Positions 1-64,000 of a DNA stretch of 64,000 bases are shown here, piece by piece (the stretch's first letter is position 1; each line of letters begins with the position of its first letter). Source of the stretch: Clostridia bacterium (lineage in GTDB: Bacteria; Bacillota; Clostridia; Oscillospirales; Acutalibacteraceae). The notes below the pieces were generated by a model. It was not told where the DNA came from, ran no database searches, and was given only the letters and a program-made list of their open reading frames with translations. Position numbers and translations under genes: made by a program. The stretch lies in contig JAFUHX010000057.1 of assembly GCA_017474045.1 (NCBI GenBank), positions 16,376 through 80,375 of the forward strand. The letters are read 5' to 3'.

Positions 1-134
1 CAACAAAACAGCAATTTTTCAATATTTATTTGATTATACCATTTTTTTATTAAAAAATAAACGCTTTTTTGAAAAAATCTTATTTTTAAAATTTATCATA
101 ATTCTTTGATTGATTTGAAAGGCATGATGTTAAA

Positions 135-830
135 ATGATTTATGTTACCGGTGATATGCACGGAATTTCTTCTCGTTTTGATGATCCGAGGCTTCGCTCT
201 TTAAAAAAGAACGACACTTTGATTATCTGCGGTGATTTCGGCTTTTTATGGGATGGCTCAAAGGACGAGCTGAATGTTTTAAAAAAGCTCAGCAAAAAAA
301 AATATAACATTTGTTTCATTGACGGAACCCACGAAAATTTTGATATGCTCAACAAGCTGAAAATCAAAAAGTGGAAAGGCGGAAAGGTGCATCAGATTGC
401 CGACAATATTTTTCACCTTATGCGCGGTCAGGTTTTCAACATTGACAACCAGAAGATTTTTACAATGGGCGGCGGTGAAAGTCCTGATATTGAAATTCGT
501 TTTGAAATGAACACCTGGTCAGAAATGGAAATTCCCACAAGAGATGAGCTTATTGAAGGTGTTGATAACCTTCAGAAATGCGGCGGAAAAATTGACATTG
601 TTATTTCTCACGAGCCGCCGGCAAAAATTAAAGATTTCCTCTTGCTTCAGACCAATTCGGAAGCCAGCATTACCGCTATTAATACCTATCTTGATGACGT
701 CAGCAGAACCTGTCAGTTCAAGCATTGGTACTTCGGCTCTCTCCACATGGATAAATTTATTTCCACAACTCATATTTGTGTTTTCAATAATGTTATCAAC
801 GCTGTAACAGGTGAACCCATCAAAAAATAA
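135..830 (+). CDS. Metallophosphoesterase family protein
   Basis: A 231-residue soluble protein of the calcineurin-like phosphoesterase fold. Visible metal ligands are D7 and H9 in GDMHG at the extreme N-terminus, D34 in GDFG, H66 in GTHEN (the GNHE-type motif with Thr for Asn), H159 in SHEPP and a late GSLH. Such enzymes use two metal ions to hydrolyse phosphoesters; the substrate cannot be read from the sequence. No signal peptide or membrane segment, so it is cytoplasmic. It is a single gene closed by a hairpin terminator shared with the convergent transporter. The start at 135 lies 12 nt from the nearest Shine-Dalgarno-like GAAAGG (117-122), and a 4-codon ORF (ATG 124 to TGA 136-138) overlaps it by ATGA, so initiation may be by coupling. 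Confidence 0.85.
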   Translation: MIYVTGDMHGISSRFDDPRLRSLKKNDTLIICGDFGFLWDGSKDELNVLKKLSKKKYNICFIDGTHENFDMLNKLKIKKWKGGKVHQIADNIFHLMRGQVFNIDNQKIFTMGGGESPDIEIRFEMNTWSEMEIPTRDELIEGVDNLQKCGGKIDIVISHEPPAKIKDFLLLQTNSEASITAINTYLDDVSRTCQFKHWYFGSLHMDKFISTTHICVFNNVINAVTGEPIKK

Positions 831-836
831 AAATCA

Positions 837-866
837 GGCTGTAAAAAACGTTTGTTTTTTACAGCC
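837..866. terminator. Bidirectional terminator hairpin
   Basis: A near-perfect 13-bp stem (GGCTGTAAAAAACG with its complement) and a 4-nt loop lie between two convergent genes. A-rich and T-rich arms on both sides allow use from either strand. Confidence 0.8.
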
Positions 867-874
867 GCTTCTTT

Positions 875-2332
875 TTATGCTGTTTCTGTTTCTGCCTCAG
901 CGGCAGCACGTCTTGCCTTAAGGTCAGACTCAACCTGAGCCTTGGTTTCATTTGAATAGCGAATACAAAGGAAAGGAATTAAATAGAGAATTGAACCGAG
1001 CGCAGGAAGAAGAATAAAAATTGGCCACTGTGCCTTATAAAAAGCTTCGCTCTGTCCATCAATTCCGAGACGGGCATCATAATGAAGAGCGGTTAAAACA
1101 AGTCCGCTGGTTATCAGCTTCAACGCGTCTTTAACCTTGTTTGTCAGATTTTGCATTGAGTTGCTGATTCCCTCAGTTCGCTTTCCGGTCTTCCACTCAG
1201 CGTATTCAATTGCATCACAAAGAATAGCTCTTTGAGCAATACCAATCATGTTTGAAGGAATTGCTGCAACAGCAAGAAGAGCTGCACAGGCAAGCATCTG
1301 AGGTATGGTATCAAAGCCGATAAAGAAAGCAATTATTCTGACAACGGTATTCATCGTTTGAGCAAGGATTACAGTTTTTCTCATTCCGCCGATTTTATTT
1401 GCAAGCTTTACAGCAAAAAACATACTGACTGAGCCCAAAGCACCAACAAGGAAGCCAAACACAGTCTGAACGGTTTCACCGTTAATAACTTTTCCTGCAA
1501 CTTCAACAGTAACACAATATTTAAAGAAATAAATCTGTGAAATTGCTCCACCGATAAAATCAAGAAGCTGAGAAAGAAGAAGCAAGAGAAGAATTTTGTT
1601 GTGGCGAAGCTCGGCAATATCTTTTAAAAGAGACTGCTGATTTTCCTTCGGAATATAAGCAACTCTTTCTTTTGTTTTATAAGCCAGACTCGAGATTAAT
1701 TCACCAATAAAGCCAAAGAAAATACCAAAGAAAACAAACAGCGTTTTTTCGCTGACTCCTAAGGCTTCTTTTGCGCCGATTACCATGGGAATCAGACCGG
1801 TAAAAATTCCTGCGGCGCCAACACCGATATTAAGCCACTGTGAAACACGCTCTCGTTCCTTTGCGTGAGGCGAAATCAAAGCCATCATTCCCCACAAGGC
1901 GACATCCTGGAATGAATAAGTAAAATCCCAGGCAAGATATATAGCAAGAATAATGCAAAGTGAAACAGTTTCGCTGACACCAAAATCAATGAATAAAAGA
2001 GCCGTTAACAATCCGACTATTATTGGTAACTTTCCAAGGTATGGATGAAGCTTCTGCCCCGGCTTTGTTTTTCTTCGGTCAATTAAGGTTCCGACAATCG
2101 GGTCATTGATTCCATCCCATATTCTTGAAAAGCCGGTTAAATAGCCAACCTTATCGGGTGAAATATGTAAAATATCAGTACAAAAGTAAAAAAGCCAGCC
2201 ATTAACAATTCCATAGGTAAGATTCTGACCCATAAGGGCTGCAGAATAAGAAAGAAGCTCTCTGTTTGGAACATTGCCCTCTTCAGCCTCTTTACTGAAC
2301 GGATTCCAAAGTTTCTTTTTTTCGTTTTCCAT
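875..2332 (-). CDS. GPH-family (MFS-type) sugar transporter
   Basis: A 485-residue polytopic membrane protein with about 12 hydrophobic segments. The N-terminal half has the glycoside-pentoside-hexuronide signature, a DPIVGTLIDRR segment around residues 76-86 followed by a Gly/Pro-rich turn, and a matching ISNSMQNL segment before the last helices. Members import mono- or disaccharides and glycosides with Na+ or H+. The charged C-terminal tail (KARRAAAEAE) is cytoplasmic. ATG at 2332 follows a GGGGATTTT ribosome site. It stands alone, divergent from the esterase gene; no sugar catabolic gene adjoins it, so the substrate is unknown. The epimerase-like gene at 3511 is the closest sugar-related neighbour. 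Confidence 0.85.
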   Translation of the reverse strand: MENEKKKLWNPFSKEAEEGNVPNRELLSYSAALMGQNLTYGIVNGWLFYFCTDILHISPDKVGYLTGFSRIWDGINDPIVGTLIDRRKTKPGQKLHPYLGKLPIIVGLLTALLFIDFGVSETVSLCIILAIYLAWDFTYSFQDVALWGMMALISPHAKERERVSQWLNIGVGAAGIFTGLIPMVIGAKEALGVSEKTLFVFFGIFFGFIGELISSLAYKTKERVAYIPKENQQSLLKDIAELRHNKILLLLLLSQLLDFIGGAISQIYFFKYCVTVEVAGKVINGETVQTVFGFLVGALGSVSMFFAVKLANKIGGMRKTVILAQTMNTVVRIIAFFIGFDTIPQMLACAALLAVAAIPSNMIGIAQRAILCDAIEYAEWKTGKRTEGISNSMQNLTNKVKDALKLITSGLVLTALHYDARLGIDGQSEAFYKAQWPIFILLPALGSILYLIPFLCIRYSNETKAQVESDLKARRAAAEAETETA

Positions 2333-2445
2333 AAAATCCCCAACGCATTATTGAATTCATAACGCGCCCTTTCATAATTTTAGAATAAAATTCCTTTTTC
2401 ATTTTAACTCTTAAAATCTGATTTGTCAAACAATAATATAAAATA

Positions 2446-2472
2446 TTGACAAAACAGCAAAAAATATATAAA
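2446..2472 (+). promoter_or_regulatory. Candidate sigma-A promoter for the esterase gene
   Basis: TTGACA at 2446-2451 and TATAAA at 2467-2472 with a short 15-nt spacer, 35 nt before the start codon. Confidence 0.4.
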
Positions 2473-2506
2473 ATTTAGATAATCAATTTAGAGCAAGGAG
2501 ATTGTT

Positions 2507-3409
2507 ATGGATATTTTTCAGCCTATTTTAAAAATTCTTTGGAAAAACACAGAGAAAATGGATAACAAGCGCATCGCTTCTCAGACCCCGATTGACTCAA
2601 TTAAAGAAATTTGTGACATCAGCTATCTTGAAGACGGAATGAAAGCCCACCTTCTTGACATTTATTATCCTGAAAGTGCTAAAGAAACCGATAAGCTTCC
2701 TGTTATTATTGATATACACGGCGGGGGCTGGATGTATGGCTACAAAGAGATTAACAAATATTTTTGTTTTAAACTGGCCGAAAAAGGCTTTTTGGTCGCT
2801 TCAATTAATTACAGACTGGCTGACACAGTTTATTTTGATGACCAGATTCGCGACATTTTTTCTGCTTTTCATTGGCTTAAAGAAAACCTTTCTTCCTACC
2901 CTGCTGACCTTAACAATGTTTTTCTTTGCGGCGACAGCGCAGGAGGACATTTTGCCTGCGTTTCTATGGCAACAGAAATCACTCCCGACTATCAGAAGGA
3001 TTTTGGTGTTACTGCAAGCGGTCTGAATTTCAAGGCAGTCGGCGCGATTTGTCCTGCCGTTGACCTTGCATCACCTGATATTGCCCTGAACATTCAGCTT
3101 AAAATGCTTCTTGGAGAAAAATACAAACAAAGCAAGCTTTATAAATACATGAACTTTGAAAAAATTGCATCTTATCGCTTGCCACCGTTTTATGTGGTTA
3201 CTTCTAACGGTGATTTTCTTCAGAAACAAGCCTTTAAGCTTTGGGATATTCTTGTTAAATATAATGTTGAATGTGAATTTGAAAACTACCGTGACAAAAT
3301 CAACGGAAAATATCTTCCTCATGTTTTCGGTGTTGTTGACCCATATACCGAGCCTGCAGAAAGATTTATTAAAAATATGACAGATTTCTTTAAATCAAAA
3401 ATTGTTTAA
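2507..3409 (+). CDS. Alpha/beta-hydrolase, esterase/lipase (HSL-like)
   Basis: A 300-residue cytoplasmic hydrolase. The oxyanion-hole motif HGGGW is at residues 71-75 and the nucleophile elbow GDSAGG at 142-147 with Ser144. D236 in NGDF and H272 in LPHVF complete a plausible Ser-Asp-His triad. This is the acetyl-esterase/HSL (BD-FAE-like) arrangement, acting on short acyl or carbohydrate esters; the natural substrate is not evident. ATG at 2507 has an AAGGAG site 7 nt upstream. The gene is monocistronic and followed by a stem-loop. It lies between a sugar transporter and an aldose-epimerase-like gene, which fits a role in carbohydrate ester use, but that is inference. Confidence 0.85.
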   Translation: MDIFQPILKILWKNTEKMDNKRIASQTPIDSIKEICDISYLEDGMKAHLLDIYYPESAKETDKLPVIIDIHGGGWMYGYKEINKYFCFKLAEKGFLVASINYRLADTVYFDDQIRDIFSAFHWLKENLSSYPADLNNVFLCGDSAGGHFACVSMATEITPDYQKDFGVTASGLNFKAVGAICPAVDLASPDIALNIQLKMLLGEKYKQSKLYKYMNFEKIASYRLPPFYVVTSNGDFLQKQAFKLWDILVKYNVECEFENYRDKINGKYLPHVFGVVDPYTEPAERFIKNMTDFFKSKIV

Positions 3410-3420
3410 CTAACTTAAGT

Positions 3421-3449
3421 TTTGGGCTGTAATATTTTTACAGTCCAAA
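3421..3449 (+). terminator. Stem-loop after esterase gene
   Basis: TTTGGGCTGTAA pairs with TTACAGTCCAAA with one G-T pair. The following T-run is weak. Confidence 0.5.
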
Positions 3450-3510
3450 TTCAAATTGATTTTTATTCAATAAATCGATTTACAATATAAGTATATGAAA
3501 GGTGTTAAGT

Positions 3511-4359
3511 ATGAGACACAGCATTGAAAATGAGCATTTAAAAATTACGGTTAAAGAATTCGGTTGTGAGCTTTCAAGCATTTATTCTAAAAAAACAGGT
3601 TTTGAATATCTTTGGCAAGGAGACGAAAAAATCTGGTCCGGTCAATCACCGGTTCTTTTTCCCATCGTTGGAAGACTTCTTAACGATGAATATTCATTTG
3701 ACGGAAAAACCTATAAAATGGCTAAACACGGCTTTGCAAGAAGATCTGAATGGGAGTTTCTTTCTTCAGACGAAAACAGTATGACCTTTTGTCTGATGGA
3801 TTCAGAAGAAACAAGGAAGAGCTATCCCTTCAGCTTTGAGTTTTATATTACATTCAAGCTTGAGGAAAACAAGCTTTTTGTTCTTCATGAAATCAGGAAT
3901 ACCGGAAAAGAAAAAATGTTTTTTTCTCTTGGTGCTCACCCGGCGTTTAACTGCCAAATCGGAGACAAGCTGATTTTTGAAAAAGCAGAAACTCTTGACA
4001 CCTTTAAGATCGACCTTGAAAGATCTCTCCTTCTTTCTGAAACTGTTTCAGTTTTGAAAAATGAAACAGATCTTGTTATTACCAAAGATATTTTTAACGA
4101 AGATGCCTTAATTTTTGAAGGCGTTAAATCTGAATTTGTTACGCTCAACACCAACGGTCACAGCGTTCGCTTTAATTTAGGTAAAGCTCCCTATTTAGGT
4201 ATATGGGCAAAGCCCGGTGCACCTTATGTTTGCATTGAGCCATGGTTAGGACTCAATGATTCTCCGGTTAAAAAAGATGATTTTTCTCAAAAAACAGGCA
4301 TTAATTGTCTTCTCGCCGGCGAGAAATTCAGCTATTGCTGGTCTGCTGAAATGACATAA
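3511..4359 (+). CDS. Aldose 1-epimerase-like protein
   Basis: A 282-residue protein of the galactose-mutarotase (LacX-like) superfamily. Seen are HGFAR at residues 73-77, GAHPAFN at 141-147 giving a second His, and CIEPWLGLND near residue 245, which supplies the acidic catalytic residue. These are the sugar-binding residues of aldose 1-epimerases, which interconvert alpha and beta anomers of free hexoses. No export signal. The ATG at 3511 is preferred over a GTG at 3502 because AAGGTG at 3499-3504 lies 6 nt upstream of the ATG and overlaps the GTG. It is a single gene with its own strong terminator. Confidence 0.85.
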   Translation: MRHSIENEHLKITVKEFGCELSSIYSKKTGFEYLWQGDEKIWSGQSPVLFPIVGRLLNDEYSFDGKTYKMAKHGFARRSEWEFLSSDENSMTFCLMDSEETRKSYPFSFEFYITFKLEENKLFVLHEIRNTGKEKMFFSLGAHPAFNCQIGDKLIFEKAETLDTFKIDLERSLLLSETVSVLKNETDLVITKDIFNEDALIFEGVKSEFVTLNTNGHSVRFNLGKAPYLGIWAKPGAPYVCIEPWLGLNDSPVKKDDFSQKTGINCLLAGEKFSYCWSAEMT

Positions 4360-4366
4360 GAAAACA

Positions 4367-4416
4367 AAACCTCCGACAAGGTAACACAGAAGATGTGTAA
4401 ACCGCGTCGGAGGTTT
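4367..4416 (+). terminator. Rho-independent terminator
   Basis: AAACCTCCGAC pairs perfectly with GTCGGAGGTTT around a 28-nt loop, then ATTTTTTT. It ends the epimerase-like gene and may also serve the convergent membrane-protein gene. Confidence 0.8.
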
Positions 4417-4449
4417 ATTTTTTTAGCAAACAGTTAAAAAGTATTACGC

Positions 4450-4890
4450 TTACAGCTCAATTCTGACACCGTTTTTCTGAAGAAGGGCAACAAAATCATC
4501 TTTGTTTTCATAAGATCTTGAAAACTTAAAAACAACATTTCCCTCAACATAAATGTGATAGCGAACCGTGTGACCATAGCGTTGTCTGTGATAAACAGTT
4601 TTAAGCATGGTTACCTGGTTAAAAGAATAGGTTGTTCCTTTAACGCTGAATCCGAAATCTCCATAGTAGAGTATATTGGTTTTTCTCAGATAGATCATAT
4701 ACGCAATACATCCGACAAAAACAACAGCCAATAAGCCAATATAGAGCATGATTTCATCATCAAAAATAATTTCGAAATCTCCTCCTGAAACAATAACAGT
4801 CAGAAGAAGAAGAAATACCATGGCACCAAGGAAAATTGCTGCACTTCTGATAATTGATTTTTTTGAAATTTTAAGTTCTTTTTTTTCCAT
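4450..4890 (-). CDS. Membrane protein of unknown function with two TM helices
   Basis: 146 residues. A basic N-terminus is followed by two membrane segments at about residues 13-35 and 46-68, then a beta-rich cytoplasmic domain (about 75-146) that resembles a small PH-like or YcxB-type domain, though I cannot assign the family firmly. The start at 4890 has a GGGGGATTTTAA site. It begins only 20 nt after the aconitase X small-subunit gene, so it is the third gene of that operon. A role beside aconitase X is not known from any family I recognise. Confidence 0.65.
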   Translation of the reverse strand: MEKKELKISKKSIIRSAAIFLGAMVFLLLLTVIVSGGDFEIIFDDEIMLYIGLLAVVFVGCIAYMIYLRKTNILYYGDFGFSVKGTTYSFNQVTMLKTVYHRQRYGHTVRYHIYVEGNVVFKFSRSYENKDDFVALLQKNGVRIEL

Positions 4891-4910
4891 TTAAAATCCC
4901 CCGAAAATAA

Positions 4911-5354
4911 TCAGTCAACAACAACCGTTCCGTCTTCTTTAACTGTTATTTTCATGTCGTCTTTAACATAATTGAGAAATTCATCGCCAAGACAGTCAAC
5001 TACAGGCATATTAACATCATCAAGCCATACATCAGCAAGAATAACACCTGAAGCGGCAAGAGAGTCTATATGGTTTGAAAACAGCATGCAAGCCGGCTGC
5101 CTTCCCATATCGCAGCAGCAATAAATAACAAGACCACCGGTTGTTGAGCCAATTGTCTGGGGAATGCAAAGGGCTTTTCCGTGCATTTGTTTTCCGTAGA
5201 GATCAGGATTGTTCTGGTCACCGCAGGTAGCTTCTTTATCGCCGAACTGAAGTGCCTTCTGGAAAGACGCAAGGGTGTTAAGTCCGCCATGAGAAACGAG
5301 AGCCGGAGCTGTTGCAGTACCGGGAATAATTACTCTTCCTTTAAACTCTTTCAT
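4911..5354 (-). CDS. Aconitase X small (swivel) subunit, DUF126
   Basis: 147 residues forming the swivelling domain of aconitase X (AcnX). The N-terminus has a GRVIIPGTATAPALVS segment and the middle an IGSTTGGLVIY segment with the Gly/Ser-rich pocket typical of the family. It pairs with the catalytic subunit encoded just upstream; in other AcnX enzymes the two are fused. The start codon overlaps the large-subunit stop by one base (TAATG), and its ribosome site GGAGGA lies in the last codons of that gene, so the two are translationally coupled. Confidence 0.88.
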   Translation of the reverse strand: MKEFKGRVIIPGTATAPALVSHGGLNTLASFQKALQFGDKEATCGDQNNPDLYGKQMHGKALCIPQTIGSTTGGLVIYCCCDMGRQPACMLFSNHIDSLAASGVILADVWLDDVNMPVVDCLGDEFLNYVKDDMKITVKEDGTVVVD

Positions 5355-6637
5355 TACTTGCTTCCTCCTTTTGTTATCTGAACAAGAATTTCGTCGTCGG
5401 TATAATATCTTGCTGTTGTGTAGGTTCTCAGCTTATTTGAAGAAGTTATAACAGGCATTTTTCCGCAAAGAGGATTGTTCATATACATAAGCGGGCAAAT
5501 ATAGGATGTTATAACGCCGGTTGCCTTAAGTCTTGCAGCGTAGGGTGTTTTTTCAAATTCCTTGAGAACTGCAGGAGCCGCTGTGAATACGGTTGGAACA
5601 ACAACCTTTTTGTTTCCTGAAGCCTTAAGTCCGGCTTCAACCTTGTCTGTCCAGTCTTTGAGCTGCTGAAGAGACATGTGGGGACATCCCATAAAGCAAA
5701 GTTTGGGTTTAGCATCTTTATTTTTCCAGATTACAGGATAGTTATTTTTCACCTTTTCAAGTTCTGCGTCGTCAATAACATAAACATTTGCATCATCTTT
5801 TACGAGAGCCTTACCCTGCTTTTTAGCTTCAGGAGTCAAGTTTTCAATATGATAAAGACCAACAGCACCGTTTGATGCAGTAGCGGCGCCAAAATCTTTA
5901 AGATAGGTACAAGCAGCATCATCAAGCTCAGTTCCAAGCCACTTATCAAGACCTTCAACATAGGGAACATCTTCCATAACCTTCATTCCGATTGCAGAAC
6001 CGAGAAGCTGTGCCTCAGGCTTTTTAGATGTTTCAACTTTAATTATCCAGCTTGCCTTTCTTCCTTCATCAGTAAGAAGTCCGAAATAAGGAACAAAGCC
6101 AACAACAGAACCCATAATATCAATTATTCCGGAGTTTCTGTTGCATTTTGCGCCTAAAACAGAGTTCGCGTAAACAACAGCAGAAGACTCAGACCAGCTG
6201 AGAACATCGCCTTCCTTGGGTTTGTTTCCAACTTCGTTCATGTAGCAAGTGCAGGTAAAGGCATCTTTTTCCATAAGACCGAGCTTATTAAGCTGGCCTT
6301 CATAGAAGTCCTGGCTGTTATACATGATTTTTTTGAAGATAAGATTCTGAATAAAATTGGAAGGTACGTTTTTATCTAAAGGACGGGGATCACACGAAAA
6401 TTTTTGTTTTGAAATTGCTCCGGCGTTTATAAGTTTATCCATAAGCTCATAAACGGGTTTCAAAGAACCAAGTCCGAAAGATGTTACAAGGTGGTTATAT
6501 TCACTTGTAACGGGAACCATTTTTTCGGCACCGAAGGTTTCTCCATACATAACCAAGGTTTTCATAACCTTAGCAAGAACTTCGCCCTTTTCACCGTTTA
6601 AAATGGCTTGTTGTTCATCGGTTAAAATCATTGACAT
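5354..6637 (-). CDS. Aconitase X catalytic subunit, DUF521
   Basis: 427 residues covering the full AcnX catalytic domain. Candidate cluster or active-site cysteines are C165 (KCNRNSG), C318 (FMGCPHMS) and C381 (YICPLMY), all in family-typical positions. Characterised AcnX enzymes are dehydratases: cis-3-hydroxy-L-proline dehydratase in bacteria and phosphomevalonate dehydratase in archaea. The bacterial split form with a separate swivel subunit occurs here. No mevalonate-pathway gene lies nearby, so hydroxyproline or a related hydroxy acid is the more likely substrate, but this is not proved. ATG 6637 is preceded by AGGAGG. It is the first gene of a three-gene operon with a clear promoter and a palindrome between promoter and gene. 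Confidence 0.88.
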   Translation of the reverse strand: MSMILTDEQQAILNGEKGEVLAKVMKTLVMYGETFGAEKMVPVTSEYNHLVTSFGLGSLKPVYELMDKLINAGAISKQKFSCDPRPLDKNVPSNFIQNLIFKKIMYNSQDFYEGQLNKLGLMEKDAFTCTCYMNEVGNKPKEGDVLSWSESSAVVYANSVLGAKCNRNSGIIDIMGSVVGFVPYFGLLTDEGRKASWIIKVETSKKPEAQLLGSAIGMKVMEDVPYVEGLDKWLGTELDDAACTYLKDFGAATASNGAVGLYHIENLTPEAKKQGKALVKDDANVYVIDDAELEKVKNNYPVIWKNKDAKPKLCFMGCPHMSLQQLKDWTDKVEAGLKASGNKKVVVPTVFTAAPAVLKEFEKTPYAARLKATGVITSYICPLMYMNNPLCGKMPVITSSNKLRTYTTARYYTDDEILVQITKGGSK

Positions 6638-6666
6638 TTGTTTTCCTCCTATTATTGTTTATCTCC

Positions 6667-6729
6667 TGTGAATAAGGTTAAAATAAACATTCACACTATT
6701 AGATTACACCTAAAAGCAATTTGTGTCAA
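6667..6729 (-). promoter_or_regulatory. Promoter plus palindromic operator of the aconitase X operon
   Basis: On the minus strand TTGACA (6729-6724) is followed after exactly 17 nt by TAATCT (6706-6701). Directly downstream, TGTGAAT (6667-6673) and ATTCACA (6689-6695) form a 7-bp inverted repeat with a 15-nt spacer, placed to block elongation. The half-sites resemble CRP/FNR-type TGTGA, but the spacer is much longer than theirs. Confidence 0.6.
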
Positions 6730-6760
6730 GAAGAAAAACCTTTGTAAATTAATATATAAG

Positions 6761-6806
6761 AAAAAAGGAAGACTCATCTCCTAAAAGACACAAATCTTCC
6801 TTTTTT
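6761..6806 (-). terminator. Terminator after the 53-aa gene
   Basis: AAAAAAGGAAGA pairs with TCTTCCTTTTTT across a 22-nt loop. It follows the stop of the small gene directly, in the gap before the aconitase X promoter. Confidence 0.7.
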
Positions 6807-6812
6807 AAAATG

Positions 6813-6974
6813 TTATTTTTCGTCTGCCGCTTTAATTATATCAGCGGCAATATCGTCAAGTTCTTTTACACTATTGAATTTCACACCGCTTTGCATAATT
6901 GATTCCTGAACAAAAGACGGCAAGGTTTTAAATTTTTCTCTTATTTCGGGAGAAAAAGCGTTTTGGTCTGACAT
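6813..6974 (-). CDS. Small hypothetical protein, 53 aa
   Basis: Begins MSDQNAFSPEIREKF. The ATG at 6974 is chosen because GGAGGTG lies 7 nt upstream; an ATG two codons earlier would leave only one base. The protein is acidic and helical, with a QESIMQSGV segment and a VKELDDIAADIIKAA helix, and has no membrane segment. I do not recognise a family, but the strong ribosome site, its own terminator and normal codon use favour a real gene. Confidence 0.7.
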   Translation of the reverse strand: MSDQNAFSPEIREKFKTLPSFVQESIMQSGVKFNSVKELDDIAADIIKAADEK

Positions 6975-7041
6975 TTTCATGCACCTCCATAATTTTATAT
7001 TTATCTTTTGCATATTATTTAAAATTATGCAAAAAAACTGC

Positions 7042-7070
7042 TTGACAAGTTCGTTTAATTATGATAAGAT
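7042..7070 (+). promoter_or_regulatory. Promoter of tRNA-Ala
   Basis: TTGACA 7042-7047, 17-nt spacer, TAAGAT 7065-7070; the tRNA begins 13 nt later. Confidence 0.8.
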
Positions 7071-7082
7071 ATCAAAGCACTT

Positions 7083-7158
<76 letters not shown>

Positions 7159-7191
7159 TTTGCGGAGTTATCTGTATGATCCGCCTCGGCC

Positions 7192-7223
7192 ATCCCTGCC
7201 GTGTAAAAATTAGGGATTTTTTT
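7192..7223 (+). terminator. Terminator after tRNA-Ala
   Basis: ATCCCT pairs with AGGGAT around a 14-nt loop, followed by a T-run. A short stem, so activity may be partial. Confidence 0.5.
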
Positions 7224-7250
7224 ATTACAAAAACCCCATTCGTATGTAAT

Positions 7251-7393
7251 GGAATTGGCAGCTTTGAGCTTGACCGCGTCCTGTGGACGATTGAGGGAAA
7301 GCGAAAAGGCGCAGCGGTCGAAATTCAGCGATGCGAACAGCGAGCTTCGAATTTCGGGCACCGCAAGAGTCTCGCGGAAGCGCGGCTGCCAAT
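7251..7393. repeat. GC-rich element with tRNA-Leu-like terminal repeats
   Basis: A GC-rich block in an AT-rich gap between tRNA-Ala and tRNA-Leu. It is bounded by a perfect 9-bp inverted repeat, ATTGGCAGC (7254-7262) and GCTGCCAAT (7385-7393). The left end, GGAATTGGCAG (7251-7261), is identical to 11 nt of the D-arm of the tRNA-Leu that follows. Inside are small stems such as GTCCTGTGGAC and GCGAACAGCGAGC. It has no credible coding content. Confidence 0.55.
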
Positions 7394-7414
7394 ATAAAAA
7401 ATATAATTTAATAT

Positions 7415-7502
7415 GCGGATGTGGCGGAATTGGCAGACGCGCTGGATTCAGGTTCCAGTGAAAGTTAATTTCATGTGGGTTCAAGTCCCATCGTCCGCAC
7501 CA
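7415..7502 (+). tRNA. tRNA-Leu(CAG)
   Basis: 88 nt with a long variable arm. Acceptor GCGGATG pairs with CGTCCGC, the anticodon loop TTCAGGT gives CAG, and CCA is encoded. Confidence 0.95.
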
Positions 7503-7503
7503 A

Positions 7504-7545
7504 AAAAGAAGTAACTTTTGATAAACAAAAGTTACTTCTTTTTTT
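7504..7545 (+). terminator. Terminator of the tRNA-Leu unit
   Basis: A long stem, AAAAGAAGTAACTTTTG with its complement, a 5-nt loop and a T-tract. Hairpin array A begins 3 nt after it. Confidence 0.9.
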
Positions 7546-7547
7546 AT

Positions 7548-7668
7548 CCAAGCCGCAGGCTTGGCATATCATCACGCGTCAGCGTGTATATCATCGCCGT
7601 AGGCGCATATCATCAGCCGAAGGCTGTATTACCTTAGACTTGATGAGATACAATGCTTCGCCTTGATT
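7548..7668 (+). repeat. Hairpin array A (ATATCATC linker class)
   Basis: Successive mini-hairpins: CCAAGCC-GCA-GGCTTGG, CACGC-GTCA-GCGTG, CGCC-GTA-GGCG, AGCC-GAA-GGCT, then after an inverted linker (GATGAGATAC) the imperfect CAATGC-TTC-GCCTTG. The first units are separated by CATATCATC or TATATCATC. The array starts 3 nt after the tRNA-Leu terminator and its last TTG belongs to the -35 box of the next gene. Its two ends match those of array B read on the minus strand. Confidence 0.8.
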
Positions 7669-7691
7669 GCTTTATAGAATTATGGTATAAT
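7663..7691 (+). promoter_or_regulatory. Promoter of the EamA-like gene, fused to array A
   Basis: TTGATT 7663-7668, 17-nt spacer, TATAAT 7686-7691. The -35 box is the 3' end of the last hairpin of array A. Confidence 0.75.
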
Positions 7692-7728
7692 CTATTAAAC
7701 TAACTTGAATTTGTGGAGGTAAAATTGT

Positions 7729-8142
7729 ATGTGGTTTATATTCGCATTACTGTCTGCAATATTTGCAGCACTTACCTCTATACTGGCGAAGGTCGGCGTA
7801 GAAGGAGTCAACTCAAATCTTGCAACTGCAATCAGAACTGTTGTAGTAATAGTTATGGCTTGGGGAATGGTTTTCCTCACGAATGCACAAAACGGAATTA
7901 GTGAAATAAGCAAAAAGAGTTGGCTGTTTCTGATTTTATCGGGATTTGCAACAGGCGCCTCATGGCTTTGCTATTACAAGGCGTTACAGTTAGGTGATGC
8001 ATCAAAGGTTGTTCCTGTTGATAAATTAAGTGTTGTAATAACATCGGTTTTAGCTTTTGTATTTCTACACGAACAGTTTACAACCAAATCATTGATTGGG
8101 TGTATATTTATCGGCATTGGTACTTTGGTAATGGTTCTGTGA
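7729..8142 (+). CDS. EamA-domain (DMT superfamily) small transporter
   Basis: 137 residues with about five hydrophobic segments, a single EamA domain where most DMT exporters have two. It ends in the LVMVL edge typical of the domain and carries KVVPVDKLSVVITSVLAF, the conserved second-half motif. Single-domain forms act as homo- or hetero-oligomers; the solute is unknown. The start follows GTGGAGGT. The promoter lies at the end of hairpin array A. The next small gene starts 8 nt after its stop and is probably co-transcribed. Confidence 0.8.
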   Translation: MWFIFALLSAIFAALTSILAKVGVEGVNSNLATAIRTVVVIVMAWGMVFLTNAQNGISEISKKSWLFLILSGFATGASWLCYYKALQLGDASKVVPVDKLSVVITSVLAFVFLHEQFTTKSLIGCIFIGIGTLVMVL

Positions 8143-8149
8143 GGGTTGC

Positions 8150-8389
8150 ATGGCTATTGATTCAGTTCCCGATTTTATACCTGTTCTCGGTTTTTTAGAC
8201 GATGTTATAATACTTCCTGCGTTGATAACTTTGACATTGAAGCTGATTCCGAAATCGGTGTTTGCGGAATGTCAGGCACAATCTGAAGGTATGTGGCAAA
8301 ACGGTAAACCTAAAAAATGGTATTATGCGATACCTTTTGTTTTGATTTGGGTGGCTGTAATTACATTAATTGTCATAGCTTTTATTTAA
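8150..8389 (+). CDS. DUF1232 (YkvA-type) protein, N-terminally short
   Basis: 79 residues. The start MAIDSVPDFIPVLGFLDD is the core of the DUF1232 motif, which normally follows a 40-50 residue N-terminal segment and a membrane helix (..YLLSPIDLIPD..). Here the ATG falls inside that motif, so the N-terminal part is missing. A C-terminal helix at about residues 60-78 remains. It sits 8 nt after the EamA gene with a weak GAGGG site. It is either a minimal family member or a truncated remnant; no upstream homologous codons are visible. Confidence 0.6.
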   Translation: MAIDSVPDFIPVLGFLDDVIILPALITLTLKLIPKSVFAECQAQSEGMWQNGKPKKWYYAIPFVLIWVAVITLIVIAFI

Positions 8390-8614
8390 GTTATGGAAAA
8401 ACAAATTCCGATTTATCGAACAGCGCAGTTACCCACCTAATCACTTTTCTTTCCCTACTTACATACCGTTATACTGCTCTTTCGCAGAAAAAAAACACCT
8501 TTTATCCGTAGATAAAAGGTGTTTTTTTCAACTAAATCTACTTTTCTTGAGCAAGATCAGTTGCATGTCAAAATACGGCTTCTTCGGAAGAAGAAAATAA
8601 ATATTATTATGCTA
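8390..8614. other. Gap with a terminator, no gene recognised
   Basis: The stretch from 8390 to the PadR promoter holds only the terminator at 8491-8525. I see no coding sequence with a ribosome site on either strand. Confidence 0.6.
8491..8525 (+). terminator. Terminator of the EamA-DUF1232 unit
   Basis: AAAACACCTTTTATC pairs perfectly with GATAAAAGGTGTTTT around a 4-nt loop, then T-run. Confidence 0.85.
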
Positions 8615-8666
8615 TTGACAAATGTAATCAGTTATGCTACTTTATACATAGAGCTTCTATGCATAG
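8615..8666 (+). promoter_or_regulatory. Promoter and likely PadR operator
   Basis: TTGACA is at 8615-8620. The -10 region overlaps an inverted repeat, TATACATAG (8643-8651) and CTATGCATA (8657-8665), with one mismatch and a 5-nt centre. The right half also holds the perfect palindrome CTATGCATAG. The position over the start of transcription fits self-repression by the PadR protein encoded next. Confidence 0.6.
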
Positions 8667-8699
8667 CAGTTCTACACATTTTTTTAGGGAGGATTATCT

Positions 8700-9044
8700 A
8701 TGAACATAAAAAAAGAATTGACTAAAGGCAGCAGCGCAATGTTGGTTTTATCCGTACTTGAAAAAGAAGAGCTTTACGGTTACATGATAATTAAACGTAT
8801 TGCAGAAAAAAGCGATAATACTTTTATGTTTAAAGAAGGAACACTTTATCCTATTCTTCATAATTTTGAAGCTAACGGTTATGTTAAATCTTATTGGGTT
8901 GAGGCGGATGGAAGAAACCGCAAATATTACAAAATTACAAAAAAAGGACTGAAGGTTTTGGCAGAAACTAAAGAAGAATGGCAAGCTTATACTATGGCTG
9001 TCGGAAAGGTAATAGACGTAAATCCGGCATCCGTTTTCGCTTGA
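8700..9044 (+). CDS. PadR-family transcriptional regulator
   Basis: A 114-residue winged-helix DNA-binding protein. The recognition region ELYGYMIIKRI, the wing FKEGTLYPILHNFEANGYV and the DGRNRKYYKITKKG hairpin are the standard PadR signature, followed by a short C-terminal dimer helix. PadR regulators repress adjacent membrane-protein or efflux genes and usually their own promoter. The start at 8700 follows GGGAGG. It forms an operon with the membrane protein 14 nt downstream, the classic PadR plus HAAS-domain pair. Confidence 0.9.
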   Translation: MNIKKELTKGSSAMLVLSVLEKEELYGYMIIKRIAEKSDNTFMFKEGTLYPILHNFEANGYVKSYWVEADGRNRKYYKITKKGLKVLAETKEEWQAYTMAVGKVIDVNPASVFA

Positions 9045-9057
9045 ACGGGGTGAAGAT

Positions 9058-10536
9058 ATGAATAAAATTTCTGATTTTATTGATGAGTTTGTTCCCAAAA
9101 ACCTATCAAAAAAAAGACGCTTATTGCTGATAAGAGAACTGGAAAATCATCTGTTTGAAAAAATCGATTTTTACAAGGAAATAGGCTATGGTGATGAAGA
9201 CAGCAAAGAAAAAGCCATAGCTGATTTCGGCACCGACGAGGATATGAAAAAGAGTATATTTAATGAATTCGAAGAGCTTTACTCGGAAAAAAGATTTTTA
9301 GCTATACTCAGTCTTTTTGGGATATTATTAATGAATTATCTTTGTTTTCCTTTAGACATCTGGGTAACTTCCGCTGATTTTAATGATGATCCTACACCAC
9401 TGAGTTCATTAATAAGCTTTGGCATGATTTTGGCTGTTTGTGGGCTGATAACTTTTGCAAGAGTGAAAAAATACCGTAAAATGCTTGTTTCAATAGGCGT
9501 TGCTAATTTTGTCATAGGCGGAGTTTTCTTGCTTAATTTTTATTCGCAGTGTGCCGTTTACTCAATAGCACACAATTTAGTTTATCTTATAGATGTTTTT
9601 ACACCCGCTTCCATAGGTGATTATATCGTTTACGGGGATTATAATGTTGTTCCTTTGGTTGTTTGGGAAGCAATTCCGTTTATTTTTGCTATTTATTGCT
9701 TCATAGAAGCTGTAAAAATAAAAAGAGGGTCAGCTAAAAATATTATAAATCCAAAGAAAAAGATTATAATATTCTCCGTAGTATTCTCAATGGTTGCAAT
9801 TCTTACAAGCGCATTATTACCTAAAGGTCTCGCTTATAATAATGATTATAAGGTTTGGTTTAATGAATACAATAATTACATAAGTGATGAAAGTGAAACC
9901 ATGTTTGACAACATTTCAGTTGGTGATTCTTATTATAATGTAAGCAATATGCTGATTTCGCAGGGCTACACAACAGCAAAAGCTTATGAAGAAACATTAG
10001 ATAGGATTGAGCTTAAGCAGTTCAGAAACAGCTATGAAAAATTTAACTTTGCTGACGGATATGAGGTTTGGTTTAAAATCGAAAACAGACCCATAGGTAA
10101 CGGATTTGTGGGTATAAAACAAGAGAACGGAATAATTATTGCAAAAGGTATAGGCAATTTAGAAGAAACGATGTATGACGATGAGAATAATTTCGGCTAT
10201 TCAGAATTTGAGTTCAACCACAACATGCATTCGATGACGGATTATTTCAGAAGCTTAGAAAAAGGCAATTCAGAAGCTGAAATAATGAATAGGTTTGATG
10301 TAGATTTAGGCTCTGTATATTCAAAAAGATTTTCAATAGAAAACGAAGTTGAAAAGCATTATTACAGGCTTTATTGCTACGGTATAGTTAATCCGCAGGA
10401 GAAGAATTGGTACGAAAAAAGAGATAACAGATATATCGAACTTACATTCGAAAACGGTACGCTAAAAAGCGCAATTATGTATGACAAAATATATCTTGAT
10501 AAAAAATCTAAGATCATCTTTGAAGCTGTTGAATAA
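9058..10536 (+). CDS. HAAS-domain membrane protein paired with PadR
   Basis: 492 residues. Residues 1-75 form a helical HAAS/DUF1700-like module (ELENHLFEKIDFYKEIGYG, then a conserved AIADFGTDEDM). This is followed by about six membrane segments between residues 80 and 255, and a roughly 230-residue extracytoplasmic C-terminal domain. That domain may be a repeat (NISVGDSYYNVSNMLISQGY and a later, similar RSLEKGNSEAEIMNRF region). HAAS modules are typical partners of PadR repressors in Firmicutes. The C-terminal domain is not one I recognise. ATG follows GGGGTGAAG. Confidence 0.75.
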   Translation: MNKISDFIDEFVPKNLSKKRRLLLIRELENHLFEKIDFYKEIGYGDEDSKEKAIADFGTDEDMKKSIFNEFEELYSEKRFLAILSLFGILLMNYLCFPLDIWVTSADFNDDPTPLSSLISFGMILAVCGLITFARVKKYRKMLVSIGVANFVIGGVFLLNFYSQCAVYSIAHNLVYLIDVFTPASIGDYIVYGDYNVVPLVVWEAIPFIFAIYCFIEAVKIKRGSAKNIINPKKKIIIFSVVFSMVAILTSALLPKGLAYNNDYKVWFNEYNNYISDESETMFDNISVGDSYYNVSNMLISQGYTTAKAYEETLDRIELKQFRNSYEKFNFADGYEVWFKIENRPIGNGFVGIKQENGIIIAKGIGNLEETMYDDENNFGYSEFEFNHNMHSMTDYFRSLEKGNSEAEIMNRFDVDLGSVYSKRFSIENEVEKHYYRLYCYGIVNPQEKNWYEKRDNRYIELTFENGTLKSAIMYDKIYLDKKSKIIFEAVE

Positions 10537-10586
10537 ATTCAGTTTTACGGCTATAACATTATTAATTCAAAATTAAGCGATTTTAA

Positions 10587-10615
10587 TTGACTATTCGGAA
10601 ATTTACAGGTATTAT
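10587..10615 (+). promoter_or_regulatory. Strong promoter of a 17-codon transcription unit
   Basis: TTGACT 10587-10592, spacer of exactly 17 nt, TATTAT 10610-10615, with AT-rich flanks. Confidence 0.7.
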
Positions 10616-10645
10616 TTGAACATAAACAAATGAAGGAGCAGTTTT

Positions 10646-10699
10646 ATGTTTATTTTTCAACGAATTTGTTCAATGATGTTATCTGTTATGATGGGCTGA
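10646..10699 (+). CDS. Predicted 17-residue hydrophobic peptide
   Basis: MFIFQRICSMMLSVMMG. An AAGGAG site at 10633-10638 is placed ideally, 7 nt before the ATG, and a consensus promoter lies 30 nt upstream. The peptide has five internal or terminal Met in 17 residues, one Arg and one Cys, and otherwise hydrophobic residues, so it could insert in or bind to a membrane. The transcript continues through a perfect 9-bp hairpin to a strong terminator with no further gene. It may be a small membrane peptide, a toxin-like peptide or the coding part of a regulatory RNA. No family is recognised. Confidence 0.5.
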   Translation: MFIFQRICSMMLSVMMG

Positions 10700-10710
10700 C
10701 TTTTGTTAAC

Positions 10711-10731
10711 AACATAAAGCCACTTTATGTT
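10711..10731 (+). other. Perfect hairpin in the small transcript
   Basis: AACATAAAG and CTTTATGTT around CCA, beginning 12 nt after the stop of the 17-codon ORF. No T-run follows, so it is not a terminator. Confidence 0.6.
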
Positions 10732-10775
10732 GAACACCTTTCAATGATCAATTCCCTTTGATTGATGATAAATTT

Positions 10776-10805
10776 AAAGCACTTGCTCTGGCAAGTGCTT
10801 TTTAA
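10776..10805 (+). terminator. Terminator of the small transcript
   Basis: AAAGCACTTGC pairs perfectly with GCAAGTGCTTT around 4 nt, then TTTTTAATT. Confidence 0.85.
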
Positions 10806-10834
10806 TTCATGATAGAACATCTGAGATTAAGTTA

Positions 10835-10866
10835 AAAAAACGACGTGTCGAAACACGTCGTTTTTT
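10835..10866 (-). terminator. Terminator of the tRNA-Ser operon
   Basis: AAAAAACGACGTGT pairs with ACACGTCGTTTTTT around a CGAA tetraloop, directly at the 3' end of tRNA-Ser(GCT). Confidence 0.9.
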
Positions 10867-10956
10867 GGCGGAGAAGAGGAGACTCGAACTCCTGCGCCGG
10901 TTTCCCGACCTACGCCCTTAGCAGGGGCGCCTCGTCACCAACTTGAGTACTTCTCC
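10866..10956 (-). tRNA. tRNA-Ser(GCT)
   Basis: 91 nt with a long variable arm. Acceptor GGAGAAG pairs with CTTCTCC, the anticodon is GCT, and CCA is encoded. Confidence 0.95.
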
Positions 10957-10992
10957 GAGTTGCTGATGTCAGGTATAAAATTATAAAAAAAA

Positions 10993-11081
10993 TGGCGGAG
11001 AGAGTGGGATTCGAACCCACGGTACGTTGCCGTACGACGGTTTTCAAGACCGCTCCGTTATGACCGCTTCGGTACCTCTCC
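10993..11081 (-). tRNA. tRNA-Ser(TGA)
   Basis: 89 nt. Acceptor GGAGAGG, anticodon loop CTTGAAA gives TGA, long variable arm, encoded CCA. Co-transcribed with tRNA-Ser(GCT), 36 nt downstream. Confidence 0.95.
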
Positions 11082-11096
11082 GTTTGTTGCCTTGAA

Positions 11097-11125
11097 ATAT
11101 TATCACAATAAACGGACATTGTCAA
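11097..11125 (-). promoter_or_regulatory. Promoter of the tRNA-Ser pair
   Basis: On the minus strand TTGACA (11125-11120), 17-nt spacer, TAATAT (11102-11097). Confidence 0.8.
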
Positions 11126-11278
11126 GTCTTTTCTTGAAAAAAATCAAAAATTTCTCTTTTTAAAATTTTTTTGAAAAACATTTGACAAAAAACTTTTCTA
11201 ATGATATAATTCATACAATTCGCTTTAATTCTCTAAAGCTTTAAAGCGTTAAATTTTATATTTCAAAAGGTGGCTATT

Positions 11279-12247
11279 ATGAGAAAAGGTAATCTTATGA
11301 GCGTTAGACCTGACATCAAGGTTCTTGACGCTACTATCAGAGACGGCGGTCTTTGCAATAATTTTGAATTTTCAGATGAATTCGTCAGAGAGCTTTATAA
11401 AGCAAACATTAAATGCGGCGTTGACTATATGGAATTTGGCTACAAGGCAAGCCGTCAGCTTTTTAAGGAAGAAGACTTTGGCAAATGGAAGTTTTGCAAA
11501 GAAGAAGACTTAAGAGCAATCGTCGGAGACAACATTTCAGACATGAAGATTTCTGTTATGGCAGACGTTGGAAGATGTGATTTTAAAGAAGATTTTCTTC
11601 CAAAAAGCGAAAGCGTTATAGATATGGTGCGAGTTGCCTGCTATATTCACCAGATTCCCGCAGCAATTGAAATGATTGAACATTTTCATTCTCTGGGATA
11701 TGAAACGACCTGCAACATTATGGCAATTTCTCAAGCCGGAACATCTCAGGTTGAAGAAGCCCTTAATATGCTTTGCCAATCCAGCGTTAATGTTATTTAT
11801 CTTGTTGACAGTTACGGTTCTCTTTATCCCGAAAACGCTTCTGAGCTTTCAAAAATATATATCAATGCGGCTGAAAAGGTTGGAAAAAGTGTTGGTTTCC
11901 ACGCTCATAACAACCAGAACCTCGCTTTTGCCAACACAATTGACACCCTTTCATATGGTGTTTCTTATCTTGACACAACTGTTCAGGGCATAGGACGCGG
12001 CGCCGGTAACTGCGCAACGGAGCTTCTTTTAGGATTTTTGAAAAATCCTAAATATAATCTTTATAGTATTCTTACCTTTATTGAAAAATACATGCTTCCG
12101 TTAAAAGAAACTGTTTCTTGGGGCTATGATCTCCAATATATGTTTACAGGTCAGCTCAACCGCCATCCAAGAGATGCTATGAGCTTTTCAGCCGACGGAA
12201 GAAAAGACTATTGCGAATTTTATAAATATCTTCTCGACAACGAATAA
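11279..12247 (+). CDS. DRE-TIM metallolyase family aldolase-like protein
   Basis: 322 residues. The N-terminal LDATIRDGGLCNNF is the catalytic DxTxRDG loop of the HMG-CoA lyase/4-hydroxy-2-oxovalerate aldolase/isopropylmalate synthase fold. GFHAHNN around residue 205 supplies the metal-binding HxH, and GIGRGAGNC the Gly-rich loop. These enzymes form or cleave C-C bonds at 2-oxo acids using a divalent metal. The C-terminal regulatory or communication domains of the synthases are absent, so a lyase or aldolase is likelier. The exact substrate cannot be assigned. ATG 11279 follows AAGGTGG; a second ATG at 11297 also has a possible ribosome site. Confidence 0.8.
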   Translation: MRKGNLMSVRPDIKVLDATIRDGGLCNNFEFSDEFVRELYKANIKCGVDYMEFGYKASRQLFKEEDFGKWKFCKEEDLRAIVGDNISDMKISVMADVGRCDFKEDFLPKSESVIDMVRVACYIHQIPAAIEMIEHFHSLGYETTCNIMAISQAGTSQVEEALNMLCQSSVNVIYLVDSYGSLYPENASELSKIYINAAEKVGKSVGFHAHNNQNLAFANTIDTLSYGVSYLDTTVQGIGRGAGNCATELLLGFLKNPKYNLYSILTFIEKYMLPLKETVSWGYDLQYMFTGQLNRHPRDAMSFSADGRKDYCEFYKYLLDNE

Positions 12248-12299
12248 AAACGGGCTGTGAAAAAATGCAGACCGAATAAAACCAATCCTTAAACAATCA

Positions 12300-12330
12300 G
12301 GCTGAAAACAAATGTTTTCAGCCCTTTTTT
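12300..12330 (+). terminator. Terminator after the aldolase-like gene
   Basis: GGCTGAAAAC pairs with GTTTTCAGCC, 4-nt loop, then CTTTTTT. It reaches into the convergent thiN stop region. Confidence 0.85.
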
Positions 12331-12946
12331 ATTCCTGAGTTTCCCACATAATAAGAAGAATTCCGTCCTCAACGGATATTACGGCTTCTTCTCCCACAAA
12401 CTCATTGCTGACACCCATTGGACAATCTGAGCGAAGAGAAAAATTATTTATCTCATATTTCAAGCCTTTAATGGTTACTCCTTTGCTTTCAGGAGAAAGA
12501 GAAAAAACAGAAACTGTTCCTTTATTGTTTTTTGAAAAGCTCATGACGGAATTTTTTATGGCAGTTGCGCAGTAATCGTGGCTGAATATGGTTGCTCTTG
12601 CGCCCTTTTGACAAACAAAGGAAAGAAGCTGAAGGTTTGCAAAGCTATGGTCAGGTCTTCCACCCAACATTCCAAACAGTCTGAGTTCATTATAGCCTTT
12701 TTCAAGAGCAAGATTAATTGCAAGATGAGTGTCGGTTTCGTCCTTTTCGCAAGGCAGAACAACCGTTTCAACTCCACTCGGAACTTTGCCGTAGGAATCA
12801 AAATCACCAATAGCAAGGTTTGGCTTTATCCCTGCCTTTTCAGCATATTTAAGTCCGCCGTCAGCGCAGATAACGTAATCATCAATCTTGGGGTTTATTT
12901 TGAGGTTTTTGCACTCCCCTGCTCCGATTATATAGCAAACAGACAT
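12329..12946 (-). CDS. thiN: Thiamine pyrophosphokinase
   Basis: A 205-residue enzyme converting thiamine to thiamine diphosphate with ATP in the cytoplasm. Family motifs are ICADGGLKYA near residue 27, IGDFDS near 46, EKDETDTHLA near 67 (acidic metal-binding residues) and LGGRPDHSFANL near 93. The beta-rich thiamine-binding C-terminal domain follows. ATG at 12946 is preceded by AAGGCGG. No TPP riboswitch is visible upstream. It stands alone, divergent from the symporter gene. Confidence 0.92.
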   Translation of the reverse strand: MSVCYIIGAGECKNLKINPKIDDYVICADGGLKYAEKAGIKPNLAIGDFDSYGKVPSGVETVVLPCEKDETDTHLAINLALEKGYNELRLFGMLGGRPDHSFANLQLLSFVCQKGARATIFSHDYCATAIKNSVMSFSKNNKGTVSVFSLSPESKGVTIKGLKYEINNFSLRSDCPMGVSNEFVGEEAVISVEDGILLIMWETQE

Positions 12947-13047
12947 TCAAACACCGCCTTTCATCTGATTGATTATAGCACCTATAAAGCTCAAAAACAA
13001 GGTCATAGTCACTTTTAGAAAAACATATATTTTTAAAGGTGATTTTT

Positions 13048-14721
13048 ATGTTGAGAAGCTTCGTTGAAAAAGCAACCGAACTTGTGTGGGGTCCTCCGAC
13101 GGTTATTTTATTGTTTTTAACCGGTGTTTATTTAACTTTTAAGTCAGGTTTTTTTCAATTTTCTCATATTTTTCTTTGGTTAGATAAAACGCTTTTTTCC
13201 CTTTTCCGTTCTAAGAAGGAAAAGAAAAAAAGCGGCGGCGTTAGTCAGTTTCAGGCTGTTTCAACTGCATTGGCTTCAACAATCGGAACAGGCAACATTG
13301 CGGGAGTTGCCACAGCGCTGACAATTGGCGGACCGGGAGCAGTTTTCTGGATGTGGCTGTCTGCAGTTTTTTCAATGATGACTGCTTTTTCCGAAAACAC
13401 TTTAGGTGTTTTTTTCCGACTTAAAGATAAGGAAGAAAATTTTATCGGCGGGCCTATGTATTACATAAGAGACGGATTAAAAAACAAAAAAATTATTGGT
13501 AATTTTTCTTCTGCTCTTTCAAAGCTATATGCTTTTTTTCTTGTCGGTGCCGCTTTTGGAATAGGCAGCATGACACAGGCTAACACAGTTTCTTCTTCGC
13601 TTAATTCTTCTTTTAATGTTTCTTTTTATTTAACTGCAATTATCATTACAGCAATTACAGCACTTATAATTTCAGGCGGAATTAAACGAATCGGAGAAAT
13701 TACCGAAAAGCTTGTTCCTTTTATGGCTCTTTTTTATATTTCAGCCTCTTTGCTGGTTTTTCTTTATGATATCGGAAACATCAGCTATGTTTTCTCTTCA
13801 ATCTTTCAAGGCGCTTTTTCATTTAATTCAGCTGCAGGCGGCATTGTGGGCTTTGCAGTTAAAGAATGTGTTTCCGTTGGAATAAGACGGGGAATTTTTT
13901 CTAACGAAGCCGGTTTAGGCGCTTCTGTTACTGTCAGCTCACTTTCAGATGTTACGGAGCCGGTAAGACAAGGCATGTGGGGAATTTTTCAGGTTTTTGT
14001 TGACACAATTATTGTTTGCACCATGACAGCTTTTGTTATAATTTCAACTCAGGTTGATGCTGTTAATTTTGAAACAGCAATAAACGATTGTTCAAAGAGC
14101 TCACATTACGTTTATATTGGTAACAATACTGATTTTTTTGAAGGAAGAGTCTTTTTAACAGGAAATATTAAAAACAATACTTTTAAAGTGAACAGCGAGG
14201 GAACGGTTATTAAAACAGAAAAAGAAACCTTTACAAATATTATGCTTTTGACTAAAGGTGAAAACGGCGAAATCAAGCTTTCAGAGGTTAACGGTGTTTC
14301 CCTTGTGGGACTGGCTTTTAAAGAACGATTTGGCTCTTTTTCGGCAATTATTGTTTGTGTTGCTGTTTGTCTTTTTGCATTTTCAACTATAATCGGCTGG
14401 TCATGCTACGGAGAAAAGGCATCACAGTTTCTTTTTGGTAAAAAAGCAATTAAAATTTATAAGCTTCTTTACATTATTTTCGTCTTTGTCGGCTCAATAA
14501 CAGAGCTTACAGTAGTTTGGGGAATATCTGACATTTTTAACGGTCTTATGGCTATTCCAAACCTTATTTCACTCTTGTTTTTATCGGGTACAGTCAGGAA
14601 AATTACTCAAAACTATTTAAGGAGAAAGAAAGGGCTGAAAATTGAACCAATGCTTTCTTTTGACCGTGATATTCAGCTTGAACTTGAACTTTCAAGCCTT
14701 GACGGCAACAAAGATTTATGA
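13048..14721 (+). CDS. AGCS-family sodium:alanine symporter with an extra insertion
   Basis: 557 residues and about 11 membrane segments. Signature motifs are GTGNIAGVATALTIGGPGA near residue 80 and SNEAGLGASVTV near 285. Members import alanine or glycine with Na+. Family proteins usually have 450-490 residues; here about 80 hydrophilic residues (roughly 340-425) are inserted between two late helices, predicted outside the cell. ATG 13048 is favoured over GTG 13039 because AAAGGTGA is 5-6 nt upstream of the ATG. A small ArsC/Spx-like gene follows 41 nt later. Confidence 0.88.
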   Translation: MLRSFVEKATELVWGPPTVILLFLTGVYLTFKSGFFQFSHIFLWLDKTLFSLFRSKKEKKKSGGVSQFQAVSTALASTIGTGNIAGVATALTIGGPGAVFWMWLSAVFSMMTAFSENTLGVFFRLKDKEENFIGGPMYYIRDGLKNKKIIGNFSSALSKLYAFFLVGAAFGIGSMTQANTVSSSLNSSFNVSFYLTAIIITAITALIISGGIKRIGEITEKLVPFMALFYISASLLVFLYDIGNISYVFSSIFQGAFSFNSAAGGIVGFAVKECVSVGIRRGIFSNEAGLGASVTVSSLSDVTEPVRQGMWGIFQVFVDTIIVCTMTAFVIISTQVDAVNFETAINDCSKSSHYVYIGNNTDFFEGRVFLTGNIKNNTFKVNSEGTVIKTEKETFTNIMLLTKGENGEIKLSEVNGVSLVGLAFKERFGSFSAIIVCVAVCLFAFSTIIGWSCYGEKASQFLFGKKAIKIYKLLYIIFVFVGSITELTVVWGISDIFNGLMAIPNLISLLFLSGTVRKITQNYLRRKKGLKIEPMLSFDRDIQLELELSSLDGNKDL

Positions 14722-14762
14722 TATATTATCACGGTAAAAAAACAACAAGCAGGGGTATTTCA

Positions 14763-15116
14763 ATGAATATTCAGATATACGGAACAGCTAAATGCTTCGA
14801 CACAAAAAAAGCTCAGCGTTATTTTAAAGAAAGAGGAATCAAGTTTCAGTTTGTTGATCTTTCAAAATTCGGAATGAGCAAAGGTGAATTTCGTAGTATT
14901 AAAACCTCATTAAAATGCAGTTTAGAAGACCTTGTTAATGAAAAATCAAAAAAATATGAAAGCTCCTTCATTAAATATCTTGCTTCTGAAGAGGCAAAGG
15001 AAGAGAAGCTTCTTGAAAACCAAGAGCTTTTTAAAACGCCCATTGTCAGAAACGGAAAAAAGGCAACCTTGGGCTATTGCCCTGATGAATGGAAGAAATG
15101 GGAGGAAGAAAAATGA
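14763..15116 (+). CDS. ArsC/Spx-family thioredoxin-fold protein
   Basis: 117 residues. The N-terminal IYGTAKCFDTKKA holds the single catalytic-type Cys11 of the arsenate reductase/YffB group, without the CxxC of canonical Spx. The cis-proline loop KTPIVRNGKKA near residue 92 is conserved. Such proteins are arsenate reductases or, more often in Clostridia, reductases of unknown target. ATG 14763 follows AGGGG. It overlaps the DUF896 gene by ATGA, so the two are coupled. Confidence 0.8.
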   Translation: MNIQIYGTAKCFDTKKAQRYFKERGIKFQFVDLSKFGMSKGEFRSIKTSLKCSLEDLVNEKSKKYESSFIKYLASEEAKEEKLLENQELFKTPIVRNGKKATLGYCPDEWKKWEEEK

Positions 15117-15331
15117 TTACCAAAGAACAAATTGACAGAATCAACGAGCTGGCAAGAAAATCAAAAACACCCGAAGGTCTCACTGAAGAAGAAAAAAGTG
15201 AGCAGGCTGTTTTGAGAAGAGCTTATATTGATTCCTACAAGGCAAGCCTTGTTGCCAACCTTGAAAACACTTATATTGTTGACGAAAAAGGCAACAAAAC
15301 CAAGGTTCAGCGTAAAGGAAAAAAGGCATAA
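15113..15331 (+). CDS. DUF896 family protein (YnzC-like)
   Basis: 72 residues. MITKEQIDRINELARKSK, then GLTEEEKSEQAVLRRAYID, is the standard DUF896 two-helix hairpin. The family is short, cytoplasmic and basic, of unknown biochemical function, and in Bacillus one member is in the SOS regulon. The ATG overlaps the stop of the preceding gene (ATGA) and has GGGAGG upstream. Confidence 0.88.
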   Translation: MITKEQIDRINELARKSKTPEGLTEEEKSEQAVLRRAYIDSYKASLVANLENTYIVDEKGNKTKVQRKGKKA

Positions 15332-15346
15332 TATAACTATAAAAGC

Positions 15347-15470
15347 AGTTCAGACCTCATAAAATAAGCAAAGGGTTTCTTTCGGTTTTTCACCAAAGAA
15401 ACCCTTTAATTCTATAAAAATCAGTAAAAATATATGATAACGATTTATTTATGTTTTTTGCTTTATACAA
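15347..15470. repeat. Dispersed terminator-bearing repeat, copy R2
   Basis: Contains CAGACCTCATAAAATAAG, then the terminator hairpin AAAGGGTTTCTTT/AAAGAAACCCTTT (15369-15407), then CTATAAAAATCAG. The same blocks in the same order occur at 63866-64000 (R3), and the first block also at 12251-12282 (R1). The hairpin likely ends the symporter-ArsC-DUF896 unit. Confidence 0.65.
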
Positions 15471-15494
15471 ATATAGTCATAAGTACAGTCATTT

Positions 15495-16100
15495 TTATCT
15501 GTGTGGTACTGTTTCTTTTCTGATTTCAGGATTTTGCGGAAAACCTGCTTTGCTTTCGGGCTTAAGAGTTTCGCCCACATCATAAAGCCATTTATTATAA
15601 ATTATAAACTCGCTGCAAAGCTCATTTGAAAAATAGATAAATCGGAATGAACCATTTTCAAAAAGCTTTTCTGTTTCTTTCAAGTTCAAATCTGAGATAT
15701 TTATTTCATTAAGAATGTTTTCTGCAGCCTTTTCTTCAACCTGACAAAAGGCACAGATTGTTTTTTGACACAAATTCAGAAAAGCACCTCTTATTTCATC
15801 AGACAGCAAAACAGTCTTTTTCTTCTCATTAAGCTTTGAAACTATTACCTTTGCGTGACTGATTACATTATCGCTTTGAGCGTAAACGATAAGAGTGATT
15901 TCGCTATTGAGTTCACAAAAATAAATGTTTGTTTCGCTGTCTGACTGCGTTTTCAAAAAATCAGTCAGTAAAAATTCTTCTTCGCCATTGCTATTATAAT
16001 TATCAACAAAATCAACCAGATTTATAAACTCTCCCTTTGAACATGAAGAAAAAACGAAAAGCAAAACAAAACATAAAACAGAAGCATATTTCTTTTTCAT
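15495..16100 (-). CDS. Lipoprotein of unknown function
   Basis: 201 residues. MKKKYASVLCFVLLFVFSSC is a lipoprotein signal with the lipobox Cys at residue 20. The rest is an acidic, mixed alpha/beta domain with several Cys and no motif I recognise. It has homology-like features of Clostridial DUF-type lipoproteins only. ATG 16100 is preceded by GGGGAGGG; longer forms starting upstream would bury the signal peptide. It lies 3' of the GH13 gene and a hairpin separates them. Confidence 0.7.
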   Translation of the reverse strand: MKKKYASVLCFVLLFVFSSCSKGEFINLVDFVDNYNSNGEEEFLLTDFLKTQSDSETNIYFCELNSEITLIVYAQSDNVISHAKVIVSKLNEKKKTVLLSDEIRGAFLNLCQKTICAFCQVEEKAAENILNEINISDLNLKETEKLFENGSFRFIYFSNELCSEFIIYNKWLYDVGETLKPESKAGFPQNPEIRKETVPHR

Positions 16101-16148
16101 AATTTGCCCTCCCCTTTTTAATTCTATTAAAAGAAAAGGAGAAATATA

Positions 16149-16177
16149 CAACCCTTGCCAACAGTCAGCAAGGGTTG
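16149..16177 (-). terminator. Hairpin after the GH13 gene
   Basis: CAACCCTTGC pairs with GCAAGGGTTG, 9-nt loop. The T-run is on the plus strand and A-rich/T-rich sequence flanks both sides. It sits 6 nt after the glucosidase stop. Confidence 0.6.
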
Positions 16178-16182
16178 TTTTT

Positions 16183-18075
16183 TCAGTTAACTTTATAAAG
16201 ATTGGCTTCAAAAGGAGAAAGCGGTCCTTTGCAGCTTGTTAGAACATTTGAAGCCAGAAGAACGAATTTATCAACAGCAACATTTCTTTTGGCAACCTTA
16301 TCAGTAAGGTTAATTTCGATATAATATTTTTCATCGCCGTATGTTCTGTAATAAGCTAAAACATCTGAACTCTTTTTTGAGGCAAGAACAAAATCGCCAT
16401 AGATTAAAGCGGGATTATTATGTCTGATTTCAATCATCTTTTTATAGAAATTCAAAACAGAAAAATCCTCTTCAAGCTGAGCTTCAACGTTGATTTTTTC
16501 ATAGTTTGAGTTAACCTCAATCCATGGTGTTCCGGTAGTGAAGCCACCATTTATCTCTGAAGACCATTGCATAGGCGTTCTTGCGTGGTCGCGGCTGCCT
16601 GCAAGAAGAGTTTTCAGCGCCTCTTCGTCTGTTTCGCCTCTTTCGCGGCTCTGGTTATAGGTATTGATTGACTCAACATCTCTGAAATGAGAAATATCTT
16701 TAAAATCGCAGTTTGTCATTCCGATTTCCTGACCCTGATAAATAAAAGGTGTTCCTTTAAATGTCATTTGCATAAGGGCTAAAAGCTTGCTGAGCTCATT
16801 TCTGTAGAAGCCTTCAGGACAAACCTTTGAAGTCATTCTCGGCCAATCGTGGTTTTCAAAGAAAACAACCGGCCAACAATGATTTCCGTAGTTAAGCTGC
16901 CAATTGACAAGCTCTTTTGCCATTGGACGAAGATCATATTTATAAGGAGTAAATCTCGCTTTTCCGGGGTTATCCATGTGATCAAAAGAGAAAACAACAT
17001 CAAGCTCTTTTCGATAGTCACCGGTCATAAGCTTGCTCATTTCAATTCCTGTTCCCTGACATTCACCAACCGTAAAAGCACCGTATTTTGAGAAGGTGTT
17101 TTCGTTCATTTCATGAAGGAATTCATGGAGACGGGGGCCATAAAAATAGTGTTCACAGCCTTTCATTCCCATCATTGAGCCAATTATTTCGTTTCCGTCA
17201 GGAAGTCCGGGAGTTTTGGAAATAAAGCTGATTACATCTAATCGGAAGCCGTCAATTCCTTTGTCAAGCCACCAATTTATCATTTCATAAAGCTTTTTTC
17301 TGAGTTCTTCATTTTCCCAGTTGAAATCCATTTGTTTTTTTGAGAAAAGATGAAGCGCCCATTGCTTTCGTTGAGGGTAATAGTTCCATGCGCCGCCTTT
17401 AAAAATTGAATCCCAGTTATTAGGCGGTGTGTTTTCGTCTCCGTCGCGCCAGATATAAAAATCCTTATAGGGCGAATCAGGGTCATTTGCGCTGCTTTGG
17501 AACCATTCATGTTCATCAGAGCTATGGTTTATAACAAGGTCCATTATAAGCTTCATGTCGCGCTTATGAACCTCGCTGAGAAGACGGTCAAAATCTTCCA
17601 TGCTGCCGAATTCTTCCATGATTTTTTGATAGTTTCTTATATCGTAGCCGTTATCGTCATTAGGCGAATCATAAACGGGGCTGCACCAAATGGCGTCAAT
17701 TCCCAATTCCTTAAGGTAATCAAGCTTTTCAATTATTCCGCAAAGATCGCCAATTCCGTCTGCATTGGAGTCGTTGAATGAGCGCGGATAAATCTGATAA
17801 AAAACAGCTTCTTTCCACCACTTTCTTTCAATCGGAGCGTTATCCTCAAGAGGCATAGCTTTTTCGCTGTTTAAAAGACCCAAGAGAGCATCAATAAAGC
17901 TATCGTCAATTTTTCCCATGGAAAGCTTCTGAAGGGAAGAAAGCTTCAATTCTCCAATAGGTGTTTTTGTCAGGAGAGAGCTGTCAATTCCAAACTCATG
18001 AAGAGCCTTCATAATAATATCATGCCCTGCAGGAGTTTTCAGAATGTTTTTGATTTTTGTTTCTTTAGTTATCAA
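16183..18075 (-). CDS. GH13 alpha-glucosidase (oligo-1,6-glucosidase type) with N-terminal extension
   Basis: 630 residues. Residues 1-85 are a helical extension ending in APIERKWWKEAVFYQ, where the TIM barrel begins. GH13 regions are present: DLVINHSSDEH, GFRLDVISF with the nucleophile Asp, TVGECQGTG with the acid/base Glu, and FFENHDWPR with the third Asp. This cleaves alpha-glucosidic bonds of short oligosaccharides; there is no signal peptide, so it is cytoplasmic and needs imported sugars. The start is TTG at 18075 with GGAGG 9 nt upstream. The extension is seen in other gut Clostridia glucosidases; its role is unknown. Confidence 0.88.
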   Translation of the reverse strand: MITKETKIKNILKTPAGHDIIMKALHEFGIDSSLLTKTPIGELKLSSLQKLSMGKIDDSFIDALLGLLNSEKAMPLEDNAPIERKWWKEAVFYQIYPRSFNDSNADGIGDLCGIIEKLDYLKELGIDAIWCSPVYDSPNDDNGYDIRNYQKIMEEFGSMEDFDRLLSEVHKRDMKLIMDLVINHSSDEHEWFQSSANDPDSPYKDFYIWRDGDENTPPNNWDSIFKGGAWNYYPQRKQWALHLFSKKQMDFNWENEELRKKLYEMINWWLDKGIDGFRLDVISFISKTPGLPDGNEIIGSMMGMKGCEHYFYGPRLHEFLHEMNENTFSKYGAFTVGECQGTGIEMSKLMTGDYRKELDVVFSFDHMDNPGKARFTPYKYDLRPMAKELVNWQLNYGNHCWPVVFFENHDWPRMTSKVCPEGFYRNELSKLLALMQMTFKGTPFIYQGQEIGMTNCDFKDISHFRDVESINTYNQSRERGETDEEALKTLLAGSRDHARTPMQWSSEINGGFTTGTPWIEVNSNYEKINVEAQLEEDFSVLNFYKKMIEIRHNNPALIYGDFVLASKKSSDVLAYYRTYGDEKYYIEINLTDKVAKRNVAVDKFVLLASNVLTSCKGPLSPFEANLYKVN

Positions 18076-18107
18076 AATAATTTCCTCCTCTTATTTTTCT
18101 GATTATA

Positions 18108-18136
18108 ATAATATACCATTACTGATAGTTTTTCAA
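18108..18136 (-). promoter_or_regulatory. Promoter of the GH13 gene
   Basis: On the minus strand TTGAAA (18136-18131), 17-nt spacer, TATTAT (18113-18108). Confidence 0.6.
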
Positions 18137-18172
18137 TGATTTTTTGAAAAACAAAAATTAAAAGCCGCCGCA

Positions 18173-18236
18173 TACGCCGAGCTCCCACAGGCAGCTTTTG
18201 TTTCTCGAACAAAATTTCTTGTGGTAGCTCGGCGTA
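18173..18236. repeat. Long imperfect palindrome
   Basis: ACGCCGAGCT and AGCTCGGCGT form a perfect outer stem, with CCCAC/GTGG and TTTTGTT/AACAAAA inner stems and a 5-nt loop. GC-rich arms in an AT-rich gap. It lies between gerA-like and GH13 genes and could end the spore operon, though no direct T-run follows. Confidence 0.6.
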
Positions 18237-18272
18237 AAAGCAACGACTTATAAATAAACGGTTGAAATTCAG

Positions 18273-19691
18273 TTATTCATTTCTTTTTTTAAGACTTTTT
18301 CTTACAAGGAGGCCAACAAGCGCTTCTTTGTTAAAGGGAATAAGAGGATATAAATAAGTGAAGCCGCTTATGGTTTTTGTTGTACAGATTACAAGAAGGA
18401 TTATCATTAGTGAAACGAAATAGCCGGTTAAGCCAAAAAACGCTGTTAAAATCAACATCAGTACTCTTGAAACCTTGATTGCATAGCCCAATTCATAGCT
18501 TGGCTGAGTGAAGTTTGAAATAGCCGCAAAAGCCATGAACAAAACAACCTCATTAACAAACCAACCGGTTGACACTGCAAATTCTCCAAGAACCAAGGCA
18601 CCGACTACGCTGAAAGAATTAGAGAGTGCGCTGGGAGTATTAAGCGAAGCAAGCCTCAGTGTATCAACAACAAATTCAACAGCTAAAAGCTGAAAAATTA
18701 TTGGAATCTCATTTGGTTCTTTAACAAGGAAAACCTTTAAAAAGTCGGGCGCTTTTTCACCGTATAGGGTCAAAAGATACCACGACGGAACAAGCAAAAG
18801 TGAAAGGCCGAACACGACGGCTCTGACATAACGAAGAAGAGTTCCGACCATAGGAGGAAAATAATAGTCGTTAATATCTTGAACAAAATCGAAAATCCCC
18901 GTTGGTATAATCATTGCAGACGGCGAACCGTCACAAAGAATTATAACATTGCCGTCATATATGCACGCTGCGGCAGTATCCGGCCTTTCGGTATATCTAA
19001 CCTTTGGAAACGGATTCCAAGGTTGATATGGCAAAATACATTCTCTTAAGCTTTCCTGAGCCATTGAAAGACTTTCAGTTTTAACGCTGTTTAGCTTTTC
19101 CATTACATCAGACAGAACTTTTTTATCAACTGTGTCTTCAAGATAGCACACAATAACATCTGTTTTTGATTTATTTCCCAACTGAACACATTTCATCGTC
19201 AGCGAAGTATTTCTGATTTTTCTTCTTATAAGCGCCGTGTTGAAGATTACCGTTTCAACAAAGCCCTCGTGGGAGCCTCTGAGAACCTTATCGGATTCAG
19301 GCTCCTGAACCGTTCTGGCAGGATAGGTTCTGGAATCAATAATTATTGCCGTATCAAAGCCTTCAACAACCATTCCTATTGCGCCGGACAAAACGAAAAC
19401 CGTGAATTTTTCAAGGCTTGTTTCAACGCTTGATTCAATGTAGGTAATATTGTTATCAAGAAGGTCTTTAGCCGATTTTATATCCTCTATTTCTTCACTT
19501 GATATCCTTGACATATATTCAAGCATTTTCTCAAATATTTCATCTTTAACAAAGCCATCAATGCAATAGAAGGTTGCTTTTCTGTCTGCTATTTTAATTT
19601 TTTTAATGAGCATATCAAAGCTTTCACTTACACGAAGCTTGTTTTCAATCATTTCAAGATTTTCTTCATAGCTTTTATTAAAATCACTCAA
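18273..19691 (-). CDS. Spore germination protein, GerA family (SpoVAF-like)
   Basis: 472 residues. The N-terminal about 270 residues are the cytoplasmic GerAA-type domain with SRTYPARTVQEPESDKVLRG and SHEGFVETVIFNTALIRRKI, the family hallmark. It is followed by about five membrane segments and a basic tail. Family members form the germinant receptor complex, or the related SpoVAF, of the spore inner membrane. GerAB- and GerAC-type partners are not adjacent. The TTG at 19691 is chosen since GGTGAT lies just upstream; TTG 19703 and GTG 19700 are alternatives. It follows the peptidoglycan-binding gene and may be co-expressed during sporulation. Confidence 0.87.
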   Translation of the reverse strand: MSDFNKSYEENLEMIENKLRVSESFDMLIKKIKIADRKATFYCIDGFVKDEIFEKMLEYMSRISSEEIEDIKSAKDLLDNNITYIESSVETSLEKFTVFVLSGAIGMVVEGFDTAIIIDSRTYPARTVQEPESDKVLRGSHEGFVETVIFNTALIRRKIRNTSLTMKCVQLGNKSKTDVIVCYLEDTVDKKVLSDVMEKLNSVKTESLSMAQESLRECILPYQPWNPFPKVRYTERPDTAAACIYDGNVIILCDGSPSAMIIPTGIFDFVQDINDYYFPPMVGTLLRYVRAVVFGLSLLLVPSWYLLTLYGEKAPDFLKVFLVKEPNEIPIIFQLLAVEFVVDTLRLASLNTPSALSNSFSVVGALVLGEFAVSTGWFVNEVVLFMAFAAISNFTQPSYELGYAIKVSRVLMLILTAFFGLTGYFVSLMIILLVICTTKTISGFTYLYPLIPFNKEALVGLLVRKSLKKRNE

Positions 19692-19734
19692 AACTATCAC
19701 CAAAAATATTTTTGGCAGATTTCATTGTTTTATT

Positions 19735-21084
19735 CTAAAAGGTTCTGAAATCATTATATAGCTCAACAATACTGTTCCAGGTTAAAACACCCACATCACC
19801 CGTTACGGGAAGACCATAAAGCGACTGAACTGCCTCAACTGCCCTTTCTGTCTGTATTCCATATACTCCGTCAACAGTAACGCTCGGAACAGACGGAATG
19901 TTTTGAGAAATTACACTCAGATAGGTCTGAAGCTGTTCAACAGTTTTTCCTGTTGCGCCGGTAGTAATTACGTATCCGGGATATAAAAGCGAGGAATAAG
20001 ACTGAAACTCATAAGGTAACGATTGCAAAATTACATTATATTGGTCTAAAATTTCATACCAGGTTTCGCTGTTAACAACTCCGGTTTCTTCAAGAGAATA
20101 ATATCGCTGAAAGGCTTTGACCGCGTTTTCTGTTTCTTGACCAAAAACACCGTCTGCTGAAATTCTCGGTAGCTGCCCGTTAAAATAAGCAATGAAATCG
20201 AGATAATATTGAATTATTCTGACATAAATATTTGAACTTCCGAGACTTAGCGGATAAGGATATACCCTTTGAGCTTCACTTATACTGATTCCTTCAGAAT
20301 AAAGCTCCGACAAGCGCTTAACAGCGTTATATACGCGTTTTATAGCGTACCAGGTTGCATTACCCACCACACCGTCAGGGGTAAGATTAAAAATCTCTTG
20401 AAAAGTTTTAACGGCATTTTCTGTTGTTTTATCAAAAACGCCGTCTGTTTCGGGAATCACCGGAATCAAAGGATAGTTTCTTGCAATTCGGTTAAGTTGA
20501 CGCTGAATGTTTAAAACCTCCTGACCGGCAAAGCCCATTCTGATCGGCTCACCCGGATAAGTCGGAATATTCGGACCTGTTTCTGCTTTTTTCAAATTAA
20601 TGTTATCTCCGTAATAATACTGAAGAATTTCATAGGGCGTGTAGCCTTCGTTTGCCAATTCAACTGTTCCCCACTGTGAAAGACCGTTGCAAACAACATT
20701 GATTCCGTCGCAATACTCCGTATAATAAGGCTGAATATTGCCCTGCATTACAACATAGGTGTTAAAAATATCATCGACTATTTCAGAAATATTTGAAAAA
20801 TAGTCTCTGCCCGGTTGAAAAGACTGATCAAACTGAGTTGAATTTGTAATATCAAAATCATAGCCCTGAGAACGATAAAACTCAGTATATATTCTGTTAA
20901 GAGTAATTGAAATCTGAGCAATGATGTTTGCTCTTAAAGCACTTTCAGGCCATGTTGGATATATTTCACCGGAAGCAACATTTTTAATGTAATCAACAAA
21001 AGGAACCGTTATATTTTCAGCCGCGGACTGAGGCAAGCCAAGGTGAACGGTTATATATTCGGGAACAACAACATTTTCAGCCAT
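19735..21084 (-). CDS. SpoIID-like protein with three peptidoglycan-binding domains
   Basis: 449 residues. Residues 35-165 match the SpoIID fold: TWPESALRANIIAQ with E47 at the catalytic position, and NGLSQWGTVELANEGYTPYEI near 133-152. Three PG_binding_1 repeats follow at about 183-255, 280-345 and 375-445, each with a DGVFG/DGVYG loop and a TWYA/TWYE/TWNS end. There is no signal peptide, so it is cytoplasmic before mother-cell lysis, or spore-integument-located. SpoIID enzymes cleave denuded glycan strands. ATG 21084 has GAGAGG 6 nt upstream and overlaps the previous gene by 8 nt. Confidence 0.8.
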   Translation of the reverse strand: MAENVVVPEYITVHLGLPQSAAENITVPFVDYIKNVASGEIYPTWPESALRANIIAQISITLNRIYTEFYRSQGYDFDITNSTQFDQSFQPGRDYFSNISEIVDDIFNTYVVMQGNIQPYYTEYCDGINVVCNGLSQWGTVELANEGYTPYEILQYYYGDNINLKKAETGPNIPTYPGEPIRMGFAGQEVLNIQRQLNRIARNYPLIPVIPETDGVFDKTTENAVKTFQEIFNLTPDGVVGNATWYAIKRVYNAVKRLSELYSEGISISEAQRVYPYPLSLGSSNIYVRIIQYYLDFIAYFNGQLPRISADGVFGQETENAVKAFQRYYSLEETGVVNSETWYEILDQYNVILQSLPYEFQSYSSLLYPGYVITTGATGKTVEQLQTYLSVISQNIPSVPSVTVDGVYGIQTERAVEAVQSLYGLPVTGDVGVLTWNSIVELYNDFRTF

Positions 21085-21688
21085 TGAATACCTCTCTTCC
21101 TTCACCTAAAAGAAGATTATTAGGTTCAGATTCAACAACTGTTGTTTCCATGTTGTCGCCTTTTTCCGTCGGAACAAGCTGAACTGACTGAATAGTTTCA
21201 ATACCCTCAAAAATCGGAGCACCGATATATTTCCGACTTATAAATCTCGGATGAGAAACAATAATATCATATTGATAATAAGGCTTCACGTTTGACGGCG
21301 CTTCCGAGCTGACCTTTGAAGGAGCAGGAAGAAAAATATTACCCACTTCCCCGCTTGAATTTGTGTATCCCTGAAACAAACGGTTATCGGTTTTGGTTTC
21401 ATAAACCGAAACTAAAGCGCTGGATATTGGATAAACTCTGTCTGCGGCAAAAACCTGAACTTTAAGTTTTCCGTTTTTATCCGGTTCAGATTTTATCGGG
21501 TAAACTTCACTTTCAAGACGATTTTCACTCATTTTCCGGTTATCTTCATCAATTTTCAAATCGGCATTGGCTTCAACCACCAAAGCTTCATCGCTGAGAA
21601 CCTCATCAATTGCCTGAAGAATTGACCTTGACTTAGCTTCAATCAGTTCTTTTGAGTATTTTTCAATAAGGCTGTCAAAACTATTCAA
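21077..21688 (-). CDS. Hypothetical protein with a transthyretin-like beta domain
   Basis: 203 residues. A helical acidic N-terminal third (residues 1-65) precedes a beta-sandwich-like domain with KLKVQVFAADRVYPISSALVSVYE and FQGYTNSSGEVGNIFLPAPS, the pattern of carboxypeptidase-regulatory or transthyretin-like domains. No signal peptide. The start is TTG 21688 after AAGGGTGA; GTG 21697 overlaps the ribosome site. It is translationally coupled to the SpoIID-like gene, so a spore-surface or cortex role is a reasonable inference. Confidence 0.65.
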   Translation of the reverse strand: MNSFDSLIEKYSKELIEAKSRSILQAIDEVLSDEALVVEANADLKIDEDNRKMSENRLESEVYPIKSEPDKNGKLKVQVFAADRVYPISSALVSVYETKTDNRLFQGYTNSSGEVGNIFLPAPSKVSSEAPSNVKPYYQYDIIVSHPRFISRKYIGAPIFEGIETIQSVQLVPTEKGDNMETTVVESEPNNLLLGEGREVFNG

Positions 21689-21752
21689 AAAAATCACCCT
21701 TTTAAAATTTGATTATTTTCTTTACAGTCTATGAAACATAGCTTGTTTTTGA

Positions 21753-21804
21753 CACAAAAAAAAGAGCAACACACCAAAAAGCTTTTGCTTCAGGCGTGCT
21801 GCTC
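21753..21804 (-). terminator. Terminator of the ATPase-ylmH-MFS unit
   Basis: An 11-bp stem with GAGCA/TGCTC ends and G-T pairs, followed on the minus strand by TCTTTTTTTT. Confidence 0.75.
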
Positions 21805-21818
21805 GTCTTTATTATGTT

Positions 21819-23228
21819 TTATAAAACTTCAACCTTTTCAAGATTTGCGCCTTTTGTTTCCTTAACCTTTGTCATGAGCATAACAGCAGCAACAGAAACA
21901 GAAGGAACAGTAACAATAAGGCACATAAGCCATGCAGGAATTTTTAAAATTCCGACAACCATTAAAATATAACCCACAGCCATTCCGATTATAACAAGAA
22001 GACCTTCAGCACCGACAACAGAAGCTCTTATTTCAGTGGGAACCTTTTCTGTCATCATTACATTCATATAGTCTCTTCCTGTCCAGAAAGAGCCTTGGTA
22101 GAAGCCGGCGAAAGCGCCGATTAAATAGGGATTCCAGAGCTTATTGATTCCGACAGCAAACAAAATGAAGAATACAACGCAAATTGAGCTGGCAAGAGCA
22201 ATTGTCTTTTTTCTTCCGATTCTGTCGGCAATAAAGCCGGAAAGGAAGGTCTGAGAAGCATAAACAAGAGGAAGGACAAAAAGAGCTTTTGTTATTTGAT
22301 CGGTAGTCATTCCTGCAATGTGCATACAAGATTCAAAATAAAGACCCACGGCGGCAATTCCAACATCAAAAACAATATGTGAAATTAAAAGAGCCTTTGT
22401 GTCGCTGTTTGAGAAAATATATTTAGCCGCATTAATTACACCGTACTGTTTTTCCTGAGCCTTTTTTTCAGCCTTTCTTTGAGCTTTCTCTCTTTCTCTT
22501 TCTTCAAGAGGCTTTGAAAGATACTCAATTTTTTCGCTTATATAAACCTTGGTGTCTTTTGCAAAAACAATAACAGCCAAACAAGCCAGAAAGCCGACAA
22601 TAGCAGGAACAAGAAAAATTCTTCGCCACAAGGTTGGATCATTACCCATAAGAATTGAGCGAAGCGTCGGAACAAAAACAACGCCCAAAATTCCGAGAGC
22701 TTTCAGAATACTGTATATTTTTGCGCGATGCTTTTTAGGTGCCTCTTCCAGAATAAAAATAATCTGCATATCATGCCCCATGAAAAAGCCGATTACAGCA
22801 TATCCAATAAGATAAACTATGTAGTTAGTTGAAAAATATGTTATCAACATTCCGAGGCTCATTCCAAAGGTTGAAAAAGCAAAAAGAGGTTTTCTTCCGA
22901 ATTTGTCTGCCAGAGCCTTATAAAAAGGAGTTACCAAGCCGAAAACATAGCTGAAAACACCGATTGTTGAATGAAGCGCCAAGCCTTCTTCATAGGTATA
23001 GGTCTTTCCGAAAAGCGCATTGTTGACAAAAAACTCAGTAACGAGTGATGACTGAACTGTTACTGAAAGGTTACTTGCAACCTCATCAACAATATTGACA
23101 AGGGCAATCAGACACAAAAGGACAGCAAAATAAAAGGCTGAAGAGCCCTTTGATTGAATTTTTTTCAGTTTTTCAAGCTGCCGACTTTCGTTTAAAGCGA
23201 TTTTTTCTTCGTTTTTTGTTTTGTTCAT
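21819..23228 (-). CDS. MFS transporter
   Basis: 469 residues with 12 predicted membrane segments and a long charged cytoplasmic loop between helices 6 and 7 (residues 225-265, rich in Lys, Arg and Glu). The loop 2-3 motif ADKFGRKPLFAF and the second-half IADRIGRKKTIA are the MFS motif A pair. It resembles sugar- and organic-anion porters, but the substrate is unknown. ATG 23228 follows AAGGGG; an upstream in-frame start lacks a ribosome site. It overlaps nothing but begins 17 nt after ylmH, so it may be the last gene of the V-ATPase transcript. Confidence 0.85.
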   Translation of the reverse strand: MNKTKNEEKIALNESRQLEKLKKIQSKGSSAFYFAVLLCLIALVNIVDEVASNLSVTVQSSLVTEFFVNNALFGKTYTYEEGLALHSTIGVFSYVFGLVTPFYKALADKFGRKPLFAFSTFGMSLGMLITYFSTNYIVYLIGYAVIGFFMGHDMQIIFILEEAPKKHRAKIYSILKALGILGVVFVPTLRSILMGNDPTLWRRIFLVPAIVGFLACLAVIVFAKDTKVYISEKIEYLSKPLEEREREKAQRKAEKKAQEKQYGVINAAKYIFSNSDTKALLISHIVFDVGIAAVGLYFESCMHIAGMTTDQITKALFVLPLVYASQTFLSGFIADRIGRKKTIALASSICVVFFILFAVGINKLWNPYLIGAFAGFYQGSFWTGRDYMNVMMTEKVPTEIRASVVGAEGLLVIIGMAVGYILMVVGILKIPAWLMCLIVTVPSVSVAAVMLMTKVKETKGANLEKVEVL

Positions 23229-23244
23229 TATTTCCCCTTCTCTT

Positions 23245-24027
23245 TTATTTATATTTTTTAATGAGAACATGAAGTCGGCCTTTTTTGCTTTGCCCTGTTA
23301 TTTTTGAAAAAACAATTTTGCCTTTTCCTCGATAAACAACCTTATCGCCTTCATTCAGCCTAAAATCAGGCTTCAGGTTTTCAGCGGAGTTAACAAAAAC
23401 AAGGCCCTTTTCAATTGCCTCAACACTTTTTGACCTTGAAAGCGAAAAGGCAGCAGCCACAACATTATCAAGTCTTTCAGATGAAATAAAAGAATTTATT
23501 TCATCGAAATTTTCTTTCTTTTCTTTTATTCTGTCAAAAGAAACCTCTTTGACTGTAACGCTTCCTCTTCCGACTGTTTTCAGATTATTACAAATAAAGC
23601 TTTTTGAAGATTTCAGACACACAAGAAAACAGCCTTCATCGTCAGCAATTATATCCCCCAGAACCTCTCTTTTAAGACCAAGTCCCATAAGGGAACCTAA
23701 ATAATCTCTGTGAGAAAGAGTCGAAAAACGATCTTTATCAATTCTTATTAATGAAAGGGGGTTATCTTCACGATTTTCTGAAAAATACTCTTCTATGTTT
23801 TCGTAAGTTTCATAAAATGACGGAACAAAAACTGCAACAACTCTTTCAGCTTCGCTGTAGCCTCCGAAATAAAAGGTTAAAACGCTTTTGTTGTTTTCTT
23901 TTTCCAACGCTGAAAGCAAGCTTCTTTGTCTCAGATCAAGAAAAGAGGTTGATGTAATCATTGAGTTGCTTTCACAGCGATTTTTCAGATCACGCGCGTG
24001 AGAAAATAAAATCTTATCATCTGTCAT
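23245..24027 (-). CDS. ylmH: S4-domain RNA-binding protein YlmH
   Basis: 260 residues. GGYSEAERVVAVFVP near residue 55, the DYLGSLMGLGLKREVLGDII block near 108 and a C-terminal S4 domain (residues 180-245) are the YlmH signature. In Bacillus, YlmH (RqcP2) binds stalled 50S subunits in ribosome-associated quality control. Here it lies after the V-ATPase D gene, overlapping it by ATGA, rather than in its usual division-gene cluster. Confidence 0.88.
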   Translation of the reverse strand: MTDDKILFSHARDLKNRCESNSMITSTSFLDLRQRSLLSALEKENNKSVLTFYFGGYSEAERVVAVFVPSFYETYENIEEYFSENREDNPLSLIRIDKDRFSTLSHRDYLGSLMGLGLKREVLGDIIADDEGCFLVCLKSSKSFICNNLKTVGRGSVTVKEVSFDRIKEKKENFDEINSFISSERLDNVVAAAFSLSRSKSVEAIEKGLVFVNSAENLKPDFRLNEGDKVVYRGKGKIVFSKITGQSKKGRLHVLIKKYK

Positions 24028-24677
24028 ACTGTGTATCCGTGAGCATTATTCAGCATTAAATCTTTCATCTTCATCAGCCTTGTTGTTGCTGAACGCTCAT
24101 TTTCTTCAAGCTTCATTGTTATATATTTTATGGTTTCTTCATATTGCGGAATCAGAACATTCTCCAAAGCATTGACTCTTCGCCTTGTTTTCTCAATTTC
24201 TGACGAAAGGAGCTGACATTGCTTCTCTTTTTCCGCAAGAAGAAGCATATCAGGCAAAACATTGTTAAGAGCCTTAACAGCTTCGTCAAGCTCGCCTGAG
24301 CTGAAAGCATAGCCATAGGAAAAAATTTCTTCTTTTTGAGCGCTTGCACCATTCACTTCAAACTCAGGAACAATGACACTCATAATGTTTTTTTCTTTAA
24401 TTTCCACGCTGAGCTTTTGACAAGACATTAAAAGCGAAGTTTCAACTGCTTCATCATCCATAACTATTCTTGCAAGATTCATGGCGCTGTTGGCTTTTTT
24501 TAAAGCAGTTTCAACCTTCAGTCTCAGCTCTTTAGTTTCTTTTATTAAAACAAGAAACTGCCTCATAAGCTCGTCTCGCTTATCTTTCAGAAGCTTATGT
24601 CCTCTTCGGGCAGTAACAAGCTTTTTTTTCAGATTGGAAAGCTCCATTCTTGTTGGGTTAACTTTCATAATTGCCAT
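24024..24677 (-). CDS. ntpD: V-type ATPase subunit D
   Basis: 217 residues. NPTRMELSNLKKKLVTARRGHKLLKDKRDEL opens the long coiled coil of the central shaft, and the C-terminal helix RRVNALENVLIPQ closes it. The D subunit turns inside the A3B3 ring and couples to the c-ring through F and C. ATG 24677 has AAAGGAG 8 nt upstream. It lies 42 nt after the B gene in the conserved A-B-D order. Confidence 0.93.
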   Translation of the reverse strand: MAIMKVNPTRMELSNLKKKLVTARRGHKLLKDKRDELMRQFLVLIKETKELRLKVETALKKANSAMNLARIVMDDEAVETSLLMSCQKLSVEIKEKNIMSVIVPEFEVNGASAQKEEIFSYGYAFSSGELDEAVKALNNVLPDMLLLAEKEKQCQLLSSEIEKTRRRVNALENVLIPQYEETIKYITMKLEENERSATTRLMKMKDLMLNNAHGYTV

Positions 24678-24719
24678 AAAGCAGTCTCCTTTCTTTAAAA
24701 ATCAAAACACACGCTACGG

Positions 24720-26090
24720 CTATGCGTGATAATATTTATCAAGAAGCTTATCGCTGATTCTTTTAAGCTCGCTTCGAGGAAGAATTGAAAGAAGCTTCCA
24801 GCCAAGGTCAAGAGTTTCTTCAATGCTTCGCGAAACTCCGCTGCCCTGAGAAACATATTCTTCTTCAAACCTTTCGGCAAATTCAGCATAGAGCTTATCA
24901 ATATCGCTAAGAGCTGACTCACCGAGAATTACCATCAGCTCTTTGCTGTCTTTCCCTCTTGCATAAGAAGAAAAAAGCTGATTCATAGTATCTGAATGAT
25001 CGGCCCTTGTTTTGCCTTCGCCAATTCCCTTATCTTTAAGCCTTGAAAGAGAAGGAAGAACATCAATAGGAGGAGTTATTCCTTTTCGGTAAAGCTCACG
25101 GCTTAAAATAATCTGACCTTCTGTTATATAGCCGGTAAGATCGGGGATGGGATGGGTTTTATCGTCTTCTGGCATTGTCAGAATGGGAATCATTGTTATG
25201 CTTCCCTTTTTGTTTTTCTGTCTTCCTGCCCTTTCATAAATTGCGGCAAGATCTGTGTACATATATCCCGGATAGCCTCTTCTTCCCGGAACTTCTTTTT
25301 TAGCCGCCGAAACCTCACGAAGCGCATCGGCATAGTTAGTTATATCAGTTAAAATTACAAGAACATGCATATCTTTTTCAAAAGCAAGATATTCAGCCGC
25401 TGTTAGAGCCATTTTCGGTGTTGCAATTCGCTCCATCGCAGGATCATTGGCAAGATTAGAAAACATAACAGTTCTGTCAATAGCTCCCGTTTCCTTAAAG
25501 GATCTTACAAAATAATCTGCCTCTTCAAAGGTTATTCCTATTGCGGCAAAAACTACAGCAAACTTTTCGTCGGCACCAAGAACCCTTGCCTGTCTTGCAA
25601 TCTGGGCTGCAAGCTCACTATGGGGAAGCCCGGAAGCTGAAAAAATCGGAAGTTTCTGACCTCTGACAAGAGTATTAAGGCCGTCAATGGCTGAAATTCC
25701 CGTTTCAATAAACTCCTGAGGATAGCTTCTTGCAGCGGGGTTCATTGGCTTTCCGTTAACATCAAGACGCATTTCAGGGATGATTTCCGGTCCTGAATCA
25801 ACAGGTCTTCCCAAGCCGTCAAAAACTCTTCCAAGCATATCGGTTGAAACTCCGAGCTGCATTTGTTTTCCGGTAAATTTAATTTTGCTGTTTGAAAGGT
25901 TAATTCCCGCCGATGATTCAAAAAGCTGAACAAGAGCATTTCTTCCGTTAACTTCAAGAACGCGACAAAGTCTTTTTTCGCCGTTTTCAAGCTCAATTTC
26001 ACCAAGCTCATTATATGAAACGCCATCAACATCGCGAACAAACATAAGCGGGCCGGCAACTTCCTCAATTGTTCTGTAGCTTTTAAGCAT
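24720..26090 (-). CDS. ntpB: V-type ATPase subunit B
   Basis: 456 residues, the non-catalytic nucleotide-binding subunit of the V1 ring. It has the expected [20 protein letters not shown] in place of a P-loop and the [19 protein letters not shown] region before the C-terminal domain. Its ATG overlaps the end of the A gene (GGGGAG 8 nt upstream). Length and motifs are standard. Confidence 0.95.
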
Positions 26091-27858
26091 CAGCAGACTC
26101 CCCTTTCATTAAATTGTTTGTTTCAAGCTTTATTTTTTTAAGTGTTTCATTAAACTCACATTCTGTGTCAGATTCAGAAACATACTTGAATCTTCCGATT
26201 TTTTCTCTTATCGGAAGGCGAATAACATCGTTTATGTTAACGCCCTTTTCAATGCACTGCCTTGCTGAATCATAAAAGCTGAGAATAAGAGACGACATAT
26301 AAAACTGTTTTTTCAATGATGTATAGGTATCAACCTCATGAAAAGCAAGCTGATGAAGAAAATCTTCTCTTATTGAGCGCGAAACTTCCAGAACAAGTCT
26401 GTCGGAGGCTGAAAGAGAATCAACACCAACAAGCTTCACAATTTCTTCAAGAGAAGCCTCTTGAGAAAGAAGACTCATAAATCGCTTTCGGTTTTCAGTC
26501 CACTTTGAGTTAACATTTTTATTGAACCATTCACTAAGACTTTCAGCATAAAGCGAATAACTGGTCAACCAGTTAATTGCAGGGAAATGACGCTTATAGG
26601 CAAGAGCACTGTCAAGCCCCCAGAAAGCCTTAACAATTCTCAGAGTTGCCTGGGAAACAGGCTCTGAAATATCGCCGCCCTGCGGAGACACGGCACCAAT
26701 TACTGAAAGGCTTCCTTCCCTTCTTTCACCGCCAAGCGCAACCACTCTTCCGGCTCTTTCATAAAACTGAGCCAGACGGGAACCAAGATAAGCCGGATAG
26801 CCTTCTTCACCGGGCATTTCTTCAAGTCTGCCGGACATTTCGCGAAGTGCCTCAGCCCACCTGGAAGTTGAATCAGCCATTAAAGCAACATTATATCCCA
26901 TATCACGATAGTATTCAGCAATGGTAATTCCCGTATAAACCGAAGCCTCTCTCGCCGCAACCGGCATATCTGAGGTGTTGGCAATGAGAACAGTTCTTTC
27001 CATAATTGATTTTCCTGTTTCAGAATCAATTATTTTCGGAAATTCGTTTAAAACGTCGGTCATTTCATTGCCTCTTTCACCACAACCGATATAAACAACA
27101 ATGTCTGCCTCAGACCACTTTGCAAGCTGATGTTGAGTTATTGTTTTTCCGCTTCCGAAGGGACCGGGAATTGCCGCAACGCCGCCTTTAGCAAGGGGAA
27201 AAAGAGTATCAATTACTCTTTGACCTGTTATAAGAGGCATTTCAGGTGAAAGCTTTTTTAAATATGGTCTCGCCTTTCTGACGGGCCATTTTTGCAAAAG
27301 TGAAATATTATACACAGTGCCGTTTTCGCTCTCGATTACGGCAACATTATCTTCAACTCTGAATTCGCCCTCATAAATTGCAACAACTATTCCGTTGACA
27401 CCAAAGGGAACCATAATTTTATGTTTAACGATTTCTGTTTCATCAACGAAGCCTAAAACGTCGCCTTCTGAAACCTCATCACCCACCTTAACCGTCGGAA
27501 CAAAATTCCAGAGCCTTTCGCGAGAAAGAGAAGGAACTTCAATTCCTCTTTCAAGATTATTTCCCGAAAGCTCCATGATTTCAAGGAGAGGACGCTGAAT
27601 TCCGTCAAAAATTCCGCCGATAAGACCGGGGCCAAGCTCGACGCTTAAGGGTTCCCCTGTTGTTTCAACAGTTTCACCCGTTGCAATTCCTGAGGTTTCT
27701 TCATAAACCTGAATTGAAGCGTTTTCGCCGTGCATTTCAATTATTTCACCAATCAGCCTTTTGTTGCTGACTCTGACAACATCAAACATATTGGCATGAC
27801 GCATTCCCGAAGCCACAACAAGAGGACCGGAAACCTTTGTGATTATTCCTGATTTCAT
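26083..27858 (-). CDS. ntpA: V-type ATPase catalytic subunit A
   Basis: 591 residues. The P-loop GPFGSGKT lies near residue 232, the catalytic Glu in GCGERGNEM near 258, and the 90-residue non-homologous insertion typical of V-type A subunits precedes the P-loop ([15 protein letters not shown] region). It hydrolyses ATP to drive the rotor. ATG 27858 follows AAAAGGTGA. Order and overlap are as in the Enterococcus ntp operon. Confidence 0.96.
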
Positions 27859-27879
27859 AAAATCACCTTTTCAAATTAA

Positions 27880-28191
27880 TTATGGAGCTAAATCTGAACC
27901 AACTGCACGCTTAATCATACTCTGAATATTTTTCATTGCGATTTCGCTTTTATCTGAACTTCCGGGAATTAAAATTATTGCCGGAGTCAAAGATTCGCTA
28001 TATTTATCAATTTCGTCTTTTAATTTTTCGCCAAGATCTTCTGTTATAAATATTATGGCATAAGACTCAAAAGCAAGCTTTTTTAAACAAGCAGACGCAG
28101 AATAAGCATCGCTCATGGGAAAGATTTCAAAGCCAACAGCTGAAAAACCCATAATACAGGACTTTTCTCCTATTACTGCAATTTTATTCAT
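27880..28191 (-). CDS. ntpG: V-type ATPase subunit F
   Basis: 103 residues with the CheY-like fold of the F subunit, from MNKIAVIGEKSCIMGF through a central FITEDLGEKL to AIILIPGS. It joins the D shaft. Its ATG overlaps the end of the C gene. The naming follows the convention in which the Enterococcus gene is ntpG. Confidence 0.88.
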   Translation of the reverse strand: MNKIAVIGEKSCIMGFSAVGFEIFPMSDAYSASACLKKLAFESYAIIFITEDLGEKLKDEIDKYSESLTPAIILIPGSSDKSEIAMKNIQSMIKRAVGSDLAP

Positions 28192-29149
28192 ACAGAGCGC
28201 TCACCCTTTCTTTAACTGTTTCGCTTGAAATTCCGTTTTCTTTTGCTGAAAGAATCAGTTTAACGCTCTTGATCTCAGATCTTGCGGCAAGATAATAGGT
28301 ATATATCGGATCAAAACCAAGGAAAATAAACTTTGATTTTTTAATTTGAGTTAAAAGGTGCCTTTCAACCCATATTTCAAAGTCGGAATAGCTTTGCTTT
28401 AAAATTTCAACACACTCACTAAGAGGTGTTTTCTTAACAAATTCAAAAAAGCTCTGAGTACCTTCAGAAGCTGCTTTTGCTAACTCATCAGAAGAAAAAA
28501 GAGTCGTTTCTCCAAGAGCCTTTCGGCAGAAAGAAAGATTTTTTTCAAAACAAGAACAACGATATCCGATTTTCAGATCAGTTGCGGCAATAAAAAAATC
28601 TGAAGCCTGAAAAACAAGGTCATTCTCTTTTTTTCTGATTAATTCCCTCAGGAGCCTCAGCGCACCGCAATCAAGAATGATTTCAACATTCATTCCGCTT
28701 TTTGTTTCGTTAGCAACTTCAAATGCTTCTTTGGCACAGCTTCTGTATTTTTCATCAATCAGAGAAAAATCATGGCTTTCAACGGCCTTATCGAGCTTTT
28801 CAAGATCAATAGATGTGGGATAGCGGAAAAGGCTTTTAATTTCGGTATTTGAGAAATAACCTTTAATAGCCGCTTTGATATTAAAGAAATCATTTAAAAC
28901 AGTAAACAGCAAAAGCTCATTTTCATCATCAACAAGCTGAAAAATTAAATCTGAAAGTGTTTTTTCCTGAGCTTTTATTATTTCCGAAGTATTGCCCGAG
29001 TCAACAGCCCAATTCTTGCTTTTTAAAAAGCTGACAGCTGTTTCAAATGAATCGGTATGAGCAAGCTTCATAATTTCTTCAGCGGTGAGAAGATTTTTTT
29101 CTTTTGACCTGATTACTGCGACAGCAAAGGCATAATCATTTTTTATCAT
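28184..29149 (-). CDS. ntpC: V-type ATPase subunit C (d-type, rotor adaptor)
   Basis: 321 residues, all helical, in the AtpC/NtpC family: FAVAVIRSKEKNLLT at the N-terminus and a FIFLGFDPIYTYYLAARSEIK C-terminus, which is highly conserved. It sits on the membrane c-ring and links to the D-F shaft. ATG 29149 has CGGAGGTAG upstream. Confidence 0.9.
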   Translation of the reverse strand: MIKNDYAFAVAVIRSKEKNLLTAEEIMKLAHTDSFETAVSFLKSKNWAVDSGNTSEIIKAQEKTLSDLIFQLVDDENELLLFTVLNDFFNIKAAIKGYFSNTEIKSLFRYPTSIDLEKLDKAVESHDFSLIDEKYRSCAKEAFEVANETKSGMNVEIILDCGALRLLRELIRKKENDLVFQASDFFIAATDLKIGYRCSCFEKNLSFCRKALGETTLFSSDELAKAASEGTQSFFEFVKKTPLSECVEILKQSYSDFEIWVERHLLTQIKKSKFIFLGFDPIYTYYLAARSEIKSVKLILSAKENGISSETVKERVSALYE

Positions 29150-29160
29150 AGCTACCTCCG

Positions 29161-29754
29161 TCAGTCTTTAAACAAAATCTCAGAAAGCATCTCTTTAATC
29201 AAACTCATTTTTTCATCAAAAACTGACTTCAAGGTGCAATCAATTTCAAAATCACCATAATCGAGAATAAAGCCGTTTGGAATGTTTTTTGGTGTTTTTG
29301 AAATCTGAACAGCAGCCTTTTCATAAACCTCTGAATTGATTGAAATTTCAAATTTTGAAGGCAAACGAGCCAGATCCCGCGAGTTCAAATATAATATACA
29401 TTCACCTTCGGCAACATATTTTACACAAATTGCATGAAGGAAAGAGAAATATTTAGAATCATCGGCGTTTGCTATTTCTTCATACGCTGCTGAAACAATA
29501 TCGTTTATAATTGCGTTTTTTGCCTCAAGATATCGGTTTCGGGTTATTGTGTCTGCATTTGACTTGGAAACAGAATTTCTTTGCTTAGCCTTTTCTTCAG
29601 CATCGGAAATAATTTTATCGGAAGCAATTTTACTCTCAGCTCTTGCTCTGGCTTTGATTTCTTCAGCTTCTTTTTCAGCGGTGCTTATTATTAAAGAACA
29701 TTTTTCTTCGCTGTCTTGCGCAATCTTGCTGATTATTTTTTCAAGACCTGTCAC
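29161..29754 (-). CDS. ntpE: V-type ATPase subunit E (peripheral stalk)
   Basis: 197 residues. The N-terminal about 90 residues are a right-handed coiled coil rich in Ala, Glu and Lys; the C-terminal part is the globular alpha/beta head. It pairs with the H/G subunit to form the peripheral stalk. GTG 29754 is the start, with AAAGGAG 8 nt upstream. Confidence 0.9.
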   Translation of the reverse strand: MTGLEKIISKIAQDSEEKCSLIISTAEKEAEEIKARARAESKIASDKIISDAEEKAKQRNSVSKSNADTITRNRYLEAKNAIINDIVSAAYEEIANADDSKYFSFLHAICVKYVAEGECILYLNSRDLARLPSKFEISINSEVYEKAAVQISKTPKNIPNGFILDYGDFEIDCTLKSVFDEKMSLIKEMLSEILFKD

Positions 29755-29788
29755 ATTCTCATCTCCTTTGAAGGATTTTGTGGAAAGC

Positions 29789-30262
29789 TTATCCTATTCT
29801 GTAAACAGAAATTATGGAAATAAGGAAGGGCAAAATTGCATAGAACTCAACAAGAGAAGCCATTGCAACTGCTCTGCCTGATTGGTCAGGCTTCTTGGCA
29901 ACAAGACTGACACCTGCAACGGAAACCTTTCCCTGATGAATAGCTGAAAAATAGCCGCCGATTGCAATGGGAAGACAAGCAGCAAAATAAAGAAGACCCA
30001 GATCCCATGAAATTTCAACAGGGTTACCGCTGATTATTCCAGTCTTCACAAGAACAAAAAAAGCAACAATAAAGCCATAGAGACCTTGGGTTCCTGGAAG
30101 AAGCTGCAAAACAAGAACTTTGCCAAACATTGAGGGTTCCTCTGAAATCAAGCCGGCAGAAGCCTGTCCGGCAAGACCGACAGCTTTAGCTGAGCCTGCG
30201 CAGGCAAAAGCGGCAGCAAAGGCTGCACCTAACATTGCAATAGCCAAACCTAAATTAATCAT
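29789..30262 (-). CDS. ntpK: V-type ATPase proteolipid subunit K, Na+-type
   Basis: 157 residues and four membrane helices, the duplicated c-subunit. The residues known to bind Na+ in Enterococcus hirae NtpK are all here: LLPGTQGLY (T58, Q59, Y62), Q110 in AIHQ and E139 in LVEFY. The enzyme is therefore predicted to pump Na+. ATG 30262 has GGAGG 9 nt upstream and overlaps the I gene by 8 nt. An upstream extension in the same frame is not used because it lacks a ribosome site. Confidence 0.93.
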   Translation of the reverse strand: MINLGLAIAMLGAAFAAAFACAGSAKAVGLAGQASAGLISEEPSMFGKVLVLQLLPGTQGLYGFIVAFFVLVKTGIISGNPVEISWDLGLLYFAACLPIAIGGYFSAIHQGKVSVAGVSLVAKKPDQSGRAVAMASLVEFYAILPFLISIISVYRIG

Positions 30263-32240
30263 TGATTGTTTCCTCCTTGAGTTTGAAATATTTTGAATTG
30301 ATTTTAAACGGGGTGAAGCTCTTTCCTCCGCCCTCATAAAATTTTGAAAAGAACTCAACATATTGAAGACGGTTAGTGTGAACATAGGCACCAATTAAAT
30401 TAATGGCAAAATTCACGCCATGACCGACAACAAAAATTAAAACAAAAATAAAAATGTTTTTGGGCATTGAAGCCAGAATATTAACAACCATGGCGATAAC
30501 ACCTGTTACAAGATTTAGGGCAAGAAGCCTTGAATAAGAAAGAATATCGCCAAGATAACCTGTTGTTATGCTGTAAACGCCATAAAGGCCTCCGCCAAGC
30601 TTGCCAAAAATATTTTTAGCGCTTCGCCCCGAGGTTAACACAATGAGAACTGCTCCTGCAATCAAAAGCTTTATTGCAGTTTCCGTTGCTTCTTCGCTGA
30701 CAGGCTCAATAAAGTTTTTTCCAACAACTGCCAGACCCGATACAAAAACATAAACCGGAACGCAATCACAGATTGCGCTGAAAAATTTTCGTTGACGACA
30801 AAGATTGAAGAATCTTATTGCCAGACCGAAATACAAATGAATTATTCCCAACAAAAACGAAAAGAGAAGCATTTTTATGCTGTCTTGCTGTGGATTAAAC
30901 CATAAAGCAAGTTCAGGTGGATTTTCGATTTTTAAAAATGTTCTGCATACTGTGGGAATCAAATCTCCGAACCAGCCGCCAAAAACTGCTCCCCAAACGG
31001 TTGTTGAAATTCCGCAATACAAAGCAAAATCAGCAAATCTTTTTGCGCCACCCGTAACTTTCAGTTTTAATTTTGCCACAAGAGAAAAAACAATCATTAA
31101 AATTCCGTAGCCGCCATCAGACAGCATTAAGCCAAAAAGACCATAATAGAAAACAGACATTATGGGATTTGGGTCAACATCTTTATTTGAAACCGGTGAA
31201 TACATTTCGGTAATGTTTTCAACACCGGCAGCAAAAGAACTGTTTTTAACCAAAACCGGAACCTCGTTGTCTTCATAATCCGGCTCAAAGAACTCAATCT
31301 GCGCTCTGAAGCGCCTTTCAATTTCAAATTTGAGTTCTTCGCTTTCTCTTTCCGGCAAATAGCCTTCATAATAAATTACGTTTTCAGTTGCCGCAGAAAG
31401 AGAAATCGCTCTATATTTTTCAATGGTTACAAGACAAAAATCACACAAAAACCTTAGATTTTCGTATTCTTTGGCAAAGGAAGCAATTTCCAGACTGAGC
31501 TTTTCAATTTGTTCTTTAAGACCTTTTATTTCTTTTTCAAAAGCCGCTATTGCAACAGAGGGAATTTTCATCACAGCTGTGTTCGGCTTTGAAAAACCAA
31601 TTTTTTCAAGAGCCGCTTCAGTCTTTTTCCCTTCGCTTTTATGACACATTAAAACGAAACAAGTCTGGAACGGTGAACTGCTTATAACCTGAATTTCAAG
31701 GCCAAAAGAAAATTCTTCATTTTCAGACAGCTTTTCTGAAATTTTTTCAGCTGAATAATCACCCTTCAATGTTCCGATAAAAATTGATGTTCCGGAGGTT
31801 GAACGACTGCCCAAAGGAATATCGAGCTTTTCCCAAGGTCTGATTTCGCCTATAATGGCTTCAATGTCGGCGGCTTCTTTTTCTAAGCCTTTAATTTTTT
31901 TATTAAGACAACAGATTTTATTTGCAACCACTTCAATCGCTTCAGCCTTCTGACAGAGAAGCTTATATTCTGAATAGTCTATTTCAGAATAGTCGCTGAT
32001 TGAATCTAAAAAGCTCTTTTTAATTGAGCACGAATATTCAAGGAGGCTGACCGCTTCTTTCGCTTTTTCATATAATAGCTCATATTTTTCAACAGACGAC
32101 TCTGTGTTTGTTTTTTTCAGCTTTTCATTGCAGATGTTTTTCAAATGAGTCACACCGGAAAGCTGAAGAAAATCTGTAAGCTTCTTTCTGTCTTCCAGAA
32201 GAGAAACAAGCTCAAAGCCAACAAGTTTTACTTTAGACAA
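30255..32240 (-). CDS. ntpI: V-type ATPase subunit I (a-type, stator and ion channel)
   Basis: 661 residues. A long cytoplasmic N-terminal half with coiled coils (residues 1-330) is followed by about seven membrane helices. The functional Arg region is in the ILSYSRLLALNLVTGVIA helix near residue 570. It holds the peripheral stalk and forms the ion path with subunit K. The start is TTG 32240 with AGGAGGT at 6 nt. Confidence 0.93.
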   Translation of the reverse strand: MSKVKLVGFELVSLLEDRKKLTDFLQLSGVTHLKNICNEKLKKTNTESSVEKYELLYEKAKEAVSLLEYSCSIKKSFLDSISDYSEIDYSEYKLLCQKAEAIEVVANKICCLNKKIKGLEKEAADIEAIIGEIRPWEKLDIPLGSRSTSGTSIFIGTLKGDYSAEKISEKLSENEEFSFGLEIQVISSSPFQTCFVLMCHKSEGKKTEAALEKIGFSKPNTAVMKIPSVAIAAFEKEIKGLKEQIEKLSLEIASFAKEYENLRFLCDFCLVTIEKYRAISLSAATENVIYYEGYLPERESEELKFEIERRFRAQIEFFEPDYEDNEVPVLVKNSSFAAGVENITEMYSPVSNKDVDPNPIMSVFYYGLFGLMLSDGGYGILMIVFSLVAKLKLKVTGGAKRFADFALYCGISTTVWGAVFGGWFGDLIPTVCRTFLKIENPPELALWFNPQQDSIKMLLFSFLLGIIHLYFGLAIRFFNLCRQRKFFSAICDCVPVYVFVSGLAVVGKNFIEPVSEEATETAIKLLIAGAVLIVLTSGRSAKNIFGKLGGGLYGVYSITTGYLGDILSYSRLLALNLVTGVIAMVVNILASMPKNIFIFVLIFVVGHGVNFAINLIGAYVHTNRLQYVEFFSKFYEGGGKSFTPFKINSKYFKLKEETIND

Positions 32241-32276
32241 AGCTCCACCTCCTTTTGATATTTTTAAGCAGGAAAA

Positions 32277-32588
32277 TTATTTTAAAATGCAGGTCTTTAC
32301 CATTTCAATCAGTTCTCTATAGTTTTTTTCAGAGTCAGAAATCATTTTTCTTTCTCTTAAATCAGCCAATGTGTTGGCTTGTTTTACATATCCGTCTGCA
32401 TCATCAATTGCCTTTCGGATAATTTCTTCAGCTTTTATATTCGCCTGATTAATTCTCTTTTCATAAATCACCTCAGCCTCAAGCTTTGCCTGAAGTCTGA
32501 TTTCTTCAGCAATTTTGGTAGCTTTGGTTTCTTCTTTTTTTGCAACAGCTTCAGCTTTTAAAACTGCATTAATCATTTCAGCTGCCAA
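32277..32588 (-). CDS. ntpF: V-type ATPase peripheral-stalk subunit (G/H type)
   Basis: 103 residues, almost one long coiled coil rich in Ala, Glu and Lys, of the V-ATPase H/G family that pairs with subunit E. The start is TTG 32588 with GAGGTG 7 nt upstream; that site is inside the last codons of the kinase-like gene, so the two are coupled. It heads the ATPase structural genes. Confidence 0.85.
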   Translation of the reverse strand: MAAEMINAVLKAEAVAKKEETKATKIAEEIRLQAKLEAEVIYEKRINQANIKAEEIIRKAIDDADGYVKQANTLADLRERKMISDSEKNYRELIEMVKTCILK

Positions 32589-33936
32589 AAGATATCACCT
32601 CTGATAAATAAATTATTCCCTGATTAAGAGTTGCTTGAACATCTGAAACAGAATTTTCAGCGCCTCTGAGACTTAAAGACACAATAAACAAAATCATAAC
32701 CAAAATTATTGCCGCTATTATTGCCGCCAGCTTTTTAACATCAAGAGGGATCTCGGTATGAAGCGACTTGTTTTTCGGAACAGAGGTATAAGCAACTGCT
32801 TTACGGCGCTTAACCGGTTTTTTATCTGAATCAAGATAGTCAAAGGGAGAAACATCGGGAACGGGAATTTCTTCATGAAGAGAAACGGGAAACTCAGGAT
32901 ATGAAATTTCTTCCGCCTTTTCTTCCTTGTATTCCACAACATCGGCAATGGCATCAGCCTCGTCACCTGTGGGAGCAGAATAGGAATATATATCGTCATA
33001 TTCAGTCTCAGAAGCCGGCTTGTTTCTTAATGCGGCATTTAAATCTGAAAGCATTTGTTTCGGTGTCAGATATCTGTCAGTTTCTTTAAAAGCGCATGCC
33101 TTGGAAATTACCTTCATGAGCATAGGTGCTTGAGTTGCAGGTTCCGGAAAGCTCATTCCCAGACATCTGTTTTCTTTTGAACGGTTAAGACCGTTAAGAG
33201 TTACCTCCTGGGGATACTGTTCTGTAAAGGGAAGTCTTCCGCGATTTATGAGCATATAGAGAATCAGACCAAGAGAATAAGTGTCACTTGTGCAATTAAT
33301 GCTGTCGTTTTTCAGATATTCGGGAGCCATATAGTGCTGCGTGCGCTTATAGGCAACGGAGGTTTTTGAAGGTTCAAGAAGACTGAAGGAGCCGAAGTCT
33401 CCAAGCTTGCAGACTCCTTTTGCGTCAAACAAAATGTTTTCAGGCTTAAGATTCGGATAAATATAGCCAAAATCGCGGCATCGAATAAGAGATTTGCAAA
33501 TTTCTATTCCAAGTCTTATTGTTTCTTCAAGAGTAAAAGAAAATTCATTAAGAAGATCAGAAAGAGAACGCATTTCTTCAAGTCTTATGAGAATAATTTT
33601 TCCTTTTCCGTCTGAAGTCTCTCTGACTTCAACATCTTCATATTTAACAAAGCGCTTTCCTCCGTCAGAGGTCTGAATGGTTTTGATGTTTCTTTTTATG
33701 TTTTCAATTATTTCATCAACATAAGCAGATTTGTCGTCTTTTTCAATTTCACCAAGAGGGTTAAAGCCCTTGCTTTCGCTTCTGTTGCTGTTTACTCTGA
33801 TTGTTTTTAAAACACTTCTTGTTTTCTTTTGGTTTTCATCAACTGAAACGAGGGTATATACCCTTCCGTCTGTTCCTGTTCCGATACATTTTTCTGTGTT
33901 CCATTTTCCAAACACACCTTCAAAAGACTGAGCCAT
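32578..33936 (-). CDS. Membrane-anchored Ser/Thr kinase-like protein, predicted pseudokinase
   Basis: 452 residues. The kinase domain occupies about 12-305: Gly-rich loop IGTGTDGRVY (18-27), VLK lysine K44, DFG 180-182 and APE 204-206. The catalytic loop reads YPNLKPEN at 160-167 instead of HRDxKPxN, so the proton-accepting Asp is Asn162. A Pro/Glu-rich linker (310-400) leads to one membrane helix (403-423) and a short tail. With intact Lys and DFG it may bind ATP but probably transfers phosphate poorly or not at all. It overlaps the first ATPase gene by 11 nt. No PASTA or FHA domain is present. Confidence 0.85.
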   Translation of the reverse strand: MAQSFEGVFGKWNTEKCIGTGTDGRVYTLVSVDENQKKTRSVLKTIRVNSNRSESKGFNPLGEIEKDDKSAYVDEIIENIKRNIKTIQTSDGGKRFVKYEDVEVRETSDGKGKIILIRLEEMRSLSDLLNEFSFTLEETIRLGIEICKSLIRCRDFGYIYPNLKPENILFDAKGVCKLGDFGSFSLLEPSKTSVAYKRTQHYMAPEYLKNDSINCTSDTYSLGLILYMLINRGRLPFTEQYPQEVTLNGLNRSKENRCLGMSFPEPATQAPMLMKVISKACAFKETDRYLTPKQMLSDLNAALRNKPASETEYDDIYSYSAPTGDEADAIADVVEYKEEKAEEISYPEFPVSLHEEIPVPDVSPFDYLDSDKKPVKRRKAVAYTSVPKNKSLHTEIPLDVKKLAAIIAAIILVMILFIVSLSLRGAENSVSDVQATLNQGIIYLSEVISFGS

Positions 33937-34114
33937 TTAATTCATTCCTTTATGTTTAATTTATATTTTCAAGTAAAACTCAAGTTAAAACTGATAATTG
34001 TATATACTTAGTTTATATTATACCATATATAGACAAAAAAAGCCACTTATTTATTTAATTAATTTGGTTTTTTCCGATAATTTTTTATTAAAATTTTTTA
34101 GAGAGGAAAGTGTA

Positions 34115-34143
34115 TTGACAATAACGGATTAAACAGTTAAAAT
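34115..34143 (+). promoter_or_regulatory. Promoter of the DUF1292 gene
   Basis: TTGACA 34115-34120, 17-nt spacer, TAAAAT 34138-34143. Confidence 0.75.
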
Positions 34144-34170
34144 ATAAACAGAAAAAAGGAGGCGGAAATT

Positions 34171-34512
34171 ATGAGCAAAGACAAAGATCTTATTGAAACA
34201 GAAGATGATTTTTTCAGCGAAAACGACCTTATTACCGTTATTGATGACGACGGAAGAGAATATGTTTTTGAAGAATTGGACAGAATTGAGCTTGATAACG
34301 GCAAAAAGTATATTGCAGTTGTTCAGGTTCCTCAAAATGACGACGAGGTTCTCACTAACTCAAACGAAATGATCGTTCTTGAGGTTATTGAAAAAGGTGG
34401 CGAAAACTATCTTCTTAACATTGAAGACGAGGAAACAGAAGATGAAGTCGGCAAAATTTTCATCGAAAGACTTTCAGAAGAATACGGCTTCGAGTTTGAT
34501 GAAGAAGAATAA
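34171..34512 (+). CDS. DUF1292 family protein (YrzB-like)
   Basis: A 113-residue, strongly acidic protein. ENDLITVIDDDGREYVFEEL and IVLEVIEKGGENYLLNIEDE are the DUF1292 pattern. In many Firmicutes this gene lies in the ireB-ruvX-yrzB cluster; here ireB is about 4.5 kb away and ruvX is not in the window. The function is unknown. AGGAGG precedes the ATG. Confidence 0.87.
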   Translation: MSKDKDLIETEDDFFSENDLITVIDDDGREYVFEELDRIELDNGKKYIAVVQVPQNDDEVLTNSNEMIVLEVIEKGGENYLLNIEDEETEDEVGKIFIERLSEEYGFEFDEEE

Positions 34513-34540
34513 TTTTTGTTTTTTTGAATAAAATGTTTAT

Positions 34541-34738
34541 ATCCTGCCGTGTTCGGTCACTTTGGCCGATATAACCCAACACCTATATTAAAGGAGAGAC
34601 GCTCCGTTGAAAGATTGCAGACCTCCCAAGATTTATCGGTATATCCGGTAATGAGGACGAAGGGAGCGTGAAGTCAATGGGCTATCACCACCCTGCGAAG
34701 AGCAGGTTATACTACGGTCATCCCGGCATGGCGGGTGA
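34541..34738 (+). ncRNA. ssrS: Probable 6S RNA
   Basis: About 198 nt between the DUF1292 stop and a terminator, with no ORF. The ends pair over 9 bp, CCTGCCGTG (34543-34551) with CATGGCGGG (34727-34735). Inside, ACGCTCC (34599-34605) pairs with GGAGCGT (34663-34669). A GTGTTCGG...AACAC stem lies near the 5' end. A rod closed at both ends with a central loop, of this length and with the GTGTTCGG...AACACCTATATTAAA segment I recall from Firmicute 6S RNAs, supports the call. 6S RNA binds sigma-A RNA polymerase in stationary phase. The family assignment is from memory and not confirmed by a covariance search. Confidence 0.6.
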
Positions 34739-34743
34739 ATTTA

Positions 34744-34770
34744 GCAGAGGTTTTCCTCTGTTATTTTTTT
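34744..34770 (+). terminator. Terminator after the 6S-like RNA
   Basis: CAGAGG pairs with CCTCTG around a TTTT loop, then TTATTTTTTT. Confidence 0.8.
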
Positions 34771-34801
34771 ATTTTCAGGGAAAAACAATAACGGTGATCA
34801 A

Positions 34802-35149
34802 ATGAAAAAGAAGCTTTGTTTTTTCGGCTTATTGACCGGACTTATTAACGCAGCTTTCGGAGCCGGCGGCGGTATTGTTTGCGTTTCCCTTTTGAAAAAA
34901 ATGGGAATTGAACAAAAAAGAGCTCAGGCAACAACCGTTTGCGTTATTCTTCCGCTGACTGTTATAACCTCAACATTTTATTTATTAAAGGGCTATCTCA
35001 GCCTTTCAGACAGCTTTATTTATATTCTGCCCGGTTTTTTTGGTTCTGTTCTCGGATCTTTGATTTTGAAAAAAATCAACAACGACTTTTTAGGAAAGCT
35101 TTTTTCGCTTTTCATGATATGGGCAGGACTAAGGATGATTTTCAGATGA
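34802..35149 (+). CDS. TauE/SafE exporter family, first half-protein
   Basis: 115 residues and four membrane segments with the family motif LINAAFGAGGGIVCV at residues 14-28. Full-length TauE/SafE proteins are about 250 residues with two such repeats; here the two halves are separate genes. Its stop overlaps the next start by ATGA, so both are made together, probably as a heterodimer. The family moves sulfite, sulfonates or related anions; the substrate is unknown. ATG has a weak GGTGAT site. Confidence 0.8.
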   Translation: MKKKLCFFGLLTGLINAAFGAGGGIVCVSLLKKMGIEQKRAQATTVCVILPLTVITSTFYLLKGYLSLSDSFIYILPGFFGSVLGSLILKKINNDFLGKLFSLFMIWAGLRMIFR

Positions 35150-35502
35150 ATTTTCAACTAATCATTTTTTCTTTCCTTGCCGCAGTATTGGGCTCTATGG
35201 GTTTTGGCGGCGGAGCAATTCTGATTATTTATCTGACAGCTATTGAAAATTTTCCTCAACTCAAAGCACAGGGAATAAATCTGATTTTTTTCATTCCATG
35301 CGCACTATTTGCAGCTTTAATTTATTCGAAGCAAAAGCTTATTGAAAAGAAATTTCTTCCATGGCTGATTATTTTCGGCGCCGTTGGTGTCCTTCTGGGG
35401 CTTTGGATAATTGATTTTATCGACACATCCCTTCTTTCAAAGCTATTTGGTTCTTTCCTTGTTATCATCGGTCTGAAAGGTATTTTTAAAAAGAAAAAAT
35501 GA
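35146..35502 (+). CDS. TauE/SafE exporter family, second half-protein
   Basis: 118 residues and four membrane segments with AAVLGSMGFGGGAILI at residues 12-27, the paralogous repeat motif. It overlaps the first half by ATGA. Positively charged ends (KKKK tail) suggest the C-terminus is inside. It is the partner of the preceding gene, not a degraded copy. Confidence 0.8.
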   Translation: MNFQLIIFSFLAAVLGSMGFGGGAILIIYLTAIENFPQLKAQGINLIFFIPCALFAALIYSKQKLIEKKFLPWLIIFGAVGVLLGLWIIDFIDTSLLSKLFGSFLVIIGLKGIFKKKK

Positions 35503-35526
35503 GCTGTAATTAATATTTTACAGCTC
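35501..35526. terminator. Stem-loop between convergent genes
   Basis: GAGCTGTAA and TTACAGCTC around 8 nt. T-runs on either side are short. Confidence 0.5.
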
Positions 35527-35533
35527 ATAAATT

Positions 35534-36289
35534 TTAAGTATTAGCCCAATAAACCAAGGCGATTAAAACAAGAAGAAAAACTACAGCTTTAAGAATTCCC
35601 GAAAGGCAACCCCCTTTTTCGCTTTCATTATCAATTTTTTGACTGATTCTTTGAAGTTTTTCTGCTCTTTGATTAGGAGAAAGCAAGTATAATTTTTTAA
35701 TCACACTCTTAACATAAAAATCTGAAGAACAAAATCTGAGAATTATATATTTCGGAATAAATAAAAACAAGTCAGGAAGAATAAGACCCCAATCTATAAA
35801 AAGAATAAATTTTTTCATAAGCTTCAGATATTTCTTTCGGTTTGTGACATAAATATCATCAAAGCTGATTTCGCCCTTACCTGACTCAACCTCAGCCTGA
35901 GGGAAAACAAGACAAACGGGAAAGAAATCGAAAAAGTCTGCAATTGAGCCATAGCAAAAGGCATATTCGCCCTCAAAGCAATCAACGGTAACATTTTGAA
36001 AATCAGATTTCAGCTTAAAAGTTGCACAGCTGAAAGCCGCAGCTTCCGGTATTTTTTCAAGAAACTTTCGGGAAAGCTTATATATTATTCTATGAATAAG
36101 CTTTCCTTCTTTACAATCCTCCTCAAAGCCTTCAGCTAAATCAGGCGATGAAAACTCTGCGCTGAAAACAGACTCAGAAGAGCCGACAAAAACTTCAACG
36201 CTTGAATCAGGATCGATTGAATAGCTTTTACTGCCTGTTTTTATATTAAGCTTACATAAAGAACTATGATTTTTAAAAGTTATATACAT
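35534..36289 (-). CDS. Hypothetical protein with C-terminal membrane helix
   Basis: 251 residues. A beta-rich N-terminal domain (1-150), a hydrophobic stretch around 165-185, and a final membrane helix at about 228-248 (LKAVVFLLVLIALVYW), making it a possible tail-anchored protein. No family recognised. Codon use matches the neighbours. ATG 36289 follows TGAGG. It lies 34 nt after the YhcH gene, probably in one transcript. Confidence 0.65.
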   Translation of the reverse strand: MYITFKNHSSLCKLNIKTGSKSYSIDPDSSVEVFVGSSESVFSAEFSSPDLAEGFEEDCKEGKLIHRIIYKLSRKFLEKIPEAAAFSCATFKLKSDFQNVTVDCFEGEYAFCYGSIADFFDFFPVCLVFPQAEVESGKGEISFDDIYVTNRKKYLKLMKKFILFIDWGLILPDLFLFIPKYIILRFCSSDFYVKSVIKKLYLLSPNQRAEKLQRISQKIDNESEKGGCLSGILKAVVFLLVLIALVYWANT

Positions 36290-36323
36290 CTCAGCCTCAC
36301 AAGATTAAATTAAAATTCCTTTT

Positions 36324-36782
36324 TCAGACTTTAACTTTGACAACGATTTTTTTAACCGATGCCTTTTCTCCACCAAAGCAAAGACCGGGCTTATGAATAT
36401 CTGAAGGAAAGAAAATTGCATATTCACCCGCCTCAAGAACAAGTCTTCCTGCCTTATGATTATTTTTGAAAAACTCAATATCTTTTGCTGAGTCATAGCT
36501 GATTTCAGAAATTGCCTTTGAAACGCTCATAACATCCATAACTTCAATTCCGGAAACGATAAACTGAATATCGATATAATTTCTGTGACCTTCAAAAGAA
36601 CCGTCTGATTCAAAATTTGAAATATATTCCTGAACAGAAGCAAAAACATTATCTCCGTCAATTTCGTATCGTCCCACGGGAAGATTTTCCTCAACAGCTC
36701 TTTTTATAAAGCTAAAGCTTTTTTCAAAATTTTTGTGGGTTTCAAAATATTTATTGCAATTATTTAAAGAATCAAAAATCAT
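36324..36782 (-). CDS. YhcH/YjgK/YiaL family protein
   Basis: 152 residues. GHRNYIDIQFIVSGIEVM, the FFKNNHKAGRLVLEAGEYAIFFPSDIHKP double-His motif and the KKIVVKV end are the family signature of this cupin-like beta barrel. A characterised member (NanQ) is a sialic-acid anomerase; others act in sugar metabolism. ATG 36782 follows GAGGGG. Its promoter -35 box is the end of hairpin array B. Confidence 0.87.
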   Translation of the reverse strand: MIFDSLNNCNKYFETHKNFEKSFSFIKRAVEENLPVGRYEIDGDNVFASVQEYISNFESDGSFEGHRNYIDIQFIVSGIEVMDVMSVSKAISEISYDSAKDIEFFKNNHKAGRLVLEAGEYAIFFPSDIHKPGLCFGGEKASVKKIVVKVKV

Positions 36783-36819
36783 AATATCCCCTCTGTTAAC
36801 TAATTTAATTATCGAAATC

Positions 36820-36848
36820 ATTATATAGCAGGCAAAACAAAAAATCAA
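36820..36848 (-). promoter_or_regulatory. Promoter of the YhcH gene, fused to array B
   Basis: Minus strand: TTGATT (36848-36843), 17-nt spacer, TATAAT (36825-36820). The TTG of the -35 closes the last hairpin of array B. Confidence 0.8.
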
Positions 36849-37049
36849 GGCGAAGCCTTGTATATCATCAATTCCGCAGGAATTGCATATCATCAACCTC
36901 GAAGAGGTTGTATATCATCAATGCGAAGCATTGCATATCATCAAGCCGACGGAAATACACACCTTCGGTGTGATGAGATACAACACGGCTATGCCGTGTT
37001 GATGATATACACGCTTACGCGTGATGATATACCAAGCCTGCCGGCTTGG
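36843..37049 (-). repeat. Hairpin array B (ATATCATC linker class)
   Basis: On the plus strand nine mini-hairpins: CAAGGC-GAA-GCCTTG, AATTCC-GCA-GGAATT, AACCTC-GAA-GAGGTT, AATGC-GAA-GCATT, an irregular unit, ACACC-TTC-GGTGT, AACACGGC-TAT-GCCGTGTT, CACGC-TTAC-GCGTG and CAAGCC-TGCC-GGCTTG. The first four linkers are (T/C)ATATCATC; from the middle on they are the reverse, GATGATATAC or GATGAGATAC, so the whole is an inverted repeat. Read on the minus strand, its ends match those of array A. Confidence 0.85.
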
Positions 37050-37053
37050 ATAA

Positions 37054-37089
37054 AAAAAATCCGACAAGTCGAAACTTGTCGGATTTTTT
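37054..37089 (-). terminator. Terminator of the orphan gene
   Basis: A perfect 16-bp stem with a CGAA tetraloop and T-tracts on both strands, between the orphan stop and array B. Confidence 0.9.
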
Positions 37090-37121
37090 GTGTTTACAGC
37101 TTAAAATGGCAACAATATGAA

Positions 37122-37847
37122 TCAATATAAAATTGCAAAATTTTCCTTTATTTCAAAAAACAATTTTACTACAGAACATTCAGAATTATCAGAAAGTCTG
37201 CCATCAAGAATGAATTCATAAATGCCTTTCTTCCTTTTAAAAATAAAAATACATTCAGAACCGCATTCATAACGCATTAAACTTTTCCTCAAGACTGTTG
37301 TTAGCATTTTTGATTCATTATTAAATATTACAAAAGAATCAGCAGATAAATCAATATCATTAACATTTCGCAATCTGATATTGTTATTTCTTATAATATT
37401 GCCGTTTTCAATTACGTTATCAAATAATTCTTTTAAATTGTTTTCTACAACAAAAAAACTATCGTATTTAATCAGAGACGGAAGACAATATTTATTCTCT
37501 ATCCACTCTTTATAAAATTCAGGACCTATACAAAATGATTTGTCTTTTGATATTATGTACGATGATTTAATATGTTTTTTAATTTTCGAAAAAACTAAAT
37601 TCAGAATCGGGTCATCATTCTCAATAATAAATGTAGCACATTGAAGTTGATTTAGTGTATAGAAACACGGAATAAAATTTATATATGTTTCGTCATTATT
37701 GCCGAAATAAAATGTTGGCAAACCTTTTGTTATCGCTTTTATATCATCATAATCTGCGTTGATACATTTAACATCATATTCGGAAAATATATTTAATATA
37801 TTCTTCAAATCATTATCATTAAGATATGTATAGATAATTTTGCCCAT
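37122..37847 (-). CDS. Orphan hypothetical protein, 241 aa
   Basis: I recognise no family. The protein is cytoplasmic, rich in Asn, Ile and Lys, with no repeats or membrane segments. Its codon use is more AT-rich than that of the neighbours, with many ATA and AAT codons. It has its own promoter and terminator and is boxed in by two hairpin arrays beside tRNA-Arg, so it looks like an acquired, self-contained cassette. ATG 37847 follows AGGTGATAAT. The segment ECIFIFKRKKGIYEFILDG near the C-terminus suggests beta hairpins. Confidence 0.7.
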   Translation of the reverse strand: MGKIIYTYLNDNDLKNILNIFSEYDVKCINADYDDIKAITKGLPTFYFGNNDETYINFIPCFYTLNQLQCATFIIENDDPILNLVFSKIKKHIKSSYIISKDKSFCIGPEFYKEWIENKYCLPSLIKYDSFFVVENNLKELFDNVIENGNIIRNNNIRLRNVNDIDLSADSFVIFNNESKMLTTVLRKSLMRYECGSECIFIFKRKKGIYEFILDGRLSDNSECSVVKLFFEIKENFAILY

Positions 37848-37864
37848 ATTATCACCTAAGGTTC

Positions 37865-37893
37865 ATTGTATAACAACAAACCTTAAAAGTCAA
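37865..37893 (-). promoter_or_regulatory. Promoter of the orphan gene, next to array C
   Basis: Minus strand: TTGACT (37893-37888), 17-nt spacer, TACAAT (37870-37865). Array C ends 6 nt before the -35 box. Confidence 0.75.
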
Positions 37894-37899
37894 ATTTGT

Positions 37900-38072
37900 T
37901 TGCCCGGAGGGCAACTTCGTCGTGCCGTAGGCACACTTCATTGCGTCAGCACTTCATTTGCCGTAAGGCAACTTCATTCGTTTATGTCCGCTTTTCGGAC
38001 AATGAAGTTGACAGCAAGCTGTCAAATGAAGTACTCGCTTCGCTCATAATGAAGTTATGTCCTGCGGACATA
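37900..38072 (-). repeat. Hairpin array C (ACTTCATT linker class)
   Basis: On the minus strand: TATGTCC-GCA-GGACATA, a GC-GAA-GC unit, TGACAGC-TTG-CTGTCA and a GTCCG/CGGAC unit separated by ACTTCATT (plus-strand AATGAAGT at 38048-38055, 38025-38032, 38001-38008). The linker then inverts (plus-strand ACTTCATT at 37971-37978, 37951-37958, 37935-37942, variant at 37913-37920) between TGCC-TTAC-GGCA, a TGCG/TGCTGACGCA-like unit, GTGCC-TAC-GGCAC and TTGCCC-TCC-GGGCAA. Same plan as array B with a different linker. Confidence 0.85.
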
Positions 38073-38076
38073 AATG

Positions 38077-38107
38077 AAAAAACCTCGTTCAAAGAACGAG
38101 GTTTTTT
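38077..38107 (-). terminator. Terminator attached to a copy of the tRNA-Arg 3' end
   Basis: AAAAAACCTCGTTC pairs perfectly with its complement around AAA. It lies directly after the duplicated tRNA-Arg 3' sequence and 5 nt before array C. Confidence 0.9.
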
Positions 38108-38125
38108 GGCCCGCCCAAAGGGATT
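38103..38125 (-). repeat. Duplicate of the tRNA-Arg 3' end
   Basis: 23 nt identical to 38287-38309, which is the last 19 nt of tRNA-Arg plus four terminator T residues. The rest of the tRNA is absent here. Confidence 0.85.
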
Positions 38126-38238
38126 TTGTCCCGGCGCTCCCGCGCCTATCGCCTCGCTTCGCTCGTTGCCCCGTCGGCGAAAACAGTCCACCGGACTGTT
38201 TTCTTCCGCTTCGCTCCCTCCTTGTTCGAATCCCTTTG
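38116..38238. repeat. GC-rich element with tRNA-Arg-like terminal repeats
   Basis: 123 bp, much richer in GC than the flanks, bounded by CAAAGGGATT (38116-38125) and its complement AATCCCTTTG (38229-38238). The right arm extends to GTTCGAATCCCTTTG, matching the T-arm and acceptor of the adjacent tRNA-Arg. Inside are ACAGTCC-ACC-GGACTGT and GCTTCGC-type stems. It has no coding content. Confidence 0.65.
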
Positions 38239-38254
38239 TATTGCTATCCGAACC

Positions 38255-38291
38255 AAAAAGAATACGGCACACAAGGTGCCGTATTCTTTTT
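38255..38291 (-). terminator. Terminator of tRNA-Arg
   Basis: AAAAAGAATACGGCAC pairs with GTGCCGTATTCTTTTT around a short loop, directly at the tRNA 3' end. Confidence 0.9.
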
Positions 38292-38367
38292 GGCCCGCCC
38301 AAAGGGATTCGAACCCCCATTCTCCAGAATCGGAATCTGTTGCGTTATCCAATTGCGCCATGGACGG
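38291..38367 (-). tRNA. tRNA-Arg(CCG)
   Basis: 77 nt. Acceptor CCGTCCA pairs with TGGGCGG, anticodon loop TTCCGAT gives CCG, T-loop GGTTCGAATCC, encoded CCA. The first anticodon-stem pair appears as A-G. Confidence 0.93.
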
Positions 38368-38416
38368 AAATATCGGCGGCAGCCTCAATGACCGCCGCCG
38401 TAATATTTTAAAAAAC

Positions 38417-38716
38417 TTATCCTTCGGCTGACAGCGCTTGCTCAAGCCAGCTGACACCAATTACCATTGCTGAATGAAGATCGTCTCTTTCAACTCGGTG
38501 AACAATTCTGTCGTTTGGCTTAAGTGTGGGGTCGTTTTTAATAAGATGAACCATTACTCTGTCTGAAACCTTTATTCCGCCTTCATCTTTTGCGGAAAGA
38601 ATCTTGATGAGAAGATAGTAATCATCGCTTAAATTGCCGTAATAGATAGTATTACCGTTTCTGACAAAGGGCATGCCCTTATACATCAGAAATTCGTTTG
38701 CTGATTTTTCTGCCAT
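38417..38716 (-). CDS. Conserved hypothetical protein downstream of ireB
   Basis: 99 residues. A compact alpha/beta protein, with LMYKGMPFVRNGNTIYYGN at the N-terminus and a KVSDRVMVHLIKNDPTLKPNDRIVH core. No membrane segment or known motif. ATG 38716 is 22 nt after the ireB stop, so the two genes form an operon. I do not recognise a named family; its normal codon use and placement support a real gene. Confidence 0.72.
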   Translation of the reverse strand: MAEKSANEFLMYKGMPFVRNGNTIYYGNLSDDYYLLIKILSAKDEGGIKVSDRVMVHLIKNDPTLKPNDRIVHRVERDDLHSAMVIGVSWLEQALSAEG

Positions 38717-38738
38717 GTTTTACTCCGTTCTCCCGCAA

Positions 38739-38987
38739 TTATCTGTTGTTTAAATAACTTCTGACAAGCTCCTGAAGAAGCTCGTCTCTATCAACTTTTC
38801 TGATAAGGCTGCGGGCGTTATTATATGTTGTTATATATGTCGGATCTTCTGAAAGAATATAACCGACAATCTGGTTAATAGGATTATAGCCTTTTTCAAC
38901 AAGGGATTCATAAACAGTGGTCAGCACCTCTTTCATTTCGGCGTTGTCCTCTCTGAAAAATGAAAATTCTCTAGTCTTGTCAGTCAT
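38739..38987 (-). CDS. ireB: IreB family regulatory protein (UPF0297)
   Basis: 82 residues. [34 protein letters not shown], given in two motifs, and [17 protein letters not shown] are the IreB/YrzL signature. In Enterococcus IreB is phosphorylated by the PASTA kinase IreK and restrains cephalosporin resistance. N-terminal Thr residues (MTDKT) match the phosphorylated site. ATG 38987 has GGAGGG upstream; an earlier ATG at 39005 lies upstream of this site. The usual neighbour ruvX is absent. Confidence 0.92.
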
Positions 38988-39019
38988 AACAGACCCTCCA
39001 TTCAAAATAGATTTTTATT

Positions 39020-39048
39020 ATTATATAACATCTTGACGATTAAAACAA
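39020..39048 (-). promoter_or_regulatory. Promoter of the ireB operon
   Basis: Minus strand: TTGTTT (39048-39043), 17-nt spacer, TATAAT (39025-39020). Confidence 0.55.
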
Positions 39049-39075
39049 TGGTTTATTTAAAAATTTAATATCTTT

Positions 39076-41457
39076 TTAACTTCTCAGTGAAATTCCCATT
39101 GCTTCAAGAGCTTTAATTGAGCGTTTCATTGCAGCATCGGCTTCTTCATCAGTAAGAGTTCTGTCGGCAGCTCTCATTCTGATATTGAAAGCTACGCTCT
39201 TCATTCCCTGAGGAATCTGTGAGCCAACATAAACGTCAAACAATGCAACTTCTTCAAGAATTTTTCCAACTGCTCCTGAAATTGCCTTTTCAATCTTCTT
39301 AACGGGAATATCCTCATCGCAAACGAAAGCAAGGTCACGAGTGCTTGCAGGGAACTTGGGAAGCTGTTTATAAACTCTTTCGTCACTTCCGAATTTAAGA
39401 AGAGAAGCAAAATCAACCTGAGCAATATAAGCCTTCGTTTCAATTTCATAGTTTGAAAGAACAACAGGATGAATTTCGCCGATTATGCCAATAACTTCAC
39501 CGCCGACAGAAAGAGTTGCTGTTCTTCCGGGATGGAAGGTTGGATCATCGGTAAGTGCTTCAAATTCATAATCTTCAACACCGGTTTTATAAAGAAGCTC
39601 TTCAACGGCGCCTTTAAGAGTAAAGAAGTCGCAGCCGTCGCCATACATACCAAGAGTAACCTTTACATTTTCATCAGGAAGAGTTTCAGGTCCTTTCCAG
39701 ATATATTCATTTGAAATTTCAAAAAGTGAAGCAGCAGCATTTCTGTTGTTATAGTTTCTTGAAAGAACTTCAAGCATTGACGGAATTACAGTTGTTCTCA
39801 TAACGCTGGTGTCTTCACCAAGAGGATTGGTTATAACAACGCTGTTGCGCTTTTCGCTGTTTTCAGGAAGACGGATTTTATCGTAATGCTTCGGACTGAT
39901 AAATGAGAATGTTGCAATTTCATCAAAACCGCAAGCAAGCATTACAGTTGAAACAAGCTTTTCAAGCTTCTGCTCTTTTGTTAATGCTGCATTAGCAATA
40001 CCTGAAAGTTGACGGTTGGGAATATTGTGGAAACCATAGAAACGGGCAACTTCTTCAGCAATGTCTGCAACATCTTCAAGGTCAGCTCTGAAAGAAGGAA
40101 TTATCAGTTTTTCGCCTTCAACCTTAATATCAAGGCGTTCAAGAATTTCTTTTTGTTCTTCAGCACTAACATCGATTCCGATAAAATCATTTGTCCACTG
40201 AGGCTTAAAGGGCAGAACATGGTCAAACTTCTTGCTGCAATCGCAGTCAATTATTCCGTTAACAACATCACCGGCGTCAAGAAGCTGAACAAGCTCAAGA
40301 GCACGCTTTAATGCCGGCATGCAATTTGAGGGGTCAAGCTCTTTTTCATATCTTCCGGAAGCTTCTGTTCTCATTCCGAGAGCTTTAGCTGTTAAACGGG
40401 TTGTTGCACCATTGAAGCAAGCACTTTCAAAAACAATTGTGTTTGTGTCATCCATAATTCCGCTGTATTCGCCGCCCATTACACCGGCAACGGCAACAGG
40501 CTTATTAGCGTCAGCAATGACGAGCATTTCTTCTGTAAGCTCTCTTTCAATACCGTCAAGAGTTGTTATTTTTTCGCCGGGCTTCGCTGTTCTGACAATT
40601 ACCTTGTTTTCTTCAAGGAAACGAAGATCAAAAGCGTGCATAGGCTGACCGTATTCAAGCATTACGTAGTTAGTAATATCAACAATATTATTGATTGGTC
40701 TGACACCGCAGGCGCGAAGTCTTTCTCTCATCCAACGGGGAGAAGCCTTGACACGAACATTTTTCACAACGGCGCCGCAATATCTGTAGCATCTTTCACC
40801 GTTGAGAATTTCAACGCTGAGAAGCTCATTAACATCGCCCTCGCCTTCCTTAACAACAGGCTCCTTGATTATAAGAGGCTTTTTAAAGGTTGCAGCGCTC
40901 TCTCTTGCAAGGCCGATTATTGAAAGACAATCGGGTCTGTTTGAGGTAATTTCAAATTCTGTTACAGTATCATTAAGTCCGATTGCTTCACGAATGTCTA
41001 TTCCGAGAGTTTTGTCGCAATCATCGCCGAGAACAAAAATTCCGTCTTCAATTGCATAGGGGAAATCATGAAGAGTCAGACCGAGCTCACCTAATGAGCA
41101 AAGCATTCCGCAGCTTTCAACACCGCGAAGCTTTCCTTTTTTTATTTTCTGACCGCCGTGAACAACACTGTTATCCATTGCAACAGGAACAACATCACCC
41201 ACCTGAAGATTCTGGGCACCGGTTACAATCTGAATGTTTTCAGAAGCGCCGACATTAACCATACAGATCCACATGTGATCTGAATCAGGGTGCCTTTCAA
41301 GAGATTCAATTTTTCCGGTTAAAATGTTTGAAAGCTCAGCGCCCTCTTTTTCAAAGCCTTCAACCTTTGAGCCTGAAAGAGTGAGAGCATCAGCATATTC
41401 TTTATCGGTGCAGTTGAGTTCAACATAATCACCAAGCCATTTTTTAGATAAATTCAT
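39076..41457 (-). CDS. pheT: Phenylalanine--tRNA ligase beta subunit
   Basis: 793 residues, full length. The N-terminal B1 and tRNA-binding EMAP-like domain carries SLERHPDSDHMWICMVNVG near residue 53, the B3/B4 editing domain follows around 210-380, then B5 (around 400-475) and the C-terminal ferredoxin-like anticodon-binding domain (700-793, PKFPASTRDLAFV). It forms the (alpha-beta)2 enzyme with PheS. ATG 41457 with AAGGAGG lies 13 nt after pheS. Confidence 0.97.
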   Translation of the reverse strand: MNLSKKWLGDYVELNCTDKEYADALTLSGSKVEGFEKEGAELSNILTGKIESLERHPDSDHMWICMVNVGASENIQIVTGAQNLQVGDVVPVAMDNSVVHGGQKIKKGKLRGVESCGMLCSLGELGLTLHDFPYAIEDGIFVLGDDCDKTLGIDIREAIGLNDTVTEFEITSNRPDCLSIIGLARESAATFKKPLIIKEPVVKEGEGDVNELLSVEILNGERCYRYCGAVVKNVRVKASPRWMRERLRACGVRPINNIVDITNYVMLEYGQPMHAFDLRFLEENKVIVRTAKPGEKITTLDGIERELTEEMLVIADANKPVAVAGVMGGEYSGIMDDTNTIVFESACFNGATTRLTAKALGMRTEASGRYEKELDPSNCMPALKRALELVQLLDAGDVVNGIIDCDCSKKFDHVLPFKPQWTNDFIGIDVSAEEQKEILERLDIKVEGEKLIIPSFRADLEDVADIAEEVARFYGFHNIPNRQLSGIANAALTKEQKLEKLVSTVMLACGFDEIATFSFISPKHYDKIRLPENSEKRNSVVITNPLGEDTSVMRTTVIPSMLEVLSRNYNNRNAAASLFEISNEYIWKGPETLPDENVKVTLGMYGDGCDFFTLKGAVEELLYKTGVEDYEFEALTDDPTFHPGRTATLSVGGEVIGIIGEIHPVVLSNYEIETKAYIAQVDFASLLKFGSDERVYKQLPKFPASTRDLAFVCDEDIPVKKIEKAISGAVGKILEEVALFDVYVGSQIPQGMKSVAFNIRMRAADRTLTDEEADAAMKRSIKALEAMGISLRS

Positions 41458-41470
41458 TCAAGACACCTCC

Positions 41471-42490
41471 TTAAAACTGACTTAAAAATCTGACATCGTT
41501 TTCATAAAGATGACGCATATCATCAATATTAAAGCGGAACATTACAAGTCTTTCAAGACCGATTCCGAAAGCAAAACCGCTATATTCATCAGGGTCAACA
41601 CCACAGCCGCGAAGAACCTTTGGATGAACCATTCCGCCACCGAGAATTTCGATCCAGCCTTCACCCTTACACATGGGGCAACCCTCGCCACCACAATTAA
41701 AGCAAGAAACGTCGATTTCACAGGAAGGCTCTGTGAAGGGGAAATGATGGGGACGAAGACGGATTTTCGTGTCTTCGCCATAAAGAGCTTTGGCAAAGCT
41801 TTCAAGGCAGCCTTTAAGGTCAGCCATTGTTATTCCCTTGTCAACAACAAGACCCTCGATCTGATGGAAAATCGGAGAATGAGTTGCGTCAACAGCGTCT
41901 GAACGATAAACACGACCGGGAGCAATCACTCTGATGGGAGGCTGCTGCTTTTCCATAACACGAATCTGACAAGGAGAAGTCTGAGTTCTCAAAAGCATAT
42001 TTTCTGTGATATAGAAAGTATCCTGAGTGTCTCTTGCAGGATGATTTTTGGGAATGTTGAGAGCTTCGAAGTTATAGTAATCCCATTCAACCTCGGGACC
42101 TGAAGCAACGTTGAAGCCCATTCCGAAGAAAATATCTTTAACCTCATCAAGAACGATGGAAAGCGGATGCTTATGACCCATTGCATTTCTTTTTGCAGGA
42201 AGAGTTACGTCGATTTTTTCATCTTTAAGCTTCTGCTCAAGAACCTTTTCTTTAATGATTTGTGTTTCTTTTGAAATTTCGTTTTCAATGTCTGCACGAA
42301 CTTCATTAGCCAACTGACCGATTATGGGTCTTTCTTCAGCTGAAAGCTTGCCCATTTGTTTCAAAATAGCTGTTAATTCACCTTTTTTTCCTAAATACTT
42401 GATTCGAATTGCGTCAATTTCAGCAAGAGCAGAAACACTTTGAAGCTCTTCTTTAGCTTTTTGACGAATTGATTCCAACTGCTGTTTCAT
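41471..42490 (-). CDS. pheS: Phenylalanine--tRNA ligase alpha subunit
   Basis: 339 residues. An N-terminal coiled coil (1-85) binds tRNA; the class II catalytic core has motif 2 ([15 protein letters not shown]) and motif 3 [13 protein letters not shown] near the C-terminus. The Phe-pocket Ala is in [20 protein letters not shown] zinc-ribbon-like loop near residue 275 is a common Clostridia feature. Expression is controlled by the T-box leader upstream. Confidence 0.97.
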
Positions 42491-42530
42491 AAACTACATC
42501 CTTTCAAAATATATTCAGATTCGGGACGAA

Positions 42531-42825
42531 AAAAAACAGCTCATCCCACACAATAGGGACGAAGCTGACTCCGCGGTACCACCCTAATTTTTGCCTGAAG
42601 CAAACACTCCTTGTATCTTGTTTACGGGGATAAACCGTCTCAACCTACAACCCATTTAAGAAAACAAAAGGCTTCAGCCGAGCCGCTCCGAAGTGAACTT
42701 CGGTGAGACAGAAAACAGAACGCTTTCAGCAAAATGCGCCCCTCTCTGAGAGTTCTTTTCTCACTTACTCTCTTCATCATTGCGTTATCTTTCAGAATTT
42801 TAGCATAAATTCTTTTTTATTTCAA
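42531..42825 (-). promoter_or_regulatory. T-box leader and promoter of pheST
   Basis: The conserved T-box AGGGTGGTACCGCGG lies on the minus strand at 42585-42571, followed by the terminator stem CAGCTTCGTCCC/GGGATGAGCTG and a run of eight T (42567-42531). A stem I with AGTAAGTGAGA and a candidate TTC (Phe) specifier in GAAGTTCACTTCGG lies upstream. Promoter: TTGAAA (42825-42820), 17 nt, TAAAAT (42802-42797). Uncharged tRNA-Phe would stabilise the antiterminator. Confidence 0.92.
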
Positions 42826-42845
42826 GAGTATTAATAAAATTTATT

Positions 42846-42873
42846 TGAAAAAAACAAACAATGTGTTATAATA
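42846..42873 (+). promoter_or_regulatory. Promoter of nnr
   Basis: TTGAAA 42846-42851, 16-nt spacer, extended -10 TGTTATAAT with TATAAT at 42868-42873. Confidence 0.7.
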
Positions 42874-42902
42874 AAGAAAATTATTTTTTTGGAGGCTTTC
42901 TT

Positions 42903-44450
42903 ATGAGACTTCTTTCTTGTGAAGAAATGAAACAGGTTGAGCAATACACCTCTAAATTTGGTCTTAGCTATCAACGAATGATGGAAAATGCCGGCGCGGC
43001 ATGCACCAGAAACATCAGAAGCATTATTGAAAGAGAATCTTCAATGAAAAAAAGCGTTGTTGTGGTTTGCGGAAAAGGAAACAACGGCGGCGACGGCTTT
43101 GTTATTGCAAGAAAGCTCTCGGAAAACGGCTACAATGTTTGCATTGTTCTTGCAACCGGATACCCCTCTTCTGAAGAAGCTGTTTATATGTATAAAATGG
43201 CGGTTGACCTTTCTATTTCAACAGTATGGTATGACGCTGACAAGCAAAAGGCCGTTTCGACCATCAGAAACGCTGAGGTTATTATTGATGCTGTTTTCGG
43301 CTTCAGCTTCTACGGAGCTGTTAAAACAGACCTTTTTGAGCTCTTTTCAGCAATGAACAACGCAACAGGTATTAAATTTTCTGTTGATATTCCCAGCGGT
43401 GTTTATTGCAACAGCGGCTATTGCGACCCAAACTGTTTTATTGCTGACTACACTATTGCGATTTCCTCGCTGAAACCGGCTCATATTATTCACCCTGCCT
43501 GCGACTGTTGCGGCGACATTATTGTTGCCAGCATCGGTATTCCCGAAGAAAGCTTCAAATTCGTTAATAATTCAATGTTTACCCTGAGCAAAACTGAGGT
43601 TGGTCACCTTCTTCCCGCAAGAAAAGCAGTCAGCCACAAAGGCGATTTCGGTCACCTTCTTTCAATTTGCGGAAGCAGAAGAATGCCCGGCGCTGCCTAT
43701 CTCGCCGCAAAAGCAGCCCTCAGAAGTGGTGTTGGCCTTGTTACAGCAGCATTTCCGAAAAGCATTTATTCAATTATGGCAAACAAGCTTAACGAAGCTC
43801 TTCTCTGGCCTCTTGATGAAAACGAAAACGGCTCTTTGAGCAAAAACGCCATTCCTGAGCTTCTTGAAAATCTTGATAAGTATTCTGCAATTGTAATCGG
43901 CTGCGGCTTAACTCAGGATGAGGGAATTAAAGAAATTGTGGAAGCAGTTATTAAAAATTCAAAAGTTCCCGTTATTATTGACGCTGACGCAATTAACGTT
44001 ATCAGCGACAATCTTGAAATTTTAAAAGAAGCCTCCTGCCCTCTCATCTTAACACCACATCCGAAAGAAATGTCGCGCCTTATTAAAATGCCCACAGATA
44101 TCATTCAGTCAGACAGAATAAAATGGGCAAAAGAAACAGCTGACGCAGAAAACGTCTGTTTGGTTCTCAAAGGTTCAAACACAGTTGTTGCCCACTTTGA
44201 AAACCCAAGAGTTTATATTAATGCTTCCGGCAACAGCGGACTTTCTAAAGGCGGAAGCGGCGATGTTTTAGCCGGAATAATCGGTGCATTTTGCGCTCAG
44301 GGCATGAATACCGAAAGAGCCGCCACCTCTGCTGTTTATATTCACGGTCATTGTGCTGACCTTGCCAGCGACAGACTTTCTCAAATGGGAATGCTTCCCA
44401 CAGATGTTATTGACGAGCTTGCAAGAGTTTTCGGAGATTTTGAAAGATAA
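42903..44450 (+). CDS. nnr: Bifunctional NAD(P)H-hydrate repair enzyme
   Basis: 515 residues. The N-terminal NnrE epimerase domain (1-215) has GKGNNGGDGFVIARKL near residue 57. The C-terminal NnrD ADP-dependent dehydratase domain (225-515) has LTPHPKEMSRL and GNSGLSKGGSGDVLAGIIGA near 455. Together they convert damaged NAD(P)HX back to NAD(P)H in the cytoplasm. ATG 42903 is chosen for its GGAGG at 8 nt; an upstream in-frame ATG overlaps the promoter. Confidence 0.95.
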   Translation: MRLLSCEEMKQVEQYTSKFGLSYQRMMENAGAACTRNIRSIIERESSMKKSVVVVCGKGNNGGDGFVIARKLSENGYNVCIVLATGYPSSEEAVYMYKMAVDLSISTVWYDADKQKAVSTIRNAEVIIDAVFGFSFYGAVKTDLFELFSAMNNATGIKFSVDIPSGVYCNSGYCDPNCFIADYTIAISSLKPAHIIHPACDCCGDIIVASIGIPEESFKFVNNSMFTLSKTEVGHLLPARKAVSHKGDFGHLLSICGSRRMPGAAYLAAKAALRSGVGLVTAAFPKSIYSIMANKLNEALLWPLDENENGSLSKNAIPELLENLDKYSAIVIGCGLTQDEGIKEIVEAVIKNSKVPVIIDADAINVISDNLEILKEASCPLILTPHPKEMSRLIKMPTDIIQSDRIKWAKETADAENVCLVLKGSNTVVAHFENPRVYINASGNSGLSKGGSGDVLAGIIGAFCAQGMNTERAATSAVYIHGHCADLASDRLSQMGMLPTDVIDELARVFGDFER

Positions 44451-44468
44451 TTTAAAAAGTTTTATACT

Positions 44469-44514
44469 GCACCTCTTATTTGTCAACACTATTGTTGATT
44501 GAGAGGTGCTTTTT
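44469..44514 (+). promoter_or_regulatory. Terminator-like hairpin covering the DUF421 ribosome site
   Basis: GCACCTCT (44469-44476) pairs perfectly with AGAGGTGC (44502-44509); TCAAC/GTTGA pairs inside. The right arm is the Shine-Dalgarno of the next gene, and TTTTT runs up to its ATG at 44515. It can both end nnr transcription and hide the ribosome site. Confidence 0.65.
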
Positions 44515-45195
44515 ATGTTTCCTATTTTAATAAGAGGTCTGATTATCTATATTGTTATTGTGGCGAGTGTCAGAATCATGGGCAAAAGACAAATCGGCGA
44601 GCTTCAGCCTTCGGAATTGGTTGTTACAATTTTGCTCAGCCAGATTGCCTCAATGCCTCTTGAAGATTCAGAGGTTCCGCTGCTGCAATGTCTTTTTTCG
44701 GTTTTTCTTTTAGTTTCTTTTGAAATAATTTTTTCAGTTATAACGGTAAAATCAATAAAATTCCGCCATCTTGTTGAAGGAAAAAGCGTTGCCGTTATTT
44801 CAGAGGGAAAAATTCTTCAGAAAAACCTGAAGCTTTTAAGGCTCACCGTTGACGACCTTATTGAATCGTTGAGGCTTAAAGATGTTTTTGATCTTTCTCA
44901 GGTTGATTATGCCTTTATTGAAACCAACGGAACAATGAGCGTTAAACTGAAGGCTCAGTATTCTCCGGCAACGGTAGGTGACCTTAAAGAAAAACCGCCG
45001 AAAGAATATATTGACTGTTTGATTATAAGCGACGGAAAAATTCTTGAAAGTGAAATGGAAAAATGCGGCTTAGGAAAGGAAAAGCTTAAAAACATTCTGA
45101 AAAAGAAGAATCTGAAACCAAAAGATATTTTTCTTATGACATATTCCAAAGATCAGAAAAATAACATTGTTTTAAAGGAGAAAAAGAAAAAATGA
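44515..45195 (+). CDS. DUF421 (YetF-like) membrane protein
   Basis: 226 residues. Three N-terminal membrane segments (about 3-22, 38-55, 60-80) with SVRIMGKRQIGELQPSELVV, the hallmark of DUF421, are followed by the cytoplasmic YetF-like domain (SEGKILQKNLKLLRLTVDDL) and a Lys-rich tail. The family is widespread in spore-formers, with no proven function. The ATG at 44515 has GAGAGGTGC upstream inside a hairpin. It is coupled by ATGA to the DUF4363 gene. Confidence 0.88.
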   Translation: MFPILIRGLIIYIVIVASVRIMGKRQIGELQPSELVVTILLSQIASMPLEDSEVPLLQCLFSVFLLVSFEIIFSVITVKSIKFRHLVEGKSVAVISEGKILQKNLKLLRLTVDDLIESLRLKDVFDLSQVDYAFIETNGTMSVKLKAQYSPATVGDLKEKPPKEYIDCLIISDGKILESEMEKCGLGKEKLKNILKKKNLKPKDIFLMTYSKDQKNNIVLKEKKKK

Positions 45196-45575
45196 CAAAA
45201 AGACTTGTAATCAGCGCTGTTCTTCTTTTATTTTGTTTTTCTCTTTGTTTTGTCAGCTATTTTTCTTTGAATTTTATGACTGATGAGCTTAAAAATCAAC
45301 TGGAAGCCGTTTGTTTTCATCTGGAAGAAAAAGAATTTCAAAAAGCCTTTGAACAATCGGAAATCACCAATCAGAAATGGGAAAAATTCAGACCCGTTAT
45401 GGCAATTTTTCTTGAACACGATGCGATTGAAGGAATAAGCGTTGATATTCCGACCATTAAAAATCTTTCAAATGAAAAAAGCGCAGACGAGGCTTTTGAG
45501 CTTTGCCAGAAAGCAATAAACAGCCTTAAAGAAATTATGGAAGAACAAAAAATCAGTATTGCAAATATTTTATAA
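45192..45575 (+). CDS. DUF4363 family protein
   Basis: 127 residues. One N-terminal membrane helix (5-27) anchors an extracytoplasmic helical domain with the EEKEFQKAFEQSE and NQKWEKFRPVMAIFLEHDAIE motifs of DUF4363. This family is usually encoded after DUF421, as here, with an ATGA overlap. The function is unknown. Confidence 0.85.
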   Translation: MTKRLVISAVLLLFCFSLCFVSYFSLNFMTDELKNQLEAVCFHLEEKEFQKAFEQSEITNQKWEKFRPVMAIFLEHDAIEGISVDIPTIKNLSNEKSADEAFELCQKAINSLKEIMEEQKISIANIL

Positions 45576-45582
45576 ATTTTTA

Positions 45583-45611
45583 TTGAAAACCAAGGACTAT
45601 TATGTTATAAT
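45583..45611 (+). promoter_or_regulatory. Promoter of the nfeD-stomatin unit
   Basis: TTGAAA 45583-45588, 17-nt spacer, TATAAT 45606-45611. Confidence 0.75.
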
Positions 45612-45639
45612 AAAAAACAATTAAGGAGGTGGAATTTTT

Positions 45640-46077
45640 TTGGATACTTTGCTCATAATCTGGATTGCTCTCTGCATAATTTTTATTGTTATTGAAGTGC
45701 TGACAGCGCAGATTGTTACAATTTGGTTTGCCGCAGGGTCAATTGGTGCAATTATTGCCAACGTTGCCGGGGCAAACGAAACCATTCAGTTTATTACATT
45801 TGTTGCAATTTCTATTCTTGCTCTCATTATTGCCAGACCTTATCTTAAAAAATTCACTAAGACAGGTGTTCAACCAACCAACGCTGATATGTGTATCGGT
45901 CAGAAAGCTCTTGTTACCGAAAAAATCGACAATATTTTAGGCAGTGGTCAGGTTAAAATCAACGGCTTAGTCTGGACGGCAAGAAGTGCTGACGGAAGCG
46001 CTATTGAAGAAGGAAGCCTTGTTACAATTGCCGCCATTGAAGGTGTTAAGCTGATTGTTACACAAAAAATTGACTAA
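45640..46077 (+). CDS. NfeD family membrane protein
   Basis: 145 residues. Two or three membrane helices (5-75), then a C-terminal OB-fold domain (90-145) with ALVTEKIDNILGSGQVKINGLVW. Short NfeD proteins lack the protease domain and act with stomatin-like proteins in membrane microdomains. The start is TTG 45640, 9 nt after a perfect AAGGAGGT. The stomatin gene follows 18 nt later. Confidence 0.88.
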   Translation: MDTLLIIWIALCIIFIVIEVLTAQIVTIWFAAGSIGAIIANVAGANETIQFITFVAISILALIIARPYLKKFTKTGVQPTNADMCIGQKALVTEKIDNILGSGQVKINGLVWTARSADGSAIEEGSLVTIAAIEGVKLIVTQKID

Positions 46078-46095
46078 TTAAAAACGGAGGTTATT

Positions 46096-47022
46096 ATGGG
46101 TCCTTTATTTTTCTTGTTCATTATTTTAATTTTAATTGCAGTTGTCGTTCTTGCTTTAAACATCAAAATTGTTCCGCAGTCAAAAGCATACGTTATTGAA
46201 AGATTGGGTGCATATCAGGGAACCTGGCAGACAGGTCTTCACTTTAAGCTTCCTATTTTCGAAAGAGTTTCTAAAATTGTTTCACTCAAAGAGCAGGTTG
46301 TTGACTTCCCTCCCCAACCCGTTATTACCAAAGATAACGTTACAATGCAAATTGACACTGTTGTTTTCTTCCAGATTACTGATCCGAAGCTCTATACATA
46401 CGGTGTTGAGCATCCCCTTTCAGCAATCGAAAACCTTACGGCAACAACATTGAGAAACATTATCGGCGAGCTTGAGCTTGACCACACACTCACCTCCCGT
46501 GACACAATTAACGCTAAAATCAGAGGTATTCTTGACGAGGCAACTGATCCTTGGGGAATTAAAGTTAACAGAGTTGAACTCAAAAACATTCTTCCCCCGA
46601 GAGAAATTCAGGATGCAATGGAAAAGCAGATGAAGGCTGAACGCGAACGCCGTGAAGCGATTCTTCGCGCAGAAGGCGACAGAGAAAGTGAAATTCTTGT
46701 TGCTCAAGGTCAGAAGGAAGCCAAAATCCTTGCCGCACAAGCTGAAAAAGAAGCCGCTATTCTCAGAGCTGACGCTGTTCGCGAACAAAAAATCAGAGAG
46801 GCTGACGGTGAAGCACAGGCTATTCTTGCAATTCAAAGAGCTGAAGCTGAGGGTATTAAGCTTATTAACGAAGCTAACCCCTCAAAAGAAGTTGTTGCTC
46901 TTCGTTCTCTTGAATCTCTTGAAAAGGTTGCTGACGGAAAAGCCACCAAGATTATTATTCCCTCTGAAATTCAGGGAATTGCAGGTCTTGCCGCAGGTGC
47001 ATCTGAGCTTTTTAAGCAATAA
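46096..47022 (+). CDS. SPFH/Band-7 stomatin-like protein (QmcA type)
   Basis: 308 residues. An N-terminal membrane helix (3-22), the SPFH domain (25-185, KIVPQSKAYVIERLGAY and an ALNVKILPPREIQ-like RVELKNILPPREIQ), then a helical coiled-coil region rich in Arg, Glu and Ala (190-265) for oligomerisation. Such proteins make scaffold rings in the membrane. It forms an operon with the NfeD gene. Confidence 0.92.
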   Translation: MGPLFFLFIILILIAVVVLALNIKIVPQSKAYVIERLGAYQGTWQTGLHFKLPIFERVSKIVSLKEQVVDFPPQPVITKDNVTMQIDTVVFFQITDPKLYTYGVEHPLSAIENLTATTLRNIIGELELDHTLTSRDTINAKIRGILDEATDPWGIKVNRVELKNILPPREIQDAMEKQMKAERERREAILRAEGDRESEILVAQGQKEAKILAAQAEKEAAILRADAVREQKIREADGEAQAILAIQRAEAEGIKLINEANPSKEVVALRSLESLEKVADGKATKIIIPSEIQGIAGLAAGASELFKQ

Positions 47023-47061
47023 CATTTAACGGTTAAGGTTATTAACTGAATAAAAAAACAA

Positions 47062-47105
47062 AGCCATTGGAAAGCGATTTTGCTTTTCAATGGCTGTTTT
47101 TTTAT
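47062..47105 (+). terminator. Terminator of the nfeD-stomatin unit
   Basis: AGCCATTGGAAAGC pairs with GCTTTTCAATGGCT, then TTTTTTTATTT. Confidence 0.85.
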
Positions 47106-47142
47106 TTCTTAAACAATAATTGATATTTTGTGTCGTTATTTG

Positions 47143-47171
47143 TTGAACTGAAGAATAAGTTATGTTATAAT
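47143..47171 (+). promoter_or_regulatory. Promoter of the zinc-ribbon gene
   Basis: TTGAAC 47143-47148, 17-nt spacer, TATAAT 47166-47171. Confidence 0.75.
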
Positions 47172-47205
47172 CTTGCGGTAACAATAACATTCAGGAGCTG
47201 AAACA

Positions 47206-48105
47206 ATGATTTGCAGAAAATGCAGCGCAATTATTCCTGACGGAAGTGAAAAATGTCCCGTATGCAATAAAAATCCCGGCAAAAGCACCGGTAAAACAAA
47301 AAGCAAGATTTTAACAGGTATTACATTTATCGTTTGTTTTCTTTTTGCCTCAGCTTTGATTGCTCTGGGCTTAAAGGCTTCAGACAATTCTTTTAATAAG
47401 CTTAAATCTGGGTTTTCATCTGAAGTTTCAACAAATCATGAAACAAAAGAAACAACACTGAAAAGTATCGAGCCGGATATAACCGATGCATCCGGACTTC
47501 TGCCTATCCCTGAGATTAAAGCTACAGCGGTTTTTCCTTCTGACATCTCTTCTTATAAAAAAGGTGAAGTCAGTTTCGATAAAGATGTTTTTAAAGAAAT
47601 TACCCTTGATGAATTCAAGCTTTTTATCAACAATGAAATAAAAGGGAAAAATTTCTGTTGGTTCACTATTAAATTCAATGACTCAACCGGAATTGTTTTC
47701 AGAGGTACTGACCTTTCAGTTATATCTTACGGTTCAATTAACCAAAACGGAGAGATAAAGGAAACCTTTGGCTATATTTTATTGAAAACTGACGGTGATT
47801 ATGTTTATAGGGAAATTCAGAGACAATCAAGTATTTTTGAAACAACTGAAATTTCTGAAGAAACATCTGAAACTCAGATAGCTTCTCAATCTGAAGACGA
47901 AAGCAATACTGATACAACTGAAAACGAAGAAGAAAATTCTTCTGACACAACAGAAGAGGAAAGCGCAAACACAGTTTATGTAACTCCAAGCGGCAAGAAA
48001 TATCACAGAGCAACTTGCAGATATATTTCAAGCACTTCAACTGCCCTATCGTTAAGTGAGGCAAAAGCAAAAGGTTATGATGCATGCAAGGTATGCAAGC
48101 CATAA
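47206..48105 (+). CDS. Zinc-ribbon membrane protein with Cys-rich C-terminal motif
   Basis: 299 residues. The N-terminal zinc ribbon MICRKCSAIIPDG then KCPVCNK, a membrane helix at 36-56, an extracellular domain (60-220), a Ser/Thr/Glu-rich linker (220-255), and a C-terminal VYVTPSGKKYHRATC...CKVC motif (257-299). That last motif resembles the metal- or Ada-type Cys module found on surface nucleases and cell-wall proteins. Its function is unknown; the zinc ribbon is in the cytoplasm and the Cys module outside. Confidence 0.75.
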   Translation: MICRKCSAIIPDGSEKCPVCNKNPGKSTGKTKSKILTGITFIVCFLFASALIALGLKASDNSFNKLKSGFSSEVSTNHETKETTLKSIEPDITDASGLLPIPEIKATAVFPSDISSYKKGEVSFDKDVFKEITLDEFKLFINNEIKGKNFCWFTIKFNDSTGIVFRGTDLSVISYGSINQNGEIKETFGYILLKTDGDYVYREIQRQSSIFETTEISEETSETQIASQSEDESNTDTTENEEENSSDTTEEESANTVYVTPSGKKYHRATCRYISSTSTALSLSEAKAKGYDACKVCKP

Positions 48106-48158
48106 AAAGATTCTGAAAAGAAAATGTTCATTATGAGTATTTTTTCAAAACATTAAAT

Positions 48159-48192
48159 AATGGGATGCGAAAAACGAGTTTTGCATCCCATT
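48159..48192. terminator. Bidirectional terminator
   Basis: AATGGGATGC pairs perfectly with GCATCCCATT around 14 nt between two convergent genes. Confidence 0.75.
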
Positions 48193-48196
48193 TAAT

Positions 48197-48433
48197 TTAA
48201 GCCGCCATGTCGTTTCTGCCGGTGTCGTTATTTGTGCCTTCGGCAGAATTATCCTGAAACAGCATTGATATGCACCAAATGCCTGCAAGGGCGATTACGG
48301 TGTATATAATACGGCTGATGATTGCTCCCTGACCGCCAAAGATCCACGCAACAAGGTCAAACTGAAACAAGCCGATAAGACCCCAGTTGAGTGCGCCGAC
48401 AATAGTTAATGTAAGAGATATTTTATCAAGCAT
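48197..48433 (-). CDS. DUF378 family membrane protein
   Basis: 78 residues and two membrane segments. KISLTLTIVGALNWGLIGLFQFDLV is split here as SLTLTIVGALNWGL and IGLFQFDLV, the DUF378 signature. The tail is hydrophilic (DNSAEGTNNDTG). The function is unknown. Its ribosome site AAAGGAG lies in the right arm of a 14-bp hairpin upstream. Confidence 0.87.
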   Translation of the reverse strand: MLDKISLTLTIVGALNWGLIGLFQFDLVAWIFGGQGAIISRIIYTVIALAGIWCISMLFQDNSAEGTNNDTGRNDMAA

Positions 48434-48441
48434 AATTAATT

Positions 48442-48480
48442 CAACTCCTTTTGTTTGTATTATTGCAACAAAAGGAGTTG
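48442..48480 (-). promoter_or_regulatory. 14-bp hairpin sequestering the DUF378 ribosome site
   Basis: CAACTCCTTTTGTT and AACAAAAGGAGTTG pair perfectly around 11 nt. On the minus strand the AAAGGAG in the right arm is the only ribosome site for the ATG at 48433. Neither strand has a proper T-run, so this is not a simple terminator. Confidence 0.6.
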
Positions 48481-48495
48481 TTTATTCTATTAAAA

Positions 48496-49053
48496 TCAAA
48501 ATTCTATTGCCATAATATAGCTGCCCATGAAATTTTTAACAATTTCAAAGCCATTCTTTTTATAAAACTTAACAGCAGCTTCATTGCTTGCTCCGCAAGA
48601 AAGCATTAAAGAATTGACACCCTTTGATTTAAGGTCATCTTTCAAAGCAGAAATCAGCTTACTGCCTACACCTTGTCTGCGACAAGCTGCAGTCAAGTCA
48701 ATATGAAGATGAGCCGGATATTTCTTGCTGAAAAGCTTATGAATAAGAATCTCGCTTCGTGACATCAAAGCATATTTCAGTCCCAGAGAATCAATTTCAG
48801 GCTGATAAAAATGTTTGAAGATTTTATAGTATTCATCAAAGTTTTTGGCGCAAATAAGATAGCCTACTGCATTGTCATTTTCATCAACAGCAACGAAACA
48901 GTTGTCGCCCTCAACCTCTGTGTAATAATCGTTAAACATCAGGCAGAGAAACTTTTTCATGTTTTTTGCTTCAACGTTAAACGCTGAGGTTTCAATACAA
49001 ATTTCTCTTAAAGCCTCTTTATCTTTCTTTTCATATTTTCTGACAGAAATCAT
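48496..49053 (-). CDS. GNAT-family N-acetyltransferase
   Basis: 185 residues. The acetyl-CoA motif A is HIDLTAACRRQGVGSKLISAL near residue 117 (RRQGVG loop), with LSCGASNEAAVKFYKKNGFEIV as motif B. The substrate is not predictable. ATG 49053 follows CGGAGGG. It lies 16 nt after glpP, the last gene of the lon-engB-glpP group. Confidence 0.88.
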   Translation of the reverse strand: MISVRKYEKKDKEALREICIETSAFNVEAKNMKKFLCLMFNDYYTEVEGDNCFVAVDENDNAVGYLICAKNFDEYYKIFKHFYQPEIDSLGLKYALMSRSEILIHKLFSKKYPAHLHIDLTAACRRQGVGSKLISALKDDLKSKGVNSLMLSCGASNEAAVKFYKKNGFEIVKNFMGSYIMAIEF

Positions 49054-49069
49054 TTTTGCCCTCCGTTAG

Positions 49070-49636
49070 TTAAATATTCCACAAAGAAGAATCTGAAGTT
49101 GAAGCTCCTAAAGCTCCGCTTGTGACCGCTTTTTCAATGTCGCTCTTTTCGCTGATAAGCCCTCCCACAATTACAGGAATTTTCAAAGTAGTGCTGAGCT
49201 TTTCAGTTATTCTCGGCATAATGCCGGGCATTATTTCAACAGCATCGGGAGCGATGGCAGTTGAAACCTTGACAATGGTATCAATTGAAAGAGAATCAAT
49301 TATAAAAAGTCGCTGAACAGTCAGAAGTCCAAGCTCCTTTGCTGTTTTAAGCTGATTATTTTTTGTTGAAATTATACCGTCGGGCTTGATTTTTTCGTTG
49401 ATATATTTAAGGGCTGTTGAATCTTTTGAAAAGCCGTCTATCAAATCAACATGGATAAAAATCAGCTTGTTTTTATTTTTAGCTTTTTTAACGGCATCTT
49501 CAAGATTAAAAATATTTCCGCAAAGAAGAAAAATTATTTCAGATTTTGAGTTTATTGCTTCTTCAAGTCTGGAAATATCTTTAACCGCTGCAATAACGGG
49601 ATTTTTTTCCATTCTTTTTCTGAAAATCTCTTTCAT
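49070..49636 (-). CDS. glpP: GlpP-family glycerol-3-phosphate responsive antiterminator
   Basis: 188 residues. A TIM-barrel-like protein with NPVIAAVKD at the N-terminus, FIHVDLIDGFSKD near 74, KPDGIISTKN near 96 and EIMPGIMPRI near 147, all family features. GlpP in Bacillus binds mRNA with glycerol-3-phosphate to permit expression of glp genes. No glp gene lies nearby. ATG overlaps the engB stop by ATGA. Confidence 0.88.
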   Translation of the reverse strand: MKEIFRKRMEKNPVIAAVKDISRLEEAINSKSEIIFLLCGNIFNLEDAVKKAKNKNKLIFIHVDLIDGFSKDSTALKYINEKIKPDGIISTKNNQLKTAKELGLLTVQRLFIIDSLSIDTIVKVSTAIAPDAVEIMPGIMPRITEKLSTTLKIPVIVGGLISEKSDIEKAVTSGALGASTSDSSLWNI

Positions 49637-50229
49637 TGCTTTTCAACCTCCGAAACAGCTTTTTCTATATATCTTCTGAGTTCATCAACACCGTCACCCT
49701 TTGTGGCGGAAAAAGGAATTACACTTATATTTCCGTATTTTGTTAAAACAGAGCAGATTGACATGAGCTGATTTGACCTTTCAGTTTTGTTGAGCTTGTC
49801 GCACTTGGTTAAAGCAACAACAAAAGGAATGTTCTTTTCATTCATATATTCAATCATCTGAAGATCCTGAGCTGTGGGTTCGTGTCGCATATCTATAAGC
49901 TGAACCACTAAGCGAATATCTCTTCCTGAATCAAAATAGGCTTCCATAAGCTCTGACCAACGGCGTTTTTCGTTATCGTTGACTTTTGCATAGCCATAGC
50001 CCGGAAGGTCAACAAAACGGCATGACGCCAATTTAAACATATTAACCGTTACGGTTTTTCCGGGAACGCTGCTGACCCTGGCAAGAGATTTTCTTCCAAG
50101 AAGCTTATTAAGAAGAGAAGATTTTCCAACGTTGGATCTTCCTGAAAAGGCAATTTCAGGCAAGGTAGAAGGCTTGAGCTGAGCGGCTGTTCCATAAGAA
50201 GCCTCAAACTGAGCGTTATCAAATTTCAT
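49633..50229 (-). CDS. engB: Ribosome biogenesis GTPase
   Basis: 198 residues. G1 GRSNVGKSSLLN near residue 30, G2/G3 DLPGYGYAKV near 75 and G4 TKCDK near 141 identify EngB/YsxC, which assists late 50S assembly. ATG 50229 follows AAAAGGTGA, 12 nt after lon. The lon-engB order is common in Firmicutes. Confidence 0.95.
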   Translation of the reverse strand: MKFDNAQFEASYGTAAQLKPSTLPEIAFSGRSNVGKSSLLNKLLGRKSLARVSSVPGKTVTVNMFKLASCRFVDLPGYGYAKVNDNEKRRWSELMEAYFDSGRDIRLVVQLIDMRHEPTAQDLQMIEYMNEKNIPFVVALTKCDKLNKTERSNQLMSICSVLTKYGNISVIPFSATKGDGVDELRRYIEKAVSEVEKQ

Positions 50230-50241
50230 AATTTCACCTTT

Positions 50242-52650
50242 TTACTGTGCAACAGCACCGCTTCTTTTTTCTTTAGTTTCAATGGTTACTTTGGAACGCT
50301 TTTTCTCAGCAGCCTTTCTTTCGCCGCTGAGAGCAAGAGAAAATACCTCTTCCAGCTTTTTAACGCTGATAAATTCAACAGCTTCTTTTACCTCCTGATT
50401 AACTTCCCACAAATCAGCCTCGTTATCAGCAGGAATCAACACAGTTTTAATTCCCGATTTAAAGGCAGCCATTGCTTTTTCTTTCAGGCCTCCGATTGCC
50501 ATTACACGACCTGTTAAAGAAATTTCACCTGTCATGGCAACACTATGGCGAACAGTTCTTCCTGTTAAAGCAGAAAGAATCGCTGTTGAAATCGTTACAC
50601 CGGCTGAAGGCCCGTCTTTTGGTACAGCACCCTGAGGAACATGAATATGAATATCTTTGGTTTTGAAAATTTCACTGTCAATTTCATAAAGATGGGCAAC
50701 ACTTCTGATATAGCTATATGCTGCTTTGGCAGACTCCTTCATATCATCGCCCAGAGAACCTGTTAATTCGAGCTTTCCGCTTCCGTCCATAACAACAGCT
50801 TCAACCTGAAGAAGCTCACCGCCAACACTTGTCCATGCAAGACCGTTGACTACACCAACAAGGTCGCTTTTTTCGACCCTTTCGCCTTTATACTTAACAG
50901 GGCCGAGCATTTCATAAACAACCTTTTCATTGAGCTTAACAAAGTTTACCTTGTCTTCACAAATCTTTACCGCTGCTTTTCGGCAGATTGCGGCAATAAG
51001 CTGTTCAAGGGTTCTTACGCCTGCTTCTCTTGTGTAGCCATCAATAATAAGGCGCAAAATATCGTCGGAAAAACGAAGTGAACGGCCGGAAATTCCATGA
51101 ATGAGGCGCTGCTTTTTAACAATGTGTTTTTTGGCAATCATGAGCTTTTCTTCAAGAGTATAGCTTGAAAGATTAATAACTTCCATTCTGTCAAGAAGAG
51201 GAGCAGGAATTGTTGAAGCATCATTGGCAGTTGTTATGAAAAGAACTTCGCTTAAATCAATGGGAAAATCAAGATAATGATCTTTAAAATTGTTGTTTTG
51301 TTCGGGATCGAGAACCTCAAGAAGTGCTGAAGAAGGGTCGCCCTTATAATCGCTTCCAAGCTTATCAACCTCATCAAGAAGAATAACAGGATTCAAGCTT
51401 CCAGCCTGAATAAGAGAAGAAACTATTCTTCCCGGCATTGAACCGATATAGGTTTTTCTGTGGCCTCTTATTTCTGCCTCATCACGAACGCCGCCCAAAG
51501 ACATTCGAACATAGTTTCTTTCCATTGCTTTGGCAACAGAGCGAACAATTGAGGTCTTGCCCACACCGGGAGGGCCAACAAGACAAATAATCTGAGCTGA
51601 GGGTGTTCGTGAAGTAAACTGAACAGCCAACATTTCAATAAAACGTTCTTTTACCTTTTCAAGACCATAGTGGTCTTCGTCAAGAATTTTTCTGGCTGAA
51701 ACAATGTCTAAATTATCGAAAGTGCGTGTGTTCCAAGGCAGACTCAGACATTCATCAAGATAGTTTCTTATTACATTGGCGTCAGCTGAATTGCTTTGCA
51801 TTTTTGAAAGTTTAACACATTCTCTTAAAAGCTTATTTTCAATTGAAGATTCAAGTCTTGCCTCAAGAATTCTTTTTTTATAGTCTTCTGCTTCTGCAAG
51901 AACGTCTTCACCCTCGCCCAGCTCAGCACTGATTGCCTTCATCTGTTCACGAAGATAATATTCATGTTGGCTTTTATCCATTTGCTCCTGAACACGACGG
52001 TCAATGATCTCTTCGATTTTCAAAAGCTCAATTTCTCTTGAAAGAATCGTGCACACCTTTTCAAGCCTTATAACAGGATCAAGCTCTTCAAGAATAAATT
52101 GGCGGCTTGTGTATTCCGTTAAGGCATTGCAAGCAATATAATCGCCCAAATAGTCGATATCGCCGCTGAAAAAGACTTCGCCCGCAACCTCTTTGGCAAG
52201 TTTGGCTGAAGCTTCAATATATTCTTCAAAAATATTTTTAGCCCTTCTGACCATTGCTTCCGCATAATCATCCATTTCGGCAGGAACAGAATATGACTTT
52301 TTAGCCGCAACATCACAGATAAAATATTCTTCGCTTTCGCAAACACGAACTAAGGTTGCTCTTGTTATTCCTTCAACAACAACCCTGATGTTTCCGGATT
52401 CGCCATTTCGGATAATCTGTTTGATTTCAGCCACAATTCCCATTTCAAAAAGATCTTTTTCATTGGGATTTTCAACTGTAGCATCCTTTTGAGCAACAAG
52501 AAACACCTTTTGTTTATCGTTAACAGCCGCTTTGATTGCGGCAATTGATTTTTTTCTTCCCACTTCAAAGTGAAGCTTCATTTTAGGAAACATCACCATT
52601 GCTCTGAGCGCAACTGTGGGCATTGATTGATAAATTGTTTTTTCTGACAT
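50242..52650 (-). CDS. lon: ATP-dependent protease Lon
   Basis: 802 residues. The N-terminal LON substrate domain (1-200) is followed by the AAA+ module with Walker A GPPGVGKTS near residue 365 and Walker B LLDEVDK. The C-terminal protease domain carries PKDGPSAGVT with the catalytic Ser, and GGLKEKAMAA with the Lys. It degrades misfolded and regulatory proteins. ATG 52650 has GGAAGG upstream and a canonical promoter. Confidence 0.97.
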   Translation of the reverse strand: MSEKTIYQSMPTVALRAMVMFPKMKLHFEVGRKKSIAAIKAAVNDKQKVFLVAQKDATVENPNEKDLFEMGIVAEIKQIIRNGESGNIRVVVEGITRATLVRVCESEEYFICDVAAKKSYSVPAEMDDYAEAMVRRAKNIFEEYIEASAKLAKEVAGEVFFSGDIDYLGDYIACNALTEYTSRQFILEELDPVIRLEKVCTILSREIELLKIEEIIDRRVQEQMDKSQHEYYLREQMKAISAELGEGEDVLAEAEDYKKRILEARLESSIENKLLRECVKLSKMQSNSADANVIRNYLDECLSLPWNTRTFDNLDIVSARKILDEDHYGLEKVKERFIEMLAVQFTSRTPSAQIICLVGPPGVGKTSIVRSVAKAMERNYVRMSLGGVRDEAEIRGHRKTYIGSMPGRIVSSLIQAGSLNPVILLDEVDKLGSDYKGDPSSALLEVLDPEQNNNFKDHYLDFPIDLSEVLFITTANDASTIPAPLLDRMEVINLSSYTLEEKLMIAKKHIVKKQRLIHGISGRSLRFSDDILRLIIDGYTREAGVRTLEQLIAAICRKAAVKICEDKVNFVKLNEKVVYEMLGPVKYKGERVEKSDLVGVVNGLAWTSVGGELLQVEAVVMDGSGKLELTGSLGDDMKESAKAAYSYIRSVAHLYEIDSEIFKTKDIHIHVPQGAVPKDGPSAGVTISTAILSALTGRTVRHSVAMTGEISLTGRVMAIGGLKEKAMAAFKSGIKTVLIPADNEADLWEVNQEVKEAVEFISVKKLEEVFSLALSGERKAAEKKRSKVTIETKEKRSGAVAQ

Positions 52651-52684
52651 ACATTAGCCTTCCTTTAGTTACAATACGACAGTC

Positions 52685-52713
52685 ATTATACTATAAACTG
52701 CGGATTAAATCAA
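52685..52713 (-). promoter_or_regulatory. Promoter of lon
   Basis: Minus strand: TTGATT (52713-52708), 17-nt spacer, TATAAT (52690-52685). No CIRCE or CtsR-type site is obvious. Confidence 0.75.
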
Positions 52714-52787
52714 CAGTTTGCAGTTGTAAAATATTAGAGTAATCACTTTCAGTTTTCAGAAATAGAATTTATTGGGAGATGATTTCA

Positions 52788-53657
52788 TTGGTTATAAAGC
52801 TAAGAAAAATTCACACATTGATTTTTACTGTTTTTGTTATTACGGTTTTTCTTTTTGCCAACATTTTTAGTCTTCTTTCTCAGGAAAAAGCCGTTTCTTC
52901 AACTTCGTCACTACGACTTCCGATTGTAATGTATCATCATGTTACACAAAATGAAAAACGAAGCGGAAAATATGTTATTACAACAAAAGAACTTCAGAAG
53001 GACTTTGACTACATTTTGGAAAAAGGCTACACCTGCGTTACTGTTGAAGACCTGAAAAACTATATAGACGGAAAAATTGATCTTCCGGAAAAAATTATTA
53101 TGATTACCTTTGACGATGGCTTTGAAAGCGTTTTCAGACTTGTCCGACCGCTTCTGAAAGAAAGAAAAATGAAGGCAGTTATTTCGCCTGTCGGAAGCGT
53201 TACGGAGCTTTACAGCAAAAACGGAGACAAAAACATAAACTATGCCTATATGACATGGGAGGAATTGGCTCAGGCTGAAAAAAGCGATGAATTTGAGGTT
53301 CAAAGCCACACCTATAACATGCATCATAATGAAAAAGGAAAAAGAAACGGTCTTTCCAAACAAAAAAATGAAACATCAAAAGAATATGAAAAAGCTCTGA
53401 CTAAGGATTTGGAAAAAATGAATTCACTTCTTTTAAAAAACAGCGGAATTAAACCTCTTTGCATTGTTTATCCTTATGGCCTCTATTCAAAAGACACGCT
53501 TAAAATCATTAAAAAAATCGGCTTTATCAGCTCATTTGTCTGCGAAGAAAGAATTAACACAATTTCAAGAGGAAACGCTGACTGTCTCTTCAACCTTGGA
53601 AGATACAACAGACCCTCAGGCATCGAAACAAAAGATTTTTTTGATAAGCTATTATAA
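52788..53657 (+). CDS. Polysaccharide deacetylase family protein
   Basis: 289 residues. An N-terminal signal anchor (about 8-30) leads to an extracellular NodB domain: MITFDDGFESV with the catalytic Asp near residue 108, and SHTYNMHHN with the metal HxxxxH near 172. Family members deacetylate peptidoglycan or exopolysaccharide; the similarity to PdaB/YheN-type wall enzymes suggests cell-wall modification. TTG 52788 is favoured over ATG 52779, because GGGAG directly abuts the ATG but lies 9 nt before the TTG. Confidence 0.85.
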   Translation: MVIKLRKIHTLIFTVFVITVFLFANIFSLLSQEKAVSSTSSLRLPIVMYHHVTQNEKRSGKYVITTKELQKDFDYILEKGYTCVTVEDLKNYIDGKIDLPEKIIMITFDDGFESVFRLVRPLLKERKMKAVISPVGSVTELYSKNGDKNINYAYMTWEELAQAEKSDEFEVQSHTYNMHHNEKGKRNGLSKQKNETSKEYEKALTKDLEKMNSLLLKNSGIKPLCIVYPYGLYSKDTLKIIKKIGFISSFVCEERINTISRGNADCLFNLGRYNRPSGIETKDFFDKLL

Positions 53658-53695
53658 AAAGCCCTTTCCGAAAAAACGAAAAAGGCTTTTTGAAA
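53656..53695. terminator. Terminator between deacetylase and folT-like genes
   Basis: AAAAAGCC...GGCTTTTT stem with an A-rich loop, then T-run on both strands, in a convergent gap. Confidence 0.7.
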
Positions 53696-53698
53696 AAT

Positions 53699-54235
53699 CT
53701 ATTTCATGGTTTTTTTGAGGATTTTTTTAACCGCATTGCAGATCGGCTCAAGACCAACCATCATAAAGACTATCTGAACAATACACATTCCAAGGCTCTG
53801 CGGCCATCTGACCGAAAGCATTGCCGTAAAGGTCGTTCCTGAGGTATATGCAATCCAGAAAGAATTCATCAGCAGACTGCAGATAAGCTGATTTAAAACC
53901 GCTGCGCCCACTACCCTGACAGCTGAAAACTTTTTTCCGAGAAAAACTCCGTAAATCAAACCGGAAACAGCGGCTGTTAAGGTAAAGCCGGGAAAAAACG
54001 GTCCCGTTGGAAACAAAAAGGTTCCGATTAAGTCACCCATAGCGTAAACAGCAACAGAGCTGAGAGGCCCGAAAAGACGAGCCGCAATAATTACGGGAAC
54101 AAAAGAGAAACCGATTTTTAAATTCCACAACTGAATTGACAAAAATCTTGAAAGCACCACCTGAAGCGCTGTTAAAAGCGCAACACAAACAAGGTGCAGT
54201 AAAACTTCTGTCGGTGCTTTTGAAACTTTTTTCAT
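53699..54235 (-). CDS. folT: ECF transporter S component, folate type
   Basis: 178 residues and about five membrane segments. VLSRFLSIQLWNLKIGFSFVPVIIAARLFGP, given here as SRFLSIQL and IGFSFVPV, is the S-component signature. The THF riboswitch upstream identifies the ligand as a reduced folate. It works with the shared EcfA/A'/T energy module, which is not in this window. ATG 54235 follows the riboswitch terminator; starts further upstream would run through the aptamer. Confidence 0.88.
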   Translation of the reverse strand: MKKVSKAPTEVLLHLVCVALLTALQVVLSRFLSIQLWNLKIGFSFVPVIIAARLFGPLSSVAVYAMGDLIGTFLFPTGPFFPGFTLTAAVSGLIYGVFLGKKFSAVRVVGAAVLNQLICSLLMNSFWIAYTSGTTFTAMLSVRWPQSLGMCIVQIVFMMVGLEPICNAVKKILKKTMK

Positions 54236-54244
54236 AAAAAAACA

Positions 54245-54284
54245 CTTCCTTATTTTTACTTGCACTCGCCGAAAAATAAGGAAG
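54245..54284 (-). terminator. Riboswitch terminator overlapping the folT ribosome site
   Basis: CTTCCTTATTTTT pairs perfectly with AAAAATAAGGAAG; the right arm is the ribosome site, and a T-run reaches the ATG. Confidence 0.85.
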
Positions 54285-54301
54285 CTTTGGCCTCGGTATA
54301 T

Positions 54302-54406
54302 CACAGCGGGATGCAATTTGTGTATCGCAAAGCAAAAGCTTTTTCGTCCCTGAAACAACTCCCCGTTTTCAGAGCACTAAGGCGCACACAAACCTACTCT
54401 GTAGTG
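54302..54406 (-). promoter_or_regulatory. THF riboswitch aptamer
   Basis: On the minus strand the conserved GAGTAGG, GCGCCTTAGTGC, GGGGAGTTG, GGGACGAA, and TTGCATCCCGC blocks appear in order, closed by TACAG/CTGTG as P1. This is the tetrahydrofolate class found ahead of folT in Clostridia. High THF would favour the terminator. Confidence 0.85.
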
Positions 54407-54522
54407 TTTTGAGTTTAGCAATAAAACTTTAGTTTGTCAATAGTAAATCAGATTTTTATTAAAAAAATTACAGCTCTGAAATAATTGATTTGAAAACAAG
54501 TTTTATTAAGCTGATTGAAAAG

Positions 54523-55032
54523 TTACACATCTAAAAGCTCCTGAAACTGCTCCTTACAGATTTCAAAAGAATAATTATCAAACAAAACAAGATAAACTTT
54601 AATCTCATTTTCAAGAAGAAACTCTTTGATTGTTTCAACAGCAACTTCTATTGCTTCTTTTTTAGGGTAACCGTAAACTCCTGAGGAAATAAGCGGAAAA
54701 GCAACTGTTTTACACTCATTTTCAAGAGCAAGGGAAAGAGACCTTTTATAGCAGGACTGAAGCTTTTCTTTTTCGCCGCTGTTTCCGCCGTACCAGATAG
54801 GGCCGACAGTATGAATAACATATTTGGCAGGAAGATTATAGCCTTTTGTTATTTTTGCATCGCCTGTTTCGCAGCCTCCGAGAGTTCTGCATTCTTCAAG
54901 CAGCATCGGTCCTGCTGCAGCGTGAATGCAACCATCAACTCCGCCACCGCCTAAAAGACTTCCGTTGGCGGCATTGACAATGCCATCAACCGCCATTTTT
55001 GTAATATCGTTTCTGACAATTTTTAAAGGCAT
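54523..55032 (-). CDS. Macrodomain protein, O-acetyl-ADP-ribose deacetylase type
   Basis: 169 residues, a single macrodomain. [21 protein letters not shown] near residue 17 (ADP-ribose pocket) and [12 protein letters not shown] near 114 match the MacroD/YmdB group. It hydrolyses O-acetyl-ADP-ribose or removes ADP-ribose from proteins. ATG 55032 follows GGAGG. Next to it is a phosphoesterase gene in the same direction. Confidence 0.92.
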
Positions 55033-55046
55033 GGTTTTTCCTCCTG

Positions 55047-56417
55047 TTAATAGGGCAAAAATGCATTGCTGTTGTCATAAGCACAAGTGTTATAAAGAAG
55101 ATCCTTCATGATTTCTTCAAGCTCAATTGCATTTCCATAGAAATCTTTAAATCTGATTATGGGCGAAAGCCTTTTTGCCAGAGCCATTGCCGCCTTATAT
55201 TCAGAGGTATGGGGAGGATAGTTTTTTATTCCTGAGAAAACACCCGTTATCATTTCAACAACAAAATCTTTAACCTTTTTATCTTCTATTGATTTGTCAA
55301 TTTTATTGCCGATAAAAAGTAATTTTCCAACTGTTTTGAAGGTTATTGAGTTAACAGTTTTTCCTAAAGTCTTAATAAGAGGCTTCAGTTTATCAACGGT
55401 TTCTCTTTCCATGCTAAATCCGATGGCATATTCTTTAAACTGTTCAATATCATTTTCCATTGAATCAAAAAGATCTCTGAGCATAAAGCTGAAATGATCT
55501 TTCAGATATTCCTCAGTCGTCATTCCTTTTTTATCCCAGGAAAAATCTTTTACATTGAGAGTCTTTATGTCTATTCCGAATTCTTCAAGAGTAACTTTTC
55601 TGTAAGGAGCCGGATAGCCGACCACTGAACCGGTGTTTATATGATAAAGGCGATTGCCTTTTTCTGTGTCTAAATAATCAATATCGTGCATGTGAGTGTG
55701 ACCGGTAAACATAAACTCAACGCCCATATCTGCAAGTCGCGGAGTTGTTTTTTCATAGTCACCAAGCATATCTCTGTGGGAGAACAGCGGAAAAACAATT
55801 GACGGCGGCATTGCCGGATGATGTGTTACACCGATTATGCGTTGATTTTTTTCCTTCGCTTCAAAACATTGATTTTCAATCCAGTTCATCAGGCTTTCAT
55901 CATATCCACAAAATGCTTTTCCGTCGCCATCATCATTAAGCATTAAAATTCTGACATTTTTATGAGGCACCACGGCGTAGGAATAGGAAGGAACATGCTC
56001 TGAAACAGCTTCATTCCATCCGAAATCATTATAGAGCTGACGAAGCTCTTCTCTTGAATAAGTCGGAAGAAGCTCCTCACCCTCATCAGTATAGCGCTTT
56101 GCCTCCATAAAATAATCATGAGTAGCAAAGGTTACATAAACTGTTTTTCCCTTTTCTTTCAACATCTTAAGCTTTTCAAGAAGAAGCGCATGGCTTTCTT
56201 TTTCACCGTCATTGGTCAGATCGCCTGAAATTATTATATGCTTTGTTTCTTTATCCTGAAGCATTTCAGAAAACGCACTATCGATTATAGCCTCTGACTC
56301 AGCAATACATTTTTGGTCTGTGTTGCATCTTGCTTCAAAAAACTTTCCGAAAGAGCCAATTGCCTTGGTTGCGTAGAGATGTAAATCTGAAACATGATAA
56401 AAACTAAAATTCTTCAT
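55047..56417 (-). CDS. Metallophosphoesterase family protein
   Basis: 456 residues. DLHLYATK (D-x-H) near residue 12, [10 protein letters not shown] near 72, ATHD in place of GNHD near 108, VTHHPAMPP near 197 and TGHTHMHD near 240 supply the seven metal ligands. A roughly 190-residue C-terminal helical domain is of unknown type. ATG 56417 follows GGGGAAA; an earlier in-frame codon lies in the upstream terminator. It starts after the iolE terminator and may be only partly co-transcribed with the iol genes. Confidence 0.87.
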
Positions 56418-56432
56418 AAATTTCCCCAATCT

Positions 56433-56466
56433 AAAAAAAGCAGGAGCCGCCAAAGACAGCTCCTGC
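56433..56466 (-). terminator. Terminator of the iol operon
   Basis: GCAGGAGC pairs perfectly with GCTCCTGC around 11 nt, followed on the minus strand by seven T. Confidence 0.85.
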
Positions 56467-56473
56467 AAATTAA

Positions 56474-57367
56474 TTATAAGCCGGTTTTTTCTCTGATATA
56501 GTTTCTTGCAAGAACGGCATATTCATAAGGATTGGCTTTTGCAGGGTCTTGCTCAGCTTCAACAACAACCCAGCCTTCATAGCCCGCTTCATCGAGAATA
56601 TCAAAAACAGGAGTGAAGTCAAAATCGCCGTCGCCGGGAACTGTGAAGGAACCGGCACGAACTGCATCAAGGAAGCTATAGCCCTTGGTTTTTGCATCTT
56701 CAATTACATTTTTTCTGATATCCTTCAGATGAACGTGTTTAATTCTGTTAACATATTTTTTCAAAACGCCAACAACATCTTCGCCGCTGAATGAAAGATG
56801 ACCGGTATCGAAAAGAAGATAAACAAGGTCAGGATCGGTAATTTCCATAAGCTTATCGATTTCTTCTTCAGTCTGAACACCTGTTCCCATGTGATGATGA
56901 ACGGTGAAATACATTCCTTTTTCTTTGGCAAGGCGACCCATTTCATTAAAGCCCTTTGCAATAAGCTCCCACTGTTCATCAGTATAAACAGGCTTTTCAC
57001 CAAAAATGCTGACAGGCTTTCCCTGAATACTGTTACCCTGCTCTGAAGCTCCGATTACCTTTGCGCCGAGAGCGTGAAGAAAATCTCTGTGTTTAATAAA
57101 AGCTTCAATAGTTGCTTCATAGCCTTCAGAAAGAAGAAGAGATGAAAACCATGCATTGCAAATTCTCATTCCTCTGACTTCAAGCTTATGCTTGAGAGTT
57201 TCAACATCTTTAGGATATTTATTGCCGATTTCGCTTCCCGTGAAGCCGGCAAGGGCCATTTCGCTAACGCATTGCTCAAAGGTGTTTTCAGCGCCAAGAT
57301 CCGGCATATCATCATTTGTCCACGCAATAGGTGCAATGGCAAGATTCACTTTTTCTTTGTTAAGCAT
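56474..57367 (-). CDS. iolE: Inosose dehydratase (IolE-type TIM barrel)
   Basis: 297 residues. [16 protein letters not shown] near the N-terminus, EIGNKYP near 46, [12 protein letters not shown] near 153 and HVHLKDIR near 215 (His and Glu metal ligands) match IolE, which dehydrates scyllo-inosose to the trione in myo-inositol breakdown. ATG has AAGGAGAG 7 nt upstream. It is the last of four iol genes. Confidence 0.93.
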
Positions 57368-57379
57368 ATTAGTCTCTCC

Positions 57380-59227
57380 TTAATATTTTCTTGCTTTTTC
57401 AATATTCTCTTTCATGTCTTCATAGCAAGCCTGAACAGTTTCGCTTGTTGAAACCTCAGCAACGCCAACACGCCACCAGGAATCATAACCATCAGACATT
57501 GATTTATGAGCAACCTTTATATCGAAAAGAGTGGGAATTGTTTGTTTCTTTGAGTCTTCAAGAGCTTCATAAAGTTCATTGGCGTTTGAAACTCTGTATG
57601 CCTTGCAGCCATAGCCCTCAGCAATCTTGGCGTAATCGGTTACAATAACTGCACCGTCAAGCATTCCGCTTTCAGCGTTTCTCATGGTGAAACGTGTTCC
57701 GAAGGTATCGGTTCCCTGATTATTCTGAAGATTTTCAATGCAACCCCATCCGCTATTGTCAAAGAGCATTACATTAATCTTTTTGCCTTCCTGAACGGCT
57801 GTGTAAAGTTCGCTGTGAAGCATCAGGAAGCTTCCGTCACCAACCATTGAATAAACTTCTCTGTCGCCGACAGCAAGCTTTGCACCCAAAGCACCGCAGA
57901 TTTCATATCCCATACAAGAATAGCCATATTCAACATGATAGGTGTTTTCGCCTTTAGACTTCCAAAGTCTCTGAAGACAACCGGGAAGTGAGCCTGAGGA
58001 GCCTATTACAACGGCGTCGTCAGCAATTACTTCATTGATAATTCCCAAAGCTCTTGTTTGAGAAAAGCCGTTTTCAAGCTCAACGCTGTAGCTTCTTTCA
58101 ATCTCTTTGAAGAACTCAGCCTGAGCATTTTTATATTCATCTGACCAGGAAGATTTATATCCGTCAAGGTATTTTTCCATTCCTTCAAGAGAAAGCTTTG
58201 CATCGCCGATTACAGCGGTGCTATCCATTTTGAAGGCATCAAAAGAGCAAACATTGACTGAAACCATTTTTACATCGGGATTCTGGAAACCCCACTTTGA
58301 GCATGTTGTGAAGTCAGTAAGTCTTGTTCCGACAGCGAGAACGAGATCAGCCTGCTTGGCAATTGCATTGGCAGCTCCTGTTCCGGTAACGCCGCATCCG
58401 CCCATATTGAGAGGATGATTCCAGGGAATCTGACCCTTTCCCGCCTGAGTTTCACCAATGGGAATATTATATTTTTCAGCAAAGCTGAGCGCAGCTTTAT
58501 AGCTTTCAGAATATGTTACTCCGCCGCCGACAATCATCATAGGCTTTTTGGAAGCCTTGAGCATTTCAGCCGCCTGAGCCAATGCTCTTTCAGAAGGAAC
58601 ACTACGGTCCATATACCAAACTCGCTTCTGAAGGAAATAATCGGGGTAATCATAGGCTTCAGCCTCAACATCCTGAGGCATAGCAATACAAACCGCGCCG
58701 GTGTCTGCAGCGTCAGTCAGAACGCGCATAGCGTTAATGCAGGCAGTCATAAGCTGCTCGGGGCGTTCGATTCTGTCGAAATATTTGCAAACAGCTCTGA
58801 AAGCATCGTTTGAAGTAATTCCAACGCTTGTGGGCTGCTCAATCTGTTGCAAAACCGGGTCGGGCTGACGGCAAGCAAAGGTATCTCCGGGGAGAACAAG
58901 AAGAGGAATTCTGTTTGCTGTTGCAGTTCCGCAGGCCGTTACCATATTCATAGCACCGGGGCCGATTGAAGATGTGCAGGCAATTATTTCTCTTCTGTTT
59001 TTTTGTTTTGCATAAGCAATGGCAGCGTGAGCCATGCCCTGCTCATTATGACCTTGATAATAGGTTAAGCTATGGCCACCTTGTTCAAGAGCCTGACCGA
59101 TACCAACAACGCAGCCATGACCGAAAATTCCAAAAATACCGTTTACAAATTTTGTTTCTTTTCCGTCAAAGGAAACATATTGGTTATCAAGAAATTTAAC
59201 AAGTGCCTGAGCCATTGTAAGTTTCAT
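57380..59227 (-). CDS. iolD: 3D-(3,5/4)-trihydroxycyclohexane-1,2-dione hydrolase
   Basis: 615 residues, a ThDP-dependent hydrolase. The N-terminal Pyr domain has HNEQGMAHAA with the conserved Glu, and the C-terminal PP domain has GDGSFLM near 470 (GDGSF...N ThDP motif). It opens the ring formed by IolE to 5-deoxy-glucuronate. ATG 59227 follows AGGAG. It is coordinated with iolB and iolE. Confidence 0.95.
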   Translation of the reverse strand: MKLTMAQALVKFLDNQYVSFDGKETKFVNGIFGIFGHGCVVGIGQALEQGGHSLTYYQGHNEQGMAHAAIAYAKQKNRREIIACTSSIGPGAMNMVTACGTATANRIPLLVLPGDTFACRQPDPVLQQIEQPTSVGITSNDAFRAVCKYFDRIERPEQLMTACINAMRVLTDAADTGAVCIAMPQDVEAEAYDYPDYFLQKRVWYMDRSVPSERALAQAAEMLKASKKPMMIVGGGVTYSESYKAALSFAEKYNIPIGETQAGKGQIPWNHPLNMGGCGVTGTGAANAIAKQADLVLAVGTRLTDFTTCSKWGFQNPDVKMVSVNVCSFDAFKMDSTAVIGDAKLSLEGMEKYLDGYKSSWSDEYKNAQAEFFKEIERSYSVELENGFSQTRALGIINEVIADDAVVIGSSGSLPGCLQRLWKSKGENTYHVEYGYSCMGYEICGALGAKLAVGDREVYSMVGDGSFLMLHSELYTAVQEGKKINVMLFDNSGWGCIENLQNNQGTDTFGTRFTMRNAESGMLDGAVIVTDYAKIAEGYGCKAYRVSNANELYEALEDSKKQTIPTLFDIKVAHKSMSDGYDSWWRVGVAEVSTSETVQACYEDMKENIEKARKY

Positions 59228-59249
59228 AAATAAAATCTCCTGTCAATGA

Positions 59250-60047
59250 TTATTTTTCGGGCGGCCACATGATTTTTTCATTGGCGCTGTCTGTTACCCA
59301 GCGATGCTCTGGAATAAAATAGGGTGTGATGTACGGATTACCGTCAAGATGGCGGATTATCCAAAGATACCACATTGCATAGCCCGGCGCAGTTGTTTGA
59401 GGATGGGTTTCGCATTTTGTTATTAAAACTGTTGAATTGTTGTGGGTTTTAATAACATCTTCATCAAGCTCAGCAAAACCATAACCGTTTTCAGGGTTAA
59501 ATTTATAGAAATAAATTTCGGGCTGAGGATGATTATGAGGAGGATAACTGCTCCATTTTCCCGGAAAACCGATTACCTCACCAACAACAAGGTTTGAATA
59601 AGGTGCATTTGAATAGTCAAACACAGTTCTGACAATTCTTGTTGACGCTTCGCGCATCGTTCCGTGACCTCTGTTTTCGCTGGCACACTCTTCGGGTGTA
59701 TAAAGCTTTGAGGGGAAGGTTTTTTCGTTATCAGTTGACTGAAGGCACCATTCACTCTCTGCCAAAGCAGTAATTTTTACGCTGACATTATTTGAAACAT
59801 GAAGCACCCAAGGCTCAAAATCGAAACAGTTTTCTCTTTCTATTTCGCAGCACTCGCCTTCATATTCAAGCTTCACCTTTCCTGAAACGAGAAGATATGC
59901 TCTTTCGAGACAATCGCTGTTTTCAAAGGTGTCGCCCTCTTTCATTCTGAGAATTCCAAAATTCATCAGAGTGTTTTGAACCTTATCGTCCATTGTTGTT
60001 ATGGCTGTGTAGCCATAGGGAAACTCTTTAGGTCCTTTAATATGCAT
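59250..60047 (-). CDS. iolB: 5-deoxy-glucuronate isomerase
   Basis: 265 residues, a bicupin. SSYPPHNHPQPEIYFY near residue 165 is the metal-binding signature of IolB, which makes 2-keto-3-deoxygluconate-type product (DKG). The N-terminal cupin is degenerate. ATG 60047 follows AGAGGTG. iolC, iolA and iolJ homologues for the next steps are not in the window. Confidence 0.95.
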   Translation of the reverse strand: MHIKGPKEFPYGYTAITTMDDKVQNTLMNFGILRMKEGDTFENSDCLERAYLLVSGKVKLEYEGECCEIERENCFDFEPWVLHVSNNVSVKITALAESEWCLQSTDNEKTFPSKLYTPEECASENRGHGTMREASTRIVRTVFDYSNAPYSNLVVGEVIGFPGKWSSYPPHNHPQPEIYFYKFNPENGYGFAELDEDVIKTHNNSTVLITKCETHPQTTAPGYAMWYLWIIRHLDGNPYITPYFIPEHRWVTDSANEKIMWPPEK

Positions 60048-60067
60048 TTTTTACACCTCTCTTAAAA

Positions 60068-61081
60068 TCAGCCGATTTCTGAAATTTTAACAGGTCTGCC
60101 CTCAGCAACAGATTTCTTTGCAGCAAGAGCAATAAGAATTGCGTCAAGACCGTCTTTTCCGGTGGTGGGAGTGGGCTTGTCGTTCTGAACAGCATCAACG
60201 AACTGAATCATCTCATCGCGGAAAGACTGCATATATCTTTCAAGGAAGAAATAGAGAGGCTTATCGGTCTGAACGCTTTCAGCTGTCATAAGAGTAACAT
60301 TAGTCGGTGTGTCGTTAGCAGCAACTGCTGCACCGAGAGAACCAAAAGCTTCAACTCTCTGGTCATAGCCGTATGCGGCACGGCGGCTGTTATCAATTAC
60401 GCCTAAAGCTCCGTTTTTGAACTTAAGGTTAACAATTGCAGTGTCAACATCGCCTGCTTCTCCGATTGCGGGATCAACAAGACAAGTTGCATTAACATAA
60501 ACCTCTTCAACCTCGCTGCCTGCAATAAAGCAAGCCATATCAAAATCATGAATTGTCATATCAAGGAAAATTCCGCCTGAAACTGCAGCATATTCTGCCG
60601 GTGGGGGTTCAGGATCGCGGGAGGTTATTTTAACAAGCTCAAGCTTGCCGATTTTTCCTTCATTGATAAGCTCTCTGATGTGAGAGAAGTTATGGTCAAA
60701 TCTTCTGTTGAAGCCAACCTGAAGCTTAACGCCTGCTTTTTCAACAGCAGCAATTACTGCCTTAACCTTTTCAGGTGTTAAATCAACCGGCTTTTCGCAG
60801 AAAACGTGTTTTCCGGCTTCAGCAGCTTCAATTGAAATATCAGCGTGAGTGTCGGTTGAAGAGCACACAAGAACAGCATCGATTTCGCTGTCTGCAAGCA
60901 TATCTTTATAGCTATCGTAAATTTTGGGAATTGAATATTCAGCGGCAAGAGCAGGAAGAGCGTCTTTATATACATCGGTAATTCCAAGAACTCTGGCTCC
61001 CGGAACGTTATATGTAATAGACTTCATGTGAACTTTGCCGATTCTTCCGGCACCGATGATTCCAATGTTTAATTGTTTCAT
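60068..61081 (-). CDS. iolG: Inositol 2-dehydrogenase
   Basis: 337 residues. The Rossmann domain opens with NIGIIGAGRIGKVH, EKPVDLTPE near 97 is the GFO/IDH/MocA Lys motif, and the C-terminal domain has DMTIHDFDMACFI near 173, the substrate His/Asp. It oxidises myo-inositol to scyllo-inosose with NAD+. First gene of the operon; ATG 61081 follows GGAGG. Confidence 0.92.
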   Translation of the reverse strand: MKQLNIGIIGAGRIGKVHMKSITYNVPGARVLGITDVYKDALPALAAEYSIPKIYDSYKDMLADSEIDAVLVCSSTDTHADISIEAAEAGKHVFCEKPVDLTPEKVKAVIAAVEKAGVKLQVGFNRRFDHNFSHIRELINEGKIGKLELVKITSRDPEPPPAEYAAVSGGIFLDMTIHDFDMACFIAGSEVEEVYVNATCLVDPAIGEAGDVDTAIVNLKFKNGALGVIDNSRRAAYGYDQRVEAFGSLGAAVAANDTPTNVTLMTAESVQTDKPLYFFLERYMQSFRDEMIQFVDAVQNDKPTPTTGKDGLDAILIALAAKKSVAEGRPVKISEIG

Positions 61082-61121
61082 TAGTTATTCCTCCGTTATG
61101 GATAAATTTGGCGCAAAAACA

Positions 61122-61170
61122 CATATTACGCTATTATGTTGAGTATATCACAACAAAAAAACAGTTTCAA
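61122..61170 (-). promoter_or_regulatory. Promoter and candidate operator of the iol operon
   Basis: Minus strand: TTGAAA (61170-61165), 17-nt spacer, TATACT (61147-61142). Directly downstream CATATTACGCTATTATG (61122-61138) is an imperfect palindrome over the start site, with CATAnTA...TAnTATG arms. No regulator gene is adjacent. Confidence 0.65.
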
Positions 61171-61224
61171 GGTAGTTTTTACAGATTTATCTTCTTTTTC
61201 ATAAAATTTATTCTTAACAAAAAA

Positions 61225-61719
61225 TCAATTCTCATCGCGTTCTTCTTTTCTCTTTCGTGAGCACTTTTCAGCATCAATGGCAAGAACCATCATCAGAACA
61301 CAAAGAGCATTCTCGGGGTTTTCAACATTGATTTCGTAAGTATCACTCAAGCGGAAAAACACCTTGTCAACATGGGCAACACGACTGCCTTTGCTGTCTT
61401 TTATTTCATAGTCAAATTCAAAAAAATCGCCCTCAGCTGTCCATCCTTTTGAAGCCAGCTTATAAGCAGGTCTTAAGAGCGTTATCTTTTTTCTGAGAGT
61501 ACCGATGTTTTTTCTTCCGACATACAGCTTGAATTCGGGAAGAAGATCAATAATTTTCTCTTTAACAGTTGCAATATGCTTCCCTTTGCTGTTATAGATA
61601 TGAAGTCTGTGTCCAAAAGAAATTTTTCCTTCAACCTTAAAAAGAAGACTTCCGCCTTCGTCATAAATTTTATAGCCGTCAAGCCAGGTCAAAAGCCGCT
61701 GTTTAAAAATCATTTTCAT
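61225..61719 (-). CDS. LURP-one-related family protein
   Basis: 164 residues. A beta-barrel YxjI/LOR fold: QRLLTWLDGYKIYDEGGSLLFKVEG near the N-terminus, and a repeated ISFGHRLHIYNSKGKHIATVKEK. A Lys/Arg-rich tail follows (CSRKRKEERDEN). The family is tubby-like, possibly phospholipid-binding; the function in bacteria is unknown. It is divergent from ligA. Confidence 0.8.
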   Translation of the reverse strand: MKMIFKQRLLTWLDGYKIYDEGGSLLFKVEGKISFGHRLHIYNSKGKHIATVKEKIIDLLPEFKLYVGRKNIGTLRKKITLLRPAYKLASKGWTAEGDFFEFDYEIKDSKGSRVAHVDKVFFRLSDTYEINVENPENALCVLMMVLAIDAEKCSRKRKEERDEN

Positions 61720-61829
61720 AATAAATTCACCTCTTTTACATTATACAAAAGCCACTTGATTTTTTCAACAGAAAAAAATAAAAGAAAAAGGTGTATTTAT
61801 CCTGTTTTTATGGTATAATTTTCAGGTAG

Positions 61830-63830
<2,001 letters not shown>

Positions 63831-63865
63831 AATAAATATAATATACTCAGTTAATTGCCAAAAGG

Positions 63866-64000
63866 GGCTGTAAAAAAAGTGCAGACCGCATAAAACAAGA
63901 TAACTAAAGGGTTTTTTTCGGTATTGAACTACCAAAGAAACCCTTTAAAACTGTAAAAATCAGCAAAAGCAGGCAAAAACAAGGTTTTTGCGTTTTATGC
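63866..64000. repeat. Dispersed repeat, copy R3, cut by the window edge
   Basis: GTGCAGACCGCATAAAACAAG, a terminator hairpin AAAGGGTTTTTTT/AAAGAAACCCTTT and CTGTAAAAATCAG follow in the same order as in R2 at 15347. The last bases GTTTTATGC are the complement of GCATAAAAC near 63890, so an inverted repeat ends exactly at the window edge. The hairpin probably ends ligA. Confidence 0.65.

Follow-up and report, generated by a model that had tools for sequence, protein, structure and literature searches.

The closest described systems include the intervening sequences (IVS) of 23S rRNA and the heptamer repeats of cyanobacteria. As set out in a 2016 paper (PMC4990558), 23S rRNA IVS encode S23p, undergo horizontal transfer, carry inverted repeats and insert at stem-loops of structural RNA, and an early proposal held that the IVS ORF serves mobility. 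The relevant passages of that paper describe the IVP in a relative as a homopentamer, toroidal in shape and built from four-helix bundles, ascribe no known function to S23p proteins and call the function and origin of rRNA intervening sequences unclear more than 25 years after their discovery (PMC4990558). The passages of another paper that describe heptamers do so without the terms 'four helix' or 'intervening', by a term search (PMC4679880).

The window (the whole stretch of DNA analysed, 64,000 nt from a Clostridia bacterium of the Acutalibacteraceae) contains three hairpin arrays, and their positions in the first-pass annotation of this DNA were borne out on recomputation. Each array is an imperfect palindrome, where hairpins with an 8-nt linker are followed by a centre and then by hairpins with the inverted linker; arrays 1 and 2 (family A) have the linker ATATCATC, and array 3 (family B) has ACTTCATT. 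Array 1 (7546..7668, plus strand; first hairpin from 7546, last hairpin 7651–7668), with an inverted linker GATGAGAT at 7642, lies downstream of tRNA-Leu(CAG) (7415..7502, plus strand; ARAGORN), from which it is separated by an intrinsic terminator recognised in the sequence (7502..7545, plus strand). Its promoter, TTGATT-17-TATAAT (7663..7691, plus strand), has a -35 box overlapping the last hairpin, and the first gene 3' of the array (7729..8142, plus strand) encodes, according to the Pfam search, half of an EamA-type transporter (PF00892). The other two arrays belong to a two-cassette chain on the minus strand, downstream of tRNA-Arg(CCG) (38291..38367; ARAGORN). Array 3 (37900..38076; first hairpin 38076–38056, last hairpin 37914–37900) abuts a bidirectional terminator (38077..38107) and contains three copies of its linker and then the inverted form; it is followed by the promoter TTGACT-17-TACAAT (37865..37893), a gene for a 241-aa protein lacking any Pfam match with an E value of 0.01 or below (37122..37847), and a conserved 3' cassette motif TTGTTGCCATTTTAAGCTGTAAACAC that leads into an A-tract (37084..37115). 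Array 2 (36843..37051; first hairpin 37051–37032, last hairpin 36860–36843) abuts another bidirectional terminator (37054..37089), and its promoter, TTGATT-17-TATAAT (36820..36848), also has a -35 box overlapping the last hairpin; the gene behind it (36324..36782 from its start codon, the Pfam search having been run on 36324–36785) belongs to the YhcH/YjgK/YiaL family (PF04074). All three arrays fill the interval between an intrinsic terminator and a promoter with 17-nt spacing, as had been reported, and in family A the -35 box is built into the array, the last hairpin having the TTG of this box as its 3' arm. The flip of the linker at the centre, a long-range helix, the 3' cassette motif and a protein partner are observations beyond the first-pass annotation. 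An Rfam cmscan at the gathering threshold gave no match at the arrays, and the array DNA had no match in plasmid and phage collections.

The single-stranded folds of arrays 2 and 3 are much better than those of their dinucleotide shuffles (z -10.1 and -8.1; 0/200 shuffles as good); the folding of array 1, which looks partly decayed, is weaker (z -2.3; 4/200). A strict hairpin-first detector missed many arrays, and linker-first detection was used instead; strict two-linker patterns matched the host genome 24 times for family A and 30 times for family B, with none in the reversed control. At least five of the six letters of TATAAT stand at exactly 17 nt in 26 of 55 distinct terminal-unit sequences, a set including a few misfits (at least two are the first hairpin read backwards), compared with 1.1 for shuffled tails. 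The stems had been described as compensatory, and a covariance test on 19 distinct 15-nt terminal hairpins agrees with this: the variable pairs 3, 4 and 5 are Watson–Crick in 19, 17 and 18 of them, above the 11.1, 9.8 and 12.9 obtained when the 3' letters were redealt. Template-switch (quasi-palindrome) correction yields compensatory changes without selection, and it is conceivable that the stems covary solely through it in functionless arrays; this explanation appears highly improbable, since it accounts for neither the constant linkers, the long-range helix and the -35 spacing nor the placement behind tRNA genes and the match with IVP.

The long-range helix of array 3 is formed by a 5' strand TTTATGTCCGC (38064..38074, minus strand) and a 3' strand GCGGACATAAA (37981..37991, minus strand) within the array centre. 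Helices of at least 8 nt were found in 103 of 124 arrays (5.1 with a shuffled centre, 12.2 with a centre from another family), after the search window and the centre had been widened in the light of the data and the controls rerun likewise; the initial narrower window, which clipped the first hairpin, had given 55/124. In all, 74 distinct helices are 9 nt or longer. Both this conserved helix and the compensatory stems resemble the outcome of selection on RNA, and IVS elements, which encode S23p, are excised from rRNA (PMC4990558); the array might accordingly be an RNA-level element, contained in a read-through transcript, processed (e.g., by RNase III), bound by IVP and mobile through RNA. This seems improbable, because the array, lying after a terminator and upstream of the cassette promoter, would be transcribed mainly by read-through, and because the host genome (96.85% complete) contains no match to the reverse transcriptase profile RVT_1 (PF00078), found in 3 of 14 control genomes.

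Comparisons between genomes showed that whole cassettes, 5' modules and ORFs are common to several of them, with abrupt ends that coincide with A/T tracts or the start codon. The window cassette with array 3 (37085..38082, minus strand; host genome G000) recurs in another species (G153, locus L199) with 97.9% identity over 999 bp, and the tRNA-Arg locus of G153 gives a 71% match over about 600 nt; identity stops within the T- and A-tracts of different terminators, both stems differing between the copies. A second whole cassette, which bears an IVP gene, is common to G138 and RGIG8518 (1007 bp at 96.8%), ends in A/T tracts as well and has one terminator stem in common. These are the only whole cassettes among the 12 cross-locus comparison rows, and in both cases a discrete unit with sharp ends stands in varied contexts. 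One ORF with its 3' motif stands behind array B in G000 and behind array A in G133, the start codon marking the junction, and G000, G153 and G154 have the same 5' module up to the ATG with different genes behind it; over 259 nt, an array A of G000 lacking IVP matches the array of the IVP cassette in RGIG8518 with 98% identity. The comparison of empty with filled tRNA-Arg sites is one between different species. At the sequence level, a cassette was shown to consist of an A-tract, terminator stem and T-tract, followed by the array, promoter, RBS, gene or genes, in this genus the 3' motif, and an A-tract. The array is probably the 5' end of a small, IVP-type mobile gene cassette targeted to terminators; the terminator-to-promoter rule proposed earlier is real, and it would follow from the array and promoter being one movable module bounded by terminator A/T tracts. 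The 3' motif was rejected as a universal feature of IVP cassettes and is limited to this genus and a few relatives: 185 IVP loci gave 15 (m1) and 9 (m2) loose matches, with 6 and 15 in the reversed controls, and about four were clear.

Similar arrays are present in many genera, and, against an objection foreseen in the first-pass annotation, they are not placed at random. A tRNA gene lies no more than 550 nt upstream of IVP in 39/69 and 35/83 cases (controls, 2/200 and 2/98), with 14 tRNA types in each of two sets, and for 29 of 56 family A/B arrays the distance to a tRNA is at most 200 nt. The cassettes were also shown by such comparisons to chain behind tRNA terminators, single-gene cassettes with a structured site each being found at C2, C43 and C69 and in the window. 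The variety of tRNA types and the arrays behind other cassettes suggest terminators as the targets. Chains of one-gene cassettes separated by folded DNA sites are reminiscent of integrons, and the arrays could be taken for attC-type recombination sites; this reading is extremely improbable, as the cassettes differ in having their own promoters, a longer repetitive array and many tRNA loci, and the host genome has no integron integrase IntI (TIGR02249) above the cut-off, its weak matches being of a kind seen in 14/14 controls. Another reading is a regulatory role: the array might serve as an operator or as a promoter element sensitive to supercoiling, recognised by IVP or a host protein, with the cassettes spreading passively, through ordinary homologous recombination or transformation alone, at tRNA-linked hotspots. 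The array ends inside or beside the -35 box, so folding or binding would affect transcription; the swapping of 5' modules at the start codon is what selection for expression would favour, and repeated arrays and terminators provide homology. We nevertheless regard this scenario as rather unlikely, since identity in both whole-cassette alignments breaks off beyond the array, in A/T tracts, and not inside it, the arrays occur behind so many tRNA types and behind other cassettes, and the same array is kept by cargo genes unrelated to IVP.

A search for a co-occurring encoded partner protein, suggested in the first-pass annotation, led to the four-helix-bundle family PF05635 (IVP/S23p), whose closest solved chain is 2rld (E 1.7e-15). 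Arrays that share this architecture but use many different repeat words lie upstream of IVP genes; in 87 IVP loci, PF05635 matches chosen regardless of arrays, a hexamer is repeated at least four times within 250 nt upstream in 65, compared with 14 of 82 control ORFs (p = 2e-14) and 41 of 2180 shuffled IVP upstream regions. A looser control (57/323 ORFs) included loci chosen for their arrays and may overlap the IVP arrays themselves; such ORFs were therefore excluded, giving 14/82. A second set contained IVP by profile in 78 of 80 loci, and 72 of the 74 with at least 200 nt upstream passed the test. It was failed by 22 of the 87 array-blind loci and by 6 of 12 viral loci (12 of 13 were used), and some IVP subfamilies have no clear array (the MNSPLLDKSLDF group, L270, L273, L275, L276 and L278). 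Another 60 IVP loci were taken from the PF05635 genome list, mostly by score order. PF05635 matches above the curated cut-off occur in 68 of 150 family genomes. By a hand count over 150 genomes, IVP is present in 21 of 25 with at least three strict family A matches vs 49 of the 125 others; without G021, G100 and G129, dropped by eye as their listed matches are not hairpins (for some genomes the matched letters are unlisted), the figures are 21/22 vs 49/128 (p = 4.5e-7). In the window, the genes scanned beside the arrays have no PF05635 match; the two PF05635 genes of the host genome, the only ones there, both fall outside the subfamily paired with ATATCATC, and a search of this genome found no cognate IVP. 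At least three copies of the family B word were found in 0/202 IVP loci.

The linker word was shown to track the IVP subfamily in comparisons of the putative partners, where 109 of 112 IVPs were used and identical cores merged beforehand: the same word occurs in 108 of 129 IVP pairs with at least 80% identity and in 130 of 2502 pairs with 40–60%, and a Mantel test gave r 0.48 (0/5000 permutations). When five loci near-identical to the first set were left out, taking the word of the nearest IVP gave the right answer for 37 of 42 new cases with at least 80% identity (random words, 12%) and for 0 of 9 below 70%. The agreement may partly reflect common descent of neighbouring DNA.

Among the roles suggested earlier for the arrays, that of a mobile repeat gains support from the varied contexts of cassettes whose ends lie at terminators, and that of a putative protein- or ssDNA-binding array from the array type tracking a protein family; that of a roadblock received no specific support. 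In the mobile-cassette reading, IVP would bind the linker cognate to it on an array folded into hairpins, either as a single strand or as a cruciform, would mark or pair the cassette ends and so lead to insertion beside terminator hairpins, in the flanking A/T tracts; IVP would be the driver of movement, and cutting and joining would presumably be host functions. IVP cassettes would represent the self-sufficient form, and the window cassettes, with YhcH, EamA and the 241-aa protein in place of IVP, would be cargo-bearing derivatives, still equipped with array and promoter, that were moved in trans or are now stranded. We tentatively suggest, as a possibility somewhat short of even, a new class of mobile elements, where IVP reads a family-specific 7–8-nt word in hairpin or heptamer arrays and moves itself and captured cargo as promoter-bearing cassettes into terminator A/T tracts behind tRNAs, the same code also explaining 23S rRNA IVS and cyanobacterial heptamers. 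If so, gut Clostridia would possess a compact means of loading new genes with ready promoters behind tRNAs without a recognisable recombinase. To our knowledge, the cyanobacterial heptamer repeats have no settled role; the match between protein and repeat word offers a concrete, testable partner for them and for rRNA IVS.

Several known systems share single traits with the cassettes. REP/BIME elements are intergenic palindromic units in inverted pairs, present in multiple copies, and the arrays are likewise intergenic, palindromic and multicopy, with inverted units. Spread of such a REP/BIME- or MITE-like repeat by a separate transposase such as RAYT (Y1_Tnp) is nonetheless very doubtful: Y1_Tnp (PF01797) has 0 matches in the host genome, compared with matches in 5 of 14 control genomes, the protein that accompanies the arrays is IVP, and the genomes have in common gene-bearing cassettes, with constant linkers and variable stems, not bare repeats. 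Group IIC introns insert next to intrinsic terminator stems, the location occupied by the cassettes, and the DGR accessory protein Avd is a four-helix bundle related to IVP; the cassette host differs from both systems in the absence of a reverse transcriptase match. The 23S rRNA IVS encode a protein of the same family, PF05635, as the partner of the arrays, and they resemble the putative cassettes in horizontal transfer, inverted repeats and insertion at stem-loops of structural-RNA genes. However, the cassettes target terminators behind tRNA genes and not 23S helices (the window arrays lie behind tRNA-Leu and tRNA-Arg, and the Rfam search gave no 23S rRNA match in the window), and they possess a linker-plus-hairpin array, their own promoter, cargo genes and chains. 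The cyanobacterial STRR and Beggiatoaceae TAACTGA repeats are 7-nt direct repeats which resemble the arrays in their family-specific word, the window arrays having additional hairpins between the words; in 8/8 plasmid loci (Nostoc, Planktothrix, Dolichospermum, Euhalothece, Treponema) genes for four-helix bundles have heptamer repeats on both sides, which, as judged by eye, are inverted relative to each other in 7/8.

The first-pass annotation had described three hairpin arrays, each running from a terminator to the promoter of the next gene and oriented with it, and the sequence bears out these positions and this span for all three: array 1 (7546..7668, plus strand) behind a tRNA-Leu gene, and arrays 3 (37900..38076) and 2 (36843..37051), both on the minus strand, in a chain of two cassettes behind tRNA-Arg. 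A cassette here comprises a terminator A/T tract, an array, a promoter, one or more genes and an A-tract. Each array is an imperfect palindrome, in which hairpins with the linker in one direction are followed by a centre and by hairpins with the linker inverted; the 8-nt linker, or word, is ATATCATC in arrays 1 and 2 (family A) and ACTTCATT in array 3 (family B). As single strands, arrays 2 and 3 fold far more strongly than their shuffles (z-scores of -10.1 and -8.1, respectively), and array 1 shows a modest excess (z-score -2.3). In the host genome (2.5 Mb, 105 contigs, 96.85% complete), strict searches returned 24 family A and 30 family B matches and none for the reversed controls, and blastn with arrays 2 and 3 gave 29 and 9 matching pieces. 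A third array family, with the linker ATTTCAC, is present near a contig end of this genome (locus L115, 11313-11468). Two host contigs (C94 and C28; loci L116 and L117) carry copies of one block with ORFs of 492, 119, 660 and 208 aa; near its end, where the contigs stop, lie 40 nt matching array 2.

The last hairpin of family A (e.g., CAAGGCTTCGCCTTG) is joined directly to ATT, so its 3' arm doubles as the first three letters (TTG) of the -35 box, TTGATT. A -10 box lies exactly 17 nt away in 26 of 55 distinct sequences with the family A terminal pattern, a set that includes a few misfits (1.1 for shuffled tails); in family B, the promoter lies downstream of the last hairpin, at a distance differing from cassette to cassette. 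Array and promoter are a single module, the opposite end of which adjoins a terminator T-tract. Among fetched loci where the terminator side was definable, 29 of 56 family A or B arrays have a tRNA gene at most 200 nt upstream, and 13 of the remaining 27, counted by eye, come after another family A or B array of their locus. A GC-rich, roughly 120-nt repeat (38118-38236), located between the tRNA-Arg terminator and that of array 3, has copies in many genomes of the genus, several of them directly behind terminators, and may be a second terminator-associated element. Two ordinary leaders on the minus strand of the window are a T-box (42552-42789) and a THF riboswitch (54302-54403).

A search for an encoded partner protein co-occurring with the arrays had also been suggested. 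Such a protein occurs in other genera, where PF05635 genes adjoin arrays; the genome of the window has only two PF05635 genes, neither of the ATATCATC type. A protein of about 115 aa recurs beside the array in 6 of 20 loci from other genera chosen for family A arrays; it belongs to PF05635, the 23S rRNA IVP/S23p four-helix bundle (hereafter IVP), which has members in 70 of 150 family genomes and in none of the 14 controls. When PF05635 genes were chosen regardless of arrays (the first set), 65 of the 87 with enough upstream DNA carried four or more copies of one hexamer in the 250 nt preceding the gene, versus 14 of 82 control ORFs from the same loci (p = 2e-14). A second set, 80 loci fetched by IVP similarity only and mostly titled as Clostridia or Oscillospiraceae MAGs from ruminant guts, showed such repeats in 72 of 74 cases. 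Hairpin arrays, where seen, occupy roughly positions -200 to -50 relative to the IVP start codon, and 192 of 309 segments between repeated words contain a perfect stem of at least 4 bp (38 after shuffling).

The words vary by IVP subfamily: ATATCATC occurs at three or more copies in 23 IVP loci, the 14 inspected being all of the NYLx-YSEQLAT type, ATTTCATC occurs in nine, all of the ENKLADLSTEF-like type, and there are further words such as GCTTCAT, CATCATT and ACTTCAC. A word is common to 108 of 129 IVP pairs with at least 80% identity and to 130 of 2502 pairs at 40-60% (Mantel r 0.48, 0 of 5000 permutations). The word was predicted from the nearest IVP for 69 new IVPs, none of them a near-copy of a first-set member. 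The predicted word had three or more copies in 37 of 42 cases with at least 80% identity, in 10 of 18 between 70% and 80%, and in 0 of 9 with lower identity, against success rates for random words of 12%, 7% and no more than 2%, respectively. Part of this agreement may reflect common descent of adjacent DNA, although stems vary among arrays keeping the same word.

Of 124 IVP arrays whose word orientation flips once, 103 have 8 nt or more at the 5' end that match the centre of the array as a perfect complement (5.1 for shuffled centres and 12.2 for centres of other families); helices of at least 9 nt comprise 74 distinct sequences. The 5' strand of this long-range helix comes in most cases from the first hairpin, as its 5' arm, and in heptamer types from the terminator. 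Array 3 has a complete helix of 11 nt (38064-38074 with 37981-37991) and array 2 a partial one of 7 nt; none was found in array 1. Heptamer-type elements upstream of IVP in four loci (L156, L174, L177 and L366) hold the terminator 3' arm a second time, within a long palindrome whose loop it occupies, which gives the terminator 5' arm two partners. The array might alternatively be an RNA-level element; the search of the host genome found no reverse transcriptase.

Comparison of 34 genomes within the genus revealed the segment 37085-38082 of the window in genome G153 (97.9% identity over 999 bp); the tRNA-Arg loci of the two match at 71%. The identity begins within the T-tract that follows one terminator stem and ends within the A-tract that precedes another, and the stems at both ends differ between the two genomes. 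An IVP-bearing cassette with the same kind of ends is common to G138 and the water-deer MAG RGIG8518 (1007 bp, 96.8%), genomes that may or may not be close kin, and this shared stretch takes in one terminator stem; the other ten rows of the cross-locus comparison are partial modules or tRNA loci. In four species of the genus, tRNA-Arg is followed by a terminator, and the stretch examined contains neither a family A nor a family B array. The same ORF and 3' motif stand behind a family B array in the host genome and a family A array in G133, joined at the start codon, and one 5' module up to the ATG precedes different genes in the host genome, G153 and G154. Many cassettes of the genus end in the conserved motif TTGTTGCYATTTTRAGCTGTAAACACAAAAA or GGTTCYAAAATGAGACGTACCTCCAAAAA immediately before the next terminator. 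Their cargo is diverse, including YhcH family and EamA proteins and, from reading of translations, a 653-aa secreted protein and membrane, GNAT-like and kinase-like proteins. The 653-aa putative secreted protein is cargo in two species (L111, 14436-16397; L205, 6476-8437; 90% nucleotide identity).

How the cassettes are built, that genomes share them and that arrays match IVPs is taken as demonstrated at the level of sequence. IVP would bind the linker, and this binding may drive capture or insertion at the A/T tracts of terminators. Against this mechanism count the small number and type of PF05635 genes in the window's genome and the family B word, present at three copies in 0 of 202 IVP loci examined; a rival explanation is that the arrays are regulatory and the cassettes passively shuffled. 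An IVP-less array of the host genome and that of the RGIG8518 IVP cassette share 98% identity over 259 nt, which supports a probable derivation of IVP-less cassettes from IVP cassettes.

A same-strand tRNA gene is located at most 550 nt upstream of IVP in 39 of 69 loci of the second set (controls 2 of 200) and 35 of 83 of the first (controls 2 of 98). The tRNAs belong to 14 types in each set, which makes a tRNA-specific integrase unlikely. A strong terminator lies immediately upstream of the array in 31 of 75 and 17 of 67 cases, versus 0.1 expected from shuffles.

Among the literature matches listed, searched by title and start of abstract, with subscription papers and preprints mostly outside the scope, there was no paper linking IVP genes to arrays of hairpins or heptamers and no description of the terminator-to-promoter rule. 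Passages of PMC4990558 state that the function and origin of IVS remain unclear, cite a proposal that the IVS ORF could serve mobility and describe Xanthomonas S23p as a toroidal homopentamer of four-helix bundles. PMC2267715 is a survey of stem-loop repeat families; PMC4679880 describes heptamer repeats, the terms 'four helix' and 'intervening' being absent from its main text. As to known mobile systems, REP/RAYT and integron readings are not supported, the host genome yielding neither a Y1 transposase nor an integron integrase.

Beyond Clostridia, 19 plasmid and 2 phage records matched, and all ten loci fetched for inspection (8 and 2, respectively; the three Nostoc loci are close relatives) show four or more copies of a hexamer in the 260 nt before the four-helix-bundle gene. 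Repeated words of this kind (at least four copies) were also found in 6 of 12 IMG/VR loci with IVP identified by profile. One heptamer-flanked four-helix-bundle gene, on a Planktothrix agardhii plasmid (L378), lies between annotated DISARM DrmD and BREX PglX. In the 8 plasmid loci (Treponema, Planktothrix, Nostoc, Euhalothece and Dolichospermum), heptamer repeats flank the gene on both sides and, judged by eye, are inverted between the sides in seven. These heptamers resemble the cyanobacterial heptamer repeats known as STRRs.
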